A stretch of 64,000 bases of DNA, from the NCBI RefSeq assembly GCF_018138715.1, contig NZ_JAGSHX010000006.1, positions 6,014,001-6,078,000 on the forward strand. Reading direction: 5' to 3'. The position numbers and the translations under genes were made by a program. This DNA is from Streptomyces asiaticus (GTDB taxonomy: Bacteria > Actinomycetota > Actinomycetes > Streptomycetales > Streptomycetaceae). Each line of letters opens with the position of its first letter. Position 1 is the stretch's first letter. Below, piece by piece: positions 1-64,000 of this stretch. A model generated the notes under the pieces. It was not told the DNA's origin. It searched no databases and saw only the letters and a list, made by a program, of their open reading frames with translations.

Positions 1-1
1 G

Positions 2-1348
2 GTGGCGATCGACGAGGAGGGCGGCGACGTCACCCGGCTGGAGGTGCGCACCGGCTCCTCCTTCCCCGGCAACCTGGCGCTCGGCGCCGTGGACGACCCG
101 GAGCTGACCCGCGCCGTCGCCCGCGAGCTGGGCCGCCGCCTCGCCGAATGCGGCGTCAACCTCAACTGGGCGCCCTCCGCCGACGTCAACTCCAACCCCG
201 ACAACCCCGTCATCGGCGTGCGCTCCTTCGGAGCCGAGCCGGGGCTCGTGGCGCGGCACACCGCCGCGTACATCGACGGTCTCCAGGGCGCCGGGGTGGC
301 CGCCTGCACCAAGCACTTCCCCGGCCACGGCGACACCGCCGTCGACTCCCACCACGCCCTGCCGCGCATCGACGCAGGTCTCGACACCCTGACCGCCCGC
401 GAACTGGCGCCCTTCCGCGCCGCCGTCGCCGCCGGGACCAAGGCCGTGATGAGCGCGCACATCCTGCTGCCCGCCCTCGACCCCGACCTGCCCGCCACCC
501 TCAGCCCCGCCGCGCTGCACGGCCTGCTGCGCCGGCCGGTGGCCGACGGCGGACTCGGCTTCGACGGGATGATCGTCACCGACGGCATGGAGATGCGGGC
601 CATCGCCGACGCGTACGGCATCGAGCGCGGCAGCGTCCTGGCGATCGCCGCGGGCGCCGACGCCATCTGCGTGGGCGGCGGGCTCGCCGACGAGGGCACC
701 GTGCTGCGGCTGCGCGACGCGCTGGTCACCGCCGTCATCGAGGGGCGGCTGGCGGAGGAGCGGCTGGCCGAGGCGGCGGCGCGGGTGCGCGCCCTGGGGG
801 AGTGGACGCGCCGCTCCGGAGGACCGCGCACGGCGCACGGCATCGAGCCCGCCGCGGGGGTGGGGCTCGCCGCCGCGCGCCGGGCGCTCAGAGTCACCCC
901 GGCCGGGTCCTCGTACGAGCCGGTGACCGGACCCGCCTACGTGGCCGCCTTCACCCCGATGGCCAACATCGCCGTCGGCGAGGAGACCCCCTGGGGCGTC
1001 GGCGCCGAACTGGCCCGGCTGCGCCCCGGCACCGGGGCCGCCACCTACGGGCGGCAGGACGCCGATGCCCTGGGCGTCCATGGCCTGATCGAAAATATGC
1101 TCGACACCGCGGGGGACCGTAGGATCGTGGCTGTGGTCCGCGATGTCCACCGCCACCCCTGGATGGCCGACGCGCTGGACGCCCTGCTCGCCGCCCGGCC
1201 GGAGACGGTCGTCGTGGAGATGGGGGTGCCCCAGGCGCCGCCCGCCGGGGCGCTGCACATCGCGACCCACGGCGCCGCCCGGGTGTGTGGACGGGCGGCC
1301 GCGGAAGTGATCGTCGGCAACGGCGCCGGTGACCACCCCGGGGACTGA
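2..1348 (+). CDS. Beta-N-acetylhexosaminidase, glycoside hydrolase family 3 (5' partial)
   Basis: The first visible residues (VAIDEEGG) are the middle of a GH3 barrel, so the true start lies upstream of the window. The family signature KHFPGHGDT is at about residues 104-112 of the visible part. It is followed by the Asp-x-His acid/base loop (VDSHHALP) and by GMIVTDGMEM, whose Asp near residue 194 should be the nucleophile. This is the NagZ/DasD type of GH3 enzyme, which releases N-acetylglucosamine from chitin or peptidoglycan fragments. The last 150 or so residues form a C-terminal extension. A SIS-domain amino-sugar gene follows 53 bases downstream, which suggests a joint role in GlcNAc use. 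Whether the enzyme is secreted cannot be told, because the N-terminus is missing. Confidence 0.93.
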   Translation: MAIDEEGGDVTRLEVRTGSSFPGNLALGAVDDPELTRAVARELGRRLAECGVNLNWAPSADVNSNPDNPVIGVRSFGAEPGLVARHTAAYIDGLQGAGVAACTKHFPGHGDTAVDSHHALPRIDAGLDTLTARELAPFRAAVAAGTKAVMSAHILLPALDPDLPATLSPAALHGLLRRPVADGGLGFDGMIVTDGMEMRAIADAYGIERGSVLAIAAGADAICVGGGLADEGTVLRLRDALVTAVIEGRLAEERLAEAAARVRALGEWTRRSGGPRTAHGIEPAAGVGLAAARRALRVTPAGSSYEPVTGPAYVAAFTPMANIAVGEETPWGVGAELARLRPGTGAATYGRQDADALGVHGLIENMLDTAGDRRIVAVVRDVHRHPWMADALDALLAARPETVVVEMGVPQAPPAGALHIATHGAARVCGRAAAEVIVGNGAGDHPGD

Positions 1349-1401
1349 CTCCTCAGCCCCTCGGCCCAGCCCGGCACATCAGCCACCTGGAGGCACCCAG
1401 C

Positions 1402-2472
1402 ATGTCCGCCACGACGACGGCCCAGCGCAGCGACCAGCCGGGCCGGATCATGTCCGGCGAGATGGCCGAGCAGCCCGCCGTGCTGCGCCGCATCCTCGAC
1501 CAGGGCGCCCCGAGGATCCGCGAGGTAGCGGAGCGGATCGCCGCCCGCAACCCGCGCTTCGTCCTGCTCACCGCCCGGGGCACCTCGGACAACGCGGCGC
1601 TGTACGCCAAGTACCTGCTCGAGGTCCTGCTCGGCAAGCCGTGCGGGCTGACCTCCATGTCCACCACCACCGCGTACGGCGCCCAGCCTGACCTCACCGA
1701 CGTCCTGGTGATCACCGTCAGCCAGTCCGGTGGCTCCCCCGACCTGGTGGCCTCCACCGAGGCCGCCCGCGCGGCCGGTGCGATCACCCTCGCGGTGACC
1801 AACAACGCCGACTCGCCGCTCGCGGCCGTCTCCGAATTCCACATCGACGTCCTGGCCGGGCCGGAGAAGGCGCTGCCCGCGACCAAGACCTACACCGCCG
1901 AACTGCTCGCCCTCTACCTCTTCGTGGAGGGGCTGCGCGGCGGCGACGGCGCGGCCGCCAAGGTGCTGCCCGACCTCGCCCAGCAGATCCTCGACCGCCA
2001 GGACGAGGTCCGGCTGCTCGCGGCGCGCTACCGCTTCGCCGAGCGGATGGTCCTCACCTCCCGGGGCTACGGCTACCCGACCGCCAAGGAAGCCGCCCTG
2101 AAGCTGATGGAGACCAGCTACATCCCGGCGCTCTCCTACTCCGGCGCCGATCTGCTGCACGGCCCGCTGGCCATGGTCGACAACATCTCGCCGGTGATCG
2201 CGATCGTCACCGAGGGCAAGGGCGGCCAGGCGCTCCAGCCGGTCCTGGAGCGGCTGCGCGGCCGGGGCGCGGACCTCGTCGTCATCGGGAGCGCGTCGGA
2301 GGTGGAGCGGGCCTCGGCGGGGTTCGCCCTGCCGACGGACGGCGTCGCCGAGGAGGTCCAGCCCATCCTGGAGATCCTGCCGCTCCAGATGCTGGCGTAC
2401 GAGGTGACGATCGCGCGCGGGCAGGACCCGGACGCGCCGCGGGCGCTGGCGAAGGTGACGGAGACCCGCTGA
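1402..2472 (+). CDS. SIS-domain protein, GlmS-like isomerase or GlcN-6-P deaminase
   Basis: This 356-residue protein carries two sugar-isomerase (SIS) domains. The first is seen at LLTARGTSDNAALYAK and the second around YSGADLLHGPLAMVDN. It resembles the isomerase half of glucosamine-6-phosphate synthase but lacks the N-terminal glutaminase domain. Such proteins act as glucosamine-6-phosphate deaminases (NagB-II type) or related aldose-ketose isomerases, so the likely substrate is glucosamine-6-phosphate released by the upstream hexosaminidase pathway. The exact reaction is inferred. A GGAGG ribosome binding site lies ten bases before the ATG. The 3' end is duplicated past its stop codon (2467-2519). 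Confidence 0.88.
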   Translation: MSATTTAQRSDQPGRIMSGEMAEQPAVLRRILDQGAPRIREVAERIAARNPRFVLLTARGTSDNAALYAKYLLEVLLGKPCGLTSMSTTTAYGAQPDLTDVLVITVSQSGGSPDLVASTEAARAAGAITLAVTNNADSPLAAVSEFHIDVLAGPEKALPATKTYTAELLALYLFVEGLRGGDGAAAKVLPDLAQQILDRQDEVRLLAARYRFAERMVLTSRGYGYPTAKEAALKLMETSYIPALSYSGADLLHGPLAMVDNISPVIAIVTEGKGGQALQPVLERLRGRGADLVVIGSASEVERASAGFALPTDGVAEEVQPILEILPLQMLAYEVTIARGQDPDAPRALAKVTETR

Positions 2473-2519
2473 GCCTTGCGGCGGGGCCCACTGAGCCCTG
2501 CGGCGGAGACCCGCTGAGA
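2467..2519 (+). repeat. Stop-codon-anchored tandem repeat, 23-bp units
   Basis: Two 23-bp units (2467-2489 and 2490-2512) plus a 7-bp partial unit begin inside the last codons of the SIS gene. Each carries the CTGAG that contains the stop. The gene's final GAGACCCGCTGAG (2461-2473) recurs at 2507-2519. Confidence 0.85.
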
Positions 2520-2533
2520 CACACAGAAAAGGA

Positions 2534-2565
2534 GGCTCCCGCGGCCTTCGAGAGGCGCGGGAGCC
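2534..2565 (+). terminator. Hairpin terminator after the SIS gene
   Basis: The stem GGCTCCCGCG / CGCGGGAGCC (2534-2543 with 2556-2565) has a short loop that pairs further. It lies 60 bases after the SIS gene. There is no T-tract, as is usual in Streptomyces. The rest of the gap to 2823 holds only the DasR-type site. Confidence 0.7.
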
Positions 2566-2747
2566 ATGTGTAACACCCGCGGGCCGCGGCGCCAGGGCGG
2601 GACCCTCAACCCGCCCGGCACCGCAGCCCGGAGTTGCGTCGGCCCAGCGGCCGACCTGAGGACTCCCGGGCGGTCAGGGCAGAGCGCTCCGGGTTCCTCG
2701 ATCCGCCCTCCTGTGCGGGGAGAGCGGAAGATCGCAGTGCTCGATAT

Positions 2748-2763
2748 TCTGGACTAGACCACT
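2748..2763 (+). promoter_or_regulatory. DasR-responsive element (dre)-like site
   Basis: TCTGGACTAGACCACT matches the known DasR operator ACTGGTCTAGACCACT at 14 of 16 positions. It lies 60 bp before the sensor kinase start and just downstream of the amino-sugar genes. DasR is the GlcN-6-P-responsive GntR regulator of Streptomyces. Binding here is inferred. Confidence 0.6.
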
Positions 2764-2823
2764 GCTGTCTGTCCACGCTTATGCGCGAATAGGCTAATCC
2801 ACCGGTGAGGGTAGGCTCACAAC

Positions 2824-4302
2824 GTGCCCTCCATGAACGACCTCGTACGCCAGCACACCGCACTCGACGATTCCGATCTCGAGTGGCTCCACCTGCTGGT
2901 CTCGGAGTGGCAGCTGCTCTCCGACCTCTCGTTCGCCGATCTTGTGCTGTGGGTCCCCACCAGCGACGGCACCCGGTATGTCTCCGTGGCCCAGATGCGG
3001 CCGAACACCGGGCCCACCTCCTACCAGGACGACATGGTCGGCCATCTCGTCCCCCGTGGCCGCCGCCCCATGCTGGACGCCGCCCTGGACGAGGGCCGGA
3101 TCGTCCGGGAGGGCGACCCCGAGTGGCGCGAGGAGGTGCCGGTCCGGGTGGAGTCCATCCCGGTCCGGCGGGAGAGCCGGGTCCTCGGCGTGATCGCGCG
3201 GAACACCAATCTGCTGACCGTACGGACCCCCAGCCGGCTGGAGCTCACCTATCTCCAGAGCGCGTCCGACCTCGCCCAGATGATCGCCGCGGGATCGTTT
3301 CCGTTCCCCAATCAGCAGGTCGACATGGACGCCTCACCGCGCGCGGGCGACGGGCTGATCCGGCTCGACGCGGACGGGGTGGTCCAGTACGCGAGCCCCA
3401 ACGCGCTCTCCGCGTACCACCGGCTGGGCCTCGCCGCCGATCTCGTCGGCCACCACCTGGGCAAGACCACCGCCGAACTAGCCCCGGTGCGCGGCCCGGT
3501 GGACGAGGCGCTGGTCAAACTGGCCAGCGGCTGGGCGCCCCGGGAGTTCGAGGTCGAGGGCGGCGACGGGGTCATCCAGCTGCGGGCCATTCCGCTCAAG
3601 CCCAAGGGGCTGCACATCGGCTCGCTGGTGCTGCTGCGGGACGTCACGGAACTGCGTCGCCGCGAGCGCGAGTTGATCACCAAGGACGCCACCATCCGGG
3701 AGATCCACCACCGGGTGAAGAACAACCTCCAGACGGTGGCGGCCCTGTTGCGGCTCCAGGCCCGCCGCATGGACTCGGAGCAGGGGCGGGAGGCGCTCAA
3801 CGAGGCGGTGCGCAGGGTCGGCTCGATCGCGATCGTCCATGAGACCCTCTCGCAGAACCTCGACGAGCGGGTCGAGTTCGATGACATAGCCGACCGGGTG
3901 CTGGCGATGGTGGCCGAGATATCGCCCGGGAAGGTGACCGGCCGCCGCACCGGGCGGTTCGGCATCCTCGACGCCGAGGTGGCCACCCCGCTGTCCATGG
4001 TCCTCACCGAGGTGCTCCAGAACGCGCTGGAGCACGGCTTCGGACCGGGGGAGCAGGGCACGGTCGAGGTCTCGGCGGTGCGCGGGGGCAGCGGTGAGGA
4101 GAGCCGGCTGTCGGTGGTCGTCCAGGACGACGGGCGCGGGCTGCCCGAGGGGTTCGACCCCCAGCGGGCCGGAAACCTCGGGCTTCAGATCGTCCGCACC
4201 CTGGTGGAGGGGGAGCTGGGCGGGACGTTCGACATGGTGCCCGCCCCGGAGCGCGGCACCCGGGTGATGCTGGACTTCCCGGTGGGTGCGGAGAAGCACT
4301 GA
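2824..4302 (+). CDS. Cytosolic sensor histidine kinase, PdtaS-like (GAF-PAS-HisKA_2-HATPase)
   Basis: This 492-residue soluble kinase has no membrane segment. An N-terminal GAF-like region (about 1-150) and a PAS-like region (about 175-285) precede a HisKA_2 dimerisation box, EIHHRVKNNLQTVAALLRLQ, with the phosphorylated His near residue 297. The ATPase N-box ALEHGFGP is near 400, DDGRGLPEGF near 435 and GNLGLQIV near 452. This layout matches mycobacterial PdtaS, whose partner PdtaR is an ANTAR-type RNA-binding regulator; no such partner is encoded here. The GTG start at 2824 is followed by an in-frame ATG four codons later. A DasR-like site lies upstream, which is unusual for this family and would tie the kinase to amino-sugar supply. 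Confidence 0.92.
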   Translation: MPSMNDLVRQHTALDDSDLEWLHLLVSEWQLLSDLSFADLVLWVPTSDGTRYVSVAQMRPNTGPTSYQDDMVGHLVPRGRRPMLDAALDEGRIVREGDPEWREEVPVRVESIPVRRESRVLGVIARNTNLLTVRTPSRLELTYLQSASDLAQMIAAGSFPFPNQQVDMDASPRAGDGLIRLDADGVVQYASPNALSAYHRLGLAADLVGHHLGKTTAELAPVRGPVDEALVKLASGWAPREFEVEGGDGVIQLRAIPLKPKGLHIGSLVLLRDVTELRRRERELITKDATIREIHHRVKNNLQTVAALLRLQARRMDSEQGREALNEAVRRVGSIAIVHETLSQNLDERVEFDDIADRVLAMVAEISPGKVTGRRTGRFGILDAEVATPLSMVLTEVLQNALEHGFGPGEQGTVEVSAVRGGSGEESRLSVVVQDDGRGLPEGFDPQRAGNLGLQIVRTLVEGELGGTFDMVPAPERGTRVMLDFPVGAEKH

Positions 4303-4343
4303 GCGCGTTGCGAGTCCGTGAGCAACCTGTTACCGGAAAGCAC

Positions 4344-4374
4344 TGAGCCCCGGACCCATCTGGTCCGGGGCTCA
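4344..4374. terminator. Bidirectional hairpin terminator
   Basis: A perfect 13-bp stem (TGAGCCCCGGACC / GGTCCGGGGCTCA) with a 5-base loop lies between the convergent kinase and wblE genes and could stop both transcripts. An 11-base copy of the kinase gene's end (AAGCACTGAGC, 4294-4304) recurs at the stem base (4338-4348). Confidence 0.8.
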
Positions 4375-4442
4375 AAGCTCATGATGCTGTGCGCATGGGG
4401 GTTACTACGCGCTGCGGCTCGGGGGCCACGGGGTGCCGGGCT

Positions 4443-4700
4443 TCAGGCGCTGGCGTTGCGTGCCCGGTTGCGAGCGGCACGGCGCTTCATGGCGCGGCGC
4501 TCGTCTTCGCTCATTCCACCCCAGACGCCGGAGTCCTGGCCGGACTCAAGCGCCCACTGCAGGCACTGCTCCATGACGGGGCAGCGGCGGCAGACGGCCT
4601 TGGCTTCCTCGATCTGCAGCAGCGCAGGACCGGTGTTGCCGATGGGGAAGAACAGCTCGGGGTCTTCCTCGCGGCAAACGGCGTTGTGACGCCAGTCCAT
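4443..4700 (-). CDS. wblE: WhiB-family iron-sulfur regulator WblE (WhiB1 orthologue)
   Basis: This 85-residue protein begins MDWRHNAVC and closely resembles mycobacterial WhiB1. The four Cys that hold a [4Fe-4S] cluster are at 9, 37, 40 and 46. The turn GVWGGMSEDERR is followed by a basic DNA-binding tail (KRRAARNRAR). WhiB1-type proteins bind the principal sigma factor and sense nitric oxide. An upstream in-frame ATG at 4757 would give 104 residues, but the ATG at 4700 has the better ribosome site (GAGGAG) and matches the family length. It is convergent with the kinase gene. A perfect CRP-type palindrome lies 43 bp upstream of the start. Confidence 0.95.
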   Translation of the reverse strand: MDWRHNAVCREEDPELFFPIGNTGPALLQIEEAKAVCRRCPVMEQCLQWALESGQDSGVWGGMSEDERRAMKRRAARNRARNASA

Positions 4701-4742
4701 GGCTGCTCCATCTCCTCGTATTGCGGGCTCGTTGCTTGTGAA

Positions 4743-4758
4743 TGTGAACGCTTTCACG
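4743..4758 (-). promoter_or_regulatory. CRP/FNR-type operator upstream of wblE
   Basis: TGTGA-N6-TCACG is a complete match to the CRP consensus [C/T]GTGA-N6-TCAC[G/A]. Mycobacterial whiB1 is known to be controlled by CRP through such a site. Here it lies 43 bp before the wblE start codon, so that circuit may be conserved. Crp binding in this strain is inferred. Confidence 0.65.
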
Positions 4759-5018
4759 AATCCCCTCGCAACGGTAGGGTGCCGAACCAGTTGGGGCTGG
4801 TGCGGTCCTGTGGAATGAGGAGGGGGTTCGGGCTCTCAAGGGGGCCTTTCAGAAGGCCGTCCCGATCGCCAAGAAGAGACTCGCAAACCTCGGCGACGGA
4901 TACAACCCCTTCCGGAAAGTTTTTTTTGATTCCTTGGTGTCGGCTCGGTCACAGCCGTACTTCCGGTGGGTGGAGTCCAGGGTAAACGTTCGACTGGAAG
5001 GACTTTTTGCGGTCTCAC
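4759..5018. other. Gene-free upstream region of wblE
   Basis: No coding frame is convincing here. The stretch probably holds the wblE promoter and leader. A short hairpin (GGCCTT / AAGGCC) lies at 4843-4858, and a T-run is at about 4919-4927. Confidence 0.4.
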
Positions 5019-5987
5019 TCACACAATCACACGCAGTGCACGGCGTACGCCTGTGAACGTCACGCTCGTACGCAGTCCCAGGTGGTCACCGTCCATCTGG
5101 AACGGCAGTGGCGCCTGGGATTGCAAGGTGAAGTCCGTGAGATCGTGAAGCGCTACCACATGCTTGCCGCGGGGCCCGCGCTCGGGGGTCGACATCAGCA
5201 GCTGGGTCGCGTAGCGGGTCACCGCCGGCGCCGACAGCTTGGCGAGTCCCAGCACGTCGAGGGCGGTGTCGAAGGACGCCTGGGGCGCCGCGTAGACCGG
5301 GCGGTTGCCCAGAAAGGTCCACGGGGAGGTGTTGCAGACTATCGACAGCGCGAGCTCCTCGATCGGGTCCTCGCCCGGCCGCCCGATGGTGATGGTGCCC
5401 TGCCGCCGGTGCGGCTCCCCCATGAACTGCCGCACCATCTGCCGTATGTAGAGGGCATGGGTGGACCGCTTGCCGCGCTCGCGCTGCTGCTCCACCCGGC
5501 CGATGACGCTCGCGTCGAAGCCGAGCCCGGCGCAGAAGGTGAACCAGCGGGCCGGGACCGACTCGTCCCGGGTGCCGGGCGTGCCGCCCGCGAGTCCGAG
5601 GCCCACGGTGCGCTCGGTGCCGTCTCTCAACGCGTCCAGCAGGGCGCCGGTCGCCTCGACGGCGTCATTGGGCAGCCCGAGGGCGCGGGCGAAGACATTG
5701 GTGGAGCCGCCGGGCACGACCGCGAGCCGGGGCAACTCCTGTGGGGCGGGGCCATGGTGCAGCAGTCCGTTGACGACCTCGTTGACGGTGCCGTCGCCGC
5801 CGAACGCCACGACCAGTTCATGAGTGCCGCCGTCGACCGCCCGCCGCGCCAGGTCGCGGGCGTGCCCCCGGTACTCCGTGGTCGCCACGTCCAGCTTCAG
5901 ATCGCTGGCGAGCGCGTGGAACAGAACATCCCGGGTGCGGGCACTGGTGGTGGTTGCTGCCGGGTTGACCACGAGGAGTGCGCGCAT
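5019..5987 (-). CDS. Diacylglycerol kinase family lipid kinase
   Basis: This 322-residue protein has the DAGK catalytic fold. GGDGTVNEVVNGLL at about residues 63-76 is the nucleotide-binding loop, and GGSTNVFARALGLP follows at about 92. The N-terminal MRALLVVNPAA is the usual first strand. These cytosolic enzymes phosphorylate a lipid hydroxyl such as diacylglycerol (DgkB/YegS type); the actual lipid cannot be read from sequence. It transcribes towards wblE and away from the small membrane-protein gene at 6068. No obvious defect is present. Confidence 0.92.
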   Translation of the reverse strand: MRALLVVNPAATTTSARTRDVLFHALASDLKLDVATTEYRGHARDLARRAVDGGTHELVVAFGGDGTVNEVVNGLLHHGPAPQELPRLAVVPGGSTNVFARALGLPNDAVEATGALLDALRDGTERTVGLGLAGGTPGTRDESVPARWFTFCAGLGFDASVIGRVEQQRERGKRSTHALYIRQMVRQFMGEPHRRQGTITIGRPGEDPIEELALSIVCNTSPWTFLGNRPVYAAPQASFDTALDVLGLAKLSAPAVTRYATQLLMSTPERGPRGKHVVALHDLTDFTLQSQAPLPFQMDGDHLGLRTSVTFTGVRRALRVIV

Positions 5988-6067
5988 GCGCGCCAGCCTA
6001 CCTATCCGTGACGACCGGCCCCAGGGGGGTAGGGGCCGGGCGCCTCGAGGACGGCTAGGCTGCTGGC

Positions 6068-6613
6068 GTGAGCAGTAAGAAGTCCGCTACGGGGAAGTCC
6101 GCTACGGAGAAGAAGGCGCAGAGGGCCACGGGGCAGGGGCAGAAGGCGACGGCCCGGCCGGGCGCCGCGGCCGCCAAGGCGGCCGACGCCGCCGGTGCTC
6201 CCGCCGACGCCGCGCCCACCGGGCCGCGCCCCGCTCGGCTGACCGCCGCCGCGGTGCTGGCCGCCGCGGAGGGCGTGGTGCTGCTGGGCTTCGGCGTCTA
6301 CGTACTGATCATGGGGCTGACCGGGGATCCGGAGAGCCCCCAGCAGGCGGAGATGCTCGGGGTCACCGTGCTGGCGCTGGCCCTGCTGCCGCTGCTGGCG
6401 GCCCGTGGGCTGTGGCTGCGGCGCCGCTGGAGCCGCGGCCCCGCGACGATCACCCAGCTGATGGCGCTGCCGGTGGCCTGGACGCTGGTGCAGAACGGTG
6501 GCGGGCTGATCGCCGCCGGGGTGGCCACCGGCGTCGCGGCGCTCGCGGTCCTGGCGCTGCTGATCAATCCGACGGCGACCGAAGCTCTCGGCATCGGTCC
6601 GCGCGACGCATAG
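6068..6613 (+). CDS. Membrane protein of unknown function with Lys/Ala-rich N-terminus
   Basis: This 181-residue protein begins with a low-complexity, Lys- and Ala-rich stretch of about 50 residues (SSKKSATGKSATEKKAQ). Four hydrophobic segments follow: about 58-80, 96-116, 128-150 and 150-170. This is the layout of a small actinobacterial integral membrane protein with a cytosolic basic tail. GTG at 6068 is the first usable start. The gene is divergent from the lipid kinase, with an 80-bp gap. I do not recognise a specific function. Confidence 0.8.
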   Translation: MSSKKSATGKSATEKKAQRATGQGQKATARPGAAAAKAADAAGAPADAAPTGPRPARLTAAAVLAAAEGVVLLGFGVYVLIMGLTGDPESPQQAEMLGVTVLALALLPLLAARGLWLRRRWSRGPATITQLMALPVAWTLVQNGGGLIAAGVATGVAALAVLALLINPTATEALGIGPRDA

Positions 6614-6627
6614 CCGGTTTCCGCCTG

Positions 6628-7061
6628 CGGCGGGCTGCTCCCCGCCCCGCTCCTCCCCGAACTGGGGCTCCGCCCCAGACCCCGCTCCTCAATCGCCGGA
6701 GGGGCTGGAAGGCGGGGCTCCGCCCCAGGCCCCGCTCCTCAAACGTTGGGGGGCTGGGAGGCTGGGCTCTGCCCTAAGCAGGTCAGAGGAAGTCCGCTAC
6801 GGTTCGGGCAGCGCCCCGAAGGGGCGCGGGGAACTGCGCGACCAGCCACGACGGCACCGCAGCCGGCCGACGACCCATCGCGACACTTCCCGCGGAGCGC
6901 TTAGGCCCCGGGTCGGGGCCCCGGCCCCCTTCCCGCGGTATCGATATGCGGCTCCGCCGCGTGGCAGGGGCTCCGGCCCAAGTCCAGGGGTCCAGGGGCG
7001 GAGCCCCTGCCGCGCGGCGGAGCCGCATGTCGGGTGCTTCGGGAAGGGGCGGGGAGGGGAA
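6628..7061. repeat. Modular GC-rich repeat region with a long hairpin
   Basis: This gene-free stretch contains several parts. Two GGGGCTCCGCCCC mini-hairpins (from about 6664) are each followed by a CCCCGCTCCTCAA-type linker. A repeat core, CGCGACCAGCCACGACGGC (6837-6855), recurs at 35065 and, inverted, at 28185. A 30-bp inverted repeat (6946-6975 with 6999-7028, one mismatch) forms a long hairpin. A G-tract terminus at 7040-7061 is identical to those ending the arrays at 14216 and 19681. Confidence 0.85.
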
Positions 7062-7093
7062 AGGACCACCGGGCACCCCGTGGCGCGCGCTCG

Positions 7094-7999
7094 CTACTCC
7101 TCGACCAGCAGCTTGTCGCGCAACTGCGCGAGCGTGCGGGCCAGCAGCCGGGAGACATGCATCTGGGAGATGCCGACCTCCTGCGCGATCTGCGACTGCG
7201 TCATATTGCCGAAGAAGCGCAGCAGCAGGATCTTCTTCTCGCGCGGGGGCAGATCCTCCAGCAGGGGTTTGAGCGACTCGCGGTACTCGACGCCCTCGAG
7301 CGCCTCGTCCTCCGCGCCGAGGGTGTCGGCGACCGCCGGGGACTCGTCGTCCGTGTCCGGGACGTCCAGGGACAGGGTGCTGTAGGCATTGGCGGACTCC
7401 AGCCCCTCCAGCACCTCCTCCTCGGAGATGGACAGATGCTGGGCCAGCTCATGGACGGTCGGGGCGCGGCCATGGCGCTGGGAGAGCTCCGCGGTGGCCG
7501 TGGTCAGCGACAGCCGTAGCTCCTGGAGCCGGCGCGGCACCCGCACCGCCCAGCCCTTGTCGCGGAAGTGGCGCTTGATCTCGCCCACGACCGTGGGTGT
7601 CGCATAGGTGGAGAACTCCACACCGCGGTCCGGATCGAACCGGTCCACGGACTTGATCAGCCCGATGGTGGCGACCTGGGTGAGGTCGTCCAGCGGCTCA
7701 CCGCGGTTGCGGAAGCGCCGGGCCAGATGCTCCACCAGCGGCAGATGCATACGCACGAGGTTGTTGCGCAGCTCGGCCCGCTCGGCGGAGCCCTCCGGCA
7801 GCCGTCGCAGCTCGGCGAACATCGCCCGCGCGCCACTCCGGTCCTGCGGATCGTGCTGCTGATGCACCTGCTCGTGCTGATCCATGTGGTCCGCCCGCTC
7901 TGGTCGGTCTCCTGCCGCCTCCGAGTCCGCGGGATGCGGCCGGGCCGGCGGGTGCGGGATGGCCGGGGTACCTACTCCCCGCGATGATGCAGTGCTCAC
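7094..7999 (-). CDS. sigH: Stress/development sigma factor of the SigB/SigF group (SigH-like)
   Basis: This 301-residue group-3 sigma factor directs RNA polymerase to stress or developmental promoters. Region 2 is seen at LDDLTQVATIGLIKSVDRF and EFSTYATPTVVGEIKRH. Region 3 is VRVPRRLQELRLSL. The region 4 helix-turn-helix is MTQSQIAQEVGISQMHVSRL. About 60 disordered, Pro/His-rich residues precede region 2. GTG at 7999 has an AAGGGGG ribosome site. GTG at 8020, which overlaps the anti-sigma stop by four bases, is an alternative. Its place directly after an RsbW-like gene and near wblE fits S. coelicolor sigH, for which several N-terminal forms are known; the symbol rests on that context. Confidence 0.88.
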   Translation of the reverse strand: MSTASSRGVGTPAIPHPPARPHPADSEAAGDRPERADHMDQHEQVHQQHDPQDRSGARAMFAELRRLPEGSAERAELRNNLVRMHLPLVEHLARRFRNRGEPLDDLTQVATIGLIKSVDRFDPDRGVEFSTYATPTVVGEIKRHFRDKGWAVRVPRRLQELRLSLTTATAELSQRHGRAPTVHELAQHLSISEEEVLEGLESANAYSTLSLDVPDTDDESPAVADTLGAEDEALEGVEYRESLKPLLEDLPPREKKILLLRFFGNMTQSQIAQEVGISQMHVSRLLARTLAQLRDKLLVEE

Positions 8000-8016
8000 G
8001 GAGCCCCCTTGTTCCG

Positions 8017-8430
8017 TCACGGCTGTCCGGGGCCGGCGCCGCGCTCCTTGTACAGGCTGATGCTGACCGTTCGGTCCTCGGCCACCGTCGAGTCCACCTT
8101 GCCCGCCAGTGCGGAGAGCACCGTCCAGGCGAAGGTGTCGCGCTCGGGGGCGCGACCGTCGGTGGTGGGAGCCGAGACGGTCACCTGGAGTGCGTCGTCG
8201 ATCAAGCGGAAGACGCAGCTCAGCACACTGCCGGACACGGCTTGCTGAAGCAGGATCGCGCATGCCTCGTCTACGGCGATACGCAGATCCTCGATTTCGT
8301 CGAGGGTGAAGTCCAAGCGGGCTGCGAGGCCGGCGGTGGCCGTCCGCAGCACCGACAGATAGGCACCCGCAGCGGGCAGCCGGACTTCCACGAAGTCCTG
8401 GGTCCCGGGCTCGCCTGCGATCTGGGACAC
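8017..8430 (-). CDS. RsbW-like anti-sigma factor (PrsH/UshX type)
   Basis: This protein of about 137 residues has a single GHKL ATPase fold. The Asp-rich N-box region reads IEDLRIAVDEACAILLQQA, in which the usual Asn is replaced, as in divergent Streptomyces RsbW proteins. It should bind and inhibit the sigma factor encoded immediately downstream, and be released by an STAS antagonist. GTG at 8430 is chosen because GGAGG lies five bases before it; a TTG at 8442 would add four residues. The stop overlaps a possible GTG start of the sigma gene, which indicates translational coupling. Confidence 0.88.
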   Translation of the reverse strand: MSQIAGEPGTQDFVEVRLPAAGAYLSVLRTATAGLAARLDFTLDEIEDLRIAVDEACAILLQQAVSGSVLSCVFRLIDDALQVTVSAPTTDGRAPERDTFAWTVLSALAGKVDSTVAEDRTVSISLYKERGAGPGQP

Positions 8431-8677
8431 CCTCACCTCCAAGGTGACACAAGCTGATTGAGCTGAGCTGATTGGAGCGTCGGCCCCGAACCCTTATGGT
8501 GGAGGGTGATACGGGTCGACGCTGTATGTACTTTGGCTGCGACGCTATCGCGATCTGCGGTTCGGTGTCGCCCGGACGATGCACGGCCCCCATCACGGGT
8601 GAACCCCGGCCCACAAGGCCGCGATATCACTCATAGTAAGCACATGAGTACGCAGCGTGGCTAGAGGGTTTGCGGTC

Positions 8678-9223
8678 TCAATTCGAAAGAGATGTCGCCT
8701 CACTCAGGAAATCGCTGGTCACGGCGGTGCCCATGGCCTGAGCGGCCAACGCTCGCAGTGGCTCTCCCGAGAGCCTGCGCACCGTCCATTCATCCATCGC
8801 CTCCGCGCCGATCGCGGCGTAGAAGCCGATCGCGGGCTCGTTCCAGTCGAGCACCGACCATTCGAAACGGGCATATCCCCGCTCCACGCAGATCCGCGCC
8901 AGCTCGGCGAGCAGCGCCTTGCCGTGGCCGCCCCCGCGGGCCCGCGGGGTGACGTACAGGTCCTCCAGATACACGCCATGGGTGCCTGTCCAGGTGGAGA
9001 AGTTACGAAACCACAGGGCGAACCCCACCGGACCGGCGGGCTTTCCGGCGCCACCCGCCTCCTCGGCGATCAGCGCGAACACCGCGGGATGCGCCCCGAA
9101 GAGCGCCTCGCGCAGCTGCTCCTCGGTGGCCTTCGCCTCCTGCGGAGCCCGCTCGTAGTCCGCCAGCTCGCGGATCATCGCATGGATCGCCGGAACGTCG
9201 GACGGCTTCGCTGATCGGATCAT
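8678..9223 (-). CDS. GNAT-family N-acetyltransferase, diamine acetyltransferase-like
   Basis: This 181-residue single-domain GNAT starts MIRSAKPSDVPAIHAMIREL. Motif A, the acetyl-CoA pyrophosphate loop, reads LYVTPRARGGGHGKALLAEL, and motif B reads FEWSVLDWNEPAIGFYAAIG. The overall pattern (YERAPQEAKATEEQL, FSTWTGTHGVYLEDLYV) is that of the spermidine/spermine N1-acetyltransferase-like subgroup. The substrate is therefore probably a small amine, though this is inferred. ATG at 9223 is preferred over a longer frame, because the conserved fold begins there. The gene is monocistronic. Confidence 0.9.
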   Translation of the reverse strand: MIRSAKPSDVPAIHAMIRELADYERAPQEAKATEEQLREALFGAHPAVFALIAEEAGGAGKPAGPVGFALWFRNFSTWTGTHGVYLEDLYVTPRARGGGHGKALLAELARICVERGYARFEWSVLDWNEPAIGFYAAIGAEAMDEWTVRRLSGEPLRALAAQAMGTAVTSDFLSEATSLSN

Positions 9224-9333
9224 GTGGTGAAGGCTAGCGGGCCGCACCGACAAACGCGGCAGTCGATCTCCGACATTGCGCGGAAAACGCCAAGACCAGG
9301 GCGTCCGCGGAGCCGGGACCGACCACACACCGG

Positions 9334-9383
9334 CATCTCACCCCACGATGAGCTGATCCATCTCACCCCACGATGAGCTGATC
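9334..9383 (-). repeat. Perfect 25-bp tandem duplication across a stop codon
   Basis: Two identical 25-bp units (9334-9358 and 9359-9383) lie head to tail. On the minus strand each encodes D-Q-L-I-V-G-stop, so the end of the zinc-finger gene, including its stop, is copied immediately downstream. Confidence 0.95.
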
Positions 9384-9626
9384 GACGAAGCACCAGCGCC
9401 AGTCCTCACCCTCCTCGAAGCTGCGCATCACCGGATGGCCGGTCTCCTCGAAGTGGCGGGTGGTGTGCTGGTACGGCGAGGAGTCGCAGCAGCCCACATG
9501 GCCGCACACCAGACACTTCCGCAGCTGGACGGGGTGGCTGCCGACCGCCAGGCATTCGGGACAGGTGTCGGACCGCGGCTCCGGTTCGGGACGCGGCAGT
9601 GCGGGAACATGCGGGCACTCGTTCAT
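9363..9626 (-). CDS. UBP-type zinc finger protein
   Basis: This 87-residue protein is almost entirely one UBP-type zinc finger. It has CPECLAVG, then CLVCGHVGCCDSS, then HTTRHFEETGHPVMRSF, which carry the conserved Cys and His ligands. In eukaryotes this fold binds the ubiquitin C-terminus. In actinobacteria such free-standing copies are common and their role is not known. The last six codons are duplicated past the stop. Confidence 0.88.
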   Translation of the reverse strand: MNECPHVPALPRPEPEPRSDTCPECLAVGSHPVQLRKCLVCGHVGCCDSSPYQHTTRHFEETGHPVMRSFEEGEDWRWCFVDQLIVG

Positions 9627-9703
9627 GATTGCCAGACTAAAACGCCGCGCGAGCGGAGCACATGGACGACCGTCGGGACGGCCGACGGAGACAGGGCCGG
9701 ACG

Positions 9704-11314
9704 ATGGATGTATTGCCGTTGTTGATGCTGGTCGCGGGCAGCGCGGCGGTCGCGGGCGCGGCGCGCCGGACCCCGGTGCCCGCGCCGCTGATGCTGGTCG
9801 CGGCCGGGCTCGTCGTCTCGTACCTGCCCGGGGTGCCGGACTACACGCTGGACCCGCATATCGTGCTGCCCCTGGTGCTGCCGCCGCTGCTGCACAGCGC
9901 CGCGCTGGACAGCTCGTACCTCGATCTGCGGGCCAATCTGCGGCCGATCGCGCTGCTCTCCGTCGGGTACGTGCTCTTCGCGACGGTCGCGGTCGGCGTG
10001 GTCGCCCATCTGCTGATCCCGCAGCTGCCGCTGACCGCCGCCCTCGTGCTGGGCGCGGTGGTGGCGCCGCCGGACGCCGTGGCCGCCACCGCCATCGCCC
10101 GCCGGATCGGGCTGCCCTCCCGGCTCACCACGCTCCTCCAGGGCGAGTCCCTGTTCAACGACGCGACCGCGATCACCGCCTACCGGGTGGCGGTGGCCGC
10201 GGCGGTGGGGGAGGGCGTCAGCTGGGCCGAGGGCCTGCGGGAGTTCGCCTTCGCGGCCATCGGCGGCGTCGTGGTCGGTCTGATCCTGATGGTGCCGCTG
10301 CACTGGCTGCGCACCCGGCTGCGGGACTCCCTGCTCCAGAACACCCTCTCGCTGCTCATCCCCTTCGTCGCCTACGCCGTCGCCGAGCAGTTCGAGGCGT
10401 CGGGCGTGCTGGCCGTCGTGGTGGTCGGGCTCTACCTGGGACACCACTCCTGGCAGGTCGACTTCGCCACCCGGCTCCAGGAGGCGGCGGTCTGGCGCAT
10501 GATCGACTTTGTTCTGGAGTCGGCGGTCTTCGCGCTGATCGGGCTGCAACTGCGGGTCGTGATGGGCGGCCTGGGGGAGTACGGGGCGGCCGAGGCCGCC
10601 TGGTACGCGACCGTCGTCTTCCTGGCCGTGGTGGTCACCCGCTACGTCTGGGTCTTCCCGTCGACCTTCGTGCCGCGCATGCTCTTCCCCGGGATCCGCG
10701 AGCGCGAGCCCGGCACCAACTGGACCGCGCCGGTCATCGTCGGCTGGGCCGGGATGCGCGGTGTGGTCTCGCTGGCCATCGCCTTCTCGATCCCCGAGAC
10801 CGTGCACGGTGGCGCGCCCTTCCCGGCCCGCAATCTGATCCTCTTCCTGACCTTCACGACCGTCATCGGCACCCTGGTGATCCATGGGCTCACCCTGCCG
10901 TCCCTGATCCGGCTGCTCGGGCTGCCCGGCCGCGATCCCCACGCCGAGACCCTTGCCGAGGCCCAGGCGCAGAACACGGCGTCGCTGGCGGCCGAGCGCC
11001 GACTGGCGGAGCTGCTGGCCGATGAGCGCAACGCCCTGCCGTCGCCGCTCGCCGACCGGCTGCGCACGGTGCTGGAGCAGCGCCGCAACGCCGTGTGGGA
11101 GCGGCTGGGCGCGGTCAACGAGGTGACCGGCGAGTCGGCGGACGACACCTATCGGAGGCTGGCCCGGGAGATGATCGAGGCCGAGCGGGCGGTGTTCGTG
11201 GATCTGCGGGACGCCCGGCGGATCGACGAGGAGATGCTGCGGTCGCTGCTGCGGCGGCTGGATCTGGAGGAGGCGGCGCTCTACCGGGAGGGGGCCACGG
11301 AGGATGGGGCCTGA
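9704..11314 (+). CDS. Na+/H+ antiporter, CPA1/NhaP type
   Basis: This 536-residue membrane protein has about a dozen hydrophobic segments. Family hallmarks are LGAVVAPPDAVAATAIARRI and the following GESLFNDATAITAYRVAV, which contains the ion-binding Asp-rich core, and GWAGMRGVVSLAIAFSIPE in the C-terminal half. The last 130 or so residues are a cytosolic, charged, helical tail (ADRLRTVLEQRRNAVWERL). It exports Na+ or K+ in exchange for protons. ATG at 9704 (MDVLPLLMLV) places the first membrane helix at the N-terminus; an ATG at 9662 would add a basic leader. Confidence 0.93.
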   Translation: MDVLPLLMLVAGSAAVAGAARRTPVPAPLMLVAAGLVVSYLPGVPDYTLDPHIVLPLVLPPLLHSAALDSSYLDLRANLRPIALLSVGYVLFATVAVGVVAHLLIPQLPLTAALVLGAVVAPPDAVAATAIARRIGLPSRLTTLLQGESLFNDATAITAYRVAVAAAVGEGVSWAEGLREFAFAAIGGVVVGLILMVPLHWLRTRLRDSLLQNTLSLLIPFVAYAVAEQFEASGVLAVVVVGLYLGHHSWQVDFATRLQEAAVWRMIDFVLESAVFALIGLQLRVVMGGLGEYGAAEAAWYATVVFLAVVVTRYVWVFPSTFVPRMLFPGIREREPGTNWTAPVIVGWAGMRGVVSLAIAFSIPETVHGGAPFPARNLILFLTFTTVIGTLVIHGLTLPSLIRLLGLPGRDPHAETLAEAQAQNTASLAAERRLAELLADERNALPSPLADRLRTVLEQRRNAVWERLGAVNEVTGESADDTYRRLAREMIEAERAVFVDLRDARRIDEEMLRSLLRRLDLEEAALYREGATEDGA

Positions 11315-11923
11315 GCCCTGGCCCTCTTCGCGCCGCCTGCCGTGCCCGTGCCGGCGCCGGCGCCGGCGCCCGTACCCGGACCGGCGCCCGTGCCCGCGCC
11401 CGTACCCGGACCGGCGCTAGGGGGTGTCCGGCGGATCGTGCCGCCTGCGGTGGGATGTTCCCCTCCCCGCCCCTTCCCTCAACTGGGGCTTCGCCCCAAG
11501 GCCCCGCTCCTCAAGTGCCGGAGGGGCTGGATGGCGGGGCTTCGCCCCAAGGCCCCGCTCCTCAAGTGCCGGAGGGGCTGGATGGCGGGGCTTCGCCCCA
11601 AGGCCCCGCTCCTCAAGTGCCGGAGGGGCTGGATGGCGGGGCTTCGCCCCAAGGCCCCGCTCCTCAAGTGCCGGAGGGGCTGGATGGCGGGACTCCGCCC
11701 CAAGGCCCCGCTCCTCAAACTCCCCCAGCTACCGCTGGGAGGTGCCCCCTGGAGGGGCTGGAAGGTGGGGCTCCGTCCCAGGTCCCGCTCCTCAAGCTCC
11801 CCCAGCTGCCGCTGGGAGGTGCCGCCCGGAGGGGCTGGAAGGCCGGGCTTCGCCCCAGATCCCGGGGTCTGGGGCGAAGCCCCGCCATGCGGCGGACACT
11901 CCGTAGGTGAGCGTCCTACTGTC
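11315..11923. repeat. Repeat array with perfect 51-bp tandem units
   Basis: After the antiporter come a GC-rich Pro/Ala-codon-like repeat (about 11341-11416), the G/C-tract terminus (11458-11478) and a tandem array. GGGGCTTCGCCCC hairpins start at 11485, 11536, 11587 and 11638, exactly 51 bp apart, with a decayed fifth unit at 11689 and further diverged units to about 11870. Flanking GTGTCCGGCGG (about 11424) and GCGGCGGACAC (about 11890) form an outer inverted pair. No gene is supported here; the open frames are by-products of the 51-bp (17-codon) period. Confidence 0.9.
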
Positions 11924-12514
11924 CTACTTGAGCTGTTCGCGGATCCGGTCGCGCATCGAGGCCATGGTGAAGCCGCGCGGATCCACCTTGCCCGGCTGCC
12001 ATTCGAGGTGGCCGATCACCGAGCGCTCGGTCCAGCCGTGATGCCGGCACACGGCCGCCGCGGCCCGCGCGATCGCGTCCAGCTGGGCCTCGGGCCACGG
12101 GTCCTCGCCGTCGCCCAGGTTCTCGCATTCGAAGCCGTAGAAGGCGCGGTTCCCGTCGGTGTTCGCCTCGTTGTCCGACGGGAGGGCCTTCTCGGCGATC
12201 ACCGCCCGCAGGACGTCGTCGTCGCCGAGCCCGGCGTGGTTGGCGCGGCCGTAGCCGACCAGATGGACGCCGCCGTCCTTGGCGATCACGCCATGGCACA
12301 GTGGGCCGGGCAGCCCCTCGAAGCCGTCCCGGCAGATCTGCACGGTCTCCTCGGTGCCGGAGGTGACGGTGTGGTGGATCATCACCCCGTGCACCGGGCC
12401 CCACGGCCCCTTGTGGTTCCGGTTGTGGTGCCGCCAGTCGCCGACCTGCGTCACCCGTAAGCCCTCATTCGTCAGCGCCGCCAGGAAGTCCCCCGCGGAC
12501 ATGGGTGAGGCCAT
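11924..12514 (-). CDS. N-acetylmuramoyl-L-alanine amidase (Amidase_2/PGRP fold)
   Basis: This 196-residue protein has the type-2 amidase fold. The first zinc His is in HGVMIHHTVTSG. FECENLGDGEDPWPEAQ holds conserved acidic residues. SVIGHLEWQPGKVDP carries the last zinc His and the Lys-x-Asp end typical of the family. It cleaves the bond between N-acetylmuramic acid and L-Ala of peptidoglycan. No clear signal peptide is present, so it may act inside the cell or be exported by another route. ATG at 12514 is chosen; an ATG four codons later is possible. It is divergent from the glutaminase gene, with a 171-bp gap. Confidence 0.9.
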   Translation of the reverse strand: MASPMSAGDFLAALTNEGLRVTQVGDWRHHNRNHKGPWGPVHGVMIHHTVTSGTEETVQICRDGFEGLPGPLCHGVIAKDGGVHLVGYGRANHAGLGDDDVLRAVIAEKALPSDNEANTDGNRAFYGFECENLGDGEDPWPEAQLDAIARAAAAVCRHHGWTERSVIGHLEWQPGKVDPRGFTMASMRDRIREQLK

Positions 12515-12685
12515 GCCCCGCCTCCGTTCTGGTCCTGAGGCGGGCCCCGGTCGCGGTCCGCCTCGTTCACTCGCTTGCTTACCCGCCGCACACCCATAAA
12601 CGCATGGGGTGATGAATGGTGGGGGGCGCGTTATCGTGCGGACCGGCTCATCCGTACGACCTCGCAACAGGAGACGCACCGCACC

Positions 12686-13597
12686 ATGGACTACCAGGCA
12701 GTGCTGGAGGAGGTCGCGGCCCATGTGGAGCCGCAGATCGGCCGGGGTCGGGTGGCCCAGTACATCCCGGCGCTCGCCTCGGTGGACGCGGACCGCTTCG
12801 GGATCGCCCTCGCCGACGTGGACGGCCGGGTCACCGGGGTCGGCGACTGGGAGCGGCCCTTCTCGATGCAGTCCATCTCCAAGGCGTTCAGCCTCGCGCT
12901 CGTCCTCGCCGACGACGGCGAGAAGCTGTGGCGGCGGGTCGGCCGGGAGCCCTCGGGCAACCCCTTCAACTCCCTGGTGCAGCTGGAGTACGAGCACGGC
13001 ATCCCGCGCAATCCGTTCATCAACGCCGGGGCGCTCGTCGTCACGGACCGGCTGCACACCCTTACCGGTGACGCCAGCACCACCATGCTGGACTTCCTGC
13101 GGGCCGAGAGCGGCAATCCGGACCTCGCCTTCGACCAGGAGGTCGCCGTCTCCGAGACCGCCCATGGCGACCGTAATGCCGCCCTCGCCCACTTCATGGC
13201 CGGGTACGGCAATCTGGACAACCCCGTGCCGACCGTCCTCGAGCACTACTTCTGGCAGTGCTCGATCGAGATGAGCTGCCGCGACCTCGCCCTGGCCGGC
13301 AGCTTCCTCGCCCGCCACGGGCTGCGCGCGGACGGCTCCCGGCTGCTGTCGAGCAGCGAGGCGAAGCGGGTCAACGCGGTCATGCTCACTTGCGGTACGT
13401 ATGACGCGGCGGGCGACTTCGCCTATCGCGTCGGGCTGCCCGGCAAGAGCGGGGTCGGCGGTGGCATCGTCGCGGTGGTGCCAGGCCGCTGCACGCTGTG
13501 TGTCTGGAGCCCTGGCCTCGACGCGCGCGGGAACTCGGTGGCGGGGGTGGCGGCGCTGGACCACTTCACCACGCTGACGGGCTGGTCCGTCTTCTAG
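12686..13597 (+). CDS. glsA: Glutaminase (serine-dependent, GlsA family)
   Basis: This 303-residue enzyme deamidates glutamine to glutamate and ammonia. The beta-lactamase-like Ser-x-x-Lys pair lies in MQSISKAFSL (Ser 63, Lys 66). Other family blocks are GREPSGNPFNSLVQLE, PRNPFINAGALVVTD and GDFAYRVGLPGKSGVGGGI. It has the family's usual length with no signal peptide, so it is cytosolic. ATG at 12686 has GGAG 14 bases upstream; a longer frame from 12575 lacks family similarity. The gene is divergent from the amidase. Confidence 0.95.
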   Translation: MDYQAVLEEVAAHVEPQIGRGRVAQYIPALASVDADRFGIALADVDGRVTGVGDWERPFSMQSISKAFSLALVLADDGEKLWRRVGREPSGNPFNSLVQLEYEHGIPRNPFINAGALVVTDRLHTLTGDASTTMLDFLRAESGNPDLAFDQEVAVSETAHGDRNAALAHFMAGYGNLDNPVPTVLEHYFWQCSIEMSCRDLALAGSFLARHGLRADGSRLLSSSEAKRVNAVMLTCGTYDAAGDFAYRVGLPGKSGVGGGIVAVVPGRCTLCVWSPGLDARGNSVAGVAALDHFTTLTGWSVF

Positions 13598-14281
13598 GGG
13601 CGTCGGGTGGGCCCTTGCCGCCCGCGGCGGGCTGTTCCCCTCCCCGCCCCTTCCCGAAACTGGAGCTCCGCCCCAGACCCCGAAACTGGAGCTCCGCCCC
13701 AGACCCCGAAACTGGAGCTCCGCCCCGGGCCCCGGGTCGGGGCTTCGCCCCAGGGCCTGGACCGGGGTTCCGCCCCGGACCCTGGATCGGGGTTCCGCCC
13801 CGGGCTCCGGATCAAGGCTCTGCCCCGGGCCCCGAAACTGGGGTTCCGCCCTGGGCCTTGGATCGGGGCTCTGCCCCGGGCTCCGGATCGGGGCTCTGCC
13901 CCCGGCCCCGAAACTGGGGTTCCGCCCTGGGCCTTGGATCGGGGCTCTGCCCCGGGCTCCGGATCGGGGTTCCGCACCGGGCCCCGAAACTGGGGCTTCG
14001 CCCCAGGCCTTGGATCGGGGTTCCGCCCCAGGGCCTGCACCGGGGCTCCGCCCTCAGACCCCGGACCGGGGCTCCGCTCCAGGCCCTGCACCGGGGCTCC
14101 GCCCTCAGACCCCGGACCGGGGCTCCGCCCCTTCCCGCGCCGTCGATATGCGGCCTTGCCGCGTGGCGGGGGCTCCGCCCCAAGGCTCGGGGTCCAGGGG
14201 CGGAGCCTCTGGTATCGGGAAGGGGCGGGGAGGGGAAAGCCTCGATATGCGGCCACCGCGTGATCCGCCGGACACCACGTA
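13598..14281. repeat. Hairpin array bounded by perfect 22-bp inverted termini
   Basis: About 20 copies of a GGGGxTxCGCCCC-type mini-hairpin alternate with linkers such as CCCCGAAACTG, CCTGGATC and CCGGATC. The termini TTCCCCTCCCCGCCCCTTCC.. (13635-13656) and its exact complement (14216-14237) face inward. A 76-bp sub-block is duplicated (AAACTG at 13835 and 13911). A long-hairpin module (TATGCGGCC.., about 14146-14205) sits next to the right end. Outside lies ATCCGCCGGACACC (about 14265). No gene is supported between 13598 and 14463. Confidence 0.92.
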
Positions 14282-14463
14282 GCGCGGGCGCATGGCTCCG
14301 GCGCGGGCGCGGGAGCGTGGACGGCGCGTTGGCGGGGGTGGCTGCGTGGCCTGGCGTGGTGGCGGGGGGTGACTGCGCGGCCCGCCGTGGCGGCGGGGGT
14401 GGCGCGTGGCCTGGCGTGGCGGGAGCATGGAGGGGAGTGGTGGTGAGCAGGAGGTGTACCGCC

Positions 14464-14688
14464 ATGCAGCACGAGATGCGCGCCGAATACGAGGAGGGCA
14501 GCTCGGGGCGGGTCGCGGGCGCGCCGGTCAAGATCTGGCACATGGTCCGCGGGAATGGAACGACCGCGATGTGCGGGCGGGAGCTGGACCCGGACGCCGA
14601 GACCCAGGCCGCCGACCTGTGGGCCACGGGTGACGCGGGGCCCTTCTGCCACTCCTGCGGCGCGATGTATCTGCGCGAGGTCCCTTGA
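14464..14688 (+). CDS. Small Cys-containing hypothetical protein
   Basis: This 74-residue protein reads KIWHMVRGNGTTAMCGREL in the middle and ends FCHSCGAMYLREVP. The three Cys and two His could hold a zinc ion. AGGAGG lies nine bases before the ATG, which is strong support for the start. Its stop overlaps the TTG start of the AraC-type gene (TTGA), so the two are probably translated together. I do not recognise a function. Confidence 0.75.
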   Translation: MQHEMRAEYEEGSSGRVAGAPVKIWHMVRGNGTTAMCGRELDPDAETQAADLWATGDAGPFCHSCGAMYLREVP

Positions 14689-15416
14689 GCGCCTCGAGCG
14701 AGTACCGGGAGCGGAATGCGCTGATCGGCCACGGCGCCGTGGTGTGGACCCGTACGGCCGGCACCGGGCCGCAGCGGGTGCTCCCCGACGGCTGCACGGA
14801 TCTGATCTGGAGCGAGGCGGGACCGGGAGCGGACGGAGAGCTGCTGGTCGCCGGGCCGGACACCCGCGCGCACCTGGCCCCCGGCGCGCCGGGCACCCGG
14901 GCTGTGGGGCTGCGGTTCGCGCCCGGCACGGGCCCCGCCGTGCTGGGCGTACCGGCACATGAACTCCGCGATCTGCGGGTGCCCTTGTCCGCGCTCTGGC
15001 CGGGCCCGGAGGTCCGGCGGCTGGCCGAGCGGATCGCCGCCGGACAGACGGCCGCGGACCGCCTTCTGGAGGAGGCGGCCCGCGGACGGCTGCGGACGGC
15101 GGAACCCCCCGATCCGGTGCTCGCCGCGATCGTCGCGGGGGTCTCGCGCGGAACGGGCGTGGCCGGGATCGCCGCCGCCGTGGGCCTGGGGGAGCGGCAG
15201 CTGCACCGCCGCTCCCTCGCCGCGTTCGGCTACGGCCCCAAGACGCTGGGCCGGGTGCTTCGGCTGAACCGGGCCCTGGACCTGGCGCGCACCGGCCTCC
15301 CCTTCGCGGAGGTCGCGGCCACGGCGGGCTACGCCGACCAGGCCCACCTCGCCCGCGACGTCAGGGCGCTGGCGGGAGTGCCCCTGGGACGTCTGCTGCG
15401 GGGGTCAGGAGGGTAG
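14685..15416 (+). CDS. AraC-family transcriptional regulator
   Basis: This 243-residue regulator has a DUF6597-like N-terminal sensor region (LPDGCTDLIWSEAGPG, then AVGLRFAPGTGPAVLGVPAH). A C-terminal AraC double helix-turn-helix follows (GIAAAVGLGERQLHRRSLAA, then FAEVAATAGYADQAHLARDV). The target is unknown. The TTG start overlaps the stop of the small upstream gene by four bases. Its 3' end overlaps the convergent VOC gene by 12 bp. A nearby candidate target is that VOC gene, but no operator was identified. Confidence 0.9.
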   Translation: MSASSEYRERNALIGHGAVVWTRTAGTGPQRVLPDGCTDLIWSEAGPGADGELLVAGPDTRAHLAPGAPGTRAVGLRFAPGTGPAVLGVPAHELRDLRVPLSALWPGPEVRRLAERIAAGQTAADRLLEEAARGRLRTAEPPDPVLAAIVAGVSRGTGVAGIAAAVGLGERQLHRRSLAAFGYGPKTLGRVLRLNRALDLARTGLPFAEVAATAGYADQAHLARDVRALAGVPLGRLLRGSGG

Positions 15417-15800
15417 CGGGGCGAACACGTCGATGCCGTTGTTGTCGGGGTCGAGGACCGTGGCGTAGCGCTGGCCCCAGGGCGCGTCCCACGGCTCCAG
15501 CTTGCCGCGTACCCCCGCCCCGACGAGGTCCTGGTAGGTCTTGTCCACGTCGGCCGGGCTGTCGCAGGCGAAGGCGAGCCCCACCTGGTGGGAGCCGCTC
15601 GGCGGCGTCCATTCCGGGTCGAAGGAGCGCACCGTCGCGACGGTGTCCCACATCAGCCGCGTGCCGCCGGGCAGGGCGGCCTCGACGTGGGGCTGGGTGT
15701 CGGCGTCGGCGGGGATGTCGAGGCCGAGGCGGCGGTAGAAGGCGAGGGAGGCGGCCATGTCGGCGACGACCAGGCCGATGGCGTCGAATCGTGCTGTCAT
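15405..15800 (-). CDS. VOC-family (glyoxalase/bleomycin-resistance fold) protein
   Basis: This 131-residue protein comprises two beta-alpha-beta-beta-beta modules. The first starts MTARFDAIGLVVADMAASLA and runs through FYRRLGLDIP. The second runs from HQVGLAFACDSPADVDK to the metal-site strand TVLDPDNNGIDVFAPL. Such proteins are metal-dependent enzymes or small-molecule binders; the substrate cannot be inferred. It has normal length with the start at ATG 15800. It is convergent with, and overlaps by 12 bp, the AraC-type regulator gene. Confidence 0.9.
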   Translation of the reverse strand: MTARFDAIGLVVADMAASLAFYRRLGLDIPADADTQPHVEAALPGGTRLMWDTVATVRSFDPEWTPPSGSHQVGLAFACDSPADVDKTYQDLVGAGVRGKLEPWDAPWGQRYATVLDPDNNGIDVFAPLPS

Positions 15801-15874
15801 ACGGGCAGCGTAGGGAGCGCCAGGGTGGCCGGTCTTGAACGAATCGGACGTCGAGGCCGGGATCGCCGACGGCG

Positions 15875-16813
15875 TCACGGGCAGTGGATGACCTGGCCCG
15901 CGTACGACAGGTTGCCGCCGAAGCCGAAGAGCAGCACCGGGGCGCCGGAGGGCACCTCGCCGCGCTCGACCAGCTTGGAGAGGGCGAGCGGAATGCTGGC
16001 CGCCGAGGTGTTGCCGGACTCCACCACGTCGCGGGCGATCACCGCGTTGACAGCGCCCAGCTTGCGCGCGACCGGTTCGATGATCCGCAGATTGGCCTGG
16101 TGCAGTACGACACCGGCCAGGTCCTCCGGGGAGAGCCCGGCCCGTTCGCACACCTTCCGCGCGATCGGCGGCAGATGGGTGGTGGCCCAGCGGTAGACGG
16201 TCTGGCCCTCCTGCGCGAACCGGGGCGGCGTGCCCTCGATACGGACCGCGCCGCCCATCTCCGGTACCGAGCCCCACACCACCGGGCCGACGCCCGGCCG
16301 CTCGGCGGCCACCACCACGGCCGCGCCCGCGCCGTCGCCGGTCAGCACGCAGGTGGAGCGGTCGGTCCAGTCGGTGGCCGCGCTGAACTTCTCCGCGCCG
16401 ATCACCAGGGCCGCGGTGGCCGCCCCGGCCCGGATGGTGTGGTCGGCGGTGGCGAGGGCGTGGGTGAAGCCGGCGCACACCACATTGAGGTCCATGGTGG
16501 CGGGGTGGGCCAGCCCGAGCCGGGCGGCGACCCGGGCCGCCATATTGGGGCTGCGGTCGATCGCCGTGCAGGTGGCGACGAGCACGAGGTCGATGTCGGA
16601 GGGGGCGAGCCCGCTGTTGGCCAGCGCCTTGGCGGCCGCCGCCGCGGCCATCTCGTCGACCGTCTCGTCGGCGCGGGCGAGATGGCGGGTGCGGATGCCG
16701 ACCCGGCTGCGGATCCACTCGTCGCTGGTGTCGACCATGGCCGCGAGGTCGTCGTTGCCGAGCACCTTCGCGGGCTGGTAGTGGCCGAGCGCCAGTACGT
16801 GCGAGCCGGTCAT
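15875..16813 (-). CDS. 3-oxoacyl-ACP synthase III (FabH-like ketosynthase)
   Basis: This 312-residue thiolase-fold enzyme has the full FabH triad: Cys in LNVVCAGFTHAL (about 111), His in VLHQANLRIIEPVA (about 240) and Asn in SGNTSAASIPLAL (about 270). FGFGGNLSYAGQVIHCP ends the protein. FabH condenses an acyl-CoA starter with malonyl-ACP to begin fatty acid or polyketide synthesis. Here no acp, fabD or fabF gene is adjacent, so it is an orphan copy and not the housekeeping fab operon. It may serve a secondary pathway or acyl transfer. It is probably cytosolic. Confidence 0.93.
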   Translation of the reverse strand: MTGSHVLALGHYQPAKVLGNDDLAAMVDTSDEWIRSRVGIRTRHLARADETVDEMAAAAAAKALANSGLAPSDIDLVLVATCTAIDRSPNMAARVAARLGLAHPATMDLNVVCAGFTHALATADHTIRAGAATAALVIGAEKFSAATDWTDRSTCVLTGDGAGAAVVVAAERPGVGPVVWGSVPEMGGAVRIEGTPPRFAQEGQTVYRWATTHLPPIARKVCERAGLSPEDLAGVVLHQANLRIIEPVARKLGAVNAVIARDVVESGNTSAASIPLALSKLVERGEVPSGAPVLLFGFGGNLSYAGQVIHCP

Positions 16814-17018
16814 CGGTCATCCCCTTCGCGCCAGTGTCGACGTATCCGCGCAATTTTGCGGAGATCTCGACGGACAGTCTGCGGTGTGTCCAGTCTTGAG
16901 CGGAGCAGACGTGCCGTGCGCTCGGGTTACTCACCAATCTTGGGCGCCAAGATCTGGAGTTCCCGGCCTTTCCCCGGCGGGTGTCGAGGGTCGTGGCGGA
17001 AGGGGATGACCTCTGACC

Positions 17019-17116
17019 GTGGCTCAGGAGAGCCGACTCAGGGCAATCGACTCAGGGCAGTCGGTTGGGGACAGTCGGTTCGGGACAGTCGGTTCGGGAC
17101 AGTCGTTTCAGGACAG
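17019..17116 (-). repeat. Stop-anchored tandem repeat, seven 14-bp units
   Basis: Read on the minus strand, the acid phosphatase gene's final CTGTCC-TGA begins a series of seven 14-bp units of the type CTGTCC[T/C]GAACCGA. They decay with distance from the gene. Confidence 0.9.
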
Positions 17117-17815
17117 CTGGCCGTCGTAGTCCGGGAGCTTGAAGGACTTCTCGGCGTGGCCACCGCTGATGTCGGTGGGGCTGTTGCCGATGTTGGCGAT
17201 GATCGTGTAGCCGTTCTTCTCGATCTCCGCCCGCTTGGCGGTCTTGTACTCCGCCACGTCCTGGAAGAGGTCCGGCAGATGGCGTACGTACAGACCGGCG
17301 ACCGAATAGCCGACCTTCTCCAGGTTGTACTCGGTCGGCAGGTAGATGATGCCGGGGCGCGCGGTGACGAAGAAGATGGCCACACCGCGGTCGTGGGCGT
17401 ACTGGGCGAGCTTCAGCACCGGCCCGACGGCGGGCTGGGGGTAGCTGAAGCCGAAGTCCGTCTCCAGCGAGGTGTTGTCGATGTCCAGGACGATGGCCTG
17501 CTTCTCGCCCGAGGGGTCGGCGGTGCGCTCCTCGATGTACGGGCGGGCCTGCTCGTCGATGATGGCGCGAACATCACGCTGCCAGGTCTCGTAGTCGACC
17601 TCCTCGGCGGCGGTGGTGGCGCTCGACGGCGCCGCCGTGGCTGCCGCGGCCGCCGTGATGGCGGTGAAGTCGCTGGTGCCGGGCGTGGCGCTGGTGCCGC
17701 TGGTGCCGGGCGTGGCGGCGGTCGCCGTGGTGGCCGTTCCGCCGACGCCGATGGCGAGGGCGACGACCACCGTCGTCATGCCGAGCCGCCGTGATCGCAC
17801 GCGTCCTGCTGTCAT
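17108..17815 (-). CDS. Secreted HAD-family acid phosphatase (class B/IIIB type)
   Basis: This 235-residue protein has an N-terminal signal peptide: Arg-rich start, then MTTVVVALAIGVGG, with cleavage near ATAA. An Ala/Thr/Gly/Ser-rich mature N-terminus follows. HAD motif I is VLDIDNTSLETDFGF, with the Asp-x-Asp-x-Thr pattern in which the first Asp is the nucleophile. Motif II is FFVTARPG. The conserved C-terminal part includes TIIANIGNSPTDISGGHAEK. These enzymes release phosphate from organic esters outside the cell. An in-frame GAAGGAAG site precedes ATG 17815. The 3' end is followed by seven 14-bp copies of the stop region. Confidence 0.92.
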   Translation of the reverse strand: MTAGRVRSRRLGMTTVVVALAIGVGGTATTATAATPGTSGTSATPGTSDFTAITAAAAATAAPSSATTAAEEVDYETWQRDVRAIIDEQARPYIEERTADPSGEKQAIVLDIDNTSLETDFGFSYPQPAVGPVLKLAQYAHDRGVAIFFVTARPGIIYLPTEYNLEKVGYSVAGLYVRHLPDLFQDVAEYKTAKRAEIEKNGYTIIANIGNSPTDISGGHAEKSFKLPDYDGQLS

Positions 17816-18080
17816 CGGTCACTTCCTTCGCGTCGAGGCGATTGCCGGATGGCAGGTTCACGGCTGCCGGTGGACATGAGGAGACCTCTGCTTTACCGGC
17901 GAGTAACAGTTCGCGACCGGGGGGCCCAAATACGCCAACGACACGTGCCGGGCCGTTCATTGACTGGTCAGCCGGTAGATGGGTATGTCATCTACTGAAG
18001 GGCCGGCCTGGACCCCGGCGATGACCGGCGTGGCTGCGGGCTCCGGTGTCGCGCGCCTCCACCAGGTCAAGGAGGCTTGC

Positions 18081-18473
18081 ATGTTCGATGATCGGCCCGC
18101 CTTCGGCGTCCGAGTCCAGGTGCTCGGCGGCGTCACCGTCGCCGAGATCGCGGGAGAGCTGGACATCTTCGCCGCGGGGCGGATCGTGGCTCGGCTCGAT
18201 TCCCTCGTTCAGGTGCGGTGCCCGGATCTGGTCCTGGACCTACGGCCGGTCACATTCCTGGACTGCGCCGGATTGTCTTTACTGTGCCGGTTGCGCAATC
18301 GGGTGCTGGAGCGGGACGGGCGGCTGCGGCTCGTCATCGCCGATCCGCGCTTTCTGCGGCTGCTGCGCACGGTCCGGCTGGACGACGCCTTCGAAGTACT
18401 GGAAGATCTGACTCCGGCGATCGCGGGCGCGGCGAGTCCGGTGGCCGGAGGGGGCGGCGACGCCTTCACGTAG
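18081..18473 (+). CDS. STAS-domain protein (anti-sigma antagonist-like, phospho-site Ala)
   Basis: This 130-residue protein is one STAS domain: VAEIAGELDIFAAGRIVAR, DLVLDLRPVTFLDCAGLSLL, then GRLRLVIADPRFLRLLRTV. In RsbV/SpoIIAA proteins the phosphorylated Ser lies in Asp-Ser-[Ser/Thr]-Gly. Here the equivalent is Asp-Cys-Ala-Gly, so this copy probably cannot be switched by an RsbW kinase at that site. AAGGAGG lies directly before ATG 18081. A second STAS gene follows about 230 bp downstream on the same strand; that one keeps a Ser. Confidence 0.87.
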   Translation: MFDDRPAFGVRVQVLGGVTVAEIAGELDIFAAGRIVARLDSLVQVRCPDLVLDLRPVTFLDCAGLSLLCRLRNRVLERDGRLRLVIADPRFLRLLRTVRLDDAFEVLEDLTPAIAGAASPVAGGGGDAFT

Positions 18474-18701
18474 GCCGTATCTGACCAAGTGTCAATAGTA
18501 AGAACCGAAATTCACTCGGACGAGCGGTCTTTACTGGCGGAATGCTGCGTCCCTCCCTCTGTAACCGGGGGTCACCCCCTTACGCTCGCGAGACGTCGCC
18601 TGGGGACCCGGCGGATTTCGCACCCGATGCCCGACCCTGCCCGCTTCCGGGACCTGACGAAGGTGAGAGGGGGCAGTGTGCCGTTCCGAGGGGATATCGC
18701 G

Positions 18702-19148
18702 ATGACGCAGCAAGGCGCTCCCCGTGAGGCGCCGGTGCCGCTGGATCGCGGTGCCCAAGACGCCGTGCGGGTGCCCGCGAGCGGGGATCCCGGCCGATCC
18801 GATGATGTGGTCGCGCGGGCCCGTACGCACCGGGTCGGCGGGTACACCGTCGTGGAGCTCCACGGTGAGATCGACATCGCCGGGGTGGGCAGTGTGGGAC
18901 CGGCGCTGGACGCGGCCACGGCCGGGGACCGGCCCGCGGTGATCGTGGACTTACGTCCGACGGCCTTCTTCGACTGCTCGGGCCTGGGGCTGCTGTGCCG
19001 GGCCCATCGGCGTGTCCGGGAGCGGGGCGGGCGGATGCGGCTGGTCTGCGACGATGCGTTGATCCTCCGCACGCTTCGGGCGGGGCGGATGCTGGATGTG
19101 CTTGGGCCGGTGGCCACGATGGGGGAGGCGCTGGGCGAGGAGGGGTAG
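18702..19148 (+). CDS. STAS-domain anti-sigma factor antagonist
   Basis: This protein of about 148 residues has a 40-residue flexible N-terminus and one STAS domain: YTVVELHGEIDIAGVGSVG, VIVDLRPTAFFDCSGLGLLC, then GRMRLVCDDALILRTLRAG. The Asp-Cys-Ser-Gly site offers a phosphorylatable Ser, unlike the preceding paralogue. It may release a sigma factor by binding an RsbW-type anti-sigma factor. GAGGGG lies before ATG 18702; GTG at 18678 is an alternative start with a similar ribosome site. Confidence 0.85.
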   Translation: MTQQGAPREAPVPLDRGAQDAVRVPASGDPGRSDDVVARARTHRVGGYTVVELHGEIDIAGVGSVGPALDAATAGDRPAVIVDLRPTAFFDCSGLGLLCRAHRRVRERGGRMRLVCDDALILRTLRAGRMLDVLGPVATMGEALGEEG

Positions 19149-19834
19149 GGGGCGGCGGGTCGTGGCGCCTGCGGCGGCTGTTCCCCTCCCCGCCCCTTCC
19201 CGAAACTGGGGCTCCGCCCCAGACCCCGTGCCGGGGTTCCGCCCCGGGTCCTGTACCGGGGCTTCGCCCCAGGCCCCGGATCGGGGTTCCGCCCCGCGCC
19301 CTGTACCGGGGCTCTGCACCGGGTCCTGAACCGGGGTTCCGCCCTTGGGCCCTGTACCGGGGCTCTGCACCGGGTCCTGTACCGGGGCTTCGCCCCAGGC
19401 CCCGGATCGGGGTTCCGCCCCGCGCCCTGTACCGGGGCTCTGCACCGGGTCCTGTACCGGGGGTTCCGCCCTGGGCCCTGTACCGGGGCTCTGCTCCGGG
19501 TTCCGTGCCGGGGTTCCGCCCTGGGCCCTGTGCCGGGGTTCCGCCCCAGGCCCTGTACCGGGGCTCGGCCCCTTCCCGCTGCATCGCTATGCGGCTCCGC
19601 CGCGTGCTGGGGCTCCGCCCCAAGCCTCGGGGGCCAGGGGCGGAGCCCTTGCCGCGCGGCGGAGCCGCAAATGGACGTTGCGGGAAGGGGCGGGGAGGGG
19701 AAAACCTCGGTATGCGGCCGCCGGCCGCCGCGTGGTCCGCTGGACGCCCCGCAGGGAGCGCTCGGGGGAAGCAGCGGCGCTCAGACGCGGCTTGCTGAAT
19801 CAAGCAGGGGCATGGCCGAAGGTGGCGGCCGGGC
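19149..19834. repeat. Hairpin array bounded by perfect 22-bp inverted termini
   Basis: The same terminus as at 13635 occurs at 19181-19202, and its inverse at 19681-19702. Between them are about 17 units of the type CTGTACCGGGGxTxCGCCCC. A 126-bp block is repeated (ACCGGGGCTTCGCCCC at 19255 and 19381). The right end carries the ATGCGGCTCCGCCGCG / CGCGCGGCGGAGCCGCA long-hairpin module (about 19589-19671). No gene is supported. Confidence 0.92.
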
Positions 19835-20047
19835 TCAGGGGCGGCGGTCCTGGGGTGGGGTTGCCCGATGGCCCCGGTGCTGGCGCCCGCGGCCCCAGGC
19901 GCGATGGCGGGGCCGTCCGCCGCCCGGCAGGGTCTCGTGGCTCTCGGGGGACATGCGGTTGCCGTTCTGGACATTGGTCCGGTGGATCAGCAGGGCGCCC
20001 ACGGCGATCAGCGCGAGGATGACGACCACGGTGATCAGGGTCTCCAT
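19835..20047 (-). CDS. Small single-pass membrane protein
   Basis: This 70-residue protein begins METLITVVVILALIAVGALL, one clear membrane helix at the extreme N-terminus. A polar, Arg/His/Gly-rich tail follows. AGGGAG nine bases upstream favours ATG 20047 over a GTG three codons earlier. It lies alone next to a repeat array. Many Streptomyces genomes carry such small membrane proteins of unknown function. The tail is compositionally like the neighbouring repeat DNA, so the true 3' end may have been altered. Confidence 0.55.
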   Translation of the reverse strand: METLITVVVILALIAVGALLIHRTNVQNGNRMSPESHETLPGGGRPRHRAWGRGRQHRGHRATPPQDRRP

Positions 20048-20214
20048 GGTGCTCACTCCCTGGGACCGGGGCCCACAGCTGGAGGGAATCCGGCCGGTTT
20101 GTGCGAAATGCTCCTGGTGTCTATACGGTACCTCCGGCCGGAGGTGGCGTCGCTTCCCGTGTGCGGCGGCCCCGGAGGCCGCGTGCGCCGATACCGCGTC
20201 CGCACACGCCGAGC

Positions 20215-20247
20215 GCCCGCACCCGGCGTCGGGAACCGGGTGCGGGC
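20215..20247 (-). terminator. Hairpin terminator after the snapalysin gene
   Basis: A perfect 12-bp stem (GCCCGCACCCGG / CCGGGTGCGGGC) with a 9-base loop lies 50 bp beyond the snapalysin stop. The rest of the gap to 20048 shows nothing else. Confidence 0.8.
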
Positions 20248-20296
20248 GGTCAGGCCCTGATCCAGCGGATCAGTGGGTTCGGCGGGCTCAGTGGCC

Positions 20297-20962
20297 TCAG
20301 TGGCTCTTGGCCAGCTGCTTCTCGAGCTTGGCCAGGCCATTGGCCCAGAGCTGGTTGACGCGGTTGATCTCGGCCTGGTTCGGCTGCGAGTTGGTGCAGG
20401 ACGTGCCGGGGCCGCCACCGGACATCAGCTCGCTGCACGGACCCGAGTAGTGGTCCGGAAGCCCCAGCACATGGCCGGTCTCGTGCGCGGTGACCCGGGT
20501 CGAGTCGTACTGCTGGTTCTGGGCGTAGTCCAGGAAGACATAGCCGCTGCCGTGCCCGTCGGTGCTCGCGTACGAGCCCCGGGGGTCATTGCCCTCGCGG
20601 TAGGTGAAGTCCGGGCTGCCGCCCTCCTGGAGCTTCACGTTTCTCACCGCGGAGTTCCAGATCTGGGTGGAGCGGGCTATCACCGACTTGAAGGTCGGGG
20701 CCTGGCTCGCGCTGTAGGTCACGGTGACGGCCGCCGTCGCACTGCGCGCCTTCGCCCGCTTCTCCAGCGCCGACTTCATGACGGCCTTGATGAAGGCGTC
20801 GGTGTCGGCCCGCTCCTCGCCGCTCGCCGTGTAGGCGGCGGCCGCGGCACCGCGCTGGGTCGTGGAGTGGTCGGGCGTGGCCGCGGACGCGGGCATGGCG
20901 GACAGGGACACCGCCAGGCCGAGGCCGATGGTCGCGGACAGCGCCAGCTTGGGGAGTGACAT
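20297..20962 (-). CDS. snpA: Snapalysin, secreted small neutral zinc protease (M7)
   Basis: This 221-residue preproprotein has a signal peptide ([20 protein letters not shown], cleaved near ASAA), a short pro-region, and the M7 catalytic domain from about residue 85. The zinc site [17 protein letters not shown] contains the His-Glu-x-x-His and the third ligand Asp typical of snapalysins. The SGPC..SCTN cysteines can pair. It degrades milk-type proteins outside the cell. GAGGAG precedes ATG 20962. The divergent LysR-type gene is the usual partner: snapalysin genes of other Streptomyces are activated by an adjacent divergent LysR regulator. Confidence 0.95.
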
Positions 20963-21078
20963 GTGGGGGACTCCTCATCGTCCTCGGGCCCCGGTCGCCG
21001 TGTGGGGTGGCGGCCGGGGCCGTGGGATGAACTCTTGGCTGACGCAGAGTCTTGAGGAGAACCGGCCGCACGCGGAGA

Positions 21079-21093
21079 TATCAACCGGTGATA
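21079..21093. promoter_or_regulatory. LysR-type T-N11-A dyad between snpA and its regulator
   Basis: TATCA-ACCGG-TGATA is a perfect interrupted palindrome with LysR-type T-N11-A spacing. It sits in the 293-bp divergent gap, about 117 bp before snpA and 163 bp before the regulator start. Nothing else stands out in this gap. Confidence 0.55.
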
Positions 21094-21255
21094 GGACGAG
21101 GGCATATCCCCCGGCCGGGCGTTCAGGGCCCCGCCGATGACCGGCGTTTGACACCCCGTTGACCCGTGTTTGGCCACCGATTGATCGATTCCGGTACGGG
21201 TTGGCGGGATTTCAGAGTCTGGTGTGACGGACAAGTGCGCAGTTATGCTCCCGCC

Positions 21256-22500
21256 GTGGAGCTCGAGGTGAGGCACCTCCGTGCACTGTGCGCCATAGCC
21301 GACACCGGCAGCCTACGGAAGGCGGCGCGGCAACTGGGCATGACCCAGCCGTCCTTGACGACCCAGCTCCGGCGGATCGAGAACACCATCGGCGGCCGGC
21401 TGTTCTCGCGGGAGGTCACCGGCAGTCGGCCGACCCCGCTGGGGCGGTCCGTGCTGTGCCGCGCCCGGTCGATCGTGGCCGAGATGAACGCCCTCGTCGA
21501 CGAGGTCCGGCTGGAGGCGGGGCAGACCGCAGACGCCCGGCTGCGCATCGGCAGCACGGGCAGCCGGGCCGTGGTCGGCTGGCTGCGCAGGCTCCGCGCC
21601 CGCTATCCGGACGCGGACACCACCATCCACATCGACGTCTCCGCCAACGCGCTGCTTCAGATGGTCGCCGCGAACCAGCTGGACGTCGCCTTCGTCCACG
21701 AGGTCGAGGGCGCGCCGCTGCGGGTGCCCGAGGGCGTGGAGCGCCGGGTGCTCGTGGAGCGGGAGCCGCAGTTCGTGGCGCTGGCCGAAACCCATCCGGC
21801 CGCCGCGCGGCCCGTGGTGCTGCTCGCCGACCTCGCCGCCGACCAGTGGATGGTGGACCCCAGTGTGGACGGCGAGGGCCCCGGGCTGCGCAGGGTGCTG
21901 GCTGCCGCGGGGCTCAATCCGAGGGTGGTCTACGGGGACTATCTGACCGCCGCCGACCTGGTCGCCTCGGGCGAGGTGGTCACCCCCTGCCAGCCCACCG
22001 CGCGGTCCCGCCAGGGCGTGGCGGTCCGCCCGCTGCACGGGGATCCGCTGACGGTCCGGCTGTTCCTGGCCTCGCGGGCGGTCCCGGCGGCGGCCCGTAG
22101 CGGCGCTGACGGATCCGCTCCGGGCGCGGTGGCCCGTACCGGTGGCACCGAACTCGTCCCGGACGCGGTGGCCCGTACCGGTGCCGCCGAACCCGTCCTG
22201 GACGCGGTGGCCGGTGTGCCCATCGGCGTCGACGCCACGGCGCCCGGTGTGCCCATCGGCGTCGACGCCACGGCGCCCGGTGCCCCCATCGGCGTCGACG
22301 CCCCGGCGTCCGGTGCGTCCCTCGACGTGGACGCCCTCTTCGGCGACCTGGCGGACGCGTACTTCGAGATCGCCTGGGCGAGCGTCGCGTACCGCCAGTG
22401 GCTGGTCCGCAACGAGAGCCCGCTGCTGCGCTTCCAGGAGTCCCCGACCCCCGACGAGCTCGACATCCTGGGGCTCGCCGGTCCCGCCGAGGTCTCGTAG
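21256..22500 (+). CDS. LysR-family regulator of the adjacent snapalysin gene
   Basis: This 414-residue protein has an N-terminal winged helix (LRALCAIADTGSLRKAARQL and TQPSLTTQLRRIENTIGGRL) followed by an effector-binding domain. It is about 100 residues longer than normal LysR proteins. After about residue 285 there is a low-complexity insert with repeats of AVARTG and of GVPIGVDATAP (three copies). An 80-residue C-terminal block (FGDLADAYFEIAWASVAYRQ) follows. GTG at 21256 is the start that begins the conserved fold. The stop codon is followed by five 14-bp tandem units that repeat it. Its likely role is activation of snpA. Confidence 0.9.
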   Translation: MELEVRHLRALCAIADTGSLRKAARQLGMTQPSLTTQLRRIENTIGGRLFSREVTGSRPTPLGRSVLCRARSIVAEMNALVDEVRLEAGQTADARLRIGSTGSRAVVGWLRRLRARYPDADTTIHIDVSANALLQMVAANQLDVAFVHEVEGAPLRVPEGVERRVLVEREPQFVALAETHPAAARPVVLLADLAADQWMVDPSVDGEGPGLRRVLAAAGLNPRVVYGDYLTAADLVASGEVVTPCQPTARSRQGVAVRPLHGDPLTVRLFLASRAVPAAARSGADGSAPGAVARTGGTELVPDAVARTGAAEPVLDAVAGVPIGVDATAPGVPIGVDATAPGAPIGVDAPASGASLDVDALFGDLADAYFEIAWASVAYRQWLVRNESPLLRFQESPTPDELDILGLAGPAEVS

Positions 22501-22567
22501 CCCCGAACTCGTAGCCCCGAACGCGTAGTCCCGAACGCGTAGTCCCGAACTCGTAACCCCGAAGGTG
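22498..22567 (+). repeat. Stop-anchored tandem repeat, five 14-bp units
   Basis: Starting exactly at the TAG stop of the LysR gene, five units of TAG[C/T]CCCGAACTCG lie head to tail. Each begins with a stop codon (TAG four times, then TAA). Because 14 is not a multiple of three, the stops fall in all three frames. Confidence 0.95.
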
Positions 22568-22651
22568 TGGCGAGCGATGACTTTCGCTCCGCCGGGCGGT
22601 CCAAGCACACGGGACCGCACCGGACCGCCACGCCATGCGAGGAGCGAGCAG

Positions 22652-23161
22652 ATGATCACCGAGCACGAACCGCAGACCGCGCTGGACACCCGTTTCAGCA
22701 GCCCGGACGCCACCGCCACCGCCTGGCCGGAGGGGCGTGCGGGGCTGGCGGCCGCGGAGCTCTACTGGCTGTCCACGGTCCGCCGGGACGGTCGCCCCCA
22801 CGTCACCCCGCTGGTCGCCGTCTGGCTCGACGGCGCGCTCTGCTTCTGCACCGGCCCCACTGAACAGAAGGCCCGCAACCTCGCGCACAATCCGCGCTGC
22901 GTCCTCACCACGGGTGCGGGCGTGCTGCGCGAGGGTCTCGACCTGGTGGTCGAGGGCACGGCCGAGCCGGTGCGGGATGACGCCACGCTGCGGCGGATCG
23001 CCGCGGCGTACGTGGAGAAGTACGGCGAGGAGTGGACCTTCGAGGTGCGCGACGGCGCCGTCCACCACGAGAGCCATGAGGCCCTGGTCTACCGGGTCGC
23101 CCCGGCCACCGCGTTCGGCTTCCGCAAGGGCGAGTACGGCCAGACGCGCTGGCGCTTCTGA
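22652..23161 (+). CDS. Pyridoxamine 5'-phosphate oxidase-fold (FMN/F420-type) protein
   Basis: This 169-residue split-barrel protein has LAAAELYWLSTVRRDGRPHV, then TPLVAVWLDGALCFCTGPTEQ and KARNLAHNPRCVLTTG, all typical of the PNPOx-like superfamily. YGQTRWRF ends the protein. Members bind FMN, F420 or haem and reduce small molecules. The cofactor cannot be assigned from these motifs. GAGGAG lies before ATG 22652. It follows the LysR gene with the 14-bp repeats in the gap, so co-transcription is possible. Confidence 0.88.
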   Translation: MITEHEPQTALDTRFSSPDATATAWPEGRAGLAAAELYWLSTVRRDGRPHVTPLVAVWLDGALCFCTGPTEQKARNLAHNPRCVLTTGAGVLREGLDLVVEGTAEPVRDDATLRRIAAAYVEKYGEEWTFEVRDGAVHHESHEALVYRVAPATAFGFRKGEYGQTRWRF

Positions 23162-23195
23162 CGTCCACGGTCGCTCCCCCGCCGCCCCGGGCCGT

Positions 23196-23657
23196 TCAGT
23201 CCAGTCGGTCCAGGCCGAGCAGGTCGCCGGGCAGCCCCACCGGCAGCGTCTGCTCCGACCAGATCGTCTTGCCCTCGGCGGTCTGGCGGCTTCCCCAGCG
23301 CTGGCTGAGCCGCGCGACCAGCAGCAGCCCGCGGCCGCCCCCGTCGAAGGTGCGGGCGCGGCGCATATGCGGGGCGGTGCTGGAGGAGTCGGTGACCTCG
23401 CAGATCAGCGAGTGGTCATGGATCAGCCGCAGCTGGATGGGCGGGACGGCGTGCCGGATGGCGTTGGTGACCAGCTCGCTGACGACCAGCTCGGTGGTGA
23501 AGACGGCCTCGTCGAGCCCCCATTCGGTCAGCCGCTGCGTCACGTTCCGGCGGAACCGCGCCACCCACGCCGGGTCGGCGGGCACGTCCCAGGTGGCCAC
23601 GTGCGCCGCGTCCAGGGCGCGGGTGCGGGCGAGCAGCAGCGCGACGTCGTCCAGCAC
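23196..23657 (-). CDS. ATP-binding (HATPase) protein, probable remnant of a SpoIIE-type phosphatase
   Basis: This 153-residue frame encodes a complete RsbW-like HATPase: ELVVSELVTNAIRHA is the N-box and FDGGGRGLLLVARLSQRWG the G-box. It starts LDDVALLLARTRALDAAHVA, which is normally the junction between a PP2C/SpoIIE phosphatase domain and its C-terminal ATPase. Similarity to that junction continues upstream of the GTG for 22 more codons (LLLADALAHPCGS) until an in-frame TGA at 23724-23726. The large N-terminal part has therefore been lost. It may survive as a free anti-sigma-like ATPase or be a decaying fragment. Confidence 0.75.
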   Translation of the reverse strand: MLDDVALLLARTRALDAAHVATWDVPADPAWVARFRRNVTQRLTEWGLDEAVFTTELVVSELVTNAIRHAVPPIQLRLIHDHSLICEVTDSSSTAPHMRRARTFDGGGRGLLLVARLSQRWGSRQTAEGKTIWSEQTLPVGLPGDLLGLDRLD

Positions 23658-23853
23658 GCCCTCGCAGGTGCCGCTCAGGGAGCCGCAGGGGTGGGCGAGC
23701 GCGTCGGCCAGCAGCAGAGCACTTCATCCTCGCCATCCCTCCGGGGACGGCACCGGGTCCGTCCACCAGGGCTCCCTTCCAGCCTGGTCCACTCCGGTCC
23801 GGGCATCAACCACAGCCGGGAGCCCGGAGCGGACGCTTTGGGGCACGCGGGGG

Positions 23854-24792
23854 TCAGACCACCGCGGGCCGCGCGGGCCGCAGATGGCGCCCGGCCCATT
23901 CGGCGAAGCCGGTGAGCGGGAGGCCGAGGGCCCGCGCGAACTCGGGGCGGGCGGGCTGGCCGACCGCGTTCAGCCACCCGTGCCCGAGGCCCCACTGCGG
24001 CATCCCGGCGGCGAGCGCCTCGTCCACGGTCATGGACGGGGCGGTCACTTCGGCGCCCGTGACCTCGGAGAGGACCTCGGCGACCCGGGTCATGGTCATG
24101 TGGTCGCCCGCCAGTTCCAGCTCGACCTCATGGAACCGCTCGGGCTCCGCGATGGCCGCGGCCGCCGCCGTACCGATGTCGGCGACGGCGATGAGGGAGA
24201 GCTCGGTGCCGGGCTCGAGGATGGTGGCCAGGCCGCCCTCGGGGCCGTTCGGGAGCAGGGACAGGAAGTTCTCCATGAAGAAGGCGGGCTTGAGGAGCGT
24301 CCAGTGGCGGAAACCCGCCTCCCGGATCCGGTCCTGGAGGCCGCTCTTGGTCGCGAAGTAGTGCTCCATCGCCGCCCAGCGGCCCTCCGCCCAGCCGGGC
24401 GCGGTGTGGTGCTGCCCGGCGCCCGAGACGGAGGTGTGCACGAACTGTGCCACCCCCGCGTCCCGCGCGGCCTCGATCAGGTTGCGCCCCTGGATCCACT
24501 CGGAGTCGCCCTGGAGATCGTTCATATCGGGCATCTGGATCGAGAAGACGGCACGCGCCCCCTCGGCGGCCCGCCGCACCGAGTCGAGATCGAGCAGATC
24601 GCCGCCGACCAGCTCGGCACCGAGCGCCGCCACGGCCTTGGCCCGCTCGCCGGCCGGATCGCGGACCAGGGCCCGCACGGGAACGCCCGCCGAGAGCAGG
24701 GCACGGGCGGTGGCGCCGCCCTGCTGTCCGGTGGCACCGGTGACGAGGACGGGGGCGGAGGTCGTGGCGGACGTCGGGGATTCCACGGTCAT
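23854..24792 (-). CDS. NmrA-like NAD(P)-binding oxidoreductase or regulator
   Basis: This 312-residue atypical short-chain dehydrogenase starts with VLVTGATGQQGGATARALLS, the Rossmann dinucleotide loop of NmrA/HSCARG proteins. GVAQFVHTSVSGAGQHHTAP replaces the usual Tyr-x-x-x-Lys site. FFMENFLSLLPNG is a further family block. These proteins sense the NADPH/NADP+ ratio or act as reductases. It is divergent from a TetR gene with a palindrome between them, so it is probably that regulator's target. Length and ends look intact. Confidence 0.9.
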   Translation of the reverse strand: MTVESPTSATTSAPVLVTGATGQQGGATARALLSAGVPVRALVRDPAGERAKAVAALGAELVGGDLLDLDSVRRAAEGARAVFSIQMPDMNDLQGDSEWIQGRNLIEAARDAGVAQFVHTSVSGAGQHHTAPGWAEGRWAAMEHYFATKSGLQDRIREAGFRHWTLLKPAFFMENFLSLLPNGPEGGLATILEPGTELSLIAVADIGTAAAAAIAEPERFHEVELELAGDHMTMTRVAEVLSEVTGAEVTAPSMTVDEALAAGMPQWGLGHGWLNAVGQPARPEFARALGLPLTGFAEWAGRHLRPARPAVV

Positions 24793-24817
24793 GCTGCTGC
24801 TCCTCGGGCAGAAGGTA

Positions 24818-24837
24818 TCGACTGATCGGCAAGTCGA
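24818..24837. promoter_or_regulatory. Palindrome between nmrA-like and tetR genes
   Basis: TCGACT-N8-AGTCGA is a perfect dyad in the 131-bp divergent gap. A direct repeat of CCCCGCCACTTA (about 24858 and 24894) lies beside it. It is a candidate operator of the adjacent TetR protein. Confidence 0.5.
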
Positions 24838-24923
24838 CTGAGAACACTAAACGGCGGGCCCCGCCACTTATGACTCGGTACGATACGGAGGCCCCCGCCA
24901 CTTAGCAACCCGGAGGTGACGCC

Positions 24924-25484
24924 ATGCCCGCCCAGCGCGCGGACGCCCGGCGCAACTACGCGCGCATCCTCGCCGTCGCCGAAGAGGAGGTCGCCGCACG
25001 CGGCGCCGACGCCTCCCTGGAACAGATCGCCCGCACCGCCGGAGTCGGCTCGGCCACCGTGCGCCGCCACTTCCCCACCCGGCGGGCCCTGCTGGAAGCG
25101 GTCTTCCGCGAGCGCATCGAATCCCTGGCCGCCCGCGCCCGCGAACTCGCGGAGGCGGACGACGTACGGGCCGCCCTGCTCGACTGGCTGGGCGCGCTCA
25201 CCGTCTACTCCGCAACGGTCCAGGGTCTGGCCACCGCGCTCCTACGGGACGGCGAACTCGACCCGGAGCACGCGAACCCCTGCGTGAACACCCTCGCCGA
25301 GGCGGGCGAACCCCTGCTGCGACGAGCCGAACGGGCCGGTGCGGTGGCCCCCGGCGTGACCCCGGTCGACCTGGTCACCCTGATCGCCGGCATCGCCCTG
25401 ACCACTCAGCACCACCCCGACCCCGCCACCGAGGCGACCCGGCTGCTGCACTTGACCGTGGCGGGCATCAGCCCGCGGGGGTGA
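24924..25484 (+). CDS. TetR-family regulator
   Basis: This 186-residue protein has an N-terminal TetR helix-turn-helix (ARGADASLEQIARTAGVGSA, TVRRHFPTRRALLEAVF) and a ligand domain of the TetR_C SbtR-like type (LRDGELDPEHANPCVNTLAE). GGAGGTGACGCC places ATG 24924. It is divergent from the NmrA-like gene and probably represses it and itself. The inducer is unknown. Confidence 0.9.
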   Translation: MPAQRADARRNYARILAVAEEEVAARGADASLEQIARTAGVGSATVRRHFPTRRALLEAVFRERIESLAARARELAEADDVRAALLDWLGALTVYSATVQGLATALLRDGELDPEHANPCVNTLAEAGEPLLRRAERAGAVAPGVTPVDLVTLIAGIALTTQHHPDPATEATRLLHLTVAGISPRG

Positions 25485-25531
25485 GGCGAGGCGCCAATCC
25501 CGGTGCCCGGCAAGGGCATTCAGGGCAAAGA

Positions 25532-25572
25532 AGACCGCACCCGGGCCACTCGGGGCGGCTCGGGTGCGGTCT
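25532..25572. terminator. Bidirectional hairpin terminator
   Basis: A perfect 12-bp stem (AGACCGCACCCG / CGGGTGCGGTCT) with a 17-base loop lies between the convergent tetR and sodN genes. Confidence 0.8.
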
Positions 25573-25595
25573 CGTGGTGCTAAGAGAGGGCCGGG

Positions 25596-25991
25596 TCAGC
25601 CCTTCTTGGTCTCCCAGAAGATCTTGTCGATCTGGGCGATGTAGTCCAGGGCCTTCTGCCCCGTGGCCGGGTCGGTCGAGCCCTTGGCCGCGCTCAGGGC
25701 CTTGAGGGCGTCGTTGACCAGCTGGTGCAGCTCGGGGTACTTCTCAAAGTGCGGGGGCTTGAAGTAGTCGCTCCACAGCACCGAGACATGGTGCTTTGCG
25801 AGCTCCGCGCGCTCCTCCTTGATGGTGGTGGCACGAGCGCGGAAGTGCGGGTCCTCGTTGGCCTGGTACTTCTCCTGGATGGCCTTGACGGACTCGGCTT
25901 CGATGCGGGCCTGGGCCGGGTCGTACACACCGCAGGGCAGGTCGCAGTGGGCGCTGACCTGAACCTTGGGGGCGAACAGGCGGGAGAGCAT
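25596..25991 (-). CDS. sodN: Nickel-containing superoxide dismutase
   Basis: This 131-residue precursor contains the nickel hook HCDLPCGVYDP. Cleavage just before that His (after VQVSA) exposes His1, Cys2 and Cys6, which bind nickel. A 14-residue leader (MLSRLFAPKVQVSA) is removed by the SodX protease, whose gene is divergent next door. The rest is the four-helix bundle (RARATTIKEERAELAKHHVS, ELHQLVNDALKALSAAK). It converts superoxide to oxygen and peroxide in the cytosol. In other Streptomyces it is induced by nickel. Confidence 0.98.
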   Translation of the reverse strand: MLSRLFAPKVQVSAHCDLPCGVYDPAQARIEAESVKAIQEKYQANEDPHFRARATTIKEERAELAKHHVSVLWSDYFKPPHFEKYPELHQLVNDALKALSAAKGSTDPATGQKALDYIAQIDKIFWETKKG

Positions 25992-26151
25992 AGAGCTGTC
26001 CTTCCATTCGTGATCGTCTTCTCAGGTGCGAGATTACTCCGTGGGGGAAGCCTTTTCTCGGGTGCCCCGGGGGGCTTAGGTCAAAAGTCCAGTGCAAGGC
26101 TGGGATGCCTGGGATCGTGATGGGTGCAGGGTGAGGACCGGAGGTGCCGTG

Positions 26152-26646
26152 ATGCGGGAGCAGCAGGGCGATCGCGGGCAGGAGTCGGACCGCGACCAGC
26201 GCGGGCTGCTGCGGATCGGGCTCGCGGAGGTGTACAACCCGTCGATGCAGCCGACGCTGTACCCCGGCGACCAGTTGGTGGTGCGCTACGGCGCGCCCGT
26301 ACGGCCGGGGGACGTGGTGGTTCTGCGCCATCCGTTCCGGCAGGATCTGCTGATCGTCAAGCGCGCGGTGGAGCGGCGCGAGGGCGGCTGGTGGGTCAGG
26401 GGCGACAACCCGTACGTGGAGAACGACAGCCGGGAGTTCGGCGTCGTGCCGGACGAGCTGGTGGTGGCCCGGGCCTGGGTGCGGCTGCGGCCGCTGCGGG
26501 GCGCCGGGCGCGGTGGTCAGCGGTCGATGGCCGGGCTGGTCTCCTGGGCGGTGTCCGCCGTACGGCCGGTGGGCTCGCGGTCCTGGTGGCGGCTGCGCTC
26601 GGCGCCGGCCGTCCGCTCGGCGTCCAGGCGTTTGCGGGCGCGGTAG
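26152..26646 (+). CDS. sodX: Nickel-type superoxide dismutase maturation protease SodX
   Basis: This 164-residue protein is an S26/S24-type signal-peptidase-like protease. The Ser is in VYNPSMQPTLYPGDQLVVRY, and the Lys in FRQDLLIVKRAVERREGGWW. WVRGDNPYVENDSREFG is the conserved box E. It removes the SodN leader so nickel can bind. GGAGG precedes ATG 26152. About 40 Arg/Ser-rich C-terminal residues lie beyond the protease fold and overlap the convergent CGNR gene by 130 bp. No membrane helix is present. Confidence 0.94.
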   Translation: MREQQGDRGQESDRDQRGLLRIGLAEVYNPSMQPTLYPGDQLVVRYGAPVRPGDVVVLRHPFRQDLLIVKRAVERREGGWWVRGDNPYVENDSREFGVVPDELVVARAWVRLRPLRGAGRGGQRSMAGLVSWAVSAVRPVGSRSWWRLRSAPAVRSASRRLRAR

Positions 26647-27173
26647 GCGGCCACATTGGCGCGGGTGGCGCAGCGGTCGGAGCAGTAGCGCCGGGAACGA
26701 TTTGTCGATGTGTCGAGATAGGCGTTGCGGCAGGGTGACGCCTCACAGATGCCCAGCCGGTCGGCGCCCAGCTCGGTGAGGTGGAAGGCCAGCCCCATCG
26801 AGGCGGTCGCGGCGTATCCGGCGCCCGCGTTGGCGGCGTAGTCCGCGATGTGCATATGCCACTTGGGGCGGCCGTCCTCGTCGCGGAGCTCATGGCCGGA
26901 GATCTGCGGACTCACCGGGAACTCGATGAGCAGCGCGTTCAGCAGGTCCACCGCCAGTACCTCGTCGCCGCCCGCCGCCGCCTCGAAGACCGCGCGCAGC
27001 CGGGCCCTGACCGACCTCAGCCGGGTGACATCCGCGTCGGTCGTCCGCCGGGCCTGACTCTCCCCGAAGAGCGCCCGTACGGCCTCCACCGAGGTCAGGG
27101 TGTCGGTGCCGCGGCTCGGCTCCTCGCTGTTGACCAGGCGCACGGCGAGATCCGAGTAATAAGCCAGTTCCAC
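26517..27173 (-). CDS. CGNR zinc finger domain protein (ABATE domain)
   Basis: This 218-residue protein has an N-terminal ABATE domain (LAVRLVNSEEPSRGTDTLTS) and a C-terminal CGNR zinc finger (CEASPCRNAYLDTSTNRSRR and YCSDRCATRANVAAYRARKR). Such proteins are putative stress-related transcription regulators in actinobacteria. GTG at 27173 has AAGGA upstream. The last 45 or so residues, beyond the zinc finger, overlap the 3' end of sodX on the other strand by 130 bp. Confidence 0.9.
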   Translation of the reverse strand: MELAYYSDLAVRLVNSEEPSRGTDTLTSVEAVRALFGESQARRTTDADVTRLRSVRARLRAVFEAAAGGDEVLAVDLLNALLIEFPVSPQISGHELRDEDGRPKWHMHIADYAANAGAGYAATASMGLAFHLTELGADRLGICEASPCRNAYLDTSTNRSRRYCSDRCATRANVAAYRARKRLDAERTAGAERSRHQDREPTGRTADTAQETSPAIDR

Positions 27174-27291
27174 TTGTGGTCCTTACGAACGGCGGTCTAG
27201 GGTCACATCAGGTCAGGTAAGAGGCGTTCTGCCTACGAGGGTATTACGGGCGGCTGCGCCGAGACGATGACGCATGGCTTGGAGGGGCTCG

Positions 27292-28068
27292 ATGACGGAC
27301 ACCGTCGCCGTGGCGGACTGGCAGGCGTGGCAGCGGAGCTGGGACCGGCAGCAGGAGTGGTACCTCCCCGATCGTGAGGAACGGTTCCGGGTGATGCTCG
27401 ACGCGGTCGAGGCCGTCGTCGGCCCGGAGCCCCGGATCCTCGACCTGGCGTGTGGCACGGGCAGTATCTCGGACCGGGCGCTGCGCCGGTTCCCGGGCGC
27501 CACCAGCACCGGCGTCGACCTCGACCCCGCGCTCCTGACGATCGCCCGCGGCCACTTCGCCGCCGAGCCGCGCGCCGAGTTCGTGACCGCCGATCTGCGC
27601 GACCCGGCGTGGACCGAGCGGCTGCCGCACCGTGCGTACGACGCCGTCCTGACCGCCACGGCGCTCCACTGGCTGCGCTCGGACGAGCTGCGGGTGCTGT
27701 ACGGGCAGGTCGCGGGCGTGGTGCGGGAGGGCGGGGTGTTCCTCAACGCCGACCACATGCCCGATCCGGAGACGCCCCGGCTCAACGCGGCCGACCACGC
27801 GTACCAGAAGGCGCGGCAGGCGCGGGCCAGGGCCGAGGGCACCCAGGACTGGGTGGACTGGTGGCAGACCGCCGCGCGGGACGAAGTGTTGGCGGGGCCG
27901 GTCGCCGAGCGGTTCTCGATCTTCGGCGATCCGGCGGACGGCGACCACGCGGACGGTGAGACGCAGCCCGTCGCCTGGCATGCCGGGGCACTGCGCGCGG
28001 CGGGCTTCGGGGAGGCGCGGGCCGTCTGGTGCTCGCCCTCGGACGCGATGGTGCTCGGGCTGAAGTGA
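27292..28068 (+). CDS. Class I SAM-dependent methyltransferase
   Basis: This 258-residue protein has the SAM-binding motif ILDLACGTGSISDRAL at about residues 47-62. TGVDLDPALLTIARGHF is the acidic loop and DAVLTATALHWLRSDELRVL is motif IV. The substrate is unknown. GGAGGGG lies before ATG 27292. The gene is divergent from the CGNR gene, monocistronic, and closed by a strong hairpin. Confidence 0.9.
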   Translation: MTDTVAVADWQAWQRSWDRQQEWYLPDREERFRVMLDAVEAVVGPEPRILDLACGTGSISDRALRRFPGATSTGVDLDPALLTIARGHFAAEPRAEFVTADLRDPAWTERLPHRAYDAVLTATALHWLRSDELRVLYGQVAGVVREGGVFLNADHMPDPETPRLNAADHAYQKARQARARAEGTQDWVDWWQTAARDEVLAGPVAERFSIFGDPADGDHADGETQPVAWHAGALRAAGFGEARAVWCSPSDAMVLGLK

Positions 28069-28086
28069 TCCCGGGGCGGAGTGCGC

Positions 28087-28120
28087 GAGGGCGGTACGGC
28101 CATCGGCCCGTACCGCCCTC
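28087..28120 (+). terminator. Hairpin terminator after the methyltransferase gene
   Basis: A perfect 13-bp stem (GAGGGCGGTACGG / CCGTACCGCCCTC) with an 8-base loop lies 19 bp after the stop. Confidence 0.85.
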
Positions 28121-28184
28121 ACACATGTGCCGCGCCTAAGCGCTCCGCTGGAAGTGCCCTGACCTGCCGTCGATCGTCCGCGGC

Positions 28185-28260
28185 GCCGTCGTGGCTGGTC
28201 GCGCCCGCGCGGCGGAGCCGCATGTCGACACGGCCCCGCGCCCCTTCGGGGCGCCACCGA
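28185..28260. repeat. Short copy of the dispersed repeat (inverted)
   Basis: GCCGTCGTGGCTGGTCGCG (28185-28203) is the reverse complement of the core at 6837 and 35065. It is followed by GCGCGGCGGAGCCGCATGTCG and CGCGCCCCTTCGGGGCG, both also found in the 6.6-7.0 kb element. It lies at the 3' end of the ABC transporter operon. Confidence 0.8.
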
Positions 28261-28286
28261 ACCCCAGCCGAATTCCGCCGATCCGG

Positions 28287-29044
<758 letters not shown>

Positions 29045-29048
<4 letters not shown>

Positions 29049-29983
29049 GCGCCGACACCTCCGGAGCGGTTGCTGAAGGAGAGGAGATTGGCCCGGACCC
29101 GCTGGAGCGGGGTGGCCGGGAGGCTACGGCTCGAGCCGCGCGCGTAGTACCGCTCCAGGTAGTACTGGCCGACGCTGAGCACGGAGGTGAGGATCAGGTA
29201 CCAGGCGGCCGCCAGGAAGAGCATCTCCGCCGTGGCGCCGGAGTTCTGCCCGACCTCGGAGGTGGCCTGGAGCAGGTCCCAGTACTGCACCGCGATCACC
29301 AGCGAGGTGGTCTTGAGCATGTTGATGAACTCATTGCCGGTCGGTGGCACGATCACCCGCATCGCCTGCGGCAGCACCACCCGGCGCAGCGTCTTGGCGT
29401 GGCTCATGCCGAGCGCCTGGGCGGCCTCGGACTGGCCCTCGTCGACCGACTGGATGCCCGCCCGGCAGATCTCGGCCATGTACGCGGCCTCGTTCAGGCC
29501 CAGGCCCAGCAGGGCGGCCAGGAACGGGGTCATGAAGTCCGACCACTCGTCCTTGTAGATCGGCATGATGTTGATGTAGTCGAACACCAGGCCGAGGTTG
29601 AACCAGACCAGCAGCTGCACATAGACCGGGGTGCCGCGGAAGAACCAGATGTAGCCCCAGGCGATGGAGGCGGTCACCGGGTTCTTCGACAGCCGCATCA
29701 CCGCGAGGATGACGCCGAGGGCCACGCCGAGCACCATCGAGAGGATGGTGATCCAGACGGTGTTGCGAACGCCCCTGAGGACCTCGCCGTCGAAGAAGTA
29801 GTCCGGGATGGCGTTCCAGTTGACGTCACCGCGGGCGAAGGCGGAGATCAGCAGCGCGATCAGGGCGATGGCGATGATCGCGGCGACCCAGCGGCCGTAG
29901 TGCCGCACCGGGATGGCCTTGATGCTCTCCGGCGCCGGCGGCGGGACGTCGACCGGCCCCGCCTTTTCGATCTTAGTAGTCAC
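29045..29983 (-). CDS. Polar amino acid ABC transporter permease
   Basis: This 312-residue HisM-type permease has a 40-residue cytosolic N-terminus and about five or six membrane helices. The conserved ATPase-contact loop is [20 protein letters not shown] plus [20 protein letters not shown]. Being the only permease gene in the operon, it probably forms a homodimer. It lies between the binding-protein gene (43-bp gap) and the ATPase gene (4-bp overlap). Confidence 0.94.
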
Positions 29984-30026
29984 GGATGGTGCCTTTCAGC
30001 GCGAGCGCGGACGGGGGAGGGCCGGA

Positions 30027-30980
30027 TCACTTGCCGCCGTTGATGATGGCCTTGGTGACCGCGCCGTCCTTGACGCCCCACTTCGCGATGATCTTGTCGT
30101 ATTCGCCGTTCGCGATGATCAGGGCGAGGGCCTGCTTGAGGGCATCGCGCAGCTGGGTGTTCTTCTTGGCGACGGCGATGCCGTACGGGGCCGCCTCCAC
30201 CTGATCGCCGACGAGCTCGAAGTCCTTGCCGCCGCCGGAGGTCTTCACCGCGTACGCGGCGACCGGGAAGTCGCTGGAGCCGGCGGCGGCGCCACCGCCG
30301 CGCAGCCGGGTCTGGGCCTCGGTGTCATTGCCGAACGCCTCGACCGAGATCTTGCCCTTGCCCTTCTTCTGGCAGGTCTTCGACTGGGACTTGGCCAGGT
30401 CGTGGGAGACCGTGCCGCGCTGCACGACGATCTTCTTGCCGCACAGGTCGTCCCAGGTCTTGATGCCCGAGTTGGCGCCCTTCTTGGTGTAGATCGAGAC
30501 ACCCGCGGTGAAGTAGTCGACGAAGTCGACGCCCTCGCCCGCCTTCTTGCCGGTGTCCGGGTCGACACCCTCCTGGCGGCCCTTGTTGTCGGTCATGGCC
30601 GACATGGCGATGTCGTAGCGCTTGGAGCGCAGACCCGAGAGCAGGGTGTCGAAGGTGCCGTTGTTGAACTCGAACTTCACCCCGAGCTGCTTGCCGAGGG
30701 CGTCGGCGACATCCGGGTCGATGCCCATGACCTGGCCGTTCTTCTTGAACTCGACCGGCGGGTAGTTGATGTCCGAGCCCACCTTGATCACCTTGGAGCT
30801 CTGGATCTCCTTGGGCAGCTGGTTGAACAGCGGGGCGGAGTTGCTGTTGGACCCGCCCGTGGCCTTGTCGGTCTGATCGCCGCAGCCCGTCAGCAGCAGG
30901 GCACCTACCACCGCTATCGCGCCGACGGGGGCCATCCGGGACTTCAGGGTGGCCCCACGGGGCGTGAAGCTGGCGGTCAT
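30027..30980 (-). CDS. Polar amino acid ABC transporter substrate-binding lipoprotein
   Basis: This 317-residue SBP family 3 protein has a signal sequence (MAPVGAIAVVGALLLTGC) whose lipobox Cys near residue 33 would be lipidated. YPPVEFKKNGQVMGIDPDVA is the family signature, with DLCGKKIVVQRGTVSHDLAK in lobe 2. The ligand is probably glutamate, glutamine or a related amino acid. It is the first gene of the operon, anchored on the outer face of the membrane. Confidence 0.95.
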   Translation of the reverse strand: MTASFTPRGATLKSRMAPVGAIAVVGALLLTGCGDQTDKATGGSNSNSAPLFNQLPKEIQSSKVIKVGSDINYPPVEFKKNGQVMGIDPDVADALGKQLGVKFEFNNGTFDTLLSGLRSKRYDIAMSAMTDNKGRQEGVDPDTGKKAGEGVDFVDYFTAGVSIYTKKGANSGIKTWDDLCGKKIVVQRGTVSHDLAKSQSKTCQKKGKGKISVEAFGNDTEAQTRLRGGGAAAGSSDFPVAAYAVKTSGGGKDFELVGDQVEAAPYGIAVAKKNTQLRDALKQALALIIANGEYDKIIAKWGVKDGAVTKAIINGGK

Positions 30981-31492
30981 GCTGATTCCTCCGGCAGGGT
31001 GAGGGGGCGAGATCTGGGGAACACGTTTGTGGGTGCCGCGATCTCGTGTGATTGGGGCATCTTGTCATCGCACGGGCCCGTACGGGCCGCTGGCCATGTC
31101 AAAATCGGATAACGGGCGATCCCCGTGGTGCACAACCGGACAGCGGTACCGGCCCGACAGTGGCGGCCGGTGACGCGGGGCAGGCTCATGATCATGCGGG
31201 GAACGGCGCGTGACGGTGGCGTGGACTTTCCCTAGAGCTTTGCCCGCCTTCAGGCGTAATGGCTGGTTTTCCGGCGTCATGGCACCAGAACTCGTTCGTC
31301 CCTCGACGCGCGCTTCAGGTAGAACAGACGGCTACACCCCTCACCCGGGGCTCAGGGCGCGTGTGCGACGCGCCCGGCGTTCGTACCCACACCCATGCGG
31401 TGGTCATCCGCTGAATGGGACGACGCGGTGCCCGCCCGCTCCGAACCTGGGGCGGATACCCTCGACAGAAAAACGACAAAGGGGTCAAAACA
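30981..31492. promoter_or_regulatory. Divergent 512-bp gap between transporter operon and malic enzyme
   Basis: No convincing gene is present. A perfect 14-bp palindrome GGCCCGTACGGGCC lies at 31075-31088. Promoters for both directions must lie here, but none can be named with confidence. Confidence 0.4.
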
Positions 31493-32725
31493 GTGGCAGC
31501 GGAGATGGTCAATCCTCGCAGCGACAGCACAAGCGGCAGCGGCGAAGGAGCTGAAGGCGTGACCGACGGGGAGCCCTTCGATCCGGCGTTCGCCCTGCAC
31601 CGCGGCGGCAAGATGGCCGTCCAGGCGACCGTGCCGGTGCGCGACCGGGACGATCTGTCCCTCGCGTACACACCGGGCGTGGCCAAGGTGTGCAGCGCGA
31701 TCGCCGAGCAGCCCGAGCTCGTCCATGACTACACCTGGAAGTCCCAGGTCGTGGCCGTGGTGACGGACGGCAGCGCGGTGCTGGGGCTCGGCGACATCGG
31801 TCCGGAGGCGTCCCTTCCGGTGATGGAGGGCAAGGCGATCCTCTTCAAGCAGTTCGGCGGTGTGGACGCGGTGCCGATCGCGCTCGACTGCCGGGACGTG
31901 GACGAGATCGTGGAGACCGTCGCCCGGTTCGCGCCCTCGTTCGGCGGCGTCAATCTGGAGGACATCTCCGCGCCCCGCTGCTTCGAGATCGAGCGCAAGC
32001 TCCAGGAGCGGGTCGACATCCCGATCTTCCACGACGACCAGCACGGCACGGCGGTGGTCACCCTCGCCGCGCTGCGCAACGCCGCCAAGCTGACGAACCG
32101 CGCGCTGGGCCAGCTGCGCGCCGTCATCTCCGGGGCGGGCGCCGCCGGTGTGGCCATCGCCCGGATCCTCACCGAGGCGGGCATCGGCGATGTGGCGGTG
32201 TGCGACCGCAAGGGCGTCGTCTCGCCGGACCGCGAGGACCTCACCGACGTCAAGCGCGAGCTGGCCGGCTTCACCAACAAGGCCGGACTCACCGGGTCCC
32301 TGGAGGCCGCGCTGGACGGCGCCGACGTCTTCATCGGCGTCAGCGGCGGCACGGTGCCGCAGGACGCGGTGGCCAAGATGGCGCCGGACGCCTTCATCTT
32401 CGCGATGGCCAACCCCAACCCGGAGATCCACCCGGACGTCGCCCACCAGTACGCGTCCGTGGTCGCCACCGGGCGCAGCGACTTCCCGAACCAGATCAAC
32501 AACGTCCTCGCCTTCCCCGGCATCTTCGCGGGCGCCCTCCAGGTCCGGGCCTCCCGGATCACCGAGGGCATGAAGCTCGCGGCCGCCGAGGCGCTGGCCG
32601 CCGTGGTGGCCGACGAGCTCAGCGCGGACAAGGTCATCCCCTCGCCGTTCGACGAGCGGGTCGCCCCCGCTGTGACCGCGGCCGTCGCCGCGGCCGCCCG
32701 CGCGGAGGGCGTCGCCCGCCGCTGA
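31493..32725 (+). CDS. NAD(P)-dependent malic enzyme
   Basis: This 410-residue short-form malic enzyme oxidatively decarboxylates malate to pyruvate. Catalytic Tyr is in LSLAYTPGVAKVCSAIAE, and the metal ligands are in NLEDISAPRCFEIERKL and FHDDQHGTAVVTLAAL. The nucleotide loop is VISGAGAAGVAIARIL, and ANPNPEIHPD and RSDFPNQINNVLAFPG follow. GTG at 31493 has AAAGGGG upstream; an in-frame ATG four codons later is possible. Cofactor preference (NAD or NADP) cannot be fixed from the motif. It feeds pyruvate and reducing power to lipid and polyketide synthesis. Confidence 0.95.
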   Translation: MAAEMVNPRSDSTSGSGEGAEGVTDGEPFDPAFALHRGGKMAVQATVPVRDRDDLSLAYTPGVAKVCSAIAEQPELVHDYTWKSQVVAVVTDGSAVLGLGDIGPEASLPVMEGKAILFKQFGGVDAVPIALDCRDVDEIVETVARFAPSFGGVNLEDISAPRCFEIERKLQERVDIPIFHDDQHGTAVVTLAALRNAAKLTNRALGQLRAVISGAGAAGVAIARILTEAGIGDVAVCDRKGVVSPDREDLTDVKRELAGFTNKAGLTGSLEAALDGADVFIGVSGGTVPQDAVAKMAPDAFIFAMANPNPEIHPDVAHQYASVVATGRSDFPNQINNVLAFPGIFAGALQVRASRITEGMKLAAAEALAAVVADELSADKVIPSPFDERVAPAVTAAVAAAARAEGVARR

Positions 32726-32787
32726 CGCCCCGCCCGCCCGCCCCGCCAGGGGCCCGGGTGGCGTTCGCTGACGGCCAGGTGCGTTTA

Positions 32788-32828
32788 CGGGCCGGGCCGC
32801 CCCTCAGCCGGAGGGGCGGCCCGGCCCG
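32788..32828 (+). terminator. Strong hairpin terminator after malic enzyme
   Basis: A perfect 18-bp stem (32788-32805 with 32811-32828) with a 5-base loop lies 62 bp after the malic enzyme stop. Confidence 0.85.
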
Positions 32829-32937
32829 TGCGCTGTCCGGCCCGTGCGCTGTCCGGCGGGCGAGCTGCCCGGCGGGCGAGCGGGGTCACACCGTGGTGCG
32901 GTTCCGTGGGGTCGCCCCGCGGCCTAAGGTCGGGATC

Positions 32938-33900
32938 ATGTTCGCTGCCTATGCCGCACGTATCGACCGTGACCAGCCGCTGAGCGGCCTCGAACTGGGG
33001 GAGCGCCCCGAGCCGGAGGCCCGGCCGGGCTGGACCACCGTGAACGTCAAGGCCGCCTCGCTCAACCACCACGACCTGTGGTCGCTGCGCGGTGTGGGCC
33101 TCGGCGAGGAGTCGCTTCCGATGATCCTCGGCTGTGACGCGGCCGGGATCGACGAGGACGGCAACGAGGTCGTCCTCCACTCCGTCATCGGCCAGAGCGG
33201 ACACGGCGTCGGCCCGAAGGAGCCCCGCTCCATCCTCACCGAGCGCTACCAGGGCACCTTCGCCGAGAAGGTGACCGTCCCCAGCTGGAATGTGCTGCCC
33301 AAGCCCAAGGAGCTCTCCTTCGAGGAGGCCGCCTGTCTGCCCACGGCCTGGCTGACCGCGTACCGCATGCTGTTCACCAACGCGGGGGTGCGCCCCGGCG
33401 ACAGCGTCCTGGTCCAGGGCGCCGGGGGCGGTGTGGCCACCGCCGCGATCGTGCTGGGCGCGGCCGCCGGGCTGCGGGTGCTGGCCACCAGCCGTGACGA
33501 GGCCAAGCGGGCCCGCGCCGTCGAGCTGGGCGCCGAGGGCGCGTACGAGCCGGGGGAGCGGCTGCCGCGCCGGGTGGACGCCGTGATCGAGACGGTGGGC
33601 GCCGCGACCTGGTCGCATTCGGTCAAGTCCCTCAAGCCCGGCGGCACCCTGGTGATTTCGGGCGCCACCAGCGGCCCCAACCCGAAGGCCGCCGAGCTCA
33701 ACCGGATCTTCTTCCTGGAGCTGAAGGTCGTCGGCTCCACGATGGGCGGGAAGGACGAGCTGGAGGACCTGCTGAGCTTCTGCGCCGCGCGCGGGGTACG
33801 GCCGGTGATCGATTCGGTGCTGCCGCTGGACCGGGCCCGCGAGGGGTTCGAGAAGATGGCGGGCGGCGATCTCTTCGGCAAGGTCGTACTGACGGTCTGA
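32938..33900 (+). CDS. MDR-family zinc-free quinone oxidoreductase-like dehydrogenase
   Basis: This 320-residue medium-chain reductase has a GroES-like N-terminus (VKAASLNHHDLWSLRGVG) and the NADPH loop VLVQGAGGGVATAAIVLG. The structural zinc Cys cluster is absent. QOR-type enzymes reduce quinones or enoyl groups with NADPH. ATG at 32938 is chosen because the family similarity begins there. The stop is the first of six in-frame TGA codons in an 18-bp tandem repeat. Confidence 0.92.
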   Translation: MFAAYAARIDRDQPLSGLELGERPEPEARPGWTTVNVKAASLNHHDLWSLRGVGLGEESLPMILGCDAAGIDEDGNEVVLHSVIGQSGHGVGPKEPRSILTERYQGTFAEKVTVPSWNVLPKPKELSFEEAACLPTAWLTAYRMLFTNAGVRPGDSVLVQGAGGGVATAAIVLGAAAGLRVLATSRDEAKRARAVELGAEGAYEPGERLPRRVDAVIETVGAATWSHSVKSLKPGGTLVISGATSGPNPKAAELNRIFFLELKVVGSTMGGKDELEDLLSFCAARGVRPVIDSVLPLDRAREGFEKMAGGDLFGKVVLTV

Positions 33901-33990
33901 GTCGTGCCGGCGGTCTGAGTCGTGCCGGCGGTCTGAGCCGCGCCGGCGGTCTGAGTCGTACTGGCGGTCTGAGTCGTGCCGACGGTCTGA
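33893..33990 (+). repeat. Stop-anchored tandem repeat, five 18-bp units
   Basis: Five units of CGGTCTGAGTCGTGCCGG plus an 8-bp partial unit start within the last codons of the reductase gene. The unit is 18 bp, so six TGA codons fall in the same frame. Unit four still spells the coding end GTCGTACTG-xCG-GTC-TGA. Confidence 0.96.
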
Positions 33991-34024
33991 ATATCACGGC
34001 GGCATATTCCTGGGCGTTGTGCGG

Positions 34025-34052
34025 ATCCCCGGCCGTTGCGCGGGCCGGGGAT
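34025..34052. terminator. Bidirectional hairpin terminator
   Basis: ATCCCCGGCC / GGCCGGGGAT (34025-34034 with 34043-34052) has an 8-base loop and lies between convergent genes. Confidence 0.75.
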
Positions 34053-34111
34053 TCGCGGAGTAATGCGGGCGGCTGCCGACCGTCACGCTCCGGTGAATTC
34101 CCGGAATTCCG

Positions 34112-34855
34112 TTACGACGCCGACGGCCGTACGAAGCTCCGCCGGAAGCGATAGGAGCGGGACGAGGCATCCACCCGGGCGGGGAAGTCGAGCACCCGGT
34201 CCCAGGCGGACGAGCCGCCGCCGCGCGGCCCGTCGGCCGCCAGCGCCGCCTCGTACGCCTCCACGTCGGTCCAGCGGGCGTAGTTGAGCACCCGGGCCCG
34301 GTCGGTGGACAGATGGCGCTCGCCGTCGGCGATCAGATGGAAGTCGGCGGAGAGCAGGCCCGGGTCGGGCTCGCGCTCCAGGGCCTCGATGACCAGATCC
34401 ACCCAGGACCGGCGGACCTGGGGATCGGGGTCGTTGAAGTCGATCTCGACCACGACGAACAGCCCGGGGTCCGTCGTGGCGCCCTGGTCGGCGGCCGGTG
34501 CCTGGAAGCCGCGGTAGTGACGGTAGTAGGCGAGGCCGAGCCGCTTGATGTCCGGGACCGCGGCGTCGATCGCGTCGTTGCGCTGCTGGCGCTGAGTCCG
34601 GAAGAAGGCGTGGTACGCGGCCTCGTCGGCCCACTGGGAGTGGTGCATCAGCGTATCGCCGTCCGTGCCCTCGTAGAGGTTGTACGAGAGCAGCTCGGGC
34701 GCCGGCCAGGGGCGGCTGTCCCAGGCGGCGGCGATGGCGTCGACCGCGGCCCGCTGCCGTTCCGGTGTGCCGACGCTCCAGGTGCTGAACAGCGCGGCGC
34801 CCACATCGGGCCGGGTGAGGTCGGGCAGCGGTCCGGGGCTGGTCGGGGCGGACAT
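34112..34855 (-). CDS. Antibiotic biosynthesis monooxygenase (ABM) domain protein
   Basis: This 247-residue protein consists of two ferredoxin-like ABM repeats. The first is seen at PELLSYNLYEGTDGDTLMHH and SQWADEAAYHAFFRTQRQQR, and the second at LFVVVEIDFNDPDPQVRRSW and HLSTDRARVLNYARWTDVEA. ABM proteins include cofactor-free monooxygenases and haem-degrading enzymes; the role here is not known. AAGGAG lies before ATG 34855. A repeat array occupies its upstream side, so its promoter lies in or next to that array. Confidence 0.87.
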   Translation of the reverse strand: MSAPTSPGPLPDLTRPDVGAALFSTWSVGTPERQRAAVDAIAAAWDSRPWPAPELLSYNLYEGTDGDTLMHHSQWADEAAYHAFFRTQRQQRNDAIDAAVPDIKRLGLAYYRHYRGFQAPAADQGATTDPGLFVVVEIDFNDPDPQVRRSWVDLVIEALEREPDPGLLSADFHLIADGERHLSTDRARVLNYARWTDVEAYEAALAADGPRGGGSSAWDRVLDFPARVDASSRSYRFRRSFVRPSAS

Positions 34856-34984
34856 GGCGGGCTCCTTGCGGTTGGCGACGTCGGAACGCCGGGCAGGCCG
34901 GGGGAGAGGGCATCGGGGCCGGAGGGGCGCGCTCCCCCGTGGTGCGCCCCTCCGACCCCGATCCTGAAACTTCAACCGCGGTTC

Positions 34985-35989
34985 AGGTCAAGCGGCCAGG
35001 GGCGCGGGGATGTGCCGATATACGGCTCCGCATACCGGCTCCGCATACGGCTCCGCCGCGTGGGCGCGACCAGCCACGACGGCGCCGCATCGGTGCTTTC
35101 CCCTCCCCGCCCCTTCCCGTTACCAGGGGCTTCGCCCCTGGACCCCGGATCCCGGACCCCGGGCGCCGGACCCCGGGCGCCGGACCTCTGGGCGCCGGGC
35201 CCCGGACCTTGGGCGCCGGGCCCCGGGCCCCGGGCCCCGGGCCCTGGACCTCGGGCGCCGGACCTTGGGCGCCGGACCCCGGGCCCCGGGCCCTGGACCT
35301 CGGGCGCCGGACCTCTGGGCGCCGGGCCCTGGACCCCGGGCTCCGGACCTTGGGCCCCGGACCCCGACCTCAGGCCCCCGGCCCCCGGACCTCAGGCCCC
35401 CGGGCGGCGGACCCCGGACCCCGGAGCCCCGGCTCCGGACCTTGGGCTGCGGACCTCGGGCCCCCGGACCTCAGGCCCCCGGACCTCGGGCCCCGGGCCC
35501 TGGACCTCGGGCGCCGGACCTTGGGCGCCGGACCCCGGGCCCCGGGCCCTGGACCTCGGGCGCCGGACCTCTGGGCGCCGGGCCCTGGACCCCGGGCTCC
35601 GGACCTTGGGCCCCGGACCCCGACCTCAGGCCCCCGGCCCCCGGACCTCAGGCCCCCGGGCGGCGGACCCCGGACCCCGGAGCCCCGGCTCCGGACCTTG
35701 GGCTGCGGACCTCGGGCCCCCGGACCTCGGGCCCCCGGACCTCGGGCCCCCGGACCTCGGGCCCCCGGACCTCGGGCCCCGGATCCCGGACCCCAGGGCG
35801 GGGAGCGGAGCAGCACCGTCCCGGGCGGCGCGATCTGCCGGATATCCCTGGGCGCGGGTAGCCACTGCCCCCGGCATCGGTGTGCGGCTTCGCCCCAGAC
35901 GCCGGGGTCTGGGGCGGAGCCCCAGTTTCGGGAAGGGGCGGGTAGGGGAACAGCCCGCCGCAGGCGTCACCCCAACCCGGACAGCAGCC
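34985..35989. repeat. Large GC-rich array with inverted termini and a 256-bp tandem duplication
   Basis: The left terminus (35098-35119) equals the one at 13635. The right terminus (35929-35950) is its inverse with one mismatch. Inside, the units are 14-16 bp of the type GGACCTCGGGCCCC[C]. A block of 256 bp at 35241-35496 is repeated at 35497-35752, and five 15-bp CCCCCGGACCTCGGG-type units close it. Left flank: TACGGCTCCGCATA-type repeats and the dispersed core at 35065-35083. No gene is supported between 34856 and 35989. Confidence 0.92.
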
Positions 35990-37120
35990 CTACGCCCGCT
36001 TCCCCCGCAGCAGCGCCGTGATCCGCGCCGCGGCCGCCCCCAGGTGGTGGCGGGCCTCGGCCAGCTGGGCGTCCGTCACCCCGTGGTCGCGGGCCGCGTC
36101 GCGGACGTCGTCCCGGAACCGATCGAGCAGCCGCTCCAGATCGCGGGCGGGGGCGCCGGAGGGGGTGAAGTCCCCGGCCCACTCGGGCTCCCGCACCCCA
36201 GTCGCGCCACCGCCGCCACCGCCCCCGCCCCCGGCGCTCGGCTTCTCCTGCCCGCCGCCGCCCCCGGCGCTCGGCTTCTCCTCCCCGCCACCGCCCTCCG
36301 GCTCCGGCTTCGTCACGTCCACCCGCTCCACCGTGACATCCGGCCCGGACGCCTCCTCGTCCCAGCCCCAGCCCCAGTCCGAGCGCGAGGTGCCCGGCCG
36401 GGAGATCCGGCCCATACCGCGTGACACCTCGGCCAGCCCCTCGCGCACCGCCCGCTGCCAGTCGCCCGCCCGGATGTGCTCCTGCGTCTGCTCCTGGACC
36501 CGCCGGGCGATCCGCTGGACCTCCTCGCGCGCGAAGTCCTGCGCGTCCCTGGCCTGCTTACGGGCGCGCTGGGCGTCCTGCCGGGCCCGCCGGCTCTCCT
36601 CCTTGGCCCGGCGCGCCTGCTCCTTCCACTCCTCCTTCGCGCGCCGCATCTCCTCCTTCGCCTGCCGCCAGGTCTCCTTGTCGCCCCACGCCCCCTCCCA
36701 CGGGGCCTGCTTGTCCTGGGCGCCGCCGGAGGCGCGGGCCTGCTGGGCCGCCTCGCGCATCTCGCGCCGCAGATCGCTCGCGGAGCCGCGGACGTCCTCC
36801 CGGATCTCGGCGGCGAGTTCGGCGACCGACTCGCGGATCTCCAGCTCCAGATCGGCCAGCTCACCGCTGCGGTCGGCCAGTTCGGCGCGCCCGGCGTCGG
36901 TGATGGAGTAGACCTTGCGGCCGCCCTCGGTGGTGTGGGTGACCAGCCCCTCGGCCTCCAGCTTGGCCAGCCGCGGATAGACGGTGCCGGCCGAGGGCGC
37001 GTACAGCCCCTGGAACCGCTCCTCCAGCAGCCGGATGACCTCATAGCCGTGGCGCGGCGCCTCGTCGAGCAGCTTGAGCAGATACAGGCGCAGTCGGCCG
37101 TGGGCGAATACGGGGGGCAT
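35990..37120 (-). CDS. PadR-family regulator with long coiled-coil tail
   Basis: This 376-residue protein has an N-terminal PadR winged helix (HGRLRLYLLKLLDEAPRHGY, EVIRLLEERFQGLYAPSAGT, VYPRLAKLEAEGLVTHTTEG). It is followed by about 130 residues of highly charged Lys/Arg/Glu coiled coil (about 105-235), a Gly-rich linker (GGGGGGGGG) and a short helical C-terminal domain. Most PadR proteins are 110-180 residues, so the tail is unusual. The ATG shares one base with the stop of the upstream DUF4097 gene (TGATG), so the two are coupled. Confidence 0.92.
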   Translation of the reverse strand: MPPVFAHGRLRLYLLKLLDEAPRHGYEVIRLLEERFQGLYAPSAGTVYPRLAKLEAEGLVTHTTEGGRKVYSITDAGRAELADRSGELADLELEIRESVAELAAEIREDVRGSASDLRREMREAAQQARASGGAQDKQAPWEGAWGDKETWRQAKEEMRRAKEEWKEQARRAKEESRRARQDAQRARKQARDAQDFAREEVQRIARRVQEQTQEHIRAGDWQRAVREGLAEVSRGMGRISRPGTSRSDWGWGWDEEASGPDVTVERVDVTKPEPEGGGGEEKPSAGGGGGQEKPSAGGGGGGGGGATGVREPEWAGDFTPSGAPARDLERLLDRFRDDVRDAARDHGVTDAQLAEARHHLGAAAARITALLRGKRA

Positions 37121-37983
37121 CAGAGGACCTTTCCCTGGGTGCCGTCGGTGGTGTCCGTGTCCGTGTCGTCCTCGGACGGCGGACGGCGCAGCAGCGCGAT
37201 GGCGCCCGAGACGGTGGTGGCCTTCAGGCTGCCATTGCCCGTGCCGAGCCGGCCGGTGATCCTCTTGGCGCCCCACTGGCCGGTGACCCGCAGATCGTCG
37301 AAGCCGTTGGAGACCGAGCCGCTGGCCGTGTTGGCCTCCACCTCCGCGTCGGCGGGGTGCGGCAGCCGGATGGCGATCTCACCGGAGACGGTGGTGAGGC
37401 AGATGTCGGAGCACTTGGGGGCGGGCGCCAGGTCGAGCACCATGTCGCCACTGACCGACTCGGCCCGTACGGAGGGCCCGGAGCCCTCGATCACGGTGAG
37501 GTCGCCGGAGACGGAGTGGAACCGCAGATCGCCGGTGACGGCCTGGGCCTCGACCCGGCCGGATACGGTGTCGGCCTGGACCGGTCCGGTCAGCCCGAGC
37601 AGGGTGAAGTCGCCGGAGACACCGTGCAGCTCGGCACGGCCGGACAGCCCGGAGACCACGGCGGAGCCCCCGACCACGCCGACGGTGGCGCTGGTGCCGA
37701 CGGGCACGGTGAGGGTCACATGGGCGGTGCGGGTGTAGTGCCCGAGCCACTTGCGGAAGCCCTTCCGGGGAAGGTCGTCATAGCCGACGCTCAGAGTTCC
37801 GTCGATGTGGGTGACCTTCAGCGGCGGGCCGTCGATCTCGGAGACCTCGAGGCGGGCGGGGCCGGGGGCGGCGCCGACCACATTGACCGTGCCGCCCGCG
37901 ATCTGGACGTCGAGCGCGGACACCGGGTCGTCGAGGGTGAGCTTCTGTGGCGCGTTGATCGACCACTGTGATCGGGCTGACAT
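37120..37983 (-). CDS. DUF4097 beta-helix (adhesin-like) protein
   Basis: This 287-residue protein is built from repeated short beta strands of the type VSGxxxxxxVSGDxxV (HGVSGDFTLLGLTG, ADTVSGRVEAQAVTG, HSVSGDLTVIEGSG, AESVSGDMVLDLAP, TTVSGEIAIRLPHP). This is the DUF4097 pattern, found with PadR or anti-sigma partners. There is no signal peptide, so it is probably cytosolic; its role is unknown. GGGAGG lies before ATG 37983. A palindrome lies 48 bp upstream. Confidence 0.88.
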   Translation of the reverse strand: MSARSQWSINAPQKLTLDDPVSALDVQIAGGTVNVVGAAPGPARLEVSEIDGPPLKVTHIDGTLSVGYDDLPRKGFRKWLGHYTRTAHVTLTVPVGTSATVGVVGGSAVVSGLSGRAELHGVSGDFTLLGLTGPVQADTVSGRVEAQAVTGDLRFHSVSGDLTVIEGSGPSVRAESVSGDMVLDLAPAPKCSDICLTTVSGEIAIRLPHPADAEVEANTASGSVSNGFDDLRVTGQWGAKRITGRLGTGNGSLKATTVSGAIALLRRPPSEDDTDTDTTDGTQGKVL

Positions 37984-38030
37984 CCCTGGCCTCCCCTGGC
38001 TGGACGTGCGACGCGCCATCTGGACGCAAC

Positions 38031-38058
38031 ATATCGTGTCTCCTGCACAACACGATAT
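38031..38058 (-). promoter_or_regulatory. PadR-type operator upstream of the DUF4097-padR operon
   Basis: ATATCGTGT-N10-ACACGATAT is a perfect dyad with AT-rich ends in a very GC-rich region, 48 bp before the operon start. ATAT-ended dyads are typical PadR operators. Self-repression by the operon's own PadR is inferred. Confidence 0.65.
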
Positions 38059-38259
38059 ATCGCGGACAGGCGGAGTCAAGCCCGGTCCGCCCCTGATACG
38101 TCCCGGGCCCGCCCCCGGCTCGTCCCTGATCCATCCCCGGCCCGGCCCCGCATCCGTGCACAAACGCACGAGGGTGCTGGAAGATGCATGGCGCAGTCAT
38201 CGTTTCTCTGTGGGCTGAATCGCACTTTTTGAAGAAACTCCTCCGGACTGAGAATTTCC

Positions 38260-38292
38260 GCTAGAGCCTCGCTAGAGTCCTGGTAGAGCATC
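38260..38292 (+). promoter_or_regulatory. Three 11-bp direct repeats, SARP-type boxes
   Basis: GCTAGAGCCTC, GCTAGAGTCCT and GGTAGAGCATC lie head to tail with an exact 11-bp period. This is the layout of SARP binding sites. A possible -10 (TATGTT, 38300-38305) follows at a suitable distance. That would place transcription after 38303 and favours the synthetase start at 38363. Confidence 0.6.
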
Positions 38293-38362
38293 ATGGAGAC
38301 ATATGTTCGGGACTGTTACCTTCGTGGCCTCAGAATCGGGAAGGAAGAGGGGCCGTGGGGGA

Positions 38363-42257
<3,895 letters not shown>

Positions 42258-42294
42258 GCCGCGGCACACCGCCGTCTGAGGAGTGGCCACCACC

Positions 42295-42693
42295 ATGGCA
42301 TCACCGAACATCGAGGCCATCCAGGCCTGCTACGCGGGTTTCCGCGACCGTGACATCGAGGGGATCCTCTCGGGCATGCACCCCGATGTGGAGTGGGTGC
42401 ATCCGGAGGGGATGGCCAAGTACGGGCTCGGCGGCACCAAGCTGGGCCATGCGGGCATCAAGGAGTTCCTCGCCCGGGTGCCGACCGTGCTGGGCGGGAT
42501 GAGGCTCGCGCCGAAGGAGTTCATCGAACAGGGCGACCGGGTCGTGGTGTTCGGCACCCGCGAGGTGACCTCGCTGAGCGGGAGGACCGTGACGCTGGAC
42601 TTCGTCCACTCGTGGACGATGCGGGACGGCAGGGCGACGAGGATGGAGGACATCTTCGACACGGTGGCGTTCCATGAACTGATCGAGAGCTGA
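42295..42693 (+). CDS. SnoaL-like (NTF2-fold) protein
   Basis: This 132-residue protein has the SnoaL/ketosteroid-isomerase fold: IQACYAGFRDRDIEGILSGM, HPDVEWVHPEG, KLGHAGIKEFLARVP and FVHSWTMRDGRATRMEDIFD. In polyketide pathways such proteins act as cyclases or hydroxylases. GAGGAG lies before ATG 42295; a GTG at 42283 overlaps that site and is less likely. It probably belongs to the same transcript as the two genes before it and is closed by a terminator. Confidence 0.88.
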   Translation: MASPNIEAIQACYAGFRDRDIEGILSGMHPDVEWVHPEGMAKYGLGGTKLGHAGIKEFLARVPTVLGGMRLAPKEFIEQGDRVVVFGTREVTSLSGRTVTLDFVHSWTMRDGRATRMEDIFDTVAFHELIES

Positions 42694-42733
42694 GCGAAAC
42701 CGACAAGCCCCTCCAGCTCATACAGCTCATACA

Positions 42734-42774
42734 GCCGTCCGCTCCCGCGCCGAGAAGGCACGGGAGCGGACGGC
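42734..42774. terminator. Bidirectional hairpin terminator
   Basis: A perfect 14-bp stem (GCCGTCCGCTCCCG / CGGGAGCGGACGGC) with a 13-base loop lies between the convergent SnoaL-like and nitroreductase genes. Confidence 0.85.
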
Positions 42775-42790
42775 CGTTCTTCCGGAAGAT

Positions 42791-42820
42791 CTCAGACCCT
42801 ACGGACTCAGACCGTACGGA
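42791..42820 (-). repeat. Stop-anchored 15-bp tandem duplication
   Basis: CTCAGACCCTACGGA and CTCAGACCGTACGGA lie head to tail across the nitroreductase stop. On the minus strand both copies carry TCTGAG, the gene's end. Confidence 0.85.
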
Positions 42821-43427
42821 AGACCTCCTCGTACTCCAGGCGCGGCAGCCGCCCCATCCAGGCGTCCGGACCCGGCTTGCCGATGTTGACCACACAGACC
42901 GCGGCGTGCCGCCCGTCCTCGAAGAACTCCTTGGAGACGGCCGCGTGGTCGAAGCCGATCATGGGCCCGGCGGCGAGCCCCGCGGCGCGCACACCCAGGA
43001 TGAAGTAGCCCACCTGGATCGCGGTGTTGAACCGCGCCGACCCCTCCCGGGCCTCGGGGTCGGCGAAGATCGCCTGCGGGTTCTCCATGAACGGCACCAG
43101 CCGCGGCAGCTCCTCATGGAAGTCCAGGTCCGCGGCGAGCACCGCCACCAGCGGGGCCTTGGCCGTCTTCTCCTGGTTCCGCCCCGTCATATGCGCCACC
43201 AGCCGGGCGCGCGCCTCCTCCGAGCGCACCAGCACCACCCGCAGCGGCTGCTGGTTCAGCGAGGTGGGGGCGTACTTGACCAGTTCGTGGATCGCGCGGA
43301 CCTGTTCGTCCGTCACCGGCTCATCGGTGAAGGTGTTGGCCGTACGGGCCTCCAGGAACAGCTGCCGCTGCGCCTCCGGCGCCAGGGTGAGAGGGCGCAG
43401 GGCCTCGCTGTTCTCCGGTGCGCTCAT
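42807..43427 (-). CDS. Nitroreductase family FMN protein (RutE/HadB-like)
   Basis: This 206-residue protein has the nitroreductase fold with FMN-binding KYAPTSLNQQPLRVVLVRSE and AIQVGYFILGVRAAGLAAGP. It resembles the malonic semialdehyde reductase RutE subgroup. It reduces quinones, nitro groups or small aldehydes with NAD(P)H. AAGGAG lies before ATG 43427. It is divergent from a TetR gene with a perfect palindrome in the gap. If the A-T-TE enzyme makes a quinone, this reductase is a candidate for detoxifying or reducing it. Confidence 0.91.
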   Translation of the reverse strand: MSAPENSEALRPLTLAPEAQRQLFLEARTANTFTDEPVTDEQVRAIHELVKYAPTSLNQQPLRVVLVRSEEARARLVAHMTGRNQEKTAKAPLVAVLAADLDFHEELPRLVPFMENPQAIFADPEAREGSARFNTAIQVGYFILGVRAAGLAAGPMIGFDHAAVSKEFFEDGRHAAVCVVNIGKPGPDAWMGRLPRLEYEEVFRTV

Positions 43428-43481
43428 GGAGCTCTCCTTGTGAAGCGATGGTGAAACGACGTGATCCGCCGATGAATTAAT

Positions 43482-43502
43482 TGGACTAGACGGGCTAGTC
43501 CA
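43482..43502. promoter_or_regulatory. TetR operator between nitroreductase and tetR
   Basis: TGGACTAG-ACGGG-CTAGTCCA is a perfect 21-bp palindrome in the 147-bp divergent gap. It is the obvious operator for the adjacent TetR protein. Confidence 0.75.
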
Positions 43503-43574
43503 TTGCGGTAAACGAAGGCTAGACTCACAAGTCCATCGAGGGCAAGACCGGCTTGGGGCGAGGAGGTTGGGCCG

Positions 43575-44258
43575 TTGCGGACGGACAGCGGTCCCCGGCG
43601 CGGCGCGGCGGGACGGCCCGTGGGCCCCCAGCCCGCCAAGCGGCAGGCGATATTGGAGGCGGCGGTGGCCGTCTTCCTGCGCGAGGGGTACGACCGGGCG
43701 AGCGTGGACGTCATCGCGGACGAGGCCCGCGTGTCCAAACAGACCGTCTACAACCACTTCGGCGACAAGGAGCGGCTGTTCATCGCCGCCGTCGAGGAGG
43801 AGCGGGAGCGGGTGGCGGCCGGTTTCGCCGCCGGTTCCCCGTACACCCTCGGGCCGGACGGCGCCGGGCCACCCGAGGCGTACGACTCCGGCGACGCCCG
43901 CACCGCGCTGCTCGCCTTCGGCCACCGGGTGCTCGCCGTACTGCTCGACGCGCGGGCCTCCGCGCTGCGCCGCCTGGTCATCGCCGAGGTCGCCCGCCAC
44001 CCCTCGCTGCGCCCCGCGTGTGCGGAGGGGGAGCCCCAGCAGCTGGTGAAGTACCTCGCCGAGATGCTCGGCCGGCGCACCGGCAGCGGTGAGCTGAGCG
44101 TGCCGGATCCGGCCACCGCGGCCCGCCAGTTCGTGGCCCTGATCATCCAACAGGGGCTCTACCAGTCGATGTACGGCACCCGCCCGCTCGCCGAGGACGA
44201 GGCCACGGCCGTCTGCGAGAGCGCCGCCGATCTGCTCGTCCGTGCGTACGGCCCATGA
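43575..44258 (+). CDS. TetR-family regulator
   Basis: This 227-residue protein has a TetR helix-turn-helix (REGYDRASVDVIADEARVSK, QTVYNHFGDKERLFIAAVEE) and a TetR_C AefR-like C-terminal domain (LRRLVIAEVARHPSLRPACA). TTG at 43575 is supported by AGGAGG eight bases before it. It is divergent from the nitroreductase gene. Its end is duplicated as a 17-bp unit past the stop. Confidence 0.92.
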   Translation: MRTDSGPRRGAAGRPVGPQPAKRQAILEAAVAVFLREGYDRASVDVIADEARVSKQTVYNHFGDKERLFIAAVEEERERVAAGFAAGSPYTLGPDGAGPPEAYDSGDARTALLAFGHRVLAVLLDARASALRRLVIAEVARHPSLRPACAEGEPQQLVKYLAEMLGRRTGSGELSVPDPATAARQFVALIIQQGLYQSMYGTRPLAEDEATAVCESAADLLVRAYGP

Positions 44259-44279
44259 AGCCGTACCGCCCATGAAGCC
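44246..44279 (+). repeat. Stop-anchored 17-bp tandem duplication
   Basis: GTACGGCCCATGAAGCC and GTACCGCCCATGAAGCC lie head to tail. The first contains the TetR gene's last codons and TGA stop. Confidence 0.9.
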
Positions 44280-44297
44280 CGAAGAGAGGTGCCACCC

Positions 44298-45113
44298 ATG
44301 CGGGTGAGCGTGCTCGGACCGCTGACACTCGGCCTCGGCGCCCGGTCCGGAGTGCCCAGCGCGATGAAGCCGCGCAAGGTGCTGTCCCTGCTGCTGCTCA
44401 ACGCGGGCCGGATGGTGCCGGTGCAGTCGCTGATGGCCGAGCTGTGGGGCGATCAGCCGCCGCGCACCGGGCTGACCACGCTCCAGACGTACATCCTGCA
44501 TCTGCGCAAGCTGCTCGCCGAGGGGCTGGGGATGTCGTCGGCCGCCGTCACCCGGGATGTGCTCCAGACCCGGCCCGGGGGGTACGCCATGGTGGTGAGC
44601 CCGGGGGAGCTCGACGTCCATGAGTACCGCGACCTCGTCGCCGAGGGCGAGGGCGCGCTGGAGGCCGGCGACGAGCGGACGGCGGACACCTCCTTCCGGC
44701 GGGCGCTGGCCCTCTGGCAGGGCCCGGCCCTGGTCGACGTCACCCCGCACGGGCGGCCGCTTCAGGCGGAGGTCGCCCGGCTGGAGCAGTCCCGGCTCAC
44801 GGTCACCGAGCGCGGCATCGAGACCCGGCTGCGGCTCGGCGGCCATCTGGAGGTGCTGAGCGACCTCGCCTCGCTGGTCGTGGAGCACCGCTTCCACGAG
44901 GGCCTGCACGGTCAGTACATGCTTGCCCTCCACCGCTCCGGCCAGCGCACCCGCGCCCTGACGGTCTACCAGCGGCTGCGGATGGCGATGACGGAGGAGC
45001 TGGGGCTCGAGCCCTCGGCGAAGCTTCAGCGGCTCCAGCAGGCGGTGCTGGTGTCCGATCCCCGGCTGGACCACGAGGCGGGGACGGCGGGGCGGGGGCC
45101 GGTGGTGGCGTGA
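44298..45113 (+). CDS. SARP-type regulator (OmpR-like wHTH plus BTAD)
   Basis: This 271-residue protein has a winged helix at about 1-95 (VLGPLTLGLG, KPRKVLSLLLLNAGRMVPVQ, LMAELWGDQPPRTGLTTLQT) and a bacterial transcription activation domain (DVHEYRDLVAEGEGALEAGD to RTRALTVYQRLRMAMTEELG). This is the size and layout of pathway-specific SARPs such as ActII-4. Its nearest candidate target is the promoter at 38260, which has 11-bp direct repeats. ATG 44298 is chosen; a GTG at 44289 is possible. Confidence 0.93.
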   Translation: MRVSVLGPLTLGLGARSGVPSAMKPRKVLSLLLLNAGRMVPVQSLMAELWGDQPPRTGLTTLQTYILHLRKLLAEGLGMSSAAVTRDVLQTRPGGYAMVVSPGELDVHEYRDLVAEGEGALEAGDERTADTSFRRALALWQGPALVDVTPHGRPLQAEVARLEQSRLTVTERGIETRLRLGGHLEVLSDLASLVVEHRFHEGLHGQYMLALHRSGQRTRALTVYQRLRMAMTEELGLEPSAKLQRLQQAVLVSDPRLDHEAGTAGRGPVVA

Positions 45114-45185
45114 GGGGTGGCCGGGGCCGCGCAGCGCTGTGGAACGCGCGGCCCTCGGAGACTGTAGCCCTGAGACGACGCGGCC

Positions 45186-45312
45186 CTCAGGGGCCGTAGC
45201 CCTCAGACGTCGTCGTCCTCAGAGGCCGTAGCCCTCAGACGACGTAGCCCTCAGACGTCGTCGTCCTCAGAGGCCGTAGCCCTCAGACGACGTAGCCCTC
45301 AGACGTCGTCGT
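45186..45312 (-). repeat. Stop-anchored perfect 48-bp tandem duplication
   Basis: Two identical 48-bp units (45217-45264 and 45265-45312) and a 31-bp partial unit (45186-45216) begin inside the last codons of the small gene at 45299. On the minus strand each unit carries GACGACGACGTC-TGA and two further CTGAGGGCTACG blocks. Confidence 0.95.
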
Positions 45313-45481
45313 CCTCCTCGTCGAGCCGGGCCAGCCAGGTCGCCAGCCGCTCCACCGGGACCTCGAAGTCCGGGTTCAGGTCGACGAACGCCCGCAGCTG
45401 CTCGGCGAGCCACTCGAAGGTGACCTCCTCATCGCCGCGTCGCTGCTCCAGCTCCTCGATACCGCGATCGGTGAAGTACAA
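45299..45481 (-). CDS. DUF6104-family small acidic protein
   Basis: This 60-residue protein reads LYFTDRGIEELEQRRGDEEV, then TFEWLAEQLRAFVDLNPDFE and ends in a run of acidic residues. It matches the small, highly conserved DUF6104 proteins of Streptomyces, whose role is unknown. The TTG at 45481 with GGAG upstream is preferred over a longer frame, because the family begins at [M]YFTDRG. The stop region is tandemly duplicated downstream. Confidence 0.8.
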   Translation of the reverse strand: MYFTDRGIEELEQRRGDEEVTFEWLAEQLRAFVDLNPDFEVPVERLATWLARLDEEDDDV

Positions 45482-45567
45482 GGGTCGCTCCGGAAGGGGT
45501 GGTGTGGATCTACCCGCCCAGGATATGCGGCCCCGCACTCCGGTGAGCGACCCGAGGGGCGCCGGGG

Positions 45568-45598
45568 TTGACGTTGACGCGGGCGTCAATGTTTAGGG
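45568..45598 (+). promoter_or_regulatory. MerR-type promoter/operator of the SDR gene
   Basis: A -35-like TTGACG (45568-45573) and a -10-like TTAGGG (45593-45598) are 19 bp apart. The spacer region holds the dyad ACGTTGACG-CGGG-CGTCAATGT (one mismatch). The long spacer with a dyad is the MerR hallmark. Transcription would start almost at the ATG (45608), giving a leaderless message. Confidence 0.65.
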
Positions 45599-45607
45599 TG
45601 CATCGAC

Positions 45608-46378
45608 ATGACCGACATGACAGCAGCGCACTTTTCCGGCAGAGCAGTGATCGTCACCGGCGGGGGCACGGGGATCGGGCGGGTCACCGCCCGGACCTTC
45701 GCCGAGCAGGGCGCCCAGGTCCTGGTGGTCGGCCGTACGGCGGCCCGGCTCGCCGAGACGGCCGCCGATGCCCCGGGCATCCGGCCGCTGGTGGCCGACG
45801 TCTCGGCCCCCGGCGCCGCCGAGTTGATCGTGAACACCGCGATGGAGGCGTTCGGCCGTATCGATGTGCTGGTCAACAACGCCGCCGTGGTCCGGCAGAC
45901 GCCGCTCGGGGACATCCGGCGGGAGGCCGCCGAGGAGATGCTGGCCGTCAATCTGCTCGCCCCGATGTACCTCACCCAGGCCGCCCTCCCGCAGCTGAGC
46001 GAGAGCGCGGGTGTCGTGATCAACGTCAGCACGGCCATCGGCCAGCGTGGCTGGCCGATGGCCGGCGCGGAGCTGTACGCCGCGCTGAAGGCCGCCCTGG
46101 ACACGCTGACGCGCAGCTGGGCCGTCCAACTCGCGCCGCGCGGGGTGCGCGTGGCCGCTGTGGCCCCCGGCCCCATCGCCACCGGGATCGGGCACCACCA
46201 GGGGCTCGACGCCGAGCAGGTCGCCGCCCTGCGGAAGACCCTGATCGAGCATGTGCCGCTGGGACGGCTCGGCCGGGCGGAGGAGGTCGCCTTCTGGATC
46301 ACGCAGCTCGCGCGGCCGGAGGCGGCCTACACCACGGGGGTCGTACTACCGGTGGACGGCGGGGCGCTGGTCGGCTAG
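45608..46378 (+). CDS. Short-chain dehydrogenase/reductase (SDR)
   Basis: This 256-residue classical SDR has the loop IVTGGGTGIGRVTARTFAEQ, the Asn-Asn-Ala block DVLVNNAAVVRQTPLGD, and the active site Ser in VINVSTAIGQRG with Tyr-x-x-x-Lys as YAALK. VAPGPIATGIG and a C-terminal VLPVDGGALVG complete it. The substrate is unknown. It lies directly before a MerR gene with a 43-bp gap and behind a MerR-type promoter, so it is probably that regulator's target. Confidence 0.94.
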   Translation: MTDMTAAHFSGRAVIVTGGGTGIGRVTARTFAEQGAQVLVVGRTAARLAETAADAPGIRPLVADVSAPGAAELIVNTAMEAFGRIDVLVNNAAVVRQTPLGDIRREAAEEMLAVNLLAPMYLTQAALPQLSESAGVVINVSTAIGQRGWPMAGAELYAALKAALDTLTRSWAVQLAPRGVRVAAVAPGPIATGIGHHQGLDAEQVAALRKTLIEHVPLGRLGRAEEVAFWITQLARPEAAYTTGVVLPVDGGALVG

Positions 46379-46421
46379 GCGCGAGCCGTCGGGCGCCCTG
46401 TCCGCCGGTAGTCTCGCGGCC

Positions 46422-46799
46422 ATGCGGATAGGGGAGTTGGCGAAGGCCACCGGTGCCACGACCAGGGCCTTGCGCTTCTACGAGGAGCGAGGGCTGCTGA
46501 GCTCCGCACGGGCGGGCAACGGCTACCGGGTCTACGACGAGCGGGCGGTCCGGCGGGTGGCCAACATCCGGTATCTGCTCGACGCCGGGCTCACGCTCGA
46601 GGACATCGAGCACTTCGGCGCCTGCCTGGACGGCGACCTGCCGAGCAGCCGGCCCGCCGAGGCCATGCTGGACATCGCGCGTCGCCGCCTGAGCGTGCTG
46701 GACGACCGGATCGACACCCTCACGCGGGTGCGCGACGAGCTCGCCGGGCGGCTGGCCGCCGCCTCCGGCGGCCGGATCGCGGTCAGTCCGTCCGGCTGA
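46422..46799 (+). CDS. MerR-family regulator
   Basis: This 125-residue protein has the MerR winged helix (MRIGELAKATGATTRALRFY, EERGLLSSARAGNGYRVYDE) and a dimerisation helix (AMLDIARRRLSVLDDRIDTL). It has one Cys (FGACLDGD) and no metal- or iron-binding cluster, so the signal is probably a small organic molecule. It likely controls the SDR gene just upstream. Confidence 0.92.
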   Translation: MRIGELAKATGATTRALRFYEERGLLSSARAGNGYRVYDERAVRRVANIRYLLDAGLTLEDIEHFGACLDGDLPSSRPAEAMLDIARRRLSVLDDRIDTLTRVRDELAGRLAAASGGRIAVSPSG

Positions 46800-46884
46800 G
46801 CAGCCAGGACACCAGCGCCCGGACGGCGCCGCCGAGCGCGGCGGCGGCGAGGGTGAGAAGGGCGGGACGGCGGCGGTTCGGCAT
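46783..46884 (-). CDS. Possible tiny membrane protein
   Basis: This 33-residue frame reads MPNRRRPALLTLAAAALGGA and ends VRALVSWLLSRTD, a basic start plus one hydrophobic helix. It overlaps the end of the merR gene on the other strand by 17 bp and has only a weak ribosome site. It may be chance. Confidence 0.25.
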   Translation of the reverse strand: MPNRRRPALLTLAAAALGGAVRALVSWLLSRTD

Positions 46885-47021
46885 CTTTGACCTGCTTTCG
46901 TCACCTTCTCGGCCGTGAACGGCCAAGCTTGTACGCTCGGTCGTTCGCACCTCGTCGCGCTCCCGACTGTCCCCTACGACAGGACGGTCACGGGTCGCAT
47001 CCACCCAGCCCCCGGCTAATG

Positions 47022-47953
47022 TCAGAGGGAAGGTGCGGGTGCGGTGACAAACACCCACGCCGAGCGTGCGCGATCGCGTACGTTGACCCCGGCGACGACA
47101 TCGGCTGGGCCAGCGAGCCCGCACCGACGACAGCGAAAATGATCCCGGGCGGGCCGGTTGGTCCGCCCGGTATGCCCGCAGCGCGGACAGCGCTGTGAAG
47201 TGTGGGCCGCGTCCACCTCAATTTACGGCGGGCAAGGCGCCGCCGGGCAGAACGGCTTTTCCTCCTCTGGAGTTCAGCGCGTTTGCGGGCCTGCCAGCGC
47301 CGGTAGCGGGACAGGCGACGCCCCTGGTAATTCGTGCCGTCGGATGTGGTGGCGAGGTTCACGATGCCCCGGTCGACTCCGATCCAGTCCACCGGCTCGT
47401 ACACCTCGGGGTCAGGCAGGTCGCAGGTGGCGATCAGGAACCACTTCCCGCCCCGACGCACCAGGTCGCTCTCGCCCTTGCGATGGGCGACGAGCGTCTT
47501 GAGCTGTTCGGACGAGCAGGCGAACCGGATGCCGCGCATCCGCCCGGCCACCGTCCAGATCGACACCGTGCGTGCGTCGTACTGCCAGGACGGGCAGCGA
47601 TCGTCGAACGGCTGGGCCGCCTCCGGGCGAAAGCCGATGGGAGCGCCGACGGCCTTCCGGTAGCGCTTGGATGTGGTCAGGCCCAGGTTCCCCGCTCTCA
47701 GGTTGGCCCTCAGCGTCGCATAGGCGTCGACGACCTTCTTCACAGCCCGCACCGCCGGCTGCGCTGACAGCCCGAACATCGCCTTCAGATCCGTGTACAC
47801 CTCCTTCTGCGGCCCGTTGCGGTCCTTCGACTCCTTGGCGAAGGCAACTTGCGAGGCGTAGGTCGCGGCCCGGTTACAAGCATGCAGGGTCGCTTCCAGG
47901 ACCGACGCCTGCTCGGACGTCGGCAGCAGCTTCACCTGCACCACTAGCTTCAT
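47022..47953 (-). pseudogene. tnpB remnant (IS200/IS605-type) with internal deletion and frameshift
   Basis: The N-terminal half reads KLLPTSEQASVLEATLHACN to WIGVDRGIVNLATTSDGTNY, the RuvC-I Asp region, then the Arg-rich helix to ARRRLARRK. At about 47215-47225 the frame changes directly to VDAAHTSQRCPRCGHTGRTN and FRCRRCGLAGPADVVAGVNV, the zinc ribbon and RuvC-III end. About 70 residues that normally lie between, including the RuvC-II Glu, are missing. The protein cannot be an active TnpB nuclease. No tnpA gene is present. Confidence 0.9.
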
Positions 47954-48250
47954 GACATCGGACCGTAGTACGACCACCACACACGCGACCGCCACTTCCA
48001 TGACGATTATCCGTCCCGGTGACCTATGAGACGGTTGTTCGCATTTTCCGGCTCCGTCGGGCAGCCGTGCGGGTGCTCCACGCTCGTGGAAAAGCGGATG
48101 GCGCAACGCTCCGCGTTCGCTGGGACGGGGAGCGATTCCCCCGGCGTGAACGCCGGGGCCCAGATAGGGTCTCGCCATCCCCAGGTGATAGCGCCATGGC
48201 AGCGGTGCCCCATCTGGCCCTTCGAGCCGCTGCCGGTCTGACGACAGCCC
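47954..48250. mobile_element. Likely left-end remnant of the tnpB element
   Basis: This gene-free stretch contains a palindrome CCCCCGGCGTGAACGCCGGGG (about 48137-48157). It is of the kind found at the ends of IS605-type elements, here upstream of tnpB. Exact element ends cannot be defined. The open frames here are not convincing. Confidence 0.45.
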
Positions 48251-48258
48251 GCATACGC

Positions 48259-48299
48259 CGGAAGGCCCGGCCCCGCGCGACGCGGGACCGGGCCTTCCG
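48259..48299 (-). terminator. Hairpin terminator after kgd
   Basis: CGGAAGGCCCGG / CCGGGCCTTCCG (48259-48270 with 48288-48299) closes further inside with CCCCGCG / CGCGGG. It lies 17 bp past the kgd stop. Confidence 0.85.
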
Positions 48300-48315
48300 T
48301 AATCGGCTGAGGGCC

Positions 48316-51300
48316 TCAGATCTCGAAGACCTCGGCCACCAGCGCCCCCTGCTCCGACTGGTGCCGCTTGTTCGACCCCACCGCGGGCGAGGACGAGTGC
48401 GGGCGGGAGACCCGGACCAGGCGCTCGGCGGCGGGGACGTCCGCGCCGACCGACAGCTCCAGGTGGTCGATCAGGTTGAGCGCGATAAACGGCCAGGCAC
48501 CCTGGTTCGCCGGTTCCTCCTGCGCCCAGACGAACTTCTCGACGCCCGAGTACTTGGCGATCTCGGCCTGGAGCTCCGCACCCGGCAGCGGGTACAGCCG
48601 CTCCAGGCGGATGATCGCCGTGTCGTTCGCACCGCGCTTGTCCCGCTCCGCGGCCAGGTCGTAGTAGACCTTGCCGGAGCAGAAGACCACCTTGCGCACC
48701 GCGGCCGGGTCGACCGTCTCGTCGCCGATCACCGGGCGGAACGAGCCGGAGAGGAACTCCTCCGTCTTCGACGCCGCGGCCTTCAGACGCAGCATCGACT
48801 TCGGGGTGAAGACGACCAGCGGCTTGTGGTGCGGGTTGTGGACCTGCCAGCGCAGCAGGTGGAAGTAGTTCGACGGCAGCGTCGGCGCGGCGACCGTCAT
48901 GTTGTTCTGCGCGCACAGCTGGAGGAAGCGCTCGATCCGGGCCGAGGAGTGGTCCGGGCCCTGGCCCTCGTAGCCGTGCGGCAGCAGCAGGGTGACACCA
49001 GAGGTCTGGCCCCACTTCTGCTCGGCCGAGGAGATGAACTCGTCGACGATGGTCTGCGCGCCGTTGACGAAGTCACCGAACTGCGCCTCCCACATGACCA
49101 GCGCGTTCGGGCGGGCCAGCGAGTAGCCGTACTCGAAGCCCATCGCCGCGTACTCGCTGAGCAGCGAGTCGTAGACGTTGTACCGCGCCTGGTCCTCGGT
49201 GAGGTACAGCAGCGGGGTGTAGTCGTCGCCGGTCTCGCGGTCCACCAGCACCGCGTGGCGCTGGCCGAAGGTGCCGCGGCGGGAGTCCTGGCCGGCGAGC
49301 CGGACCGGGGTGCCCTCCATCAGCAGCGAGCCGATGGCGAGGGTCTCGCCCATGCCCCAGTCGATCGAGTCGTCCTCGATCATCGCCGCGCGCCGCTGGA
49401 GCTGCGGGAACAGCCGCGGGTGGACGGTGATCCGGTCGGGGGTGTTGACCTGGGACTCGGCGATCCGCTTGACGACCTCCTGGGAGACCGCCGTCTGGAC
49501 CGAGACCGGGAACTCCGCCTGCGGCTCGGGGACCTCGGCCGGGGCCGGGGCCGAGACCGCGTCGCGGACCTCGGTGAAGACCTTCTCCAGCTGGCCCTGG
49601 AAGTCCTGGAGCGCCTGCTCGGCCTCTTCCAGGGTGATGTCGCCGCGCCCGATCAGCGACTCGGTGTAGAGCTTGCGCACCGAGCGCTTCTTGTCGATCA
49701 GGTCGTACATCAGCGGCTGGGTGAAACCGGGGTTGTCGGTCTCGTTGTGACCGCGGCGGCGGTAGCAGATCAGGTCGATGACCACGTCCTTGTTGAACGC
49801 CTGGCGGAACTCGAAGGCGAGCCGCGCGACGCGCACGACGGCCTCCGGGTCGTCGCCGTTGACGTGGAAGATCGGCGCCTCGATCATGCGCGCGACGTCC
49901 GTGGCGTACATCGAGGAGCGGGACGCGGCCGGGGCGGCGGTGAAGCCGACCTGGTTGTTGATCACGATGTGCACGGTGCCGCCGGTGCGGTAGCCGCGCA
50001 GCTGCGACATGTTCAGCGTCTCGGCCACCACACCCTGGCCCGCGAAGGCCGCGTCGCCGTGGAGGGCGACGGGCAGCACGGTGAAGTCGGTGCCGGCCTT
50101 GCCGATGATGTCCTGCTTGGCGCGGACGACGCCCTCCAGGACCGGGTCCACGGCCTCCAGGTGGGAGGGGTTCGCGGCGAGCGAGACCTTGATCTGCTCG
50201 CCGTCCAGACCGGTGAAGGTGCCCTCGGCGCCCAGGTGGTACTTGACGTCACCGGAGCCGTGCATGGACTTCGGGTCGAGGTTGCCCTCGAACTCGCGGA
50301 AGATCTGCGCGTACGACTTGCCGACGATGTTGGCCAGCACGTTCAGCCGGCCGCGGTGGGCCATGCCGATGACGACCTCGTCAAGACGCGACTCGGCGGC
50401 CGCGTCCAGCACCGCGTCCAGCAGCGGGATGACGGACTCGCCGCCCTCCAGGGAGAACCGCTTCTGGCCGACGTACTTGGTCTGGAGGAAGGTCTCGAAC
50501 GCCTCGGCCGCGTTGAGCCGGCGCAGGATGCGCAGCTGCTCCTCGCGCTCCGGCTTGTCGTGGTTGCGCTCGACGCGGTCCTGGATCCACTTGCGCTGCT
50601 TGGGGTCCTGGATGTGCATGAACTCGATGCCGGTGGTGCGGCAGTACGAGTCGCGCAGCACGCCCAGGATGTCGCGCAGCTTCATCATGGACTTGCCCGC
50701 GAAGCCGCCGACCGCGAACTCGCGCTCCAGGTCCCACAGGGTGAGCCCGTGCTCGATGATGTCCAGGTCGGGGTGCTTGCGCTGGCGGTACTCCAGCGGG
50801 TCGGTGTCGGCCATGACATGGCCGCGGACCCGGTAGGAGTGGATCAGGTCGAAGACCCGCGCGGCCTTGGTGACGTCGTCGTCGTGGCTGACGTCGATGT
50901 CCTTGAGCCAGCGGACCGGCTCGTAGGGGATGCGCAGCGCCTTGAAGATCTCGTCGAAGAAGTCGTTCTCGCCGAGCAGCAGCTGGCTCATGACCCGCAG
51001 GAACTCGCCGGAGGCGGCGCCCTGGATCACCCGGTGGTCATAGGTGCTGGTCAGCGTCATGACCTTGGAGATGCCCAGCTTGTTCAGGGTGTCCTGGGAG
51101 GTGCCCTGGAACTCGGCCGGGTACTCCATGGCGCCGACGCCGATGATCAGGCCCTGGCCGGGCATCAGCCGCGGCACCGAGTGGACGGTGCCGATGCCGC
51201 CCGGGTTGGTGAGGGAGGCCGTGACGCCGGTGAAGTCCTCCATCGTCAGCTTGTTCGCGCGGGCGCGGCGGACGATGTCCTCGTACGCCTGCCAGAACTC

Positions 51301-52176
51301 GAAGAAGTTGAGCGTCTCGGCCTTCTTGATCGCCGCGACCACGAGCTGGCGGTCGCCGTTGGGCTTGACCAGGTCGATGGCGAGGCCGAGGTTGATGTGC
51401 TCGGGCTTGACCAGGGTCGGCTTGCCGTCCTTCTCGGTGAACGAGTGGTTCATCGAGGGCATCGCCTTCAGCGCCTGCACCATGGCGTAGCCGATCAGGT
51501 GCGTGAAGGACACCTTGCCGCCGCGGGCGCGCTTGAGGTGGTTGTTGATGACGATGCGGTTGTCGAACAGCAGCTTCACCGGGACCGCGCGGACCGAGGT
51601 GGCGGTCGGCAGCTCCAGCGACGCGTTCATGTTCTTCGCCACGGCGGCGGACGGGCCGCGCAGCGTGACCAGCTCGGGCCCCGCGGAGGGCGCGGCGGGC
51701 TCCTTCTTGGAGACCGTCGGCTCGGCCGGGGTCGGCTTGGCCGGCGCGGGCTTGGCCGGGGCCGCCGGGGCGGCCTTCGCGGCGGGGGGCGCGGGCTGTG
51801 CCGCCGCGGGCTGCGCGGCAGCGGGAGCGGCGGGGGCCGCGGCGGCCGGCTTGGCCTCGGCGGGCTTCGCGGCCGGGGCGGCGGGCTTGGCCTCCGCGGG
51901 CTTGGCCGGCGCGGGCTTGGCCGGGGCCGCCGGGGCGGCGCTCGCGGCTACTCCCTGTGGTGGCGTGGCCACCGCGGAGCCGGTGTCCTGACCCGGCTTG
52001 TAGTCGGCGAAGAAGTCCCACCAGGCTCGGTCGACCGAGTTCGGGTCCTGGAGGTACTGCTGGTAGATCTCGTCGACGAGCCACTCATTGGGGCCGAAGG
52101 CAGCGGCAGGGTTACTCCCCTGCCCGTCCTGTTCATCGGTCGAGACGCTCGAGGTGTTGGGGGACTGTGGCGACAC
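48316..52176 (-). CDS. kgd: Multifunctional 2-oxoglutarate metabolism enzyme (E1/E2-type, Kgd)
   Basis: This 1286-residue fused enzyme is of the actinobacterial type. The N-terminal E1 segment ([20 protein letters not shown]) is followed by an Ala/Pro/Lys-rich linker (about 70-180) and an E2-like acyltransferase domain with [17 protein letters not shown]. Then comes the E1 thiamine-diphosphate part, with [20 protein letters not shown] and [13 protein letters not shown]. It converts 2-oxoglutarate to succinyl units or succinic semialdehyde in the TCA cycle, normally with lipoamide dehydrogenase and E2p as partners. GTG at 52176 is used. No odhI-type gene is adjacent. Confidence 0.97.
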
Positions 52177-52426
52177 GGCGGCAACCGCCCTCTTCCGCTT
52201 CCTAAAGGTGGTGGACAGCGGGAATAAAGGCTACGCCCCTTGGACCCTTACGTGCAGGCCGCACTGGTCATCGTCGCGCAAGTCACATTGATCGGCGGGT
52301 TTCAGCGCATGACGTACCGGGAAACACACGGGGTTTCGTGCGTTTCCTCCGGCGCGGGGCAGCGCAGACGTGCATCCCTGCCGCTCGTATGTGCGCGACA
52401 GGGTCGACTTTACTTCAGCTTTGATC

Positions 52427-53758
52427 TCAGGGGGTCCCTGGTTTGGGTTCCGGGACAGGTCCGGGGAGGCTGACCTTGATCCGGCAGCCGCGCGAGGACT
52501 CCGCCACCCCTATCCGCCCGCCGTGCAGATCCACCGCCCAGCGCGCGATCGCCAGCCCCAGACCGGTGCCGCCGTCGCTGACCGGCCCCGGCCGCCGCCG
52601 GCCGTCCACCGAGCCGTCCGGGGAGAGCCCGCCCCGGTTGAACCGCTCGAAGACCCGGTGCCAATCCGCCTCCGGAATGCCCGGGCCCTCGTCCAGCACC
52701 TCCAGCTCCAGGCTCCCCGGGCCGTCACCGCGCCGGGCGCGCACGGTCACCCGGCCGTGTGCCGGGCTGTGCTTCACCGCGTTGTCGATGAGGTTCGCCA
52801 CCACCTGGTGCAGCCGCTCCGCATCGGCGTGGGCGGTCAGCTCCGGCGGCGAGACGTCCAGGTTGAGATGGACGTCCTTACGGGTGTGCGCGCCCGAATG
52901 GGACTCCGCGCCCTTGGCCATGCCGGCCTCCTTGAGGATCCCGGCCAGATACGGCCAGACCTCGAACCGCCGCGCGTGCAGCGGCACCACCCCGTTGTCG
53001 AGGCGGGACAGATCGAGCAGCTGGTCCACCAGGCGGCCCAGGCGCTGGGTCTGCTTCAGCGCGACCCGCATGGTCTCCGGATCGGCGTCCGAGACGCCGT
53101 CCACCACGTTCTCCAGCACCGCCCGCAGCGCCGCGATCGGGGTGCGCAGCTCATGCGAGACGTTGGCCACCAGCTCCTTGCGGTGGGTGTCCACCGCCTC
53201 CAGGTCGGCCGCCATCCGGTTGAACGCGGACGCCAGGTCGCCGAACTCGTCCCCGCGCTGCGCCGCCCGCACCCGCCGGGTGTAGTCGCCGTTGGCCATC
53301 GCCCGGGTGACCTCGGTCATCTCGTCCAGCGGGGCCGTGAGCCCGTTCGCCACGAACTGGGTGATCAGCAGCGAGGCGATGATCGAGAAGATGGTGATGA
53401 CGCGCAGCTCGGTGTCGGAGTGCATCGCCGCGAAGACGAGCAGCGTGGTGATGATCACCGAGCCGACGACCAGCGCCCCCAGCGCCGCCTTGACCGAGCG
53501 GTACGGGTCGAAGGGGCGCAGCGCCTCCCAGACCCGGGCCCAGGTGGCGCGGGACCACGCCCGCCGGCCCGTGGGGGCCCCGGGCAGCCGGGAGACCTTG
53601 GGGACCCCGCGCGGCCAGAGCCTGGGGGACTTGTCCGCCCGGACCTGGGGAGCCCGGCGCGCCCAGCCCCCGCGTGCCAAGACCTTGGGAGCCGTGTCCT
53701 TGGGAGCCGTGCCTGCCCGGACCTTGGGGAGCCTGCGTGCCCAGCGGGCCCTCGTCAT
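52427..53758 (-). CDS. Two-component sensor histidine kinase
   Basis: This 443-residue kinase has an unusual Arg/Pro-rich N-terminus with repeated APKV/APQV/VPKV motifs (about 9-55). Two membrane helices follow (ALGALVVGSVIITTLLVFAA and VITIFSIIASLLITQFVANG) with almost no external loop between them. The HAMP segment is LTAPLDEMTEVTRAMANGDY. The His box is VSHELRTPIAALRAVLENVV, and the ATPase has LIDNAVKHSPAHGR, DEGPGIPEAD and GGTGLGLAIARWAVDLHGG. The signal is probably sensed in or near the membrane. Its ATG overlaps the response regulator stop (ATGA). Confidence 0.94.
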   Translation of the reverse strand: MTRARWARRLPKVRAGTAPKDTAPKVLARGGWARRAPQVRADKSPRLWPRGVPKVSRLPGAPTGRRAWSRATWARVWEALRPFDPYRSVKAALGALVVGSVIITTLLVFAAMHSDTELRVITIFSIIASLLITQFVANGLTAPLDEMTEVTRAMANGDYTRRVRAAQRGDEFGDLASAFNRMAADLEAVDTHRKELVANVSHELRTPIAALRAVLENVVDGVSDADPETMRVALKQTQRLGRLVDQLLDLSRLDNGVVPLHARRFEVWPYLAGILKEAGMAKGAESHSGAHTRKDVHLNLDVSPPELTAHADAERLHQVVANLIDNAVKHSPAHGRVTVRARRGDGPGSLELEVLDEGPGIPEADWHRVFERFNRGGLSPDGSVDGRRRPGPVSDGGTGLGLAIARWAVDLHGGRIGVAESSRGCRIKVSLPGPVPEPKPGTP

Positions 53759-54495
53759 GCCGCCGGGGTCTCGAGGGCGTAGCCGACGCCGTGCACCGTG
53801 CGGATCCGCTCCGCGCCGATCTTCCGGCGCAGCGCCTTGATGTGGCTGTCCACGGTGCGGGTGCCCGAGGCGTCCGCCCAGTCCCACACCTCGGCCAGCA
53901 GCTGCTCGCGCGAGAGCACCGCGCGCGGGGTGTTGGCCAGACAGACCAGCAGATCGAACTCGGTCGGGGTGAGGTGCACATCCGAGCCGCGCACCCGCAC
54001 CCGGCGCTGGGCGTGGTCGATCTCCAGCTCGCCCAGGCGCAGGATCCCGCTGCGCGGGGTGTGCGCGGCCAGCGCCGCCCGCTCCACCCGCCGCAGCAGT
54101 ACGTGCACCCGCGCGGCCAGTTCGCGCATGGAGAACGGCTTGGTCATGTAGTCGTCGGCGCCGACCCCGAGCCCCACCAGCATGTCGGTCTCGTCGTCGC
54201 GCGCGGTCAGCATCAGCACGGGCACCGGCCGCCGGGCCTGCACCCGCCGGCAGACCTCCAGGCCGTCGAAGCCCGGCAGCATCACGTCGAGGACGAGCAG
54301 ATCGGGCTGCCACGCCTCGGCCGTGTCGACCGCCGCCGGACCGTCTCCCGCCGTCTGGACCTGGAACCCCTCGGCGCGCAGCCGGGCCGCGATGGCGTCC
54401 ACTATGGTCGGGTCGTCCTCGACGACGAGGACCCGGCGCTGTGCGCCAGGGGTGGTCGTGGCGGCCCCGTTGTGACCGTTGTGAGTCTGCTCCAT
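53755..54495 (-). CDS. OmpR/PhoB-type response regulator
   Basis: This 246-residue regulator has a receiver domain with VLVVEDDPTIVDAIAARL, the phospho-acceptor Asp in LLVLDVMLPGFDGLEV and the Lys in DYMTKPFSMREL. The C-terminal winged helix is LTPTEFDLLVCLANTPRAVL and RTVDSHIKALRRKIG. It is coupled by a 4-base overlap to the downstream kinase, its obvious partner. Targets are unknown. Confidence 0.95.
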   Translation of the reverse strand: MEQTHNGHNGAATTTPGAQRRVLVVEDDPTIVDAIAARLRAEGFQVQTAGDGPAAVDTAEAWQPDLLVLDVMLPGFDGLEVCRRVQARRPVPVLMLTARDDETDMLVGLGVGADDYMTKPFSMRELAARVHVLLRRVERAALAAHTPRSGILRLGELEIDHAQRRVRVRGSDVHLTPTEFDLLVCLANTPRAVLSREQLLAEVWDWADASGTRTVDSHIKALRRKIGAERIRTVHGVGYALETPAA

Positions 54496-54599
54496 ACGCC
54501 CGCCCCTGCGTCTTCCGGTGAAACCCGCGGCTCGCGCCTGGTCATCGCTCAGCCGCGTTTGGTAGGCAAGCAAGCGTAAAGCCAGCGTACGCGGCTTTG

Positions 54600-55328
54600 C
54601 TACGCGCCCCGAACCGCGAGATGCACGACGTCGGGAACACCCCGGGCAACGGCGACCTCTTCCGTACGCACCTGTGTGAACCCGGCATTCCGGAGAGATT
54701 CCTCGAACGCGGGCGACGGCTGCGCCGACCATACGGCCAGCACCCCGCCCGGTGCGAGACGCGCCGCGCAGGCCGCGAGTCCGGTGGGGGAGTAGAGGCC
54801 GTCGTTGTCCTCGGTGACGGTCCAGTCGGGGCCGTTGTCGATGTCCAGGCACAGCGCGTCATAGGTCCGCGGGCCCGTTCGCAGCCACTCGACCAGATCG
54901 GTGTGGACGATCTCGGTGCGCGGATCGGCCAGGGCCCCGGCGGTCATGGCCGCCAGGGGGCCCGCGCGGTGCCAGTCGATCACCGCGGCCTCCCGTTCGA
55001 CCACCTCGATCCGCCCCCACTGGGGCTCCGTCACCGCCTCGACCAGCGAAAACCCGACGCCGAGCCCGCCGATGAGCAGCGCGGGGGAGGGGCGGTCGGC
55101 GGGCAGCGCGTCGAGGGCGGCACGGATGAGCAGCCGCTCGGAGCGGCCGTCGGAGGTGTCCATGAGGAAGCAGCCGTTGGCGATGATCTCGAAGACGGCG
55201 CCGTCCGACGGTCCCGCGCCGCCGCGCCGCCGCAGCACCACCTCGCCGTACGGGCCCTCCCGGCGGTCGACGGTCACCGGCCGGTCGTCGGCGTCGGCGT
55301 GGAGGTCGTACGGCGGCTGCGGCTGCAT
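54600..55328 (-). CDS. Spermidine synthase-like methyltransferase-fold protein
   Basis: This 242-residue protein has a Rossmann core with ALLIGGLGVGFSLVEAV in the SAM-site position, then GRIEVVEREAAVIDWH and YDALCLDIDNGPDWTV. The pattern is close to the spermidine-synthase/SpeE-like family of actinobacteria. The polyamine-binding Asp pair is not clearly seen, so the reaction is uncertain. ATG 55328 is the first start at the conserved fold. It is divergent from the rhomboid-like gene. Confidence 0.82.
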   Translation of the reverse strand: MQPQPPYDLHADADDRPVTVDRREGPYGEVVLRRRGGAGPSDGAVFEIIANGCFLMDTSDGRSERLLIRAALDALPADRPSPALLIGGLGVGFSLVEAVTEPQWGRIEVVEREAAVIDWHRAGPLAAMTAGALADPRTEIVHTDLVEWLRTGPRTYDALCLDIDNGPDWTVTEDNDGLYSPTGLAACAARLAPGGVLAVWSAQPSPAFEESLRNAGFTQVRTEEVAVARGVPDVVHLAVRGA

Positions 55329-55465
55329 GGGTGTGGAGTCCTCCCGGGGGGTTCCTGACCCCGCCATCCTCGCGCCGCCCCGGCTCGCCGGTCCAACCGG
55401 TTCACGGTGCCGCGGGGCCGTGCGGTGGCGTGGTGTGGCGTCGTCCATGTCACAGCTGATGGTGC

Positions 55466-55481
55466 CGTGACATGACTCACG
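55466..55481. promoter_or_regulatory. CRP/FNR-type palindrome
   Basis: CGTGA-CATGAC-TCACG matches the CRP consensus [C/T]GTGA-N6-TCAC[G/A] fully. It lies within the 235-bp divergent gap, 138 bp before the synthase-like start and 83 bp before the rhomboid-like start. Confidence 0.55.
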
Positions 55482-55563
55482 GCGTCCTGGTTGTTGTTTC
55501 GGTCGTGGCGGATAAGCGGGGAGCAGGGGGAGCGGCGGCGGGAGTGAGAGAGGGGCGCGGGCG

Positions 55564-56478
55564 TTGACGACATCGGTAAGGGCGACATCGGCGAGAGGGG
55601 CGGACGCGTCGGCCGTTCCGGGTGCGCGGGCGGCGGACGGCGGTGACCCGGACGGCCCCCGGGCCGTCGCCCCTGCCGGGCCATGCGCTTCCGTGGCCGA
55701 TGCGCGGCGGGTGGTGGGCGGCGGCTGGCCCGCGGCCGTCGGGGCCAGCACACCGCGGGTGCCGAGCGTCGGGCGGGCGCATGGGCACCACAGGGCGGCG
55801 TTGGCGCGTTCGCTGTCGCGCGCGCTGCTCACCGTGCCGTTCACCCTCGGCTACACCCTCGTCCTGCTCGGCACCGGGCTCTACGCCCGCCTCGGCGATC
55901 CCGGCACCGTGCGCGATCTGCTCGCAAGCTCCAGTACCGATGTGTTCCACCTCTCCCAGCGGCCGCTGCTCACGCTGCTGGTCAGCGCCTTGTGGGCGGT
56001 GGGCGGGATCACCTCGCCGTATCTGGCCGTCTTCCCCTTGGTGCTCGGCGCGCTGGAGCGGCGGCTCGGCGGGGTGCGCACCGCCGCGGTGTTCCTGCTC
56101 GGTCATGTGCTGGCGACGCTGCTCACCGAGGTCCCGGTGGCCGTCTCCGTGGCCGCCGGGCATCTCCCGGACAGCTCGCTGCGCCGCCTCGACTACGGCG
56201 TGAGCTACGGGCTGATCGCCTGCGCCGCCGCGCTCGCCGGGCTGCTGTCGCCCCGGCGCCGGCGGACGCTGCTCGGCGGGGTCGCCCTCGCGCTCGTCGC
56301 CGGGATCCTCGTCGACGTCGATCCGCTCACCGGCTGGGGCCATGCCTTCGCCCTGCTGCTCGGTGTCGTCTCTTGGCCGTATGTCCGGCGAAACATCAGA
56401 TGGCGCCCGCAGGCAGCGCGAAAGGACGACGCCCCGCCCGGCTTCGCTCACAGCGAACGAGCCTCCGGGAACACCTGA
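55564..56478 (+). CDS. Rhomboid-like integral membrane protein
   Basis: This 304-residue protein has a disordered Ala/Pro-rich N-terminus of about 75 residues and then six hydrophobic segments. DYGVSYGLIACAAALAG resembles the rhomboid Gly-x-Ser-x helix, and GWGHAFALLLGV the His helix, so a Ser-His dyad is possible. Whether it is an active intramembrane protease is uncertain. The TTG start at 55564 has GAGAGGGG upstream. Confidence 0.82.
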   Translation: MTTSVRATSARGADASAVPGARAADGGDPDGPRAVAPAGPCASVADARRVVGGGWPAAVGASTPRVPSVGRAHGHHRAALARSLSRALLTVPFTLGYTLVLLGTGLYARLGDPGTVRDLLASSSTDVFHLSQRPLLTLLVSALWAVGGITSPYLAVFPLVLGALERRLGGVRTAAVFLLGHVLATLLTEVPVAVSVAAGHLPDSSLRRLDYGVSYGLIACAAALAGLLSPRRRRTLLGGVALALVAGILVDVDPLTGWGHAFALLLGVVSWPYVRRNIRWRPQAARKDDAPPGFAHSERASGNT

Positions 56479-56510
56479 ACCCCCTCCGCGCATTGAGTGG
56501 GCATTGACTT

Positions 56511-56531
56511 ATTGAGTCCTTGTGGCTCAAC
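56511..56531 (+). promoter_or_regulatory. HAIR-like HspR operator upstream of lon
   Basis: ATTGAGT-N7-GCTCAAC matches the HAIR consensus CTTGAGT-N7-ACTCAAG at 11 of 14 fixed positions, with the core TTGAGT/CTCAA intact. It lies 21 bp before the lon ATG. The lon gene is a known member of the HspR regulon in Streptomyces. Confidence 0.7.
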
Positions 56532-56552
56532 TTGCCTGCCGAAGGGGAGATC

Positions 56553-58970
<2,418 letters not shown>

Positions 58971-59105
58971 CGGACGCTGCCGGTAGCGGCGGCCCGGGGC
59001 CCTGTGTCGAACGGGGTTCCGGGCCACGCGTGACGTCTCGGGCGTGCGTATCGTTGGACTGTCCATCGCGTGCACAACGAGTGCGCGGTGGGGAGGAGCG
59101 GCACG

Positions 59106-59696
59106 ATGACCGTCACAGAGACTGACAGGATCGAGATGGCCGACAGCGATGCCCGCAGCCTGGATGAGATGTTCGACCGGCTGGAGCGGTTCCAGGTCCC
59201 CGAAGGCTACAAGGTCGAGGTTGTCAGGGGGGCCGTCTTCATGTCGCCGCAGCGGGACGTCCATTGGTACATCATCCGCAGGATCGTGCGGGCTCTCGAA
59301 GATCGCTTCGGGATGAACGTGAACGTGCTGTCGGACGTCCGCATTGACTTCCCCGGGTACATGAACGGCTTCTGCCCGGATGTCGTCAAGGTCGCGCAGG
59401 GTGCCGAGAAGACCCCGCAGGGCCGTTGGTGCTGTGAGGACATCGAATTCGTCGCCGAGGTGATCTCAAGGGATACGGCGGCGAACGACTACGGTCCCAA
59501 GAAGGCGGCCTATGCCCAGGCCGAGGTCCCCGTCTATCTGATCGCTGACCCGTATACGGGGAAGTGCCGCCTTCACACCGAGCCCAAGGACGGCGCGTAC
59601 CACGTCGAGAGCACCATCGACTTCGGCGTGCCGGTCGACCTGACCGGCACGGTCGTCGACCTCACCCTCGCCACCGACGAGTTCCCTCGCGACTGA
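59106..59696 (+). CDS. Uma2-family (DUF820) PD-(D/E)XK endonuclease-like protein
   Basis: This 196-residue protein has the Uma2 fold: YKVEVVRGAVFMSPQRDVHW, INFPG-type RIDFPGYMNGFCPDVVKV and EFVAEVISRDTAANDYGPKK, with Asp and Glu-x-[x]-Ser of the nuclease core. KKAAYAQAEVPVYLIADPYT closes it. These proteins are numerous in Streptomyces and Cyanobacteria and their role is unknown. GAGGAG lies before ATG 59106. It appears to stand alone. Confidence 0.92.
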   Translation: MTVTETDRIEMADSDARSLDEMFDRLERFQVPEGYKVEVVRGAVFMSPQRDVHWYIIRRIVRALEDRFGMNVNVLSDVRIDFPGYMNGFCPDVVKVAQGAEKTPQGRWCCEDIEFVAEVISRDTAANDYGPKKAAYAQAEVPVYLIADPYTGKCRLHTEPKDGAYHVESTIDFGVPVDLTGTVVDLTLATDEFPRD

Positions 59697-59766
59697 CCCC
59701 GCCGCGTTCGAGCTGCCGGCCTCCGGCGTGATAGGTGAGCGGCCGGGCCCTTCCGTGTGCGCGAGC

Positions 59767-59816
59767 GGCGCTACGCCCGCCCACCAGGACGCGTACGTAA
59801 GAGGCGCTACGCCCGC
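59767..59816 (-). repeat. Spaced duplication of a gene end
   Basis: GGCGCTACGCCCGC at 59803-59816, which contains the TetR gene's stop (TAG on the minus strand), recurs at 59767-59780. Confidence 0.75.
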
Positions 59817-60385
59817 GCCGGGCACGCCTGCGCGACCAGCGCCCGCGCCGCCTCCCGGGCGGCCTCCGTGAACTCCGGCCTCGGCTCCAGCGCCGCCGCG
59901 GCCATCGCCCCGTCCACGAGCACGGAGATCTGCGTGGCGAGCCGCTCGGGGTCGGCGGCCCCGGCCTCCCGGGCCAGCTCGGTCAGCCAGGCCCGTACGG
60001 CGCGCTTGTGCTCGACCGTCGCGGTGTGGGTGGCGGTGCCCGGCTCGGTCTCGCCGGCGGTCCTGATGAACGCGCAGCCGCGGAAGCCGTCGCGCTCGGT
60101 CGCCGAGTCCAGCGCGTCGAAGAGGCCGACCAGCCGGTCCCGGGGGTCGGCGCCGGCCGCCTCGGCGGCGTCCCGCAGCGCCCCGCCCCAGCGCTCGTCC
60201 GAGCCGCGCAGATAGGCCAGCACCAGATCGTCCTTGGTGCGGAAGTGGGAGTAGAGCGTCGCCTTCGCCACGCCCGACTCGGCGATGATCCGGTCCACTC
60301 CGACCCCGCGCACCCCATGGGCGTTGAACAGGGCGGTCGCGGTGGACAGGATCCGCTCATGGGCGGAGGGGCGGGCGCTGCTCAT
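59807..60385 (-). CDS. TetR-family regulator
   Basis: This 192-residue protein has a TetR helix-turn-helix (HGVRGVGVDRIIAESGVAKA, TLYSHFRTKDDLVLAYLRGS) and an AcrR/TetR_C-like domain with FRGCAFIRTAGE, typical of a Cys-containing subgroup. AAGGAG lies before ATG 60385. A near-perfect 24-bp palindrome lies 90 bp upstream. Adjacent genes give no clear target other than itself. Confidence 0.92.
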   Translation of the reverse strand: MSSARPSAHERILSTATALFNAHGVRGVGVDRIIAESGVAKATLYSHFRTKDDLVLAYLRGSDERWGGALRDAAEAAGADPRDRLVGLFDALDSATERDGFRGCAFIRTAGETEPGTATHTATVEHKRAVRAWLTELAREAGAADPERLATQISVLVDGAMAAAALEPRPEFTEAAREAARALVAQACPARA

Positions 60386-60467
60386 GATCAAGCTCCTTGA
60401 CGCGGACACACGGGGCCGTGCGGGGTGACCGAGGCCGGGGAGCGACCGGGGCCGGGATACGACCGAC

Positions 60468-60509
60468 GCCCTCCAGCGTACAGACAGACCTGTCCGTACG
60501 CCGGAGGGC
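60468..60509 (-). promoter_or_regulatory. TetR-type operator embedded in a hairpin
   Basis: CGTACAGACAGA and CCTGTCCGTACG (60477-60500) form a 24-bp palindrome matching the common TetR operator pattern CAGACAG-CTGTC. GCCCTCC / GGAGGGC flanks (60468-60474, 60503-60509) extend it into a hairpin, which could also end the lysozyme transcript. Confidence 0.65.
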
Positions 60510-60565
60510 GGGACGCGCCGCATGCGGTCGGCGCGCCAGGTGTGGGGGGTGACGCGATGCGGGGC

Positions 60566-61414
60566 TCAGCCGTTGGCGAGCGCCTGCACCCGGTCCATGG
60601 CGCCGTTGAACTTGTTGTGGTCGCCGACCGTCGGGCCGGTGGAGGTGTACTGCCAGATGGTGTGGAAGCCCCAGCCGGCCGGAAGCTCGCCGACGGACGA
60701 GCCGTAGCGCGGGATCCACAGCGGGTTGACGCCACCGAAGGCGGCGGAGTTGCCCGTGCAGGTCTTCCACCAGCTGGTGGAGGTGTAGATCACCGGATCG
60801 CGGCCGGTGCGCGACTTGTAGGTGTTGCTGAAGGACTGGATCCAGTTGACCATCGCACTGGCACTCAGCCCGTAGCAGGTCGCGCCGTACGGGTTGTACT
60901 CCATGTCGAGCGCGCCCGGCAGGGTCTTGCCGTCCTTGGACCAGCCGCCGCCGTGGTCGACGAAGTAGTTGGCCTGCGCGGCACCGGTCGAGTTGTCCGG
61001 CAGGGCGAAGTGGTACGCGCCGCGGATCATGCCGACGTTGTACGAGCCGTTGTACTGCTGGGAGAAGTACGGGTTGGTGTAGCTGGTGCCCTCGGTCGCC
61101 TTGACGTAGGCGAACCGGACGCCGCTGCTCCACAGCGTCGACCAGCTGACATTGCCCTGGTGGCTGCTGACGTCCACGCCCTCGACGGTGGCGAGCAGCC
61201 CCGTCGGCGCCTCACCGGTCGTGGATCCGCCCTCGTGCTTGGCTATCTGGGAACCCGCCCAGTCGTCCTCGGGATGCGGGATGGCCTTGTCGCCCTGGAC
61301 CTGGGCGGCGAACGCCGAACCGGGCAGCGCGAGGGTCATGGCGAGGAGCGCGGCGAGAGTACCGATCAGCGCACTGAGGGCGCGTCGGACCGAACCAGGT
61401 CTGTGCACGGGCAT
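60566..61414 (-). CDS. Secreted GH25 lysozyme (muramidase)
   Basis: This 282-residue protein has a signal peptide (Arg-rich start, then IGTLAALLAMTLALPGSAFA, cleaved near AFAA). The GH25 domain has VEGVDVSSHQGNVSWSTLW and GVRFAYVKATEGTSYTNPYF. GALDMEYNPYGATCYGLS carries the catalytic Asp-x-Glu, and WQYTSTGPTVGDHNKFNGAM the end block. It cleaves beta-1,4 bonds between MurNAc and GlcNAc. No separate wall-binding domain is present. It resembles cellosyl-type Streptomyces lysozymes. Confidence 0.95.
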   Translation of the reverse strand: MPVHRPGSVRRALSALIGTLAALLAMTLALPGSAFAAQVQGDKAIPHPEDDWAGSQIAKHEGGSTTGEAPTGLLATVEGVDVSSHQGNVSWSTLWSSGVRFAYVKATEGTSYTNPYFSQQYNGSYNVGMIRGAYHFALPDNSTGAAQANYFVDHGGGWSKDGKTLPGALDMEYNPYGATCYGLSASAMVNWIQSFSNTYKSRTGRDPVIYTSTSWWKTCTGNSAAFGGVNPLWIPRYGSSVGELPAGWGFHTIWQYTSTGPTVGDHNKFNGAMDRVQALANG

Positions 61415-61582
61415 GGCGTTGCCTCCGAAACCTCGGTGGGGGGAGCTCCGATTGGAATGACCATGTCAGGAGTTGACGCTACGGGCGTAGATAGGCCGGC
61501 GGAAGGGGGAGAGTGTGATGCCGTTGGTCTAATCCTGCGAAATACTGGTGGAGCTGCGGTAACAGCCGCGCGTGGTAGAAAC

Positions 61583-61597
61583 TTTCACGAAGTGAAA
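61583..61597 (+). promoter_or_regulatory. Palindromic operator upstream of marR
   Basis: TTTCAC-GAA-GTGAAA is a perfect 15-bp dyad 68 bp before the MarR-type start at 61665. It is AT-richer than its surroundings and a good candidate for autoregulation. Confidence 0.6.
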
Positions 61598-61664
61598 ACC
61601 CGGAGAGGGCTCTGACGTGCACAACAACGGGGCGTTGCCCCCTGAGCGGGGTGAGGGGGGCACC

Positions 61665-62147
61665 ATGGGCGGCATTGGTGTGGACCATGCATTCCTGGCT
61701 CTGGAGCGCGAATTGGCGGTTTTCCTCCGCAGAGCCCGTGCCGCTTCGGGGGAATTGGCCCGGGAGGTCCACCCGGAGCTCGAATCCGCCGCCTATGGAC
61801 TGCTGATGCGGCTGGAGGACGCCGGTCCGCAGCGCGCCACCGAGCTCGCGGGCTTCGTGGGCGTCGGAAAGGCCACGATGAGCCGTCAGCTCCGGGCTCT
61901 CGAGGGGCTCGGACTGGTGACGCGGGCGCCCGATCCGGCCGACGGCCGGGCCTTCCTGGTGGAGTTGACCGAGGAGGGGCGCAGCCGCTTCCGTGCCGTG
62001 CGCGGCGCGCGGCGGGCGCGGTATGCGCGCCGTCTCGCCGCGTGGGAGCGCAGCGAGGTCGCCGAACTCGCCAGGCTGCTGCACCGGTTGAACGCGGAGC
62101 AGGAGGCCGACGACCGCGGTCAGGCGGCGCGCGCGGCGCAGGAGTAG
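61665..62147 (+). CDS. MarR-family regulator
   Basis: This 160-residue winged-helix protein has SAAYGLLMRLEDAGPQRATE, then LAGFVGVGKATMSRQLRALE and the wing GLVTRAPDPADGRAFLVELT. Flanking helices give the dimer. ATG 61665 has GAGGGGGG upstream; a GTG at 61617 would add 16 residues. It probably controls itself through the dyad at 61583; other targets are unknown. Confidence 0.9.
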   Translation: MGGIGVDHAFLALERELAVFLRRARAASGELAREVHPELESAAYGLLMRLEDAGPQRATELAGFVGVGKATMSRQLRALEGLGLVTRAPDPADGRAFLVELTEEGRSRFRAVRGARRARYARRLAAWERSEVAELARLLHRLNAEQEADDRGQAARAAQE

Positions 62148-62242
62148 GGCGCTCATACCCGTCAGGATCGGCGACCCGCGCGCATCCGGCGACGCGGATG
62201 TGGCAACCGCGCTACCCGCCCCGGGAAGGGCGGCCCCCGCGG

Positions 62243-63013
62243 TCAGGGCTCCACGAAGACCACGGCCGCGTCGTCATGGGTCTTGCCCCGGGGGAAGGCC
62301 GTACGGTCCGGATCGGCGTGCTCGGCCGCCCGTACCCGGTCGATCAGCGCCTGCGGGCCCTCCTTGCGCAGTAGCGCGAAGCACTCGGTCCAGTCGCCCT
62401 CGCCGAACCGCTCCACCCAGCGCGACGCCCCGTCGGTGAGCGCCGCCAGCGCCCGTACCTCGCCGCGCGGGAGCTCCCCGGTGACCGCCTTACGGGAGAC
62501 GCCGGGGTCGGCGGCGGCGGTGAAGAAGCCGTCCGCCGCGTTGCGCAGCGGGGCGAGCCGCCGGCCCTCGGCCCGCAGCCGGTCGATGCGGTCGTCCAGG
62601 ACCGGGGTCACTCCGTCATGGGTCCGCTCGATGAGCAACACCGAGTCGGACAGCACCAGATACTCGATGCGCTCGGGGTTCCAGCGCGCTGTGACGACGG
62701 TTGCCTGAGGTGTCAGAGGGTGAGAAAGGTCACATGTTGAACTATGAGCGGCGGCGGTCCGCGCGATCGCCTCGGAGAGGCACTGTGTCAGTGGCATATC
62801 CCGCCGCGAACCGGACAGTTCGAGCAGCGATCCGCCGAGCCGCGCGGTGAACCAGTCCACGCTGTGGACGCATCCGTCCCCTCCCTCGGGCGGGGTCACC
62901 CCGTCCAGCACCACGAGCGCACCGCCGCTCCCCGAGGCCGGGAGGGCTACTGATGCGTAGTCCTCGTTGGGACAGTGCTGATCGCCGGAGGCGGTCGCGA
63001 GTTCGATGCGCAT
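62243..63013 (-). CDS. PP2C-like serine/threonine phosphatase domain protein
   Basis: This 256-residue protein has the metal-site blocks of a PP2C fold: CPNEDYASVALP, VVLDGVTPPEGGDG, LAALTDGASRWVERFGEGD and KTHDDAAVVFVEP. The Asp residues at these sites would bind two metals. DGV replaces the usual Asp-Gly-[Met/Val]-Gly, so activity is likely but unproven. It stands alone on the minus strand, with the phosphatase substrate unknown. Confidence 0.85.
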   Translation of the reverse strand: MRIELATASGDQHCPNEDYASVALPASGSGGALVVLDGVTPPEGGDGCVHSVDWFTARLGGSLLELSGSRRDMPLTQCLSEAIARTAAAHSSTCDLSHPLTPQATVVTARWNPERIEYLVLSDSVLLIERTHDGVTPVLDDRIDRLRAEGRRLAPLRNAADGFFTAAADPGVSRKAVTGELPRGEVRALAALTDGASRWVERFGEGDWTECFALLRKEGPQALIDRVRAAEHADPDRTAFPRGKTHDDAAVVFVEP

Positions 63014-63403
63014 TCCCTCAGTCTGCCGGAGCCCTGTCGATCACCACGGTGGCGAGGGCCGGACCGGGCGTTGGTCCGTACCAAATCCGTCGCCGGTTTC
63101 TCCGCTGCCTGATTGGGGCGGGATTGACACTTCTGGGAAGCTGCGGGTGGGCATCTTCTCAGGGCGCCGAGGTCTTTACCAATCCGCGCAAGGTGGTGGG
63201 AAGGTATGGCCGCGAGCCAAAGTTGGTGGTCAACTACGCAATACGGTTCACTCGTTCGGGTGGCCGGGCGGGTGATGCATACCTGCCCCAGACCCGTCCT
63301 GAAAGGGTCGGAATCCCTGCCAGAGGTGGGGAAACACAATTGTTGATCCGTCGTCACCCCTGGTCCACGTCAGCGGTCGGGCGAGAATGGATTGTGAGCA
63401 CCG
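63014..63403. promoter_or_regulatory. Gene-free 390-bp divergent gap
   Basis: A perfect dyad TTGGT-CCGT-ACCAA lies at 63071-63084 and TTGACA at 63124-63129. The long open frame through here has no ribosome site or family features and is not called. Confidence 0.4.
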
Positions 63404-64000
63404 GTGCGGAAGAAGCGGCTTCGGGGCACCACGCGCGAGGCGGTCGGCGAGCCACGCCAGGATGAGGCGGCGCCGCGACGCCGCACCGTACGCGTCCGTC
63501 GTCGGCTCACCACGTCCGTCGTCCTCGTCTCCGTCGCCGTCCTCGGGGCCGGAACCCCCGCCGTGCTGCTCGCCCTCGACGACACCACCGACGCCCAGCA
63601 CCTCGTCGACCTCGCGGAGACCAACCGCGGCGCGGTGACCCTCGCCCACGCCCTCGCCGACGAGCGCGACGCCATGACCCGCTATGTCGCCGACGGCCGC
63701 ACCTCCGCCTCCGGCCGCGGGGTCTCCGAGGAGATGCGCGCCCGGGTCGACCGCCGGGTCCGGGAGGTGCGCGAGGACGTCCCGGCCTCCGTCCGGCGGC
63801 GCCTGGACGCCCTCCCCGGGCTGCGGCAGGAGGCGCTGACCGGCAAGGGCTCGGCCACCGACGTCTTCACCGCCTACACCCGGACCGTCCAGGCGCTGAA
63901 CGGCATCACCGACACCCTCGCCCGCCGGCTCCCGGCCGAGGCCGAGTCCGGCGGCACCGCCGCGCTGGCCCCGCTCGGCCGCGCGGTGGAGGAGGCGTCC
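63404..64000 (+). CDS. Nitrate/nitrite-sensing (NIT) domain sensor histidine kinase (3' partial)
   Basis: The frame from GTG 63404 stays open to the window end (199 residues seen). A basic start (VRKKRLRGTTREAVG, then RRRTVRVRRRLTTS) leads into one membrane helix (VVLVSVAVLGAGTPAVLLAL). The beginning of a NIT-type four-helix sensor follows (AETNRGAVTLAHALADERDA, MTRYVADGRTSAS). An in-frame TGA just upstream (63392-63394) makes 63404 the first possible start. Streptomyces kinases of this type, often with conservon partners, continue with a second helix, HAMP and ATPase, here beyond the window. Confidence 0.85.
   Translation, partial: MRKKRLRGTTREAVGEPRQDEAAPRRRTVRVRRRLTTSVVLVSVAVLGAGTPAVLLALDDTTDAQHLVDLAETNRGAVTLAHALADERDAMTRYVADGRTSASGRGVSEEMRARVDRRVREVREDVPASVRRRLDALPGLRQEALTGKGSATDVFTAYTRTVQALNGITDTLARRLPAEAESGGTAALAPLGRAVEEAS

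Follow-up and report, generated by a model that had tools for sequence, protein, structure and literature searches.

Streptomyces gene ends as an apparent hot spot for small tandem duplications

Our analysis of a 64-kb stretch of Streptomyces asiaticus DNA (the window), extended to further sequence of the same genome and to other genomes, confirms the observation made in a first-pass annotation that genes end in tandem duplications, and partly supports the interpretation given there. The ends of Streptomyces genes appear to be a hot spot for such small duplications. The arrays found at stop codons are de novo and mostly lineage-specific, and they leave the encoded proteins mostly unchanged; microhomology is in excess at their ends, they are enriched near stops over distant non-coding DNA, and they are biased towards the genus. 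A 3′-end duplication process operating by slippage is probably the best explanation of these arrays.

Each claimed site was inspected in the sequence and run through TRF, and gene families were assigned with Pfam (Table 1). The stop codon lies inside a TRF array in eight of the 60 genes called in the window. The first-pass annotation had listed at least ten stop-anchored tandem duplications; apart from these eight, a ninth array begins around its stop, whereas the tenth case is a spaced copy. A site listed there as a weaker case (4294-4348) does hold a copy of a gene end, but a spaced one, and its presence in relatives indicates that it is old. The 14-bp array described at 17019-17116 as seven units is indeed at a stop, but has about six units by TRF.

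Table 1. Repeats at gene ends in the window and their state in related genomes.
Position	Strand	Feature	Gene and family	Basis	Relatives
2459..2518	+	22-23 bp x2.7 array over stop 2470-2472	1402-2472, SIS domain PF01380	TRF	no counterpart in 5/5 orthologues
4294..4348	+	spaced copy of gene end, not tandem	2824-4302	sequence inspection	end copy at matching place beyond gene in 5/5
9334..9383	-	25 bp x2.0 perfect duplication over stop	9363-9626, zf-UBP PF02148	TRF	two orthologues found: G188, different 18-bp duplication at stop; G093, none
17034..17116	-	14 bp array over stop (rows 17058-17116, x4.2, and 17034-17063, x2.1)	17108-17779, acid-phosphatase-like PF03767	TRF	no counterpart in 5/5 orthologues
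22494..22563	+	14 bp x5 array over stop	21256-22500, LysR regulator, Pfam	TRF	x5.0 in G000, x2.5 in G395, none in 4 other genomes
33893..33990	+	18 bp x5.4 array over stop	32893-33900, zinc-type dehydrogenase, Pfam	TRF	missing from 5/5 orthologues, 4 with exact C-terminus FGKVVLTV; close variants in 29 relatives
38591-41209	+	gene with array 41197-41322	AMP-binding/PP-binding/thioesterase	Pfam	
41197..41322	+	~23 bp x5 array around and beyond stop 41207-41209	38591-41209	TRF (rows 41197-41322, 41211-41322)	related arrays in G079, G407, G188
42791..42820	-	15 bp x2 over stop	42807-43427, nitroreductase, Pfam	TRF	G395 orthologue with 7-bp x5.6 array at same stop
44245..44279	+	17 bp x2.1 over stop	43620-44258, TetR regulator, Pfam	TRF	unit single copy in 10/10
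45183..45316	-	48 bp x2.8 array over stop, 16-bp sub-unit	45299-45589, DUF6104 PF19599	TRF	degenerate arrays in G079 and G188
59767..59816	-	spaced 14-bp copy at stop, not tandem	59807-60385, TetR regulator, Pfam	sequence inspection	

In 864 kb of the same genome (G000), arrays overlap 50 of 686 stops and 7 starts, and in other Streptomyces 47 of 1364 stops and 7 starts. Arrays occur at 8 of 60 stops inside the window and at 42 of 626 outside it, so the window has many arrays without standing apart from the rest. When 422 3′ gaps of G000 were dinucleotide-shuffled (one shuffle per gap), the number of arrays fell from 146 to 4. Clade stop arrays have a median period of 19.5 and a median of 2.8 copies (n=90). 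Six loci of other genera (L036, L050, L064, L068, L081 and L097), left out of the Streptomyces counts, which thereby went from 80 to 74 loci, have an array at the stop in 2 of 98 genes and at the start in one. Genes were called with a purpose-written codon-usage caller, which recovered 26 stops and 14 exact starts from 27 annotated CDS of a Streptomyces plasmid (L320, two cut rows excluded) and 26 stops and 25 starts from the first 28 CDS of the table of an E. coli locus (L303, nested copA row and later rows excluded); because its start accuracy is limited, start-side comparisons were rerun with the most upstream start codon.

The stop arrays sit within 100 bp of the stop codon. In one Streptomyces sample, the first 100 bp past stops hold 110 arrays in 50,693 bp, against 19 in 44,427 bp of distant non-coding DNA, defined as at least 200 bp from genes (p 2.5e-14), and in a second Streptomyces sample the corresponding figures are 85 in 40,214 bp and 12 in 25,702 bp (p 1.3e-8). 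Density near stops is therefore 4.5-5 times that of distant non-coding DNA in both samples, and gene 3′ ends are favoured, as the first-pass annotation had claimed. Four other actinomycetes show no significant near-stop excess (12 in 27,025 bp vs 13 in 43,479 bp, p 0.41). Perfect duplications occur in Nonomuraea at 56 per Mb of CDS, against 38-52 in Streptomyces, and at 130 per Mb of 3′ gaps, against 208-485. Another actinomycete, G443, has arrays at 3 of 92 stops, and the 248 perfect duplications per Mb of its 3′ gaps (n=3) fall inside the Streptomyces range. This counts against the favoured explanation, as do the loss of the near-stop excess in clade tandem gaps of at least 400 bp (4 in 8000 bp vs 14 in 26,718 bp), a Streptomyces plasmid sample with no array at any of 59 stops, and the low rate in Nonomuraea, for which that explanation does not account. 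We tentatively propose, as a possible reading of the whole, that Streptomyces has a duplication process directed to 3′ ends, in which something linked to the termination of transcription or translation would make the first 100 bp past a stop a mutation hot spot for short tandem duplications, with a rate several times that of other non-coding DNA, so that 3′ flanks would be steadily rewritten in a genus-biased manner.

Comparison of six syntenic genomes, orthologue by orthologue, where arrays are partly common by descent, found an array in at least one genome at 23 of the 60 gene ends of the window. In 14 of these the array is confined to a single genome, and at five of the nine sites common to more than one genome the periods are unrelated. 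Between G000 and G395, which are 93% identical, array state differs at 10 of 56 orthologous stops, and both have an array at two. The C-termini are mostly conserved across the six genomes and the arrays mostly private, which implies recurrent de novo duplications; conserved C-termini in relatives that have no array also bear out the earlier suggestion that each array arose from its own gene end. Likewise, the units are unrelated between genes, as had been noted: when 48 stop arrays were compared in all 1128 pairs, 3 pairs had a 12-mer in common, and 3-5 did after shuffling. A gapped pairwise alignment of syntenic segments, tried as an indel count, gave 41 merged tandem events, many of them in CDS, and was dropped in favour of the orthologue comparison because it is too imprecise in 3′ gaps.

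Slippage, one of the causes offered in the first-pass annotation, is made plausible by microhomology of at least 3 nt at the duplication ends, seen in 72% of one set of 39 duplications and 52% of another of 25, where 9% is expected by chance. This excess points to slippage, although 21% of the 39 and 20% of the 25 have no microhomology at all, which counts against it. Slipped mispairing between short direct repeats would create duplications arranged head to tail and typically 14-25 bp long; these may grow to several copies and later decay. In Streptomyces, the process would be concentrated in approximately the first 100 bp past the gene. A duplication reaching into the gene would be retained only if its first copy keeps the stop codon, and array edges would for that reason cluster within one unit of the stop with the protein unchanged. 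The copying step would be replication slippage, and some feature of transcription-unit 3′ ends, such as the termination zone or ribosome-free RNA, may raise the duplication rate. Array density on the stop side of the best hairpin is not significantly higher than on its far side (23 vs 14, p 0.14; 15 vs 19, p 0.73), so that these counts do not bear out a link of arrays to the transcribed zone. Strong 3′ hairpins (score at least 28) are found in 18% of clade flanks, 30% of those of other Streptomyces and 3% of those of other actinomycetes. A hairpin barrier fits this difference between genera, but within genomes arrays are no commoner beside hairpins, and the negative link seen there is biased by masking. 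Transcription-replication conflict, another cause suggested earlier, found no backing as a strand bias, with 27 of 50 array genes on the leading strand and 347 of 636 others; GC skew is also alike in the two groups. Blunt end joining was rejected as a general account: G000 has three Ku matches, yet microhomology is in excess. It may apply to the duplications that have no microhomology.

It is also conceivable, if on balance unlikely, that duplications arise evenly, are purged in genes and promoters and survive over stops or in 3′ gaps, the stop being the point where tolerance starts. Such tolerance accounts for the shortage of arrays at starts and for the limitation of CDS duplications to multiples of three (61 of 61 perfect duplications in the clade), a limitation that does not apply at stops, where the three length classes hold 11, 7 and 7. 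It also weakens the view, taken in the first-pass annotation, that the stop itself is the anchor. A sharp anchor read from edge density alone mostly disappeared once tolerated intrusion was built into a permutation (run on gaps of at most 600 bp and on arrays that had room to be shifted), which predicts 60.3 of the 80 stop overlaps observed in the clade (31.4 of 34 in convergent gaps), 25.8 of 30 in the Streptomyces sample of 74 loci and 8.3 of 10 in G012 and G005 together. The stop is thus mainly a boundary, because copies that reach less than one unit into the gene leave the protein intact. Some residual excess nevertheless stands in the clade (1.33-fold, p 0.0005), in tandem gaps of G012 and G005 (5 observed vs 1.2 expected, p 0.003) and in two genomes of another family (10 vs 5.2, p 0.01), while overall it is not significant in other Streptomyces. 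Tolerance also predicts an equal density at least 200 bp from genes, where Streptomyces arrays are several times sparser than after stops. The Nonomuraea data, with a CDS duplication rate similar to that of Streptomyces and fewer duplications in 3′ gaps, also speak against tolerance alone, although G443 breaks this contrast.

Selection of the arrays as transcription terminators or as insulators between genes is improbable. Array coverage in other Streptomyces does peak in convergent gaps (16.1%, against 4.6% in tandem and 2.2% in divergent gaps), and arrays are there commoner in convergent gaps that lack a hairpin (36/180 vs 11/130, p 0.006); in clade convergent gaps, however, hairpins and arrays are unrelated (18/133 vs 32/227, p 1). 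Unlike intrinsic terminators, the RNA past array-bearing stops is no more structured than that of other 3′ flanks (z -1.04, n=50, vs -1.51, n=100; p 0.18), and the arrays have no sequence in common beyond chance and are mostly confined to one species of six. Very improbable is the selection of reserve stop codons behind a leaky stop, which the first-pass annotation had also entertained. The next in-frame stop is closer in array genes (median 16.5 vs 54.5 codons, p 0.001), but this comes from units divisible by three, and the remaining 28 arrays have a median of 44. Such units make up 22 of 50 in G000, and in two further counts they are not in significant excess, at 37 of 90 (p 0.12) and at 17 of 46 (p 0.64); stop type is irrelevant (TGA in 40 of 50 array genes and 480 of 636 others), and a survey of eubacteria reports, in the part cited here, no compelling evidence of selection on additional stops (PMC6764699). 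A dispersed or mobile repeat family targeting gene ends is scarcely credible, since a dispersed GC-rich family (of the GGGGCTCCGCCCC type) does occupy other gaps of the window but the near-stop excess persists when it is dropped, 14-mer matches to each of the eight window arrays number 0-3 in another 800 kb of G000, and the stop arrays share no more 12-mers than shuffled ones.

Like minisatellites (VNTRs), the stop arrays consist of head-to-tail units of about 7-50 bp, differ in copy number among related genomes (here across species) and show microhomology at duplication ends. MIRUs have one common consensus, and among the stop arrays no 12-mers are common beyond chance. The following likenesses hold as far as the cited parts of the sources go. 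VNTR and MIRU-VNTR loci of M. tuberculosis are intergenic and variable in copy number, there between isolates, but MIRUs form one dispersed family; the fpg repeats begin 40 bp past the stop and finish at the next start codon (PMC2734929). Single-sequence repeats near stops are already known, and the statement that no element of this kind had been described was too strong. In Xanthomonas and Nostoc, GGGAATC heptamer (G-quadruplex) repeats lie on the sense strand, mostly at 0-50 bp from the stop, which they sometimes overlap; they are scarce within genes and in the gaps separating divergent ones (PMC4692102). They resemble the Streptomyces arrays in being tandem and close to or over the stop, but are built on one common heptamer, whereas every Streptomyces array has a separate unit, derived from the end of the gene concerned. 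The TAACTGA direct repeats of Beggiatoaceae have one fixed sequence and are mostly oriented towards start codons (PMC4679880); no common unit sequence of either kind is found among the stop arrays. Borg tandem repeats also evolve fast, have independent origins and show partial repeats at their flanks, and their units are all divisible by three inside ORFs and mostly not in intergenic DNA; unlike the Streptomyces arrays they belong to archaeal extrachromosomal elements and have perfect A-enriched units, and the portion cited reports no concentration at gene ends (PMC9879509). Short new tandem duplications have likewise been described in a beta-lactamase gene, some flanked by direct repeats and attributed to replication slippage, but within the coding region of one gene and with no gene-end link in the part cited (PMC4169377). 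Gene-specific stop repeats as a genus-level 3′-end hot spot were not found in the literature searched.

If the 3′-end excess is mutational, it would represent a bacterial mutation bias that acts locally and follows gene structure, by which 3′ flanks would be rewritten fast and legible records left in many genomes. Streptomyces would then offer a natural assay of slippage close to transcription-unit ends, as well as ready strain markers. Even under tolerance, the results explain the apparent anchoring of these repeats at stop codons, and such repeats could lead annotation, and the search for regulatory elements at 3′ ends, astray.

Short tandem duplications built from a gene's own end and lying over its stop codon (stop arrays) are strong in Streptomyces chromosomes, and weaker yet present around them. 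The S. asiaticus genome (11.88 Mb; contig C6, 10.1 Mb) was sampled through the window plus 40 more 20-kb stretches (864 kb), and TRF arrays with a score of at least 50 and a period of at least 8 were found over 50 of 686 stops versus 7 starts, which extends beyond the window the enrichment at gene ends that the first-pass annotation had proposed. Arrays in 422 3' gaps (the non-coding DNA after gene stops) fell from 146 to 4 when the gaps were dinucleotide-shuffled once. Five syntenic relatives (G395, G079, G407, G188 and G093, which together with S. asiaticus form the clade referred to below, grouped by similarity and not by a tree) had, when pooled, arrays at 44/699 stops and 5 starts, and other Streptomyces (genomes G012 and G005 and 74 loci) at 47/1364 stops and 7 starts. 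In a second family of that order, genomes G038 and G045 had them at 8/175 and 4/163 stops. The controls gave 3/92 in genome G443, 1/101 in G453, 2/126 on the Rhodococcus RHA1 plasmid, 0/59 on an S. anthocyanicus plasmid, 3/308 in Nonomuraea (4 starts), 0/210 in E. coli and 0/221 on S. meliloti pSymB. Because Nonomuraea is close to S. asiaticus in GC content (71.4% and 71.3%) but has few arrays, the trait is not a simple GC effect. The 11.85-Mb Nonomuraea gerenzanensis record NZ_LT559118.1 (loci L313-L316 and L323-L326) is filed as 'plasmid I'; its size looks chromosomal.

Within the window, which covers C6 6014001-6078000 and has no tRNA genes according to ARAGORN, direct reading and TRF confirmed an array overlapping the stop of a called gene at eight of the ten sites originally claimed; the other two differ (Table). 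The genes at the ten sites belong to unrelated Pfam families (SIS, zf-UBP, HAD phosphatase, LysR, dehydrogenase, AMP-binding/thioesterase protein, nitroreductase, two TetR and DUF6104). Their units are unrelated too, as first read, since a 12-mer was common to 3 of the 1128 pairs of 48 stop arrays (3-5 after shuffling), a level that speaks against dispersed elements as their source. The window also holds arrays of a GC-rich family, mostly in gaps adjoining genes, which are distinct from stop arrays because their units resemble one another.

Repeats and associated genes in the window
Coordinates	Feature	Details
2824-4302	Gene	Followed by a spaced copy
6664-6774	GC-rich repeat family (GGGGCTCCGCCCC type)	Units of 25-126 bp across the family
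11485-11864	GC-rich repeat family (GGGGCTCCGCCCC type)	
13665-14131	GC-rich repeat family (GGGGCTCCGCCCC type)	
19208-19599	GC-rich repeat family (GGGGCTCCGCCCC type)	
35136-35799	CCCCGGA-rich minisatellite, 660 bp	Between genes 34112-34855 and 35990-37120; longer periods 50 and 256 bp
41210-41322	Claimed stop array	Array starts around the gene's stop (TRF)
42295-42693	Gene	Orthologue in relative G395 (assigned by position in locus L197) has a CATCAC expansion near the start codon, a coding microsatellite at the gene start; none in the window genome
59767-59816	Claimed stop array	14-bp copy with spacer

The literature searched, which covered few subscription papers, yielded no description of gene-specific stop-spanning duplications in Streptomyces. 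Published reports describe repeats of a single sequence close to stops in Xanthomonas and Nostoc (PMC4692102), TAACTGA repeats (PMC4679880), Borg repeats (PMC9879509), prokaryote satellites, in a text from which the term 'stop codon' is absent (PMC6749651), repeats ahead of the fpg gene of M. tuberculosis (PMC2734929) and newly arisen repeats in a beta-lactamase gene (PMC4169377).

That the copies act as reserve stops is rejected on frame, and a survey of eubacteria reports no compelling evidence of selection for additional stops (PMC6764699). Arrays might instead serve as terminators: in convergent gaps of other Streptomyces they occur in 36/180 gaps without a hairpin versus 11/130 with one (p 0.006, one among several such tests). 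This role is contradicted by the lack of conservation and of any increase in RNA structure after array-bearing stops in the S. asiaticus sample. Scored in one and the same way, strong GC-rich hairpins lie no more than 200 nt from the stop in 18-30% of Streptomyces 3' flanks, in 3% of those of four other actinomycetes and in 4% of those of E. coli.

A better-surviving alternative is that arrays are kept wherever they are harmless. The protein is unaffected by a duplication over the stop, since it already ends in the first copy. Inside genes, perfect duplications are multiples of three in 61/61 clade and 52/54 other Streptomyces cases, whereas the 25 at clade stops fall 11, 7 and 7 into the three frame classes. 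Random placement of arrays within the span where they would be tolerated predicts 60.3 stop overlaps in the clade, fewer than the 80 observed (p 0.0005); observed versus predicted numbers are 46 versus 29.0 in tandem gaps (p 0.0005) and 34 versus 31.4 in convergent gaps (not significant). The excess was not significant in the 74-locus sample (30 versus 25.8) or in G012 and G005 (10 versus 8.3), was significant in the tandem gaps of the latter alone (5 versus 1.2, p 0.003), and reached 10 versus 5.2 in the genome pair from the other family (p 0.01). Array edges are likewise denser at clade stops (2.90 per kb) than at +30 to +199 (1.38 per kb, p 3e-8), the peak in other Streptomyces being 1.25-fold and not significant (p 0.11). 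The stop, taken at first as an anchor, is mainly a boundary; the excess there is modest and shows best in tandem gaps, whose far end may also be depleted of arrays by the next gene's promoters.

Gene ends are nonetheless hotter for arrays in Streptomyces than tolerance predicts, gap size remaining a partial confounder. With starts moved to the most upstream start codon and the dispersed GC-rich family removed, the clade has 110 arrays in the 50,693 bp that lie within 100 bp after stops, and 19 in the 44,427 non-coding bp at least 200 bp away from any gene (5.1-fold, p 2.5e-14). For the same two zones the counts are 85 in 40,214 bp and 12 in 25,702 bp in other Streptomyces (4.5-fold, p 1.3e-8), and 12 in 27,025 bp and 13 in 43,479 bp in four other actinomycetes (ratio 1.5, p 0.41). 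Convergent gaps alone gave 6.3-fold in the clade and 4.0-fold in other Streptomyces. Within gaps of at least 400 bp, again without the family, the contrast was weaker and mixed: tandem gaps gave 0.95-fold in the clade (p 1) and 3.0-fold in other Streptomyces (p 0.04), convergent gaps 4.1-fold (p 0.02) and 2.8-fold (p 0.14), respectively. Gap size is therefore a confounder that was only partly removed. Nonomuraea speaks against tolerance as the whole cause of the 3' bias: perfect duplications there number 56 per Mb in CDS (38-52 in Streptomyces) and 130 per Mb in 3' gaps (8 in 61,316 bp; Streptomyces 208-485). Its divergent gaps, at 370 per Mb (n=6, 16,220 bp; Streptomyces 13-182), are denser than its 3' gaps, the reverse of Streptomyces. 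The small G443 sample gave 161 per Mb in CDS, 248 in 3' gaps (n=3) and 302 in divergent gaps (n=2).

Of the causes suggested initially, slippage fits best with what we observed. Microhomology of at least 3 nt accompanies 72% of 39 two-copy perfect duplications of 3' gaps in the clade, a figure that decayed third copies may inflate even after removal of those matching by at least 60%, and 52% of 25 in other Streptomyces, versus 9% under random placement; such an excess fits slipped mispairing. Replication conflict found no backing by strand, 27/50 array genes and 347/636 others lying on the leading strand (origin placed at dnaA). Among the same 50 and 636 genes there was no stop-type bias, and GC skew did not differ at array genes of this genome. 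Arrays concentrate at 3-7.5 Mb of contig C6 (39/402 genes, including the window's 8/60, versus 11/284 outside; odds ratio 2.7, p 0.004), and in gaps of 20-120 bp they occur in 2/126 tandem versus 12/126 convergent pairs (p 0.01), the array itself lengthening the gap. Slipped mispairing would make the duplications and would be favoured near transcription-unit ends; hairpin position revealed no link of arrays to the transcribed zone.

Some duplications are old, such as the spaced copy after gene 2824-4302, seen in 5/5 relatives. Judged from a single conserved gene, the named loci closest to the window are those of Streptomyces niphimycinicus, Streptomyces sp. S465 and S. antioxidans. Among 29 relatives of the dehydrogenase gene beside the window locus, the exact FGKVVLTV terminus is found in four and close variants in the rest; the array of the window is missing from all 29, and L122 bears a 17-bp duplication of its own across the stop. 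The TetR gene end is single in 10/10 relatives and double in the window, and the nitroreductase stop bears a 15-bp pair in the window, a 7-bp array in G395 and nothing in relative G079. Across the six clade genomes, arrays lie at 34/339 orthologous stops and 2/339 starts. Twenty-three of the window's 60 genes have a stop array in at least one genome, 14 of them in one only, and C-terminal peptides are mostly, not always, conserved (of the 23, two differ in G395). Nine stops bear arrays in two or three genomes, with unrelated periods at five of them, equal periods at two and near-multiples at the remaining two. Even between S. asiaticus and G395, 93% identical, array state differs at 10/56 orthologous stops, and both have an array at two, with differing units at one. 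From this comparison of orthologues it follows that the duplications are mostly new, local and fast-turning.
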